31,402 nucleotides of DNA, taken from assembly GCA_001556025.1 (NCBI GenBank), contig LSIB01000103.1:1-31402 (forward strand), in the 5' to 3' direction. This document shows positions 1 through 31,402 of the stretch, piece after piece (position 1 is the stretch's first letter; each line of letters begins with the position of its first letter). A program made the position numbers and the translations under genes. The notes under the pieces were generated by a model. It worked only from the letters and a program-made list of their open reading frames with translations. It ran no database searches and was not told where the DNA came from. This DNA comes from Rhizobiales bacterium CCH3-A5. Lineage in GTDB: Bacteria; Pseudomonadota; Alphaproteobacteria; Rhizobiales; Beijerinckiaceae.

Positions 1-67
1 GGCGCCGCCCCCATCCCGGTCGCCAGCATGCCTCCGGACGGCCGCCCCTCGGGGATGAGGTGGAGGG

Positions 68-73
68 ATTATA
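68..73 (-). promoter_or_regulatory. Possible -10 box reading outward, with a possible cut-off gene start
   Basis: The minus strand reads TATAAT here. About 35 bases further on in the same direction are GGAGG (bases 35-31) and an ATG (29-27), which opens a frame reading MLATGMGAA before the window ends. No convincing -35 box is seen, and the GGAGG is only one base from the ATG, so this may be chance. If real, it is the first few codons of a neighbouring gene cut off by the window edge. Confidence 0.2.
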
Positions 74-136
74 GGGCAGGTGCGTGGGGGCGGGGATTAA
101 GTTGTTTTGCATCTCGCTTCGCGGTGAGGCACGGGG

Positions 137-175
137 AACCCCTCTCCTGTAAGGAGAGGGGCAGGGGTGAGGTGA
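137..175 (+). repeat. Dispersed hairpin repeat, copy A
   Basis: A REP-like unit with a 10-bp perfect stem (CCCCTCTCCT at 139-148 paired with AGGAGAGGGG at 152-161), a 3-base loop, and a tail reading CAGGGGTGAGGTGA. The same 39 bases occur inverted at 647-685, and a shorter variant lies at 545-580. Such GC-rich palindromes are common between genes in Hyphomicrobiales. This copy lies 24 bp upstream of the DUF559 gene. Confidence 0.85.
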
Positions 176-199
176 CGGCCCTTCGACCCGCGAGGCACG

Positions 200-559
200 A
201 TGGCGAACGAGCGGCAGGATTTCGCGAGAAAGCTCCGCCGGCAATCGACGAAGCCGGAGGACATCCTATGGGATTTCCTGCGCGCCGGCCGTCTCGACGG
301 GCTGAAGTTCCGCCGGCAGGTTCCGCTCCTCGCCTACACCGTCGATTTCCTCTGCTTCCAGCACAAGCTCGTCGTCGAACTCGATGGCCGGCAGCATGAT
401 GGCGAGCGGGAGTACGACGCGGCGCGGACGCAGGAAATCGAGCGCCATGGTTTCGTGGTGATCCGGTTTCGAAACGAGATGGTGCTGAACGACCGCGACG
501 CCGTCATCGCCGCCATCCGCGAAGCGGCGGGAACCTCGACGGAGAACCCTCTCGTGTGA
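200..559 (+). CDS. DUF559 domain protein, Vsr-like endonuclease fold
   Basis: This 119-residue protein matches the DUF559 family, small proteins related to very-short-patch-repair and restriction endonucleases. What can be seen is a basic N-terminal helix region with E20, then YTVDF around D49 and LVVELDGRQH around E60 and D62, and a final IRFRNEMV strand near 88-95. This is the layout of a PD-(D/E)xK-type core, so nuclease activity is an inference from the fold. The length is normal for the family. The ATG has a weak GAGG upstream. The gene sits between hairpin-repeat copies, and its last codons and stop (ENPLV, stop 557-559) are encoded inside repeat copy B. Its cellular role is unknown. 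Confidence 0.85.
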   Translation: MANERQDFARKLRRQSTKPEDILWDFLRAGRLDGLKFRRQVPLLAYTVDFLCFQHKLVVELDGRQHDGEREYDAARTQEIERHGFVVIRFRNEMVLNDRDAVIAAIREAAGTSTENPLV

Positions 560-580
560 GGAGAGGGCAGGGTGAGGTGA
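545..580 (+). repeat. Dispersed hairpin repeat, copy B (shortened variant)
   Basis: Same orientation as copy A but degenerate: the stem is CCCTCTC (547-553) with GAGAGGG (561-567), and the tail is CAGGGTGAGGTGA. The stop codon of the DUF559 gene (557-559) lies in the loop region of this hairpin, so gene and repeat overlap. Confidence 0.75.
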
Positions 581-646
581 TGGCCATCTCCGGATGTGGT
601 GCTGATATGCAGCGGTGAGGTTTCCGCCCCACTGGTCCAGCGGCCT

Positions 647-685
647 TCACCTCACCCCTGCCCCTCTCCTTACAGGAGAGGGGTT
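647..685 (-). repeat. Dispersed hairpin repeat, copy C (inverted)
   Basis: All 39 bases are the reverse complement of copy A (137-175). Copies A and C bracket the DUF559 gene as an inverted pair, and copy B lies between them. Confidence 0.85.
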
Positions 686-731
686 CTTCCAGTGCGCTTC
701 GCCGAAGCCGCGACGTCTTTTGGGTAGGTCA

Positions 732-1333
732 ATGGATAGAAAATTCGACGAAGCCGAGCGGATACGCAGGACCAATATCATAGTGGAACAATGCGGTGGC
801 ATCAGTCCTGCCTTTGAGGCTTTCTATATTCACTCGATTATTTATGCGGCGACGGCGTCAATTGAGGCGTTTGAGAGATTTTCTGATGCTGTTCTAAACG
901 AACGTGAATCGTCGATAATGGTGGCGTCGATCGAAGAGGCCTTGACGCATGCAGCCGCACTTTCACGATTTTTTGGCCGGCTAGGGCGTCAAAAATCGCA
1001 ACGGCTCGCGCGAAAAAGCTTTGCGCTGCCTTTAAAATGGCAAGCTCGCCTCTCGAAGATCGGGAGCTTCGTAATGCTCTTGAGCATTTCGATGAACGTC
1101 TTGACGACTTCCTCTTGAAGGATCCTGTCGGCTACTTCTTTCCCGGCCCGTTAGTTCAATCTCATGAGATTGCCGACGAGGCACCAGGACAAATATTCCG
1201 GCTTGTTGATCCCTACGATTTCGTATTTGTTATCCTTGGAAAAAAATATCAATTTTACGACGTTTTCGTTGAAGTTATCCGCATTAAAGAAATGGCCATT
1301 AATTTCGGATATGCGGGATGCCGCGTAGGATAG
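732..1333 (+). pseudogene. Hypothetical protein split by a one-base frameshift
   Basis: Two overlapping frames form one protein of about 200 residues. The first runs from ATG 732 (MDRKFDEAERIRRTN) to EALTHAAALSRFF. The second continues as WPARASKIATARAKK and ends at 1333. The join is the T run at 969-974: six T residues are present, and a seventh would restore one frame reading SRFFWPARAS. The downstream part has RNALEHFDERLDDFL, a motif I associate with uncharacterised bacterial proteins but cannot assign to a function. The region is visibly lower in GC than its surroundings, which suggests acquisition. The break may be a homopolymer sequencing error rather than a true pseudogene. A longer upstream start at 615 would read through repeat C and is not favoured. 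Confidence 0.7.
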
Positions 1334-1427
1334 CTAAAATTTGATGCGTTAAGGATAGGTCACTGCGGGATGGGCTGTGGGACACCCGGTAGCACGTTAG
1401 TTACCCCCATGATGCCATGGTCGACCT

Positions 1428-2825
1428 ATGAACATCCACATCCCGTCATCGAGCGATATGCTCGGACTTCCGGATCTGAAAACGGTCCATGTTTTCGCCG
1501 ATGACGCGGAGAAGAGGATCGTCGTCGAGTCGCTGCTTGAGCGGGCTTCGTGCCCATCATGTACCGCCTATGGGAAATGGATTCATCGACACGGCGTCAG
1601 CGAGCAAGAATTCCGGGACATCCCTCACGGGATGTGGCCGACAGTGCTGCAGTTGAGGCGCAACCGCTTCAAATGCACGGTCTGCAAGAAGACTTGGATG
1701 GAAGAGATCCCATCGCTCGACGGGTCGCGGCTCATGACGCGTCGCCTCGCCGATTTCATCGTCCAGCGCTGCCTCAAGGACACCAACTACAGCGTCGCCG
1801 ACGACGTGGGGCTCGACGAGAGCACGATTCGGAGCGTCTTCAGGGAATTCGTCGCGACCATGGAGCGCGATGACAACCGTGACATGCCAAGGGTCCTGGG
1901 GATTGACGAGATCCACCTGAAGGACGTGCTCTGCGTCCTCACGGACCTGGAGGGCAAGAAGGTCTTCGATCTGCTCCCGTCGCGCACGAAGGACTATCTC
2001 GATCCCTATTTCGGGGCCTTGCCTGGCAAGGATCGCGTCAAGGTCGTCGTCGCCGACATGTGGCGCGCCTACCATGACTTGGCGCGCACACATTTTCCCG
2101 GCCGCCCCGTCGTCGTCGACAAGTTCCACGTCGTCCGCTTCGCCCAGAAGGGCCTGGACGAAATCAGGAAACGGACCGGCCGCAGCTTGAGTCATGCCGA
2201 GAAGATCCGGTTGAAGGACGAGCGGTTCCTCCTGCTCACGCGCGAGAAGTCGCTGACGGATGAGGAATGGGAGCGGGTCCGCCCTTGGCTCGCCCAGTTT
2301 CCCGACCTGCGGGCGGCGTACGAGACGAAGGAGCGGCTATCATCGCTCTACGAAGGCCAGGACTGCGCCGAAGCTGACCGCCTTCTCGGAGATTGCCTCA
2401 GGAAGATCCCCTCTCACCTCGACAAGGACTTCGAGGCCCTTTTCAGCATCGTCAAGAACTGGCGCCCTCAAATTTTGGCGTACTTCGAGCACCCCTTCAC
2501 AAATGGCTACACGGAGGGCGTCAACGCAGCGATCCGGCAGATCGACCGCCAAGGGCGCGGCTACAGCTTCGAGGTGCTCCGCGCCCGTCTCCTCTACAAA
2601 GCGGAGACGACGAAGGGCCGCTCCTCGATTCGACCGAAGCAGCGCCGCTCCGGCAAGGGCAGAGCGTTCATGGACTTCGGGGCCAACGAGATCGACGAGG
2701 CCTACGAGGTCGTGACCACGCCGGATACCACGACCTACCGCCGACGCACGATCGCCGAATTCGAGGCCGAGCTACAAGAATGGCTCTCGGAGGTGGATTC
2801 CGCTTCCGACATAAGATCGGGTTAA
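1428..2825 (+). CDS. ISL3-family transposase
   Basis: This 465-residue DDE transposase catalyses movement of an insertion sequence. The N-terminus carries a zinc-finger pair, C42-x2-C45 and C83-x2-C86. A helix-turn-helix follows near 120-140 (YSVADDVGLDESTIRSVF). The catalytic core has D160 in LGIDEIHLKD, D210 in VVADMWRAYHDLA and E363 in NGYTEGVNAAIR, which is the ISL3 pattern. The protein is slightly longer than most ISL3 transposases because of a C-terminal extension, and it looks intact. No good ribosome site precedes the ATG. A family-like end sequence lies downstream at 2850-2871, but a convincing left partner was not found. Confidence 0.92.
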   Translation: MNIHIPSSSDMLGLPDLKTVHVFADDAEKRIVVESLLERASCPSCTAYGKWIHRHGVSEQEFRDIPHGMWPTVLQLRRNRFKCTVCKKTWMEEIPSLDGSRLMTRRLADFIVQRCLKDTNYSVADDVGLDESTIRSVFREFVATMERDDNRDMPRVLGIDEIHLKDVLCVLTDLEGKKVFDLLPSRTKDYLDPYFGALPGKDRVKVVVADMWRAYHDLARTHFPGRPVVVDKFHVVRFAQKGLDEIRKRTGRSLSHAEKIRLKDERFLLLTREKSLTDEEWERVRPWLAQFPDLRAAYETKERLSSLYEGQDCAEADRLLGDCLRKIPSHLDKDFEALFSIVKNWRPQILAYFEHPFTNGYTEGVNAAIRQIDRQGRGYSFEVLRARLLYKAETTKGRSSIRPKQRRSGKGRAFMDFGANEIDEAYEVVTTPDTTTYRRRTIAEFEAELQEWLSEVDSASDIRSG

Positions 2826-2849
2826 GGAGCAAGGCAGGGATCGAAGATT

Positions 2850-2871
2850 GGGGAATGACCCCCGGAGAGCC
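2850..2871 (-). repeat. Candidate right terminal inverted repeat of the ISL3 element
   Basis: Read on the minus strand this begins GGCTCTCCGGGGGTCATTCC, close to the GGCTCTTCCG start typical of ISL3-family ends. It ends two bases before the GTG start of the next gene, so the GGAGAG inside it may double as that gene's ribosome site. Confidence 0.55.
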
Positions 2872-2873
2872 CT

Positions 2874-3458
2874 GTGAACCCAGCGTCGACAAGCCCGCGG
2901 AACCTGATCGGCCTCTACAGCGCCTGGCGCCTCGGGGAGGAAGATCTCCCGCATTCGACCCAGTGCGCCCCGGACCTCCACATCGAGACGCGCATCGCGA
3001 CGTTCATCGTCGAGCCGGGCGGCACTCTCGAGCTGTCGGCCAGCATGGCGCGACGGGAGGCCTTCCCGCTCGACGATTTCGTGACGGAGGAACTCGGCAC
3101 CCGCCTCGTCGACGACGCGACGGCGACGTACATGGAGAGCCTCGATGGGTGGTTCGAGCTGCCGGCGATCGGTGACCTGACCCTCGCCAAGCGGATGGAC
3201 AACCGCATGATCACCCTGGGCATGACCCGGTTCATCACCGATCCAGCCGACCTGGCCGCCACGCTGAAGCGTCACTGCCTGCCCGAAGCCTGGGCCACAG
3301 ACCGCGACAGCGAGGCCTGGAGGCCCGCGCCGCGGCGGGGACCTAGCATCGACGAGTTCGTCGAGCGCGTAAACGACTTCGTCGGCGACTACAATGAGCG
3401 CGAGGCGCGGCACCGGAAGAAGGCCGCGACGAGGTCCGCCGGTGGCATTGAGCGATAA
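2874..3458 (+). CDS. Hypothetical protein, cargo or neighbour of the ISL3 element
   Basis: This 194-residue protein belongs to no family I recognise. It is acidic in its first two thirds, has no signal peptide or membrane segment, and ends in a basic tail (RHRKKAATRSAGG). Residues 155-175 (PSIDEFVERVNDFVGDYNER) look like an amphipathic helix. The GTG start is chosen because GGAGAG lies 4 bases upstream; that sequence belongs to the IS end, so the insertion may have set the present start. GC and codon use resemble the host. It is followed after 84 bp by a 66-residue gene on the same strand. Confidence 0.6.
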   Translation: MNPASTSPRNLIGLYSAWRLGEEDLPHSTQCAPDLHIETRIATFIVEPGGTLELSASMARREAFPLDDFVTEELGTRLVDDATATYMESLDGWFELPAIGDLTLAKRMDNRMITLGMTRFITDPADLAATLKRHCLPEAWATDRDSEAWRPAPRRGPSIDEFVERVNDFVGDYNEREARHRKKAATRSAGGIER

Positions 3459-3542
3459 ACCAAGCCAAACACATTCCGCGCCTCCGGCCTCGCGTTGATC
3501 GCAGAGGCCCGGAGGAGTAGATTGTGCGCAAAGGAGCACCCT

Positions 3543-3743
3543 ATGAGTTCCGACATCGAGTACTTCGACGTCGAAGAACGACGGAAAGAGAAGGCCCTCG
3601 CCAGGGCCGAGGACGATGCGCGCATCGCGGCCGATCCCTCGGCGCGCGCCGAGATCGTGCGCCGCAACGGCATGTTCTCAGGGTTCGATCCCTCGCAGAT
3701 CGTTCTCCTGAAGCGCCGCATGCCGCGGCGTGACCTTCGGTGA
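3543..3743 (+). CDS. Small hypothetical protein, 66 residues
   Basis: No family recognised. It is a highly charged small protein, with a mostly helical first half rich in E, R, A and K (EERRKEKALARAEDDARIAA) and a basic C-terminus (LLKRRMPRRDLR). The ATG at 3543 is preferred over an upstream in-frame start at 3495 because AAGGAG lies 6 bases before it (3531-3536). The next gene begins within about 20 bp, so the two are probably co-transcribed. It could be a small DNA-binding or antitoxin-like protein, but nothing shows this. Confidence 0.6.
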   Translation: MSSDIEYFDVEERRKEKALARAEDDARIAADPSARAEIVRRNGMFSGFDPSQIVLLKRRMPRRDLR

Positions 3744-3760
3744 AACCCGAGAGGGCTATG

Positions 3761-4105
3761 ATGCACTTCTGGGATCTCTCCAAGCATCATGCCTGGTCCT
3801 TGGCAACCTTGGCCTCTGCCGTCCTTGAGGCCCGCCAGGACGCCTTCGAGCAACTCAAGGCACGAGTGGATGCGCTTCGCGAGGAACCGCGCAGCCGACA
3901 CATTGTCCGAGCATGGGAAGACGTTATGCGAGGCGGTCGCTTCGCGACGGCCAAGGCGCTCGTCATGATGTCACCCGAGGGAGAATTTCTGCGCGACAGC
4001 GGGCTGCACGCCTTGATTCTGACGACGGAAGAAATCGGGCGCGCGCTGGAGACAACGCGCCGAGAGCGCCGGACCGGAGCGGTCGCTTACGATAGCATGG
4101 CGTAG
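3761..4105 (+). CDS. Hypothetical protein preceding a nucleotidyltransferase; possible toxin-antitoxin partner
   Basis: This 114-residue protein (MHFWDLSKHHAWSLATLAS) has no known domain that I recognise. A helical middle (EARQDAFEQLKARVDALREE) is followed by a conserved-looking GGRFATAKALVMMSPEGEFL. ATG 3761 is chosen because GAGGG sits 5 bases upstream. ATG 3758 and GTG 3740 (which would overlap the previous stop) are alternatives. Only 5 bp separate its stop from the nucleotidyltransferase gene, so the two are almost certainly translated together. That spacing suggests a partner protein, perhaps an antitoxin, but this is inferred from layout only. Confidence 0.6.
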   Translation: MHFWDLSKHHAWSLATLASAVLEARQDAFEQLKARVDALREEPRSRHIVRAWEDVMRGGRFATAKALVMMSPEGEFLRDSGLHALILTTEEIGRALETTRRERRTGAVAYDSMA

Positions 4106-4110
4106 CCGCA

Positions 4111-4953
4111 ATGGTCATGACCCGATCCAAGCTGGCCCATATTCTCCGTGCGGCCGCCTATCACACAGGGCATTCAGAATTTGTCCTCATCGGTTCGGCT
4201 AGCGTCCTGGCACACCCAGGGCGCATACCCGGGGACATGCTGCTGACGCATGAGGCCGACATTTACGCGCCTAGTGCCGAGGACTTCGACGAAATGGCCC
4301 TCTCGATCAAAGCAGGGCTCGGCGAAGGAACATCGTTCCATAGGGAGTTCGGCTACTATGCCGACGGCGTAAATCCCAGCACGGCCATCATGCCGCTAGG
4401 GTGGCGTGAGCGCGCGACACCATACGAGCACAGCGAATGTCCCAACGTGATCGCAATTGTGCCCGACCTCAACGACATCGCGATCGCAAAGATGATCGCC
4501 TGGCGCGAAAAGGACCAGACATGGCTCGCCTCGGGCGCGCGCTCGGGCATGATTGATGCCGATACCATGCATTCCCGCATCGACGCGCTACCTCGCGGTG
4601 CCATTACACTTCCGCCGCGGCACGAGATCGAAAGACGCCTCGACGAGATCGAGCGCTTCACAGGTCGACCTGGAAAAGTGGCGCCTATCCACGAGATCAT
4701 CAACAATGCCGCGTCGATAGGACCCGGCTTCGAAGACGGGCGCGTTCTCGTTAAGTGGAAGTTCAAGAGCGATGCGGATGACGATACCAAGCGCGCTATC
4801 CTCACCCATTATAACTCCCTCGCACGAGAACTTGCCGTCCGCGCCTGGAAACTGAGGGACTACGATAGGGCAACGGCCTGGGAATCCAGTGGCAGAAAAG
4901 CCATCACTGCGCCGGACCGCAGGCATGCTGATAAGGCGAATTTAGAGATCTGA
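4111..4953 (+). CDS. DUF6036-like nucleotidyltransferase family protein
   Basis: This 280-residue protein resembles the DUF6036/AbiEii-type nucleotidyltransferase-like group. What I see is FVLIGSASVLA (G28, S29) as the nucleotide-binding glycine-serine pair, LLTHEADIYA (E48, D50) where the metal-binding acidic residues usually lie, and DLNDIAIAKMIAWREKDQ near 140-157, matching the conserved DL.AAKL.AGREKD helix of that group. Members often act as toxins that modify RNA or proteins, or occur in phage-defence loci. The substrate here is unknown. Two start codons, 4111 and 4117, are possible, and neither has a strong ribosome site, which fits translational coupling to the gene 5 bp upstream. Confidence 0.7.
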   Translation: MVMTRSKLAHILRAAAYHTGHSEFVLIGSASVLAHPGRIPGDMLLTHEADIYAPSAEDFDEMALSIKAGLGEGTSFHREFGYYADGVNPSTAIMPLGWRERATPYEHSECPNVIAIVPDLNDIAIAKMIAWREKDQTWLASGARSGMIDADTMHSRIDALPRGAITLPPRHEIERRLDEIERFTGRPGKVAPIHEIINNAASIGPGFEDGRVLVKWKFKSDADDDTKRAILTHYNSLARELAVRAWKLRDYDRATAWESSGRKAITAPDRRHADKANLEI

Positions 4954-5150
4954 AACGCCCGTAAACACTCGCCGTTCGGCCGGGTACTTCAGGGCAATCC
5001 TAACATCCCACATTGCCGTGAAAGTGTAACATTCGAGGTTCCACCGCGCCCACTCTTAAATCCGCATATCCTTAATTTCGATCGCAACGACTCAAATCTC
5101 AGATATTAGAGTAGATGGCATATTTTCGCGATGCTGGATGAACAGAGGTT

Positions 5151-5194
5151 ACATCGCTCAAGCTGCTGCATGAGCGCAGCATCTTGAGCGATGT
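5151..5194 (-). terminator. Strong hairpin downstream of malate synthase
   Basis: ACATCGCTCAAGCTGCTGC (5151-5169) pairs with 5176-5194 with one mismatch in 19, leaving a 6-base loop. It begins 9 bp beyond the malate synthase stop codon. No T tract follows on the minus strand, so it may act with Rho or stabilise the mRNA end rather than being a classical intrinsic terminator. It also marks the change from accessory to core genes. Confidence 0.6.
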
Positions 5195-5202
5195 GTTCAC
5201 CC

Positions 5203-6813
5203 TCACAACTTCCCATAAGCCGGCAGCGTCAAAAACTCCTCGAACTGCGGCGCCAGCGAGAGCCCCGAGAACAGCTCGATCGCCTCGGGGAACCGCCCCT
5301 TGTCGTAAGCCTCCGCGCCGAGTTCGCCCTTCACCCGCTCCATCTCCTCGGTCAGGCAGCGCTTGAACAGCTCCGGCGTTACCTTCGTGCCGCCGTCGAC
5401 CTCGACGCCATAGGCGACGAACTGCCAGATCTGGGCGCGGCTGATCTCGGCGGTCGCAGCGTCCTCCATCATATTGTAGATCGGCACCGCGCCGCGGCCG
5501 CGCAGCCAGGCTTCGAGATATTGCACGCCGACGCGGATGTTTTCGCGGAAGCCCTCTTCCGAGCGCGTGCCCTGGTGGACTTCGAGCAGGTCCTTCGCGG
5601 TGACGCTGACGTCCTCGCGGGCCTTGTCGAGTTGGTTCTTCTGCGGCATCAGCCGGTCGAACACCTCCATCGCGACGGGGACGAGGTCGGGATGGGCGAC
5701 CCAGGTACCGTCATGGCCGTCGCCGGCCTCGCGCTCCTTGTCGGCCTTGACCTTGGCGAAGGCGGCCGCATTGGCCTCGGGGTTGTTCTTGACCGGGATC
5801 TGCGCCGCCATGCCGCCCATGGCGAAGGCGCCGCGGCGGTGGCAGGTCTTGATCAGCAGCAGCGAATAGGCGCGCAGGAAGGCTTTCGTCATCACGACCT
5901 GCGAACGGTCGGGCAGGACGAAGGCCGGGTTACGGGCGAGCTTCTTGATGAAGGAGAAGATGTAGTCCCAGCGGCCGCAGTTGAGGCCGGCGATATGGTC
6001 CTTCAGCTCGAACAGGATCTCGTCCATCTCGAAAGCGGCGGGCAGCGTCTCGATCAGCACGGTCGCCTTGATCGTGCCGACCTTGAGGCCGAGCGCGTTC
6101 TGCGCGGCGACGAACACGTCGTTCCAGAGCCGGGCTTCGAGGTGGCTCTCGAGCTTGGGCAGGTAGAAATAGGGGCCGGAGCCTGCAGCCAGCGCGGCCT
6201 TGGCGTTGTGGAAGAGATAGAGCCCGAAATCCACCAGCGAGCCGGATGCGACCTCGCCGTCGATCTCGATATGGGCTTCAGGCAGGTGCCAGCCGCGCGG
6301 GCGGATGATCAGCACGGCCGGGTTGGCTTTGAGCGCATAGGCCTTGCCGGTCGTCGCGTCGGTGAAGTCGATCTTGTTCGCCCAGCGGTCCTTCAGGTTG
6401 ATCTGGCCCTCGATCATGTTGGCCCAGACCGGCGAGGAGGCGTCCTCGAAATCGGCCATGAAGACCTTTGCGCCGCAGTTCAGCGCATTGACGATCATCT
6501 TGCGGTCGACAGGGCCGGTGATCTCGACGCGGCGGTCCTGCAGATCGGCGGGGATCGGCGCGACCTTCCAGTCGCCTTCGCGGATATGCTTCGTCTCGGC
6601 CAGGAAGTCCGGCGTCTCGCCGGCGTCGAAGCGCTTCTGGCGCTCGGCGCGGAGGCTCAGCAGGCGCTTGCGCGTCTCGTTGAAGCGGCGCTGCAGATCG
6701 GCCACGAAGGCGAGCGCGTCATGGCTCAGGATCTCGTCGAAACGGTCGCCCATCGCGCCCTTGATCACGACGCCCTTGGGGAGGTTTGCGGACGGCTTCT
6801 CGACTGCGGACAT
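5203..6813 (-). CDS. Malate synthase A
   Basis: This enzyme condenses glyoxylate with acetyl-CoA to give malate, the second step of the glyoxylate shunt, in the cytoplasm. The 536 residues match the A-type enzyme rather than the roughly 720-residue G type. The family signature is at 271-284 (KDHIAGLNCGRWDY). Also visible are FMADFEDASSP (118-128), RPRGWHLPE (171-179), LIETLPAAFEMDEIL, and MEDAATAEIS with the likely catalytic aspartate near the C-terminus. The ATG is preceded by AGGAG at a spacing of 6. The gene is divergent from the TadG-like gene across 288 bp, which must hold both promoters, although I could not pick clear boxes. Isocitrate lyase is not in the window. The symbol could be aceB or glcB by local convention. 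Confidence 0.96.
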   Translation of the reverse strand: MSAVEKPSANLPKGVVIKGAMGDRFDEILSHDALAFVADLQRRFNETRKRLLSLRAERQKRFDAGETPDFLAETKHIREGDWKVAPIPADLQDRRVEITGPVDRKMIVNALNCGAKVFMADFEDASSPVWANMIEGQINLKDRWANKIDFTDATTGKAYALKANPAVLIIRPRGWHLPEAHIEIDGEVASGSLVDFGLYLFHNAKAALAAGSGPYFYLPKLESHLEARLWNDVFVAAQNALGLKVGTIKATVLIETLPAAFEMDEILFELKDHIAGLNCGRWDYIFSFIKKLARNPAFVLPDRSQVVMTKAFLRAYSLLLIKTCHRRGAFAMGGMAAQIPVKNNPEANAAAFAKVKADKEREAGDGHDGTWVAHPDLVPVAMEVFDRLMPQKNQLDKAREDVSVTAKDLLEVHQGTRSEEGFRENIRVGVQYLEAWLRGRGAVPIYNMMEDAATAEISRAQIWQFVAYGVEVDGGTKVTPELFKRCLTEEMERVKGELGAEAYDKGRFPEAIELFSGLSLAPQFEEFLTLPAYGKL

Positions 6814-7101
6814 GATCGTCTCCTGTGCTGGCGCGAACCATGCGCGCGCTGCGCTTTCGACGCAATCGTCTTGAATGGCGGCTCAGCTTTTCGAAAACGG
6901 GAAAGATCACGCGTCCTGGCCCTGCGCTCGGCTGTGCCCTGCCGGCGCATCGCCTTAGTGATCTGGCAAGGATACCGGCGGGATTGCCGGTCGCGGCGGC
7001 GCGAAACTGGCCAATAGGCCGGTGTTTCCGCAGCCGGCTTCACGCGCAATTAAAGACAATCGTCGCGTTCTGGGCATCGAACAGCCGCTAGGACCGCAGC
7101 C

Positions 7102-8388
7102 GTGACCATGACGCCAGACCAGCACAGCCGCCCGCGTGACGCCGCCTCGCGCTTCGTCGCCGACGAGCGCGGCAACGTGATCATGCTGTTTGCCTTCGCG
7201 CTGCTGCCGATCGTGCTGGGTGCCGGAGCGCTGATCGACTACGCGACCGCGTCGAACAGCCGGCAGCACCTCAACGCGCTGGCGGATGCCGCCGCGCTGG
7301 CCGCCGTCTCCAAGACGGCGATGACGCAGACCGCGGAAGAGGCGCAGGCCCAGGCCGAACGCATCTTCGATGCGCAGGTCGCCCATGCCGGCGCGACGCT
7401 GGCAAAGCGCAGCGTGAGCGTGACGCAGACGGGCGCGACCCGCGCGGTCGAGGTCAGCTACAGCGCCAAGGTCGAGACCGCGTTCATGAAGATCGCGGGG
7501 TTCAAGACCGTGTCCGTCAGCGGCTGGGCGCGTTCGTCGGCGGCCAACCCGCCTTATATCGATTTCTACCTTCTGCTCGACAATTCGCCCTCGATGGGCG
7601 TTGGCGCGACCACGGCCGACATCAACAAGATGATCGCCAACACCTCGGACAAATGCGCCTTCGCCTGTCACGACCAGTCCAACAAGAACAACTACTACAA
7701 CCTCGCCAAGAAGCTCGGCGTGCAGATGCGCATCGACGTGGTGCGGCAGGCCTCGCAGCAACTGATGGACACAGCCTCGACCACGCAGACGCTGAAGAAC
7801 CAGTTCCGGATGGCGGCCTATACGTTCGGCGCATCCTGCGACGGCAAGAAGCTGACCCAGATCAAGGGCATCTCGTCCGATCTCGCCTCGGTCAAGGCGG
7901 CGGCGGGCAAGATCGACCTGATGTCGATCCCCAAGCAGAATTTCGACAACGACCAGTGCACCGATTTCGACAAGAACCTGACCGCGATCGACAAGGAGAT
8001 TGAGGCGCCTGGCGACGGTTCGAGCCCGAGCAAGCCGCAGAAGGTTCTGTACTTCGTCGCCGACGGGGTGGGCGATTTCTACAACCCGTCGAGCTGCTCC
8101 AAGCCGCTCGTCGGCTCGCGCTGCCAGGAGCCGATCGACACGAATTTCTGCAAGGCGATCAAGGATCGCGGCATCAGGATCGCGGTGCTCTACACCACCT
8201 ATCTGCCGCTGCCGACGAACGACTGGTACAAGACCTATATCAGCCCATTCCAATCGCAGATCGGCAAGAACATGGAGGCCTGCGCCAGCCCCGGCCTGTT
8301 CTTCGAGGTGACCCCGACCGACGGCATCTCGCAGGCGATGAACGCGCTGTTCCAGAAGGTGGTGTCGAAGGCCTATCTCACCGGCTGA
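7102..8388 (+). CDS. TadG-like pilus-assembly protein with von Willebrand A domain
   Basis: This 428-residue protein is anchored by one N-terminal membrane helix (about 25-46, VIMLFAFALLPIVLGAGALI), preceded by DERGNV, the pattern of the TadE/TadG-like pseudopilin segment. ALADAAALAAVSK follows, typical of the family. A vWA domain begins near residue 153, with the metal-binding MIDAS motif DNSPS at 160-164. Several cysteines (for example in CAFAC and in CSKPL) suggest disulfides in the periplasm. Such proteins help build or anchor Flp/Tad pili, but no other tad gene lies here, so it is probably a stand-alone paralogue. GTG 7102 fits the AGGA 8 bases upstream; ATG 7108 is the alternative. Its end overlaps the HD gene by 16 bp tail to tail. 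Confidence 0.85.
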   Translation: MTMTPDQHSRPRDAASRFVADERGNVIMLFAFALLPIVLGAGALIDYATASNSRQHLNALADAAALAAVSKTAMTQTAEEAQAQAERIFDAQVAHAGATLAKRSVSVTQTGATRAVEVSYSAKVETAFMKIAGFKTVSVSGWARSSAANPPYIDFYLLLDNSPSMGVGATTADINKMIANTSDKCAFACHDQSNKNNYYNLAKKLGVQMRIDVVRQASQQLMDTASTTQTLKNQFRMAAYTFGASCDGKKLTQIKGISSDLASVKAAAGKIDLMSIPKQNFDNDQCTDFDKNLTAIDKEIEAPGDGSSPSKPQKVLYFVADGVGDFYNPSSCSKPLVGSRCQEPIDTNFCKAIKDRGIRIAVLYTTYLPLPTNDWYKTYISPFQSQIGKNMEACASPGLFFEVTPTDGISQAMNALFQKVVSKAYLTG

Positions 8389-9014
8389 GCGTTGAGCTGA
8401 GGCTGGAGCGCCGTGAAGCGTGCGAGGAAGCGCGCCTGGGCTGCCTCCGTCGAGAGCGGTTCGAGCAATGCCAGAACCGCGCGCGGCAGCGCCTGCGGCC
8501 GGCCGAAATAGCGCAGCGCCTCATCGCGGCTAAAGCCGGCGAGTTCCGTCGCCTCCAGGAAGGCGGCGATCCTGTCGGCGTCCTTGATTCTGCGCTTCAG
8601 CGCGGCCGGCGTCGTCGCGGGCAGCCCATGGCGCAGGTGGATCGCAGCCAGCAGTCGTATTTCGACCGCCTTGTAGGCGTCGCCCATCACCACCTTGAAG
8701 GGCGAGATCATGTCGCCGATGACGTATTCGGGCGCATCGTGCAGCAGCGCCATCAGCCGCCAGGAATCGCTCCGCTCGGGGGTGTCGCTCCAGTCGGGGT
8801 TGAGGCAGTCGGCGATCGCCTCGACCAGCAGCGAATGCTGCGCCACCGAGAAGGAATGCGGGCCTTGCGTCTGGCCGTTCCAGCGCGCGACGCGGGCGAG
8901 CCCATGGGCGATGTCGGCGATCTCGATGTCGAGCGGGGAGGGGTCGAGCAGATCGAGCCGGCGGCCCGACAGCATGCGCTGCCAGGCGCGCGGGGCGGGG
9001 GGAGTCATGGGCAT
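8373..9014 (-). CDS. HD-domain phosphohydrolase (YfbR-like)
   Basis: This 213-residue metal-dependent phosphohydrolase has the HD pattern QHS (H60), LLHDAPEYVIGD (H92, D93) and KDADR (D145/D147). The HDAPEYVIGDMISPFK stretch is close to that of YfbR-type 5'-deoxynucleotidases, so a nucleotide-monophosphate substrate is plausible but unproven. The ATG at 9014 is chosen because it lies two bases after the stop of tag; an upstream start at 9056 would run through tag. It is the last gene of the apparent ygfZ-tag-HD operon. Confidence 0.85.
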   Translation of the reverse strand: MPMTPPAPRAWQRMLSGRRLDLLDPSPLDIEIADIAHGLARVARWNGQTQGPHSFSVAQHSLLVEAIADCLNPDWSDTPERSDSWRLMALLHDAPEYVIGDMISPFKVVMGDAYKAVEIRLLAAIHLRHGLPATTPAALKRRIKDADRIAAFLEATELAGFSRDEALRYFGRPQALPRAVLALLEPLSTEAAQARFLARFTALQPQLNAQPVR

Positions 9015-9016
9015 GC

Positions 9017-9655
9017 TCAGGCGACCGCCCGCACATCGCGCGCCAGCGCCGCGCATTCCTCGCGGCGGAAGCAGCCGGTGAGGTGGTCGTTGACCAGCCC
9101 GCAGGCCTCCATGAAGGCGTAGACGATGGTGGGGCCGCAGAAGGTGAAGCCGGCGCGTTTAAGTTCCTTGCCCATCGCGACGGAGACGGGCGTCTGCGTC
9201 GGCACCTCCTCATGGGTGCGGTAGGCGTTCTGCGTCACGCGTCCGTCGAGATGCTTCCAGAGGAAGTCGGCGAAGGGCTCGCGCTCGCTGATGGCGAGAT
9301 AGGCCCGTGCGCTCCTGATCGCGCCCTCGATCTTGCCGCGATGGCGGATGATGCCGGCGTCGCCGAGCAGGCGCTGGACGTCGGCCTCGCCGAAGCGCGC
9401 CATCGCCTGCGGCTCGAACTGCGCGAAGCCGGCGCGAAAGGCGTCGCGCTTGCGCAGGATGGTGATCCAGGACAGGCCGGCCTGAAACCCGTCGAGGATC
9501 AGCTTCTCGAACAAAGCGCGGCTGTCATATTCCGGCACGCCCCATTCGGTATCGTGATAGGCGAGGTAGAGCGGGTCGGTTCCCGGCCAGACGCAGCGGA
9601 ATTTCCCGTCCGGCCCTTCGACGGCGGAGCGGCCGCTCATGTCGCCAGACGTCAT
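9017..9655 (-). CDS. tag: DNA-3-methyladenine glycosylase I
   Basis: This base-excision repair enzyme removes 3-methyladenine from alkylated DNA. The 212-residue length is usual plus a short N-terminal extension. The structural zinc ligands are all present: C21 in RCVW, H34 in YHDTEWG, and H191 and C195 in NDHLTGCFR. ILDGFQAGLSWITILRKR (53-70) and FCGPTIVYAFMEACG are also typical. The ATG overlaps the stop codon of ygfZ (ATGA), and the HD gene starts two bases after its stop, indicating one transcript with coupled translation. No Ada-like regulator is present nearby. Confidence 0.96.
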   Translation of the reverse strand: MTSGDMSGRSAVEGPDGKFRCVWPGTDPLYLAYHDTEWGVPEYDSRALFEKLILDGFQAGLSWITILRKRDAFRAGFAQFEPQAMARFGEADVQRLLGDAGIIRHRGKIEGAIRSARAYLAISEREPFADFLWKHLDGRVTQNAYRTHEEVPTQTPVSVAMGKELKRAGFTFCGPTIVYAFMEACGLVNDHLTGCFRREECAALARDVRAVA

Positions 9656-10536
9656 GCGGCCGCTCCAAAACCCGGTTCGCCAGGGAAGGGGAAGCGCGCG
9701 AAGGCCGGCTTCTCCACCGTGAAGGCGAGGCCGCCGGCATCGAGCCGCTCGCCTGCGGCGATCGCATCGGCGACGCGGTCGAGCCGCAGCATGGCGAGCC
9801 CGCGCCCGTTGGCGCAGGAGCCGACGCGACCGAGCGTCTTCTCCCCGGCCGTCGCCTCGACGCCCATCTCGGTCACGAGCCCTTCGGTGAAGACGATCGG
9901 GACGATGCGCGTGCGGGCCGTACCGCGATGCTGCATGCGCGAGACCACCTCCTGCCCGACATAGCAGCCCTTTTTGAACGAGACGCCGTTAAGCTGGTCG
10001 AGCAGGGCCTCATGGGGAAACGCGTCGCCGTAAGCGAAGTCCTTGCCGCCATCGGGCACGCCGAGCGCGATGCGGCGGGCGTGGTAGGCATCCGTGTCCA
10101 GCCCCGCGATATCGGTGACTCCAGCGCGGTCGGTGATGGCGCGATCGCCCAGCGCCGGCAGGCGCGGATCGGCGTAGACGAGGCCCGCATCTTCGGGCAG
10201 CGCGCCGCCATCTGATGCTGCGATCACCGTGCTGTCGGCGGTGAGGTCGTCGAGGATGACCCTGGAGCGCAGCCTGTAGAGCTTCAGCCGTTTCATCAGG
10301 TCCGGGGTCTGCAGCAACGGGGCATCGAGCAGGAAGCCGCCGCCATCCTCGCTCGGGACGGCGACGACGAGACAATCGCTGATGATCTTGCCTTGCGGTG
10401 TCAGCAGCGCGCCGTAGCCGGCCTGGCCGGGCGTGACCTTGTCGATGTCGCAGGTCAGCAGGCCTTGCAGGAAGCCCGCCGCCTCCTCGCCGCCGACGCG
10501 GATGACGCCACGGTCGATCAGTTGCACTGCGGTCAT
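9652..10536 (-). CDS. ygfZ: YgfZ/GcvT-like folate-binding protein
   Basis: This 294-residue member of the YgfZ (IbaG/COG0354) family resembles the aminomethyltransferase GcvT and helps maintain certain iron-sulfur enzymes using folate. The diagnostic motif KGCYVGQE is at 189-196 with the conserved C191. The N-terminal half has FLQGLLTCDI and YGALLTPQGKIISD, as expected. The length is normal. It heads a tightly packed minus-strand set (ygfZ, tag, HD) and is transcribed away from the dihydroorotase-like gene across an 87-bp gap. Confidence 0.92.
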   Translation of the reverse strand: MTAVQLIDRGVIRVGGEEAAGFLQGLLTCDIDKVTPGQAGYGALLTPQGKIISDCLVVAVPSEDGGGFLLDAPLLQTPDLMKRLKLYRLRSRVILDDLTADSTVIAASDGGALPEDAGLVYADPRLPALGDRAITDRAGVTDIAGLDTDAYHARRIALGVPDGGKDFAYGDAFPHEALLDQLNGVSFKKGCYVGQEVVSRMQHRGTARTRIVPIVFTEGLVTEMGVEATAGEKTLGRVGSCANGRGLAMLRLDRVADAIAAGERLDAGGLAFTVEKPAFARFPFPGEPGFGAAA

Positions 10537-10549
10537 GGTTTCAGTCTCC

Positions 10550-10580
10550 CGGCCGCAGTTTCCAAACGGCGTTGCGGCCG
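10550..10580. promoter_or_regulatory. Inverted repeat in the ygfZ / dihydroorotase divergent gap
   Basis: CGGCCGCA (10550-10557) and TGCGGCCG (10573-10580) form an 8-bp inverted repeat with a 15-base spacer, which itself holds GTTTCCAAAC. It lies where the two divergent promoters must be, so it could be an operator. No known regulator site is recognised. Confidence 0.3.
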
Positions 10581-10623
10581 ATAGTTAGGCGCTCTCAAGC
10601 CGCCGCTCAACCCGGAGACCGCC

Positions 10624-11964
10624 ATGCCCCCGACCTTCGACCTCATCCTCAGGGGCGGCACGGTGGTGAATCAGGATGGGCGCATTCAGCGCGACCTCGG
10701 GGTGACCAATGGCAAGATCGTCGCGCTCGGCGACCTGTCGCGCGCCTCGGCCGGCGAGGTGGTCGACTGCACCGGCCTGCACATCCTGCCCGGCGTGATC
10801 GATTCACAAGTCCATTTCCGCGAGCCGGGGCTCGACCACAAGGAGGACCTCGAATCGGGCTCGCGCGCGGCCGTGCTCGGCGGCGTGACCTGCGTCTTCG
10901 AGATGCCCAACACCAATCCCCAGACCACGAACGCGGCGGCGCTGGCGGACAAGGTGCGGCGCGGGCGGCACCGCATGCATTGCGACTTCGCCTTCTGGGT
11001 CGGTGGCACGCATGAGAACGTCGCCGATATTCCGGAACTGGAGCGGCTGCCGGGCGCGGCCGGCATCAAGGTGTTCATGGGTTCCTCGACCGGGAATCTG
11101 CTGGTCGAGGACGACGAGGGCGTCGCCGCCATCCTGCGGCAGACGCGCCGTCGCGCCGCCTTCCATTCCGAAGACGAGATGATGCTGCGCGAGCGCATGC
11201 CTCTGCGCGTCAAAGGCGATCCGTCGAGCCACCCGGTCTGGCGCTCGCCGGAAGTGGCGCTGACCTGCACGAAACGGCTGGTCAGGATCGCGCGCGAGAC
11301 CGGAGCGAGGGTGCATATCCTGCATATCTCGACCGGCGGCGAGATGGAATTCCTGAGAGACCACAAGGACGTCGCGACCGTCGAGGTTCTGCCCAACCAC
11401 CTGACGCTGGTCGCGCCCGATTGCTACGAGCGGCTCGGCACCTACGCCCAGATGAACCCGCCGCTGCGCGACGAGAGCCATCGCCAAAGAATCTGGTGGG
11501 GGGTGGAGCAGGGCATCGTCGACGTGCTCGGCTCCGACCACGCGCCACACACCCATGAGGAGAAGCACCACCCCTATCCCGAAAGCCATTCCGGCATGCC
11601 GGGCGTGCAGACGCTGGTGCCGGTGATGCTCGACCATGTGAACGCCGGCAGGCTGACGCTGGAGCGCTTCGTCGATCTGAGCAGCGCCGGGCCGCAGCGT
11701 ATCTTCGGGCTGGAGGGCAAGGGCCGGATCGCGGCCGGCTACGACGCGGATTTCACGATCGTCGATCTCAAGCGCAGGCAGACGATCACCAACGACTGGA
11801 TCGCCTCGAAATGCGGCTGGACGCCATATGACGGGGTGACCGTCACCGGCTGGCCCGTCGGGACCTTCGTGCGTGGGCGGAAGGTGATGTGGGAAGGGGA
11901 GTTGGCAACGCCGAGCCAAGGCGAGCCGGCCCGGTTCGTGGAGGCGCTAGAGCGGGCCATGTGA
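10624..11964 (+). CDS. Dihydroorotase-like amidohydrolase (class I type)
   Basis: This 446-residue cytoplasmic amidohydrolase is annotated in relatives as dihydroorotase, the third step of pyrimidine synthesis. It shows the family core: K149 in AGIKVFMGSSTGNL (the lysine carboxylated in active members), H181 in FHSED, H231 and H234 in VHILHIST, and D305 in GSDHAPHT. The usual HxH metal pair is DSQVHFREPG here, with Q62 in place of the first histidine and H64 kept. That is the pattern of a distinct Hyphomicrobiales subgroup. Activity on dihydroorotate is therefore less certain, and another cyclic amide substrate is possible. GGAGA lies 5 bases before the ATG. A classical pyrB-pyrC arrangement is not present. 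Confidence 0.85.
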   Translation: MPPTFDLILRGGTVVNQDGRIQRDLGVTNGKIVALGDLSRASAGEVVDCTGLHILPGVIDSQVHFREPGLDHKEDLESGSRAAVLGGVTCVFEMPNTNPQTTNAAALADKVRRGRHRMHCDFAFWVGGTHENVADIPELERLPGAAGIKVFMGSSTGNLLVEDDEGVAAILRQTRRRAAFHSEDEMMLRERMPLRVKGDPSSHPVWRSPEVALTCTKRLVRIARETGARVHILHISTGGEMEFLRDHKDVATVEVLPNHLTLVAPDCYERLGTYAQMNPPLRDESHRQRIWWGVEQGIVDVLGSDHAPHTHEEKHHPYPESHSGMPGVQTLVPVMLDHVNAGRLTLERFVDLSSAGPQRIFGLEGKGRIAAGYDADFTIVDLKRRQTITNDWIASKCGWTPYDGVTVTGWPVGTFVRGRKVMWEGELATPSQGEPARFVEALERAM

Positions 11965-12103
11965 GGAGGCCGACGCAATGGATCGCGCGCCCAAGGCTGC
12001 CCCATAAACGTCGGGGCTGGGGCGCGAGTATCTCTATGCGCGTCAGGCGCCAGCCTTCGTGGCAAGTGCAGGAGAACCCTTTTCGGCAGACCCAGTCAGT
12101 CTC

Positions 12104-12119
12104 CGGGCGTCTCCGCCCG
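12104..12119. terminator. Short hairpin between convergent genes
   Basis: CGGGCG (12104-12109) pairs with CGCCCG (12114-12119) across a TCTC loop, between the converging dihydroorotase-like and dnaJ genes. There is no T tract on either side, so this is a weak candidate for a shared terminator. The rest of the 204-bp gap shows nothing recognisable. Confidence 0.35.
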
Positions 12120-12168
12120 ACAATCCTCATCGGCTCTCGTTGTCACGATCACCGACCGTCTGCCAAAC

Positions 12169-13077
12169 CTAAACCGCCCGCGCCTTCATCAGCGCGACCA
12201 ACTCCTCGTCGCTCGCCGGCATCTCGATGTCGATCGCGGCAAACAGGTCGCCGACCTCGCCCTTCTCGCCTTTCAACCCCTTGCCGCGCAGGCGGAAGGA
12301 TTTGGTCGTGCCCGTCAGGGGCGGGATTTTCATCTCGACCGCGCCGGTCAGCGTCGGCACATGGATCGGCCCGCCCAGCACGGCGACCGCCAGCGGCACC
12401 GCGACGCGCGTGCGCAGGTCGCGCCCCTCGACCGTGAAGCGCGGATCTGGTCTGACCCGGATCGTCATCATCACGTCGCCGGCCTCTCCGCCATGCGCAG
12501 AAGGCTGCCCCAGCCCGCGCAGGCGCATCACCTTGCCGTCCGAGACGTTCTCGGGGATCGTAACCTCGAGCTCGCGCCCGCCGGGCAGTCTGACGCGCCG
12601 CGACGCGCCATTGGCGGCCTCCGCGAGCGTCACCTCGAGCGTGAAGCTCTGGTCTGCCGGCTTCTGCGGCTCGGGCCTCGCCCGGCCGCGCCTCGCCGCA
12701 TCGCCGAAGAGCGAGCCGAAGATGTCGGCAGGGTCGAAGCCCGGCTCCGGCCCGCCGCGCCCGAAAGGCGATCCGCCGGTTCCGAAATTGAACTCGAAGC
12801 CGCCCGCGCGTCCGCCGCGTCCTGCTCCCATGCCCTCGAAGCCCTGGAACTTCGGCTTGCCCTCGGCGTCGATCTCGCCCCTGTCGAACTGCTTTCGCTT
12901 GGCCTCGTCACCGAGGATCTCATAGGCCGTGTTCAGTTCGGAAAAACGGTCCTGCGCCTTCGGATCGTCGCGATTGCGGTCGGGATGCAGTTCCTTGGCG
13001 CGCTTGCGATAAGCCTTCTTCAGTTCGGCGTCGCTGGCGGCGCGGGCGACGCCCAGGACCTGATACGGGTCGCGCAT
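12169..13077 (-). CDS. DnaJ-family co-chaperone, class B (CbpA-like)
   Basis: This 302-residue J-domain protein stimulates the ATPase of DnaK-type Hsp70. The J domain covers about 3-68 with HPD at 31-33 ([10 protein letters not shown]). A glycine- and phenylalanine-rich linker follows (about 80-125), then two C-terminal substrate-binding domains (from about 143, [42 protein letters not shown]). The cysteine-rich zinc domain of DnaJ proper is missing, so it is CbpA/DjlA-like class B rather than the main DnaJ. It converges on the dihydroorotase-like gene and is followed upstream by a co-oriented lipoprotein gene 150 bp away. Confidence 0.93.
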
Positions 13078-13227
13078 TCATGAACCCCATTGATGCGGCG
13101 CGCCGGCCTCACGCCTCGCGGCCGGGCTTCAGGCGCGCCAGATATCTGATTGAGCCTGTATCTGGGAAGGCTGTGGCGGGAATGCAACATCCAGATCGGG
13201 TTCGAGCCGCGATTTCTGCGGCGCGCC

Positions 13228-13686
13228 CTAGACGGAGCCTTTCCAGGGCTGCGTCTCCTTGACGACCCACTCCCCGCCCGTCGGCCGGCAGGCCTTGCCC
13301 TGCAGGCGGGTCAGCTTCGTCTGCAGATGGACGCTGGCGATGAAGCTGCGGCAGATCTCGTCGGCGCTGACATAGGGGCCGCCGACAGGCGTGAACGCGC
13401 CCTTGATGCCGCTCTGGGGATTGTCCCAGGAGACCGGCGCGCCATTGCCCTGCGGATCGAGCGCGACCGACAGCGCGCCCTCGGCCCGGCGCATGTCCTC
13501 GGGCCCGAGATCTGCCGAAAGCGACGTCAGCGCGCCCTTGGCCGTCGTGCGGGCCGGCAGCACCGAGGAGGTGGTGACGACCTCGTCCTCGGCCTTGGAC
13601 GACAACCCGAGAATCGGGAACGAGACCGAGCAGCCGGCGCTTGCGAAGGCGAGCAGCATCGCGCCGCCGACACAAAGTCCGCGCAC
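13228..13686 (-). CDS. RT0821/Lpp0805-like surface lipoprotein
   Basis: This protein of about 152 residues begins [20 protein letters not shown], a short lipoprotein signal with the likely lipidated C19. The mature part contains [20 protein letters not shown] and [17 protein letters not shown], then [13 protein letters not shown], the pattern of RT0821/Lpp0805-type surface proteins of unknown function found widely in alphaproteobacteria. GTG 13686 is chosen because it directly starts the signal peptide and has AGGA a few bases upstream; an open frame extends back to 13797 but would bury the signal. It is divergent from pdxH. Confidence 0.75.
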
Positions 13687-13710
13687 AGGCGTCCTGTGTT
13701 GCGGAAGGCT

Positions 13711-13739
13711 TTGGCTCGCCTTTGACGCTACCCTATATA
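13711..13739 (+). promoter_or_regulatory. Candidate sigma-70-type promoter for pdxH
   Basis: TTGGCT (13711-13716), a 17-base spacer and TATATA (13734-13739) point toward pdxH, giving a leader of roughly 65 bases. TATATA is symmetric, but no matching -35 box was seen for the opposite direction. Confidence 0.45.
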
Positions 13740-13811
13740 GATGCACTGCAAGTCCCAGGATCACAGATCGCGCTCGCCCGACGCCGTCTTCAACCACCGA
13801 GGATTAAACAC

Positions 13812-14426
13812 GTGGACCGGTTAACGAGCGGTGACTTCACTCAGGCCGACGAGCCCTTCGCCCTGTTTGCGGACTGGTTTGAGGAAGCAAAGCTCAGCGA
13901 GCCCAACGACCCGCACGGAATGGCGCTCTCCACCGTCGATGCGGACGGCATGCCCAACAGCCGCATGGTGCTGCTGAACGGCCGCGACGGCGACGACTTC
14001 GTGTTCTACACCAACACGCAGAGCCAGAAGGGCCGGGAGCTGCTAGGCCAGCCGAAGGCGGCCGCGTTGTTCCACTGGAAAAGTCTTCGCCGACAGGTCC
14101 GCATTCGCGGCCATGTCTCGGTCGTGGACGATGCGATGGCCGACGCCTATTTCCGGTCGCGCCCGCGCGACAGCCGCATCGGCGCCTGGGCCTCGCAGCA
14201 GTCGCGGCCGCTGGAGAGCCGCTTCGCGCTGGAGAAGGCCGTGGCATACCATGCCGCGCGCTTCGGGCTTGGCGAGATTCCGCGCCCGCCGCACTGGACA
14301 GGCTTCAGGATCATGCCGGTCTATATCGAGTTCTGGCGCGACGGCGCATTCCGTCTGCATGATCGCGTCGTCTTCCGCAGGTCCTCGGCCGCCGAGCCCT
14401 GGACCCGCGAACGACTTTACCCTTGA
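13812..14426 (+). CDS. pdxH: Pyridoxamine/pyridoxine 5'-phosphate oxidase
   Basis: This FMN-dependent enzyme makes pyridoxal 5'-phosphate, the final step of vitamin B6 synthesis and salvage. The 204 residues are the normal length. Family marks include [52 protein letters not shown], and the C-terminal signature [19 protein letters not shown] followed by RLHDR. GTG 13812 is chosen over a longer upstream frame because GAGGA lies 8 bases before it and the family starts here. The SDR gene begins 13 bp after its stop and the NUDIX gene overlaps that one, so the three form an operon. Confidence 0.95.
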
Positions 14427-14439
14427 GGATTATCCCGCC

Positions 14440-15216
14440 ATGGCCATGCCGGTTTTCGATTTCCCCAAGACCGAGGCCGGCAAACGGCCGGTGATGCTAT
14501 TGACCGGCGCAAGCCGCGGCATCGGCCACGCCACGGTGATGCAGTTCGCCATGGCGGGCTGGCGCATCCTGTCCTGCTCGCGCCAGGCCTTTTCCGACAA
14601 ATGCCCGTGGCCGTCGGGGGCTGACGACCATGTCCAGATCGATCTCGGCGACCCCGAGGACACGATGCGCGGCATCGCCGAGATCAAGAAGCGGCTTGCG
14701 ACCGAAGGCGGCAAGCTCAACGCGCTGGTCAACAACGCCGGCATCTCGCCAAAGGGGCCGAAAGGCTCGCGTCTCGGCGCCGCGACGACCTCCTTCAACG
14801 ACTGGCACAAGGTCTTCCAGGTCAATTTCTTCGCGCCGATCATGCTGGCGCGCGGGTTGCTCGACGAACTGACCGTCGCCAAGGGCACGATCGTCAACGT
14901 CACATCGATCGCGGGCTCCCGCGTCCATCCCTTCGCGGGGGCGGCCTACGCCACCTCGAAGGCGGCGCTCGCCAGCCTGACCCGCGAGATGGCAGCCGAT
15001 TTCGGCCCGCTCGGCATCCGCGTGAACTCGATTTCTCCCGGCGAGATCGACACCGCCATCCTGTCGCCCGGCACCGAAAAGATCGTCGCGACCTTGCCGC
15101 TCGGACGCCTCGGCAAGACCGCCGAGGTCGCCAAGGCGATCCATTTCCTCTGCACCGACGCGTCGAGCTACGTTACCGGCGCGGAACTCCACATCAATGG
15201 CGGGCAGCACGTGTGA
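14440..15216 (+). CDS. Short-chain dehydrogenase/reductase
   Basis: This 258-residue NAD(P)-dependent oxidoreductase of the classical SDR family has the cofactor motif TGASRGIG at 22-29, NNAG at 98-101, and the catalytic set S156, Y170 and K174 (YATSK). RVNSISPGEIDT and the C-terminal SSYVTGAELHINGGQ are also standard. The substrate cannot be read from sequence. ATG 14440 is preferred, with GAGGA 10 bases upstream; an open frame continuing back to 14113 only shadows pdxH. Its last codon and stop overlap the NUDIX start. Confidence 0.93.
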   Translation: MAMPVFDFPKTEAGKRPVMLLTGASRGIGHATVMQFAMAGWRILSCSRQAFSDKCPWPSGADDHVQIDLGDPEDTMRGIAEIKKRLATEGGKLNALVNNAGISPKGPKGSRLGAATTSFNDWHKVFQVNFFAPIMLARGLLDELTVAKGTIVNVTSIAGSRVHPFAGAAYATSKAALASLTREMAADFGPLGIRVNSISPGEIDTAILSPGTEKIVATLPLGRLGKTAEVAKAIHFLCTDASSYVTGAELHINGGQHV

Positions 15217-15689
15217 GCACGAGCGGCCGCATCATCGCGTTTCCGACGCCGGGCAAGGCGGCCACGCGGCCCGTGCTCGCGGCCTCGGTCGCTGTCTTCC
15301 GTGACGGCAAAGTGCTGCTGGCGACGCGGACCAAGCCGCCGGCCGACCGGCTCTGGTCGCTGCCGGGCGGCAAGGTCGAGGCCGGCGAAACGCTCGAGCA
15401 AGCCGCGCTGCGGGAGCTGGAGGAGGAGGTCGGCGTCACGGCGCGCCTGATCGGCTTCAACCGCCATGTCGAGATCTTCGGACGCGACGACACGGGAGCG
15501 GTCACACATCATTTCGTGGTCGCGAGCTTCGTCGGTGAATGGCTCTCGGGCGAGGCGAAACCCGGTCCCGAAGCCGGCGCGGTGATGTGGGCCGATCCGC
15601 ACAGGCTCGGCGGCCTCCCGACGACGCGCGAACTCGGCGAGGTGCTGCGCCGCGCCGCGACGATCTTCGATGAGGCTGCACGCCTATGA
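15213..15689 (+). CDS. NUDIX hydrolase
   Basis: This 158-residue enzyme hydrolyses a nucleoside diphosphate linked to another group. The complete Nudix box spans residues 53-75 (G53 to E59, then R67-E68-L69, E71-E72, G74), containing the magnesium-binding glutamates. LWSLPGGKVEAGE resembles MutT/ADP-ribose types, but the substrate is unknown. The GTG start overlaps the SDR stop (GTGTGA), showing translational coupling. The stop at 15687-15689 lies 12 bp before the axis of the window-wide palindrome, so anything normally downstream is replaced by the mirrored gene. Confidence 0.93.
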   Translation: MSTSGRIIAFPTPGKAATRPVLAASVAVFRDGKVLLATRTKPPADRLWSLPGGKVEAGETLEQAALRELEEEVGVTARLIGFNRHVEIFGRDDTGAVTHHFVVASFVGEWLSGEAKPGPEAGAVMWADPHRLGGLPTTRELGEVLRRAATIFDEAARL

Positions 15690-15720
15690 GAGGCGCGATC
15701 CGGATCGCGCCTCTCATAGG
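15683..15720. other. Axis of the giant palindrome; GC-rich hairpin
   Basis: The centre reads GGCGCGATCCGGATCGCGCC (15692-15711), symmetric about 15701/15702, and is flanked by the stop codons of the two NUDIX copies. With the outer CCTATGAGA it forms a zero-loop stem. In the original genome a short terminator-like palindrome may have stood here and served as the fold-back point, but only sequence beyond the axis could show this. Confidence 0.7.
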
Positions 15721-16190
15721 CGTGCAGCCTCATCGAAGATCGTCGCGGCGCGGCGCAGCACCTCGCCGAGTTCGCGCGTCGTCGGGAGGCCGCCGAGCCT
15801 GTGCGGATCGGCCCACATCACCGCGCCGGCTTCGGGACCGGGTTTCGCCTCGCCCGAGAGCCATTCACCGACGAAGCTCGCGACCACGAAATGATGTGTG
15901 ACCGCTCCCGTGTCGTCGCGTCCGAAGATCTCGACATGGCGGTTGAAGCCGATCAGGCGCGCCGTGACGCCGACCTCCTCCTCCAGCTCCCGCAGCGCGG
16001 CTTGCTCGAGCGTTTCGCCGGCCTCGACCTTGCCGCCCGGCAGCGACCAGAGCCGGTCGGCCGGCGGCTTGGTCCGCGTCGCCAGCAGCACTTTGCCGTC
16101 ACGGAAGACAGCGACCGAGGCCGCGAGCACGGGCCGCGTGGCCGCCTTGCCCGGCGTCGGAAACGCGATGATGCGGCCGCTCGTGCTCAC
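15714..16190 (-). CDS. NUDIX hydrolase (mirror copy)
   Basis: Identical in sequence to the gene at 15213-15689, with the complete Nudix box and GTG start overlapping the SDR copy. The two NUDIX copies face each other tail to tail across the 24-bp gap at the axis. If the palindrome is an artefact, this gene does not exist separately. Confidence 0.85.
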   Translation of the reverse strand: MSTSGRIIAFPTPGKAATRPVLAASVAVFRDGKVLLATRTKPPADRLWSLPGGKVEAGETLEQAALRELEEEVGVTARLIGFNRHVEIFGRDDTGAVTHHFVVASFVGEWLSGEAKPGPEAGAVMWADPHRLGGLPTTRELGEVLRRAATIFDEAARL

Positions 16191-16963
16191 ACGTGCTGCC
16201 CGCCATTGATGTGGAGTTCCGCGCCGGTAACGTAGCTCGACGCGTCGGTGCAGAGGAAATGGATCGCCTTGGCGACCTCGGCGGTCTTGCCGAGGCGTCC
16301 GAGCGGCAAGGTCGCGACGATCTTTTCGGTGCCGGGCGACAGGATGGCGGTGTCGATCTCGCCGGGAGAAATCGAGTTCACGCGGATGCCGAGCGGGCCG
16401 AAATCGGCTGCCATCTCGCGGGTCAGGCTGGCGAGCGCCGCCTTCGAGGTGGCGTAGGCCGCCCCCGCGAAGGGATGGACGCGGGAGCCCGCGATCGATG
16501 TGACGTTGACGATCGTGCCCTTGGCGACGGTCAGTTCGTCGAGCAACCCGCGCGCCAGCATGATCGGCGCGAAGAAATTGACCTGGAAGACCTTGTGCCA
16601 GTCGTTGAAGGAGGTCGTCGCGGCGCCGAGACGCGAGCCTTTCGGCCCCTTTGGCGAGATGCCGGCGTTGTTGACCAGCGCGTTGAGCTTGCCGCCTTCG
16701 GTCGCAAGCCGCTTCTTGATCTCGGCGATGCCGCGCATCGTGTCCTCGGGGTCGCCGAGATCGATCTGGACATGGTCGTCAGCCCCCGACGGCCACGGGC
16801 ATTTGTCGGAAAAGGCCTGGCGCGAGCAGGACAGGATGCGCCAGCCCGCCATGGCGAACTGCATCACCGTGGCGTGGCCGATGCCGCGGCTTGCGCCGGT
16901 CAATAGCATCACCGGCCGTTTGCCGGCCTCGGTCTTGGGGAAATCGAAAACCGGCATGGCCAT
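16187..16963 (-). CDS. Short-chain dehydrogenase/reductase (mirror copy)
   Basis: Identical to the protein of 14440-15216, with TGASRGIG, NNAG and the S-Y-K catalytic set. It keeps the same start (GAGGA-preceded ATG at 16963) and the same 4-bp overlap with the NUDIX gene. Confidence 0.85.
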   Translation of the reverse strand: MAMPVFDFPKTEAGKRPVMLLTGASRGIGHATVMQFAMAGWRILSCSRQAFSDKCPWPSGADDHVQIDLGDPEDTMRGIAEIKKRLATEGGKLNALVNNAGISPKGPKGSRLGAATTSFNDWHKVFQVNFFAPIMLARGLLDELTVAKGTIVNVTSIAGSRVHPFAGAAYATSKAALASLTREMAADFGPLGIRVNSISPGEIDTAILSPGTEKIVATLPLGRLGKTAEVAKAIHFLCTDASSYVTGAELHINGGQHV

Positions 16964-16976
16964 GGCGGGATAATCC

Positions 16977-17591
16977 TCAAGGGTAAAGTCGTTCGCGGGT
17001 CCAGGGCTCGGCGGCCGAGGACCTGCGGAAGACGACGCGATCATGCAGACGGAATGCGCCGTCGCGCCAGAACTCGATATAGACCGGCATGATCCTGAAG
17101 CCTGTCCAGTGCGGCGGGCGCGGAATCTCGCCAAGCCCGAAGCGCGCGGCATGGTATGCCACGGCCTTCTCCAGCGCGAAGCGGCTCTCCAGCGGCCGCG
17201 ACTGCTGCGAGGCCCAGGCGCCGATGCGGCTGTCGCGCGGGCGCGACCGGAAATAGGCGTCGGCCATCGCATCGTCCACGACCGAGACATGGCCGCGAAT
17301 GCGGACCTGTCGGCGAAGACTTTTCCAGTGGAACAACGCGGCCGCCTTCGGCTGGCCTAGCAGCTCCCGGCCCTTCTGGCTCTGCGTGTTGGTGTAGAAC
17401 ACGAAGTCGTCGCCGTCGCGGCCGTTCAGCAGCACCATGCGGCTGTTGGGCATGCCGTCCGCATCGACGGTGGAGAGCGCCATTCCGTGCGGGTCGTTGG
17501 GCTCGCTGAGCTTTGCTTCCTCAAACCAGTCCGCAAACAGGGCGAAGGGCTCGTCGGCCTGAGTGAAGTCACCGCTCGTTAACCGGTCCAC
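16977..17591 (-). CDS. pdxH: Pyridoxamine/pyridoxine 5'-phosphate oxidase (mirror copy)
   Basis: Identical to 13812-14426, starting at GTG 17591, with the intact PdxH C-terminal signature. A second identical pdxH in a single genome would be very unusual and supports an artefact. Confidence 0.86.
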
Positions 17592-17663
17592 GTGTTTAAT
17601 CCTCGGTGGTTGAAGACGGCGTCGGGCGAGCGCGATCTGTGATCCTGGGACTTGCAGTGCATC

Positions 17664-17692
17664 TATATAGGGTAGCGTCAAAGGCGAGCCAA
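17664..17692 (-). promoter_or_regulatory. Candidate pdxH promoter (mirror copy)
   Basis: The same TTGGCT, 17-base spacer and TATATA as at 13711-13739, on the opposite strand. Confidence 0.4.
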
Positions 17693-17716
17693 AGCCTTCC
17701 GCAACACAGGACGCCT

Positions 17717-18175
17717 GTGCGCGGACTTTGTGTCGGCGGCGCGATGCTGCTCGCCTTCGCAAGCGCCGGCTGCTCGGTCTCGTTCCCGATTCTCGGGTTG
17801 TCGTCCAAGGCCGAGGACGAGGTCGTCACCACCTCCTCGGTGCTGCCGGCCCGCACGACGGCCAAGGGCGCGCTGACGTCGCTTTCGGCAGATCTCGGGC
17901 CCGAGGACATGCGCCGGGCCGAGGGCGCGCTGTCGGTCGCGCTCGATCCGCAGGGCAATGGCGCGCCGGTCTCCTGGGACAATCCCCAGAGCGGCATCAA
18001 GGGCGCGTTCACGCCTGTCGGCGGCCCCTATGTCAGCGCCGACGAGATCTGCCGCAGCTTCATCGCCAGCGTCCATCTGCAGACGAAGCTGACCCGCCTG
18101 CAGGGCAAGGCCTGCCGGCCGACGGGCGGGGAGTGGGTCGTCAAGGAGACGCAGCCCTGGAAAGGCTCCGTCTAG
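17717..18175 (+). CDS. RT0821/Lpp0805-like surface lipoprotein (mirror copy)
   Basis: Identical to 13228-13686. Here the plus strand shows the chosen start directly: AGGACGCCT followed by GTG 17717, then the lipoprotein signal ending in AGC. Confidence 0.7.
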
Positions 18176-18325
18176 GGCGCGCCGCAGAAATCGCGGCTCG
18201 AACCCGATCTGGATGTTGCATTCCCGCCACAGCCTTCCCAGATACAGGCTCAATCAGATATCTGGCGCGCCTGAAGCCCGGCCGCGAGGCGTGAGGCCGG
18301 CGCGCCGCATCAATGGGGTTCATGA

Positions 18326-19234
18326 ATGCGCGACCCGTATCAGGTCCTGGGCGTCGCCCGCGCCGCCAGCGACGCCGAACTGAAGAAGGCTTATCGCAAG
18401 CGCGCCAAGGAACTGCATCCCGACCGCAATCGCGACGATCCGAAGGCGCAGGACCGTTTTTCCGAACTGAACACGGCCTATGAGATCCTCGGTGACGAGG
18501 CCAAGCGAAAGCAGTTCGACAGGGGCGAGATCGACGCCGAGGGCAAGCCGAAGTTCCAGGGCTTCGAGGGCATGGGAGCAGGACGCGGCGGACGCGCGGG
18601 CGGCTTCGAGTTCAATTTCGGAACCGGCGGATCGCCTTTCGGGCGCGGCGGGCCGGAGCCGGGCTTCGACCCTGCCGACATCTTCGGCTCGCTCTTCGGC
18701 GATGCGGCGAGGCGCGGCCGGGCGAGGCCCGAGCCGCAGAAGCCGGCAGACCAGAGCTTCACGCTCGAGGTGACGCTCGCGGAGGCCGCCAATGGCGCGT
18801 CGCGGCGCGTCAGACTGCCCGGCGGGCGCGAGCTCGAGGTTACGATCCCCGAGAACGTCTCGGACGGCAAGGTGATGCGCCTGCGCGGGCTGGGGCAGCC
18901 TTCTGCGCATGGCGGAGAGGCCGGCGACGTGATGATGACGATCCGGGTCAGACCAGATCCGCGCTTCACGGTCGAGGGGCGCGACCTGCGCACGCGCGTC
19001 GCGGTGCCGCTGGCGGTCGCCGTGCTGGGCGGGCCGATCCATGTGCCGACGCTGACCGGCGCGGTCGAGATGAAAATCCCGCCCCTGACGGGCACGACCA
19101 AATCCTTCCGCCTGCGCGGCAAGGGGTTGAAAGGCGAGAAGGGCGAGGTCGGCGACCTGTTTGCCGCGATCGACATCGAGATGCCGGCGAGCGACGAGGA
19201 GTTGGTCGCGCTGATGAAGGCGCGGGCGGTTTAG
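18326..19234 (+). CDS. DnaJ-family co-chaperone, class B (mirror copy)
   Basis: Identical to 12169-13077: a J domain with HPD, a glycine-rich linker and two C-terminal domains without a zinc domain. Confidence 0.86.
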
Positions 19235-19283
19235 GTTTGGCAGACGGTCGGTGATCGTGACAACGAGAGCCGATGAGGATTGT

Positions 19284-19299
19284 CGGGCGGAGACGCCCG
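19284..19299. terminator. Short hairpin between convergent genes (mirror copy)
   Basis: The same CGGGCG/CGCCCG stem as at 12104-12119, between the mirrored dnaJ-like and dihydroorotase-like genes. Confidence 0.3.
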
Positions 19300-19438
19300 G
19301 AGACTGACTGGGTCTGCCGAAAAGGGTTCTCCTGCACTTGCCACGAAGGCTGGCGCCTGACGCGCATAGAGATACTCGCGCCCCAGCCCCGACGTTTATG
19401 GGGCAGCCTTGGGCGCGCGATCCATTGCGTCGGCCTCC

Positions 19439-20779
19439 TCACATGGCCCGCTCTAGCGCCTCCACGAACCGGGCCGGCTCGCCTTGGCTCGGCGTTGCCA
19501 ACTCCCCTTCCCACATCACCTTCCGCCCACGCACGAAGGTCCCGACGGGCCAGCCGGTGACGGTCACCCCGTCATATGGCGTCCAGCCGCATTTCGAGGC
19601 GATCCAGTCGTTGGTGATCGTCTGCCTGCGCTTGAGATCGACGATCGTGAAATCCGCGTCGTAGCCGGCCGCGATCCGGCCCTTGCCCTCCAGCCCGAAG
19701 ATACGCTGCGGCCCGGCGCTGCTCAGATCGACGAAGCGCTCCAGCGTCAGCCTGCCGGCGTTCACATGGTCGAGCATCACCGGCACCAGCGTCTGCACGC
19801 CCGGCATGCCGGAATGGCTTTCGGGATAGGGGTGGTGCTTCTCCTCATGGGTGTGTGGCGCGTGGTCGGAGCCGAGCACGTCGACGATGCCCTGCTCCAC
19901 CCCCCACCAGATTCTTTGGCGATGGCTCTCGTCGCGCAGCGGCGGGTTCATCTGGGCGTAGGTGCCGAGCCGCTCGTAGCAATCGGGCGCGACCAGCGTC
20001 AGGTGGTTGGGCAGAACCTCGACGGTCGCGACGTCCTTGTGGTCTCTCAGGAATTCCATCTCGCCGCCGGTCGAGATATGCAGGATATGCACCCTCGCTC
20101 CGGTCTCGCGCGCGATCCTGACCAGCCGTTTCGTGCAGGTCAGCGCCACTTCCGGCGAGCGCCAGACCGGGTGGCTCGACGGATCGCCTTTGACGCGCAG
20201 AGGCATGCGCTCGCGCAGCATCATCTCGTCTTCGGAATGGAAGGCGGCGCGACGGCGCGTCTGCCGCAGGATGGCGGCGACGCCCTCGTCGTCCTCGACC
20301 AGCAGATTCCCGGTCGAGGAACCCATGAACACCTTGATGCCGGCCGCGCCCGGCAGCCGCTCCAGTTCCGGAATATCGGCGACGTTCTCATGCGTGCCAC
20401 CGACCCAGAAGGCGAAGTCGCAATGCATGCGGTGCCGCCCGCGCCGCACCTTGTCCGCCAGCGCCGCCGCGTTCGTGGTCTGGGGATTGGTGTTGGGCAT
20501 CTCGAAGACGCAGGTCACGCCGCCGAGCACGGCCGCGCGCGAGCCCGATTCGAGGTCCTCCTTGTGGTCGAGCCCCGGCTCGCGGAAATGGACTTGTGAA
20601 TCGATCACGCCGGGCAGGATGTGCAGGCCGGTGCAGTCGACCACCTCGCCGGCCGAGGCGCGCGACAGGTCGCCGAGCGCGACGATCTTGCCATTGGTCA
20701 CCCCGAGGTCGCGCTGAATGCGCCCATCCTGATTCACCACCGTGCCGCCCCTGAGGATGAGGTCGAAGGTCGGGGGCAT
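19439..20779 (-). CDS. Dihydroorotase-like amidohydrolase (mirror copy)
   Basis: Identical to 10624-11964, including the glutamine replacing the first metal-binding histidine (DSQVHFREPG). Confidence 0.8.
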   Translation of the reverse strand: MPPTFDLILRGGTVVNQDGRIQRDLGVTNGKIVALGDLSRASAGEVVDCTGLHILPGVIDSQVHFREPGLDHKEDLESGSRAAVLGGVTCVFEMPNTNPQTTNAAALADKVRRGRHRMHCDFAFWVGGTHENVADIPELERLPGAAGIKVFMGSSTGNLLVEDDEGVAAILRQTRRRAAFHSEDEMMLRERMPLRVKGDPSSHPVWRSPEVALTCTKRLVRIARETGARVHILHISTGGEMEFLRDHKDVATVEVLPNHLTLVAPDCYERLGTYAQMNPPLRDESHRQRIWWGVEQGIVDVLGSDHAPHTHEEKHHPYPESHSGMPGVQTLVPVMLDHVNAGRLTLERFVDLSSAGPQRIFGLEGKGRIAAGYDADFTIVDLKRRQTITNDWIASKCGWTPYDGVTVTGWPVGTFVRGRKVMWEGELATPSQGEPARFVEALERAM

Positions 20780-20822
20780 GGCGGTCTCCGGGTTGAGCGG
20801 CGGCTTGAGAGCGCCTAACTAT

Positions 20823-20853
20823 CGGCCGCAACGCCGTTTGGAAACTGCGGCCG
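20823..20853. promoter_or_regulatory. Inverted repeat in the divergent gap (mirror copy)
   Basis: The same 8-bp inverted repeat with a 15-base spacer as at 10550-10580, between the mirrored dihydroorotase-like gene and ygfZ. Confidence 0.25.
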
Positions 20854-20866
20854 GGAGACTGAAACC

Positions 20867-21751
20867 ATGACCGCAGTGCAACTGATCGACCGTGGCGTCA
20901 TCCGCGTCGGCGGCGAGGAGGCGGCGGGCTTCCTGCAAGGCCTGCTGACCTGCGACATCGACAAGGTCACGCCCGGCCAGGCCGGCTACGGCGCGCTGCT
21001 GACACCGCAAGGCAAGATCATCAGCGATTGTCTCGTCGTCGCCGTCCCGAGCGAGGATGGCGGCGGCTTCCTGCTCGATGCCCCGTTGCTGCAGACCCCG
21101 GACCTGATGAAACGGCTGAAGCTCTACAGGCTGCGCTCCAGGGTCATCCTCGACGACCTCACCGCCGACAGCACGGTGATCGCAGCATCAGATGGCGGCG
21201 CGCTGCCCGAAGATGCGGGCCTCGTCTACGCCGATCCGCGCCTGCCGGCGCTGGGCGATCGCGCCATCACCGACCGCGCTGGAGTCACCGATATCGCGGG
21301 GCTGGACACGGATGCCTACCACGCCCGCCGCATCGCGCTCGGCGTGCCCGATGGCGGCAAGGACTTCGCTTACGGCGACGCGTTTCCCCATGAGGCCCTG
21401 CTCGACCAGCTTAACGGCGTCTCGTTCAAAAAGGGCTGCTATGTCGGGCAGGAGGTGGTCTCGCGCATGCAGCATCGCGGTACGGCCCGCACGCGCATCG
21501 TCCCGATCGTCTTCACCGAAGGGCTCGTGACCGAGATGGGCGTCGAGGCGACGGCCGGGGAGAAGACGCTCGGTCGCGTCGGCTCCTGCGCCAACGGGCG
21601 CGGGCTCGCCATGCTGCGGCTCGACCGCGTCGCCGATGCGATCGCCGCAGGCGAGCGGCTCGATGCCGGCGGCCTCGCCTTCACGGTGGAGAAGCCGGCC
21701 TTCGCGCGCTTCCCCTTCCCTGGCGAACCGGGTTTTGGAGCGGCCGCATGA
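20867..21751 (+). CDS. ygfZ: YgfZ/GcvT-like folate-binding protein (mirror copy)
   Basis: Identical to 9652-10536 with the KGCYVGQE motif. It overlaps the mirrored tag gene by the same ATGA junction. Confidence 0.85.
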   Translation: MTAVQLIDRGVIRVGGEEAAGFLQGLLTCDIDKVTPGQAGYGALLTPQGKIISDCLVVAVPSEDGGGFLLDAPLLQTPDLMKRLKLYRLRSRVILDDLTADSTVIAASDGGALPEDAGLVYADPRLPALGDRAITDRAGVTDIAGLDTDAYHARRIALGVPDGGKDFAYGDAFPHEALLDQLNGVSFKKGCYVGQEVVSRMQHRGTARTRIVPIVFTEGLVTEMGVEATAGEKTLGRVGSCANGRGLAMLRLDRVADAIAAGERLDAGGLAFTVEKPAFARFPFPGEPGFGAAA

Positions 21752-22386
21752 CGTCTGGCGACATGAGCGGCCGCTCCGCCGTCGAAGGGCCGGACGGGAA
21801 ATTCCGCTGCGTCTGGCCGGGAACCGACCCGCTCTACCTCGCCTATCACGATACCGAATGGGGCGTGCCGGAATATGACAGCCGCGCTTTGTTCGAGAAG
21901 CTGATCCTCGACGGGTTTCAGGCCGGCCTGTCCTGGATCACCATCCTGCGCAAGCGCGACGCCTTTCGCGCCGGCTTCGCGCAGTTCGAGCCGCAGGCGA
22001 TGGCGCGCTTCGGCGAGGCCGACGTCCAGCGCCTGCTCGGCGACGCCGGCATCATCCGCCATCGCGGCAAGATCGAGGGCGCGATCAGGAGCGCACGGGC
22101 CTATCTCGCCATCAGCGAGCGCGAGCCCTTCGCCGACTTCCTCTGGAAGCATCTCGACGGACGCGTGACGCAGAACGCCTACCGCACCCATGAGGAGGTG
22201 CCGACGCAGACGCCCGTCTCCGTCGCGATGGGCAAGGAACTTAAACGCGCCGGCTTCACCTTCTGCGGCCCCACCATCGTCTACGCCTTCATGGAGGCCT
22301 GCGGGCTGGTCAACGACCACCTCACCGGCTGCTTCCGCCGCGAGGAATGCGCGGCGCTGGCGCGCGATGTGCGGGCGGTCGCCTGA
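21748..22386 (+). CDS. tag: DNA-3-methyladenine glycosylase I (mirror copy)
   Basis: Identical to 9017-9655, with all four zinc ligands in place. It is followed after two bases by the mirrored HD gene. Confidence 0.87.
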   Translation: MTSGDMSGRSAVEGPDGKFRCVWPGTDPLYLAYHDTEWGVPEYDSRALFEKLILDGFQAGLSWITILRKRDAFRAGFAQFEPQAMARFGEADVQRLLGDAGIIRHRGKIEGAIRSARAYLAISEREPFADFLWKHLDGRVTQNAYRTHEEVPTQTPVSVAMGKELKRAGFTFCGPTIVYAFMEACGLVNDHLTGCFRREECAALARDVRAVA

Positions 22387-22388
22387 GC

Positions 22389-23030
22389 ATGCCCATGACT
22401 CCCCCCGCCCCGCGCGCCTGGCAGCGCATGCTGTCGGGCCGCCGGCTCGATCTGCTCGACCCCTCCCCGCTCGACATCGAGATCGCCGACATCGCCCATG
22501 GGCTCGCCCGCGTCGCGCGCTGGAACGGCCAGACGCAAGGCCCGCATTCCTTCTCGGTGGCGCAGCATTCGCTGCTGGTCGAGGCGATCGCCGACTGCCT
22601 CAACCCCGACTGGAGCGACACCCCCGAGCGGAGCGATTCCTGGCGGCTGATGGCGCTGCTGCACGATGCGCCCGAATACGTCATCGGCGACATGATCTCG
22701 CCCTTCAAGGTGGTGATGGGCGACGCCTACAAGGCGGTCGAAATACGACTGCTGGCTGCGATCCACCTGCGCCATGGGCTGCCCGCGACGACGCCGGCCG
22801 CGCTGAAGCGCAGAATCAAGGACGCCGACAGGATCGCCGCCTTCCTGGAGGCGACGGAACTCGCCGGCTTTAGCCGCGATGAGGCGCTGCGCTATTTCGG
22901 CCGGCCGCAGGCGCTGCCGCGCGCGGTTCTGGCATTGCTCGAACCGCTCTCGACGGAGGCAGCCCAGGCGCGCTTCCTCGCACGCTTCACGGCGCTCCAG
23001 CCTCAGCTCAACGCTCAGCCGGTGAGATAG
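22389..23030 (+). CDS. HD-domain phosphohydrolase (mirror copy)
   Basis: Identical to 8373-9014. Its 3' end again overlaps the TadG-like gene tail to tail, at 23015-23030. Confidence 0.8.
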   Translation: MPMTPPAPRAWQRMLSGRRLDLLDPSPLDIEIADIAHGLARVARWNGQTQGPHSFSVAQHSLLVEAIADCLNPDWSDTPERSDSWRLMALLHDAPEYVIGDMISPFKVVMGDAYKAVEIRLLAAIHLRHGLPATTPAALKRRIKDADRIAAFLEATELAGFSRDEALRYFGRPQALPRAVLALLEPLSTEAAQARFLARFTALQPQLNAQPVR

Positions 23031-24301
23031 GCCTTCGACACCACCTTCTGGAACAGCGCGTTCATCGCCTGCGAGATGCCGTCGGTCGGGGTCACCTCGA
23101 AGAACAGGCCGGGGCTGGCGCAGGCCTCCATGTTCTTGCCGATCTGCGATTGGAATGGGCTGATATAGGTCTTGTACCAGTCGTTCGTCGGCAGCGGCAG
23201 ATAGGTGGTGTAGAGCACCGCGATCCTGATGCCGCGATCCTTGATCGCCTTGCAGAAATTCGTGTCGATCGGCTCCTGGCAGCGCGAGCCGACGAGCGGC
23301 TTGGAGCAGCTCGACGGGTTGTAGAAATCGCCCACCCCGTCGGCGACGAAGTACAGAACCTTCTGCGGCTTGCTCGGGCTCGAACCGTCGCCAGGCGCCT
23401 CAATCTCCTTGTCGATCGCGGTCAGGTTCTTGTCGAAATCGGTGCACTGGTCGTTGTCGAAATTCTGCTTGGGGATCGACATCAGGTCGATCTTGCCCGC
23501 CGCCGCCTTGACCGAGGCGAGATCGGACGAGATGCCCTTGATCTGGGTCAGCTTCTTGCCGTCGCAGGATGCGCCGAACGTATAGGCCGCCATCCGGAAC
23601 TGGTTCTTCAGCGTCTGCGTGGTCGAGGCTGTGTCCATCAGTTGCTGCGAGGCCTGCCGCACCACGTCGATGCGCATCTGCACGCCGAGCTTCTTGGCGA
23701 GGTTGTAGTAGTTGTTCTTGTTGGACTGGTCGTGACAGGCGAAGGCGCATTTGTCCGAGGTGTTGGCGATCATCTTGTTGATGTCGGCCGTGGTCGCGCC
23801 AACGCCCATCGAGGGCGAATTGTCGAGCAGAAGGTAGAAATCGATATAAGGCGGGTTGGCCGCCGACGAACGCGCCCAGCCGCTGACGGACACGGTCTTG
23901 AACCCCGCGATCTTCATGAACGCGGTCTCGACCTTGGCGCTGTAGCTGACCTCGACCGCGCGGGTCGCGCCCGTCTGCGTCACGCTCACGCTGCGCTTTG
24001 CCAGCGTCGCGCCGGCATGGGCGACCTGCGCATCGAAGATGCGTTCGGCCTGGGCCTGCGCCTCTTCCGCGGTCTGCGTCATCGCCGTCTTGGAGACGGC
24101 GGCCAGCGCGGCGGCATCCGCCAGCGCGTTGAGGTGCTGCCGGCTGTTCGACGCGGTCGCGTAGTCGATCAGCGCTCCGGCACCCAGCACGATCGGCAGC
24201 AGCGCGAAGGCAAACAGCATGATCACGTTGCCGCGCTCGTCGGCGACGAAGCGCGAGGCGGCGTCACGCGGGCGGCTGTGCTGGTCTGGCGTCATGGTCA
24301 C
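23015..24301 (-). CDS. TadG-like vWA protein (mirror copy)
   Basis: Identical to 7102-8388, with the N-terminal membrane helix and the DNSPS MIDAS motif. Confidence 0.8.
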   Translation of the reverse strand: MTMTPDQHSRPRDAASRFVADERGNVIMLFAFALLPIVLGAGALIDYATASNSRQHLNALADAAALAAVSKTAMTQTAEEAQAQAERIFDAQVAHAGATLAKRSVSVTQTGATRAVEVSYSAKVETAFMKIAGFKTVSVSGWARSSAANPPYIDFYLLLDNSPSMGVGATTADINKMIANTSDKCAFACHDQSNKNNYYNLAKKLGVQMRIDVVRQASQQLMDTASTTQTLKNQFRMAAYTFGASCDGKKLTQIKGISSDLASVKAAAGKIDLMSIPKQNFDNDQCTDFDKNLTAIDKEIEAPGDGSSPSKPQKVLYFVADGVGDFYNPSSCSKPLVGSRCQEPIDTNFCKAIKDRGIRIAVLYTTYLPLPTNDWYKTYISPFQSQIGKNMEACASPGLFFEVTPTDGISQAMNALFQKVVSKAYLTG

Positions 24302-24589
24302 GGCTGCGGTCCTAGCGGCTGTTCGATGCCCAGAACGCGACGATTGTCTTTAATTGCGCGTGAAGCCGGCTGCGGAAACACCGGCCTATTGGCCAGTTTC
24401 GCGCCGCCGCGACCGGCAATCCCGCCGGTATCCTTGCCAGATCACTAAGGCGATGCGCCGGCAGGGCACAGCCGAGCGCAGGGCCAGGACGCGTGATCTT
24501 TCCCGTTTTCGAAAAGCTGAGCCGCCATTCAAGACGATTGCGTCGAAAGCGCAGCGCGCGCATGGTTCGCGCCAGCACAGGAGACGATC

Positions 24590-26200
24590 ATGTCCGCAGT
24601 CGAGAAGCCGTCCGCAAACCTCCCCAAGGGCGTCGTGATCAAGGGCGCGATGGGCGACCGTTTCGACGAGATCCTGAGCCATGACGCGCTCGCCTTCGTG
24701 GCCGATCTGCAGCGCCGCTTCAACGAGACGCGCAAGCGCCTGCTGAGCCTCCGCGCCGAGCGCCAGAAGCGCTTCGACGCCGGCGAGACGCCGGACTTCC
24801 TGGCCGAGACGAAGCATATCCGCGAAGGCGACTGGAAGGTCGCGCCGATCCCCGCCGATCTGCAGGACCGCCGCGTCGAGATCACCGGCCCTGTCGACCG
24901 CAAGATGATCGTCAATGCGCTGAACTGCGGCGCAAAGGTCTTCATGGCCGATTTCGAGGACGCCTCCTCGCCGGTCTGGGCCAACATGATCGAGGGCCAG
25001 ATCAACCTGAAGGACCGCTGGGCGAACAAGATCGACTTCACCGACGCGACGACCGGCAAGGCCTATGCGCTCAAAGCCAACCCGGCCGTGCTGATCATCC
25101 GCCCGCGCGGCTGGCACCTGCCTGAAGCCCATATCGAGATCGACGGCGAGGTCGCATCCGGCTCGCTGGTGGATTTCGGGCTCTATCTCTTCCACAACGC
25201 CAAGGCCGCGCTGGCTGCAGGCTCCGGCCCCTATTTCTACCTGCCCAAGCTCGAGAGCCACCTCGAAGCCCGGCTCTGGAACGACGTGTTCGTCGCCGCG
25301 CAGAACGCGCTCGGCCTCAAGGTCGGCACGATCAAGGCGACCGTGCTGATCGAGACGCTGCCCGCCGCTTTCGAGATGGACGAGATCCTGTTCGAGCTGA
25401 AGGACCATATCGCCGGCCTCAACTGCGGCCGCTGGGACTACATCTTCTCCTTCATCAAGAAGCTCGCCCGTAACCCGGCCTTCGTCCTGCCCGACCGTTC
25501 GCAGGTCGTGATGACGAAAGCCTTCCTGCGCGCCTATTCGCTGCTGCTGATCAAGACCTGCCACCGCCGCGGCGCCTTCGCCATGGGCGGCATGGCGGCG
25601 CAGATCCCGGTCAAGAACAACCCCGAGGCCAATGCGGCCGCCTTCGCCAAGGTCAAGGCCGACAAGGAGCGCGAGGCCGGCGACGGCCATGACGGTACCT
25701 GGGTCGCCCATCCCGACCTCGTCCCCGTCGCGATGGAGGTGTTCGACCGGCTGATGCCGCAGAAGAACCAACTCGACAAGGCCCGCGAGGACGTCAGCGT
25801 CACCGCGAAGGACCTGCTCGAAGTCCACCAGGGCACGCGCTCGGAAGAGGGCTTCCGCGAAAACATCCGCGTCGGCGTGCAATATCTCGAAGCCTGGCTG
25901 CGCGGCCGCGGCGCGGTGCCGATCTACAATATGATGGAGGACGCTGCGACCGCCGAGATCAGCCGCGCCCAGATCTGGCAGTTCGTCGCCTATGGCGTCG
26001 AGGTCGACGGCGGCACGAAGGTAACGCCGGAGCTGTTCAAGCGCTGCCTGACCGAGGAGATGGAGCGGGTGAAGGGCGAACTCGGCGCGGAGGCTTACGA
26101 CAAGGGGCGGTTCCCCGAGGCGATCGAGCTGTTCTCGGGGCTCTCGCTGGCGCCGCAGTTCGAGGAGTTTTTGACGCTGCCGGCTTATGGGAAGTTGTGA
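24590..26200 (+). CDS. Malate synthase A (mirror copy)
   Basis: Identical to 5203-6813. The ribosome site AGGAG before ATG 24590 can be read directly on this strand. Confidence 0.87.
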   Translation: MSAVEKPSANLPKGVVIKGAMGDRFDEILSHDALAFVADLQRRFNETRKRLLSLRAERQKRFDAGETPDFLAETKHIREGDWKVAPIPADLQDRRVEITGPVDRKMIVNALNCGAKVFMADFEDASSPVWANMIEGQINLKDRWANKIDFTDATTGKAYALKANPAVLIIRPRGWHLPEAHIEIDGEVASGSLVDFGLYLFHNAKAALAAGSGPYFYLPKLESHLEARLWNDVFVAAQNALGLKVGTIKATVLIETLPAAFEMDEILFELKDHIAGLNCGRWDYIFSFIKKLARNPAFVLPDRSQVVMTKAFLRAYSLLLIKTCHRRGAFAMGGMAAQIPVKNNPEANAAAFAKVKADKEREAGDGHDGTWVAHPDLVPVAMEVFDRLMPQKNQLDKAREDVSVTAKDLLEVHQGTRSEEGFRENIRVGVQYLEAWLRGRGAVPIYNMMEDAATAEISRAQIWQFVAYGVEVDGGTKVTPELFKRCLTEEMERVKGELGAEAYDKGRFPEAIELFSGLSLAPQFEEFLTLPAYGKL

Positions 26201-26208
26201 GGGTGAAC

Positions 26209-26252
26209 ACATCGCTCAAGATGCTGCGCTCATGCAGCAGCTTGAGCGATGT
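26209..26252 (+). terminator. Hairpin downstream of malate synthase (mirror copy)
   Basis: The same 19-bp stem with one mismatch and 6-base loop as at 5151-5194, starting 9 bp after the malate synthase stop. Confidence 0.55.
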
Positions 26253-26449
26253 AACCTCTGTTCATCCAGCATCGCGAAAATATGCCATCTACTCTAATAT
26301 CTGAGATTTGAGTCGTTGCGATCGAAATTAAGGATATGCGGATTTAAGAGTGGGCGCGGTGGAACCTCGAATGTTACACTTTCACGGCAATGTGGGATGT
26401 TAGGATTGCCCTGAAGTACCCGGCCGAACGGCGAGTGTTTACGGGCGTT

Positions 26450-27292
26450 TCAGATCTCTAAATTCGCCTTATCAGCATGCCTGCGGTCCGGCGCAGTGAT
26501 GGCTTTTCTGCCACTGGATTCCCAGGCCGTTGCCCTATCGTAGTCCCTCAGTTTCCAGGCGCGGACGGCAAGTTCTCGTGCGAGGGAGTTATAATGGGTG
26601 AGGATAGCGCGCTTGGTATCGTCATCCGCATCGCTCTTGAACTTCCACTTAACGAGAACGCGCCCGTCTTCGAAGCCGGGTCCTATCGACGCGGCATTGT
26701 TGATGATCTCGTGGATAGGCGCCACTTTTCCAGGTCGACCTGTGAAGCGCTCGATCTCGTCGAGGCGTCTTTCGATCTCGTGCCGCGGCGGAAGTGTAAT
26801 GGCACCGCGAGGTAGCGCGTCGATGCGGGAATGCATGGTATCGGCATCAATCATGCCCGAGCGCGCGCCCGAGGCGAGCCATGTCTGGTCCTTTTCGCGC
26901 CAGGCGATCATCTTTGCGATCGCGATGTCGTTGAGGTCGGGCACAATTGCGATCACGTTGGGACATTCGCTGTGCTCGTATGGTGTCGCGCGCTCACGCC
27001 ACCCTAGCGGCATGATGGCCGTGCTGGGATTTACGCCGTCGGCATAGTAGCCGAACTCCCTATGGAACGATGTTCCTTCGCCGAGCCCTGCTTTGATCGA
27101 GAGGGCCATTTCGTCGAAGTCCTCGGCACTAGGCGCGTAAATGTCGGCCTCATGCGTCAGCAGCATGTCCCCGGGTATGCGCCCTGGGTGTGCCAGGACG
27201 CTAGCCGAACCGATGAGGACAAATTCTGAATGCCCTGTGTGATAGGCGGCCGCACGGAGAATATGGGCCAGCTTGGATCGGGTCATGACCAT
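26450..27292 (-). CDS. DUF6036-like nucleotidyltransferase (mirror copy)
   Basis: Identical to 4111-4953, with the GS pair and EADIY acidic motif. Confidence 0.63.
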   Translation of the reverse strand: MVMTRSKLAHILRAAAYHTGHSEFVLIGSASVLAHPGRIPGDMLLTHEADIYAPSAEDFDEMALSIKAGLGEGTSFHREFGYYADGVNPSTAIMPLGWRERATPYEHSECPNVIAIVPDLNDIAIAKMIAWREKDQTWLASGARSGMIDADTMHSRIDALPRGAITLPPRHEIERRLDEIERFTGRPGKVAPIHEIINNAASIGPGFEDGRVLVKWKFKSDADDDTKRAILTHYNSLARELAVRAWKLRDYDRATAWESSGRKAITAPDRRHADKANLEI

Positions 27293-27297
27293 TGCGG

Positions 27298-27642
27298 CTA
27301 CGCCATGCTATCGTAAGCGACCGCTCCGGTCCGGCGCTCTCGGCGCGTTGTCTCCAGCGCGCGCCCGATTTCTTCCGTCGTCAGAATCAAGGCGTGCAGC
27401 CCGCTGTCGCGCAGAAATTCTCCCTCGGGTGACATCATGACGAGCGCCTTGGCCGTCGCGAAGCGACCGCCTCGCATAACGTCTTCCCATGCTCGGACAA
27501 TGTGTCGGCTGCGCGGTTCCTCGCGAAGCGCATCCACTCGTGCCTTGAGTTGCTCGAAGGCGTCCTGGCGGGCCTCAAGGACGGCAGAGGCCAAGGTTGC
27601 CAAGGACCAGGCATGATGCTTGGAGAGATCCCAGAAGTGCAT
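27298..27642 (-). CDS. Hypothetical partner protein (mirror copy)
   Basis: Identical to 3761-4105, again 5 bp from the nucleotidyltransferase gene. Confidence 0.55.
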   Translation of the reverse strand: MHFWDLSKHHAWSLATLASAVLEARQDAFEQLKARVDALREEPRSRHIVRAWEDVMRGGRFATAKALVMMSPEGEFLRDSGLHALILTTEEIGRALETTRRERRTGAVAYDSMA

Positions 27643-27659
27643 CATAGCCCTCTCGGGTT

Positions 27660-27860
27660 TCACCGAAGGTCACGCCGCGGCATGCGGCGCTTCAGGAGAA
27701 CGATCTGCGAGGGATCGAACCCTGAGAACATGCCGTTGCGGCGCACGATCTCGGCGCGCGCCGAGGGATCGGCCGCGATGCGCGCATCGTCCTCGGCCCT
27801 GGCGAGGGCCTTCTCTTTCCGTCGTTCTTCGACGTCGAAGTACTCGATGTCGGAACTCAT
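27660..27860 (-). CDS. Small hypothetical protein, 66 residues (mirror copy)
   Basis: Identical to 3543-3743, with the same AAGGAG ribosome site. Confidence 0.55.
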   Translation of the reverse strand: MSSDIEYFDVEERRKEKALARAEDDARIAADPSARAEIVRRNGMFSGFDPSQIVLLKRRMPRRDLR

Positions 27861-27944
27861 AGGGTGCTCCTTTGCGCACAATCTACTCCTCCGGGCCTCT
27901 GCGATCAACGCGAGGCCGGAGGCGCGGAATGTGTTTGGCTTGGT

Positions 27945-28529
27945 TTATCGCTCAATGCCACCGGCGGACCTCGTCGCGGCCTTCTTCCGGTGCCGCGCCT
28001 CGCGCTCATTGTAGTCGCCGACGAAGTCGTTTACGCGCTCGACGAACTCGTCGATGCTAGGTCCCCGCCGCGGCGCGGGCCTCCAGGCCTCGCTGTCGCG
28101 GTCTGTGGCCCAGGCTTCGGGCAGGCAGTGACGCTTCAGCGTGGCGGCCAGGTCGGCTGGATCGGTGATGAACCGGGTCATGCCCAGGGTGATCATGCGG
28201 TTGTCCATCCGCTTGGCGAGGGTCAGGTCACCGATCGCCGGCAGCTCGAACCACCCATCGAGGCTCTCCATGTACGTCGCCGTCGCGTCGTCGACGAGGC
28301 GGGTGCCGAGTTCCTCCGTCACGAAATCGTCGAGCGGGAAGGCCTCCCGTCGCGCCATGCTGGCCGACAGCTCGAGAGTGCCGCCCGGCTCGACGATGAA
28401 CGTCGCGATGCGCGTCTCGATGTGGAGGTCCGGGGCGCACTGGGTCGAATGCGGGAGATCTTCCTCCCCGAGGCGCCAGGCGCTGTAGAGGCCGATCAGG
28501 TTCCGCGGGCTTGTCGACGCTGGGTTCAC
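27945..28529 (-). CDS. Hypothetical protein beside the ISL3 element (mirror copy)
   Basis: Identical to 2874-3458, including the GTG start two bases from the IS end. Confidence 0.55.
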   Translation of the reverse strand: MNPASTSPRNLIGLYSAWRLGEEDLPHSTQCAPDLHIETRIATFIVEPGGTLELSASMARREAFPLDDFVTEELGTRLVDDATATYMESLDGWFELPAIGDLTLAKRMDNRMITLGMTRFITDPADLAATLKRHCLPEAWATDRDSEAWRPAPRRGPSIDEFVERVNDFVGDYNEREARHRKKAATRSAGGIER

Positions 28530-28531
28530 AG

Positions 28532-28553
28532 GGCTCTCCGGGGGTCATTCCCC
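28532..28553 (+). repeat. Candidate ISL3 terminal repeat (mirror copy)
   Basis: GGCTCTCCGGGGGTCATTCC is read directly on the plus strand here. It is the same end as at 2850-2871. Confidence 0.5.
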
Positions 28554-28577
28554 AATCTTCGATCCCTGCCTTGCTCC

Positions 28578-29975
28578 TTAACCCGATCTTATGTCGGAAG
28601 CGGAATCCACCTCCGAGAGCCATTCTTGTAGCTCGGCCTCGAATTCGGCGATCGTGCGTCGGCGGTAGGTCGTGGTATCCGGCGTGGTCACGACCTCGTA
28701 GGCCTCGTCGATCTCGTTGGCCCCGAAGTCCATGAACGCTCTGCCCTTGCCGGAGCGGCGCTGCTTCGGTCGAATCGAGGAGCGGCCCTTCGTCGTCTCC
28801 GCTTTGTAGAGGAGACGGGCGCGGAGCACCTCGAAGCTGTAGCCGCGCCCTTGGCGGTCGATCTGCCGGATCGCTGCGTTGACGCCCTCCGTGTAGCCAT
28901 TTGTGAAGGGGTGCTCGAAGTACGCCAAAATTTGAGGGCGCCAGTTCTTGACGATGCTGAAAAGGGCCTCGAAGTCCTTGTCGAGGTGAGAGGGGATCTT
29001 CCTGAGGCAATCTCCGAGAAGGCGGTCAGCTTCGGCGCAGTCCTGGCCTTCGTAGAGCGATGATAGCCGCTCCTTCGTCTCGTACGCCGCCCGCAGGTCG
29101 GGAAACTGGGCGAGCCAAGGGCGGACCCGCTCCCATTCCTCATCCGTCAGCGACTTCTCGCGCGTGAGCAGGAGGAACCGCTCGTCCTTCAACCGGATCT
29201 TCTCGGCATGACTCAAGCTGCGGCCGGTCCGTTTCCTGATTTCGTCCAGGCCCTTCTGGGCGAAGCGGACGACGTGGAACTTGTCGACGACGACGGGGCG
29301 GCCGGGAAAATGTGTGCGCGCCAAGTCATGGTAGGCGCGCCACATGTCGGCGACGACGACCTTGACGCGATCCTTGCCAGGCAAGGCCCCGAAATAGGGA
29401 TCGAGATAGTCCTTCGTGCGCGACGGGAGCAGATCGAAGACCTTCTTGCCCTCCAGGTCCGTGAGGACGCAGAGCACGTCCTTCAGGTGGATCTCGTCAA
29501 TCCCCAGGACCCTTGGCATGTCACGGTTGTCATCGCGCTCCATGGTCGCGACGAATTCCCTGAAGACGCTCCGAATCGTGCTCTCGTCGAGCCCCACGTC
29601 GTCGGCGACGCTGTAGTTGGTGTCCTTGAGGCAGCGCTGGACGATGAAATCGGCGAGGCGACGCGTCATGAGCCGCGACCCGTCGAGCGATGGGATCTCT
29701 TCCATCCAAGTCTTCTTGCAGACCGTGCATTTGAAGCGGTTGCGCCTCAACTGCAGCACTGTCGGCCACATCCCGTGAGGGATGTCCCGGAATTCTTGCT
29801 CGCTGACGCCGTGTCGATGAATCCATTTCCCATAGGCGGTACATGATGGGCACGAAGCCCGCTCAAGCAGCGACTCGACGACGATCCTCTTCTCCGCGTC
29901 ATCGGCGAAAACATGGACCGTTTTCAGATCCGGAAGTCCGAGCATATCGCTCGATGACGGGATGTGGATGTTCAT
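28578..29975 (-). CDS. ISL3-family transposase (mirror copy)
   Basis: Identical to 1428-2825, with the zinc-finger cysteines and the D-D-E triad intact. Confidence 0.86.
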   Translation of the reverse strand: MNIHIPSSSDMLGLPDLKTVHVFADDAEKRIVVESLLERASCPSCTAYGKWIHRHGVSEQEFRDIPHGMWPTVLQLRRNRFKCTVCKKTWMEEIPSLDGSRLMTRRLADFIVQRCLKDTNYSVADDVGLDESTIRSVFREFVATMERDDNRDMPRVLGIDEIHLKDVLCVLTDLEGKKVFDLLPSRTKDYLDPYFGALPGKDRVKVVVADMWRAYHDLARTHFPGRPVVVDKFHVVRFAQKGLDEIRKRTGRSLSHAEKIRLKDERFLLLTREKSLTDEEWERVRPWLAQFPDLRAAYETKERLSSLYEGQDCAEADRLLGDCLRKIPSHLDKDFEALFSIVKNWRPQILAYFEHPFTNGYTEGVNAAIRQIDRQGRGYSFEVLRARLLYKAETTKGRSSIRPKQRRSGKGRAFMDFGANEIDEAYEVVTTPDTTTYRRRTIAEFEAELQEWLSEVDSASDIRSG

Positions 29976-30069
29976 AGGTCGACCATGGCATCATGGGGGT
30001 AACTAACGTGCTACCGGGTGTCCCACAGCCCATCCCGCAGTGACCTATCCTTAACGCATCAAATTTTAG

Positions 30070-30671
30070 CTATCCTACGCGGCATCCCGCATATCCGAAA
30101 TTAATGGCCATTTCTTTAATGCGGATAACTTCAACGAAAACGTCGTAAAATTGATATTTTTTTCCAAGGATAACAAATACGAAATCGTAGGGATCAACAA
30201 GCCGGAATATTTGTCCTGGTGCCTCGTCGGCAATCTCATGAGATTGAACTAACGGGCCGGGAAAGAAGTAGCCGACAGGATCCTTCAAGAGGAAGTCGTC
30301 AAGACGTTCATCGAAATGCTCAAGAGCATTACGAAGCTCCCGATCTTCGAGAGGCGAGCTTGCCATTTTAAAGGCAGCGCAAAGCTTTTTCGCGCGAGCC
30401 GTTGCGATTTTTGACGCCCTAGCCGGCCAAAAAATCGTGAAAGTGCGGCTGCATGCGTCAAGGCCTCTTCGATCGACGCCACCATTATCGACGATTCACG
30501 TTCGTTTAGAACAGCATCAGAAAATCTCTCAAACGCCTCAATTGACGCCGTCGCCGCATAAATAATCGAGTGAATATAGAAAGCCTCAAAGGCAGGACTG
30601 ATGCCACCGCATTGTTCCACTATGATATTGGTCCTGCGTATCCGCTCGGCTTCGTCGAATTTTCTATCCAT
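30070..30671 (-). pseudogene. Frameshifted hypothetical protein (mirror copy)
   Basis: The same gene as 732-1333, with the identical one-base break, now in a run of six A on the plus strand (30429-30434). An identical defect in both arms shows that they derive from one consensus or one very recent event. Confidence 0.65.
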
Positions 30672-30717
30672 TGACCTACCCAAAAGACGTCGCGGCTTCG
30701 GCGAAGCGCACTGGAAG

Positions 30718-30756
30718 AACCCCTCTCCTGTAAGGAGAGGGGCAGGGGTGAGGTGA
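30718..30756 (+). repeat. Dispersed hairpin repeat, copy C (mirror copy)
   Basis: Mirror of 647-685, with the same 10-bp stem. Confidence 0.78.
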
Positions 30757-30822
30757 AGGCCGCTGGACCAGTGGGGCGGAAACCTCACCGCTGCATATCA
30801 GCACCACATCCGGAGATGGCCA

Positions 30823-30858
30823 TCACCTCACCCTGCCCTCTCCTCACACGAGAGGGTT
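30823..30858 (-). repeat. Dispersed hairpin repeat, copy B (mirror copy)
   Basis: Mirror of 545-580, again containing the stop codon of the DUF559 gene. Confidence 0.68.
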
Positions 30859-31203
30859 CTCCGTCGAGGTTCCCGCCGCTTCGCGGATGGCGGCGATGAC
30901 GGCGTCGCGGTCGTTCAGCACCATCTCGTTTCGAAACCGGATCACCACGAAACCATGGCGCTCGATTTCCTGCGTCCGCGCCGCGTCGTACTCCCGCTCG
31001 CCATCATGCTGCCGGCCATCGAGTTCGACGACGAGCTTGTGCTGGAAGCAGAGGAAATCGACGGTGTAGGCGAGGAGCGGAACCTGCCGGCGGAACTTCA
31101 GCCCGTCGAGACGGCCGGCGCGCAGGAAATCCCATAGGATGTCCTCCGGCTTCGTCGATTGCCGGCGGAGCTTTCTCGCGAAATCCTGCCGCTCGTTCGC
31201 CAT
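30844..31203 (-). CDS. DUF559 domain protein (mirror copy)
   Basis: Identical to 200-559, including D49 and the ELDG motif and the 3' end inside a hairpin repeat. Confidence 0.78.
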   Translation of the reverse strand: MANERQDFARKLRRQSTKPEDILWDFLRAGRLDGLKFRRQVPLLAYTVDFLCFQHKLVVELDGRQHDGEREYDAARTQEIERHGFVVIRFRNEMVLNDRDAVIAAIREAAGTSTENPLV

Positions 31204-31227
31204 CGTGCCTCGCGGGTCGAAGGGCCG

Positions 31228-31266
31228 TCACCTCACCCCTGCCCCTCTCCTTACAGGAGAGGGGTT
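31228..31266 (-). repeat. Dispersed hairpin repeat, copy A (mirror copy)
   Basis: Mirror of 137-175. Confidence 0.78.
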
Positions 31267-31329
31267 CCCCGTGCCTCACCGCGAAGCGAGATGCAAAACA
31301 ACTTAATCCCCGCCCCCACGCACCTGCCC

Positions 31330-31335
31330 TATAAT
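31330..31335 (+). promoter_or_regulatory. Possible outward -10 box (mirror copy)
   Basis: TATAAT on the plus strand, the mirror of 68-73, followed by GGAGG and an ATG at 31374 that runs off the window end. The same doubts apply. Confidence 0.2.
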
Positions 31336-31402
31336 CCCTCCACCTCATCCCCGAGGGGCGGCCGTCCGGAGGCATGCTGGCGACCGGGATGGGGGCGGCG
31401 CC

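Follow-up and report, generated by a model that had tools for sequence, protein, structure and literature searches.

The window, meaning the whole stretch of 31,402 nucleotides that was analysed, is very probably a technical artefact of one kind or another, in which one real 15,701-bp stretch of Bosea-like chromosome would have become fused, at base 15701, to its own reverse complement. The sequence-only reading had described an exact palindrome with no spacer, and both points held: the self-alignment that it had proposed as a check, comparing the window with its own reverse complement, returned 0 mismatches over 31,402 bases, and the axis falls between bases 15701 and 15702 with nothing separating the arms. 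Base composition is accordingly symmetrical (G = C = 10,133; A = T = 5,568). The left arm (1-15701, forward strand) is taken to be the real sequence, coming from one stretch of Bosea-like chromosome, and the right arm (15702-31402, reverse strand), its exact reverse complement, as an artefactual second reading. The outermost bases of the window are the arm ends, so that the palindrome fills the window and flanking sequence is absent. Such a mirror lies far beyond chance, since the longest perfect zero-spacer palindromes elsewhere in one arm (the outer 20 bases at each end excluded) have halves of only 8 bp. As a random excerpt of a longer record would hardly be centred on the axis to the exact base, the palindrome is probably the entire record.

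Judging from its gene content and its relatives, the real content of the window is one 15.7-kb arm of ordinary chromosome of a Bosea-like alphaproteobacterium. The left arm contained all four gene families named earlier, with mirror copies in the right arm: malate synthase A (5203-6813, reverse strand; TIGR01344), the DNA-3-methyladenine glycosylase I gene tag (9017-9655, reverse; TIGR00624, PF03352), a ygfZ/CAF17-like gene (9652-10536, reverse; TIGR03317), and the pyridoxamine 5'-phosphate oxidase gene pdxH (13641-14426, forward; TIGR00558 from residue 71, the true start probably lying later). The same arm possessed genes for a dihydroorotase (10624-11964, forward; NF006559) and a DnaJ-family protein (12169-13077, reverse; PF00226/PF01556), an ORF with an SDR oxidoreductase domain at residues ~127-366 (14113-15216, forward; PF13561, PF00106), and a complete NUDIX hydrolase ORF, the last gene before the axis (15213-15689, forward; PF00293). 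DUF559, DUF6036, TadE/G-like, HD-domain and 17-kDa-antigen-like genes were also present among the left-arm ORFs scanned. Internal stops were absent from the 11 reading frames checked between 5203 and 15689 (the SDR frame from 14482).

The nearest genome (G001) had 29% of the window's sampled 31-mers in common with it. Positions 5199-15701 were colinear with G001:C27 30070-41115 at 93-94% identity, in one place in that genome, apart from an unaligned gap near 12.1 kb (651 bases in G001 vs 74 in the window). Window 1-686 adjoins malate synthase in two other genomes (G015 and G053), which makes the left part normal chromosome too; in the window, ~4.5 kb of accessory DNA separates 1-686 from the malate synthase part. 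Bosea sp. Leaf344 was among the relatives matched, and several homologues of the DUF2385 protein discussed below bear Bosea names. The axis-side segment (14113-15701) had one strong place per genome in all 67 genus genomes searched (recounted from the match table), in agreement with the artefact origin proposed by the sequence-only reading; the other rows among the matches listed for this segment were weak (at most 113 bits). The match came in pieces in 11 of the 67 genomes (G025, G034, G036, G037, G038, G043, G045, G046, G051, G057, G060); ten of the 11 had these pieces side by side on a single contig, and G025 had them split between two contig ends. For the NUDIX part, G043 gave just a weak match, located on a different contig (66%, 183 bits).

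An inversion separates some of the relatives from the window, with an edge at positions ~12091-12166. G001 and the window share one orientation of the block from DnaJ to NUDIX; relative to the adjoining sequence, that block is inverted in G015, G053, Bosea sp. Leaf344 (L017) and an Alsobacter MAG (L018). The axis itself was considered as a breakpoint of this inversion, an idea that was rejected because the DUF2385 gene follows NUDIX in either arrangement.

At the position of the axis, the G001 contig continues into other DNA, where an intact 148-aa DUF2385/TIGR02301 gene comes next, and L016 extends 8.7 kb further. A NUDIX gene followed on the same strand by a DUF2385 gene was found in 20 of 20 loci (4.5-4.6 kb each, from the best 20 of the 67 genomes). 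The window keeps only the first 16 nt of this gene (15686-15701, forward; ATG, four codons and one base), the remainder being missing. The suspicion that a fold-back read or an assembly-graph artefact was the likeliest cause was supported by a locus that occupies one place in the nearest genome and continues there beyond the axis, and by a next gene severed after 16 nt. A self-inverted repeat was sought in the 20 NUDIX-DUF2385 loci, and none was present in 19 of them; the exception, L041, had one self-overlapping inverted match of 173 columns at 70.5% (3985-4152). Homologues of the DUF2385 protein numbered 527 at E <= 1e-20; among the best 120 of these 527, four had an MRGA start, and the start MRGAI expected of the species' own intact gene was not found.

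The place of the turn may have been set by a natural palindrome of ~14 bp, the axis core GCGATCC|GGATCGC (15695-15708, without strand), although the tests bearing on this are suggestive only. The first 7 bases beyond the axis agree with the G001 continuation at 5; among 10,274 control positions, 2.4% reached at least 5 of 7. With alternative lengths, the control values were 4.9% for 5 of 8, 3.6% for 6 of 10 and 0.57% for a run of at least 5. Read on beyond the axis, the DUF2385 frame gives R-I-A where G001 has L-I-A, so that 2 of 3 residues agree, as they did in 102 of 3,131 control codons (3.3%). Of the 13 DUF2385 homologue starts compared, 6 have R-I-A at residues 6-8; the axis-codon residue in G001 is L, not R. 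The tests were picked after looking at the data, and four further natural palindromes of 14-16 bp lie within the same arm, so the axis palindrome alone cannot account for the chosen place and this evidence is a lead, not a result. A natural hairpin at the axis in G001 was also considered and rejected, as the 71-nt stretch folded no better than chance (z = -1.04; 30 of 200 shuffles at least as good).

At the outer end of the arm, window 1-113 recurs at unrelated places in relatives (G001:C17 and a second site in G015 are examples), consistent with a contig that stops at a dispersed repeat. The idea that the outer end cuts a gene, raised by an ORF open at base 1, was dropped, because a forward open frame in G015, as read from stop positions only, ends ~270 nt before the matching place. 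Close by, a 61-bp inverted repeat (136-196 and 626-686, 89%) brackets the DUF559 gene (200-556). The repeat, mirrored in the right arm, has matches at numerous sites in G001 and in further genomes of the genus. A DUF559 homologue lay near copies of this repeat in 10 of 10 loci, a biased choice drawn from the best matches to 1-1427; three more distant DUF559 genes of G001 had no copies of the 61-bp repeat in their 3.3-kb loci. Window 128-700 may, speculatively, be a repeat-associated mobile nuclease unit. The accessory stretch that follows (~690-5198), missing at the same place beside malate synthase in G001, encodes an ISL3-family transposase (1428-2825, forward; PF01610) and a DUF6036 nucleotidyltransferase-like protein (4111-4953). 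For 2900-5190 within it, 16 of the 67 genus genomes gave a match of any kind; that in G020 was the longest (78%, ~520 bp).

The artefact may have arisen when a fold-back molecule or read turned at the short palindrome just within the DUF2385 gene, at a point where the true continuation would have been absent or too thin. An assembler that merges strands would then have traversed the arm forward and back again, making the two arms identical by construction. Amplification, library preparation, sequencing and the graph itself are all candidate sources of the fold-back.

This route was modelled with a small strand-collapsed de Bruijn graph, a toy and not a real assembler, whose input was the left arm and one 150-nt axis-crossing read. 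At k = 55, 3 of 4 read placements returned the exact window, compared with 2 of 4 at k = 77 and 0 of 4 at either k = 99 or k = 127; with a centred 150-nt read, k = 55 was the only one of these four values to yield the window. Smaller values (k = 21 and k = 33) already fragment the arm, close to base 155-167. Since the contig can be obtained from one arm and one read, the exact identity of the arms needs no biology: in the model they are the same graph path. When a stand-in continuation was added, the walk halted at 15701 in both runs (k = 55 and 77), and the model requires a real continuation that was missing or had been pruned. The graph runs at k = 55 and 77, though not those at k = 99 and 127, lend weight to the cause suggested from the sequence-only reading. 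Overall, the window is a self-complementary record whose ends are the arm ends, whose locus is single-copy and continues in relatives, and whose sequence can be derived from a graph, which are the marks of a palindromic-contig artefact. As such, gene counts, copy number and terminal-inverted-repeat calls made from it would be wrong, and the arm should be counted once.

Long-read inserts reach 15.7 kb, and the arm would fit a variant of the technical origin in which a single long read became the contig, through a missed hairpin adapter or through nanopore template and complement read as one. Extracts of PMC6218980 state that missed SMRTbell adaptors produce palindromic sequences, and those of PMC12870357 report foldbacks in ONT gDNA or cDNA data at up to 0.61% of reads. 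Without polishing, two raw passes should show differences, whereas the arms differ at 0 of 15,701 positions, and an outer end within a stretch present elsewhere in relatives would rather suit a short-read contig stopping at a repeat; this variant is possible, and holds a minor share of the technical reading. A biological source of the same form would be a genuine spacer-free inverted duplication of the 15.7-kb segment, such as a tandem inversion duplication, generated by snap-back replication at the short palindrome in the DUF2385 start, stably kept and collapsed by the assembler. A strand-collapsed graph could yield an identical contig from it, and the axis may indeed be a natural short palindrome. 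However, a second strong place was found in none of the 67 genus genomes, the junction destroys the gene that follows NUDIX in 20 of 20 loci (unless another copy exists elsewhere), both arms stop at the same base without flanks, and long palindromes are unstable in E. coli according to extracts of PMC4057610. A genuine duplication is very unlikely; if true, it would mean that a bacterial chromosome carries a spacer-free palindrome of very great length, contrary to the expected instability.

Intermediates of hairpin-ended replicons are spacer-free head-to-head palindromes, and the window shares that form with a replication intermediate or dimer of a hairpin-ended linear replicon whose telomere junction would be the axis. 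The arm, however, is genus-wide chromosomal sequence that continues beyond the axis in relatives, including at L036, a locus from a genome in one contig, and in the relatives examined the axis position, with DNA running on past it, does not look like a replicon end. Plasmid records cover at most 9% of the arm (71-80% identity) and the phage collection gave no megablast match, so that this explanation, already disfavoured, has a negligible probability. Genes for replication and for a telomere resolvase were absent from the subset of ORFs scanned. Viral and plasmid origins had been considered in their own right and were rejected: two exact-pattern scans of viral_contigs came back empty, as did the megablast comparison with phages, and the matches to plasmids were patchy, in 12 records each within the limits just given. 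A single stretch of chromosome read twice by technical means remains the preferred origin of the window.

Among known systems, a tandem inversion duplication with a head-to-head junction at a short palindrome would resemble the axis of the window. Such a duplication was reportedly described in Salmonella (attributed to Kugelberg, 2010); a real one would come with flanking sequence and raised depth, whereas the window shows no flanks. For fold-back and MDA chimeras, extracts of PMC6218980, PMC12870357 and PMC1855051 describe a fragment joined inverted to its own complement, as in the window. The first of these treats palindromes and chimeras formed during amplification, and in the extracts of PMC1855051, MDA chimeras often begin at 2-21 complementary bases and are mostly inversions with an intervening deletion, in contrast to the zero-spacer turn and exactly equal arms of the window. 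Extracts of PMC12870357 argue that reads which are almost perfectly palindromic and break close to the middle can reasonably be filtered. Palindromes that fill whole contigs are a further parallel, which two sources consider likely assembly errors, in line with the cause first suspected here. Extracts of PMC9455707 report 81 wholly palindromic SPAdes contigs from M. bovis isolates, judged likely assembly error, that inflate accessory genes, with mislabelling at contig ends; those of PMC12755884 state that palindromic contigs were discarded from cyanobacterial single-cell assemblies as very likely artefacts. In both data sets, as far as the extracts describe them, the second half of the contig is an exact mirror of the first, as it is in the window.
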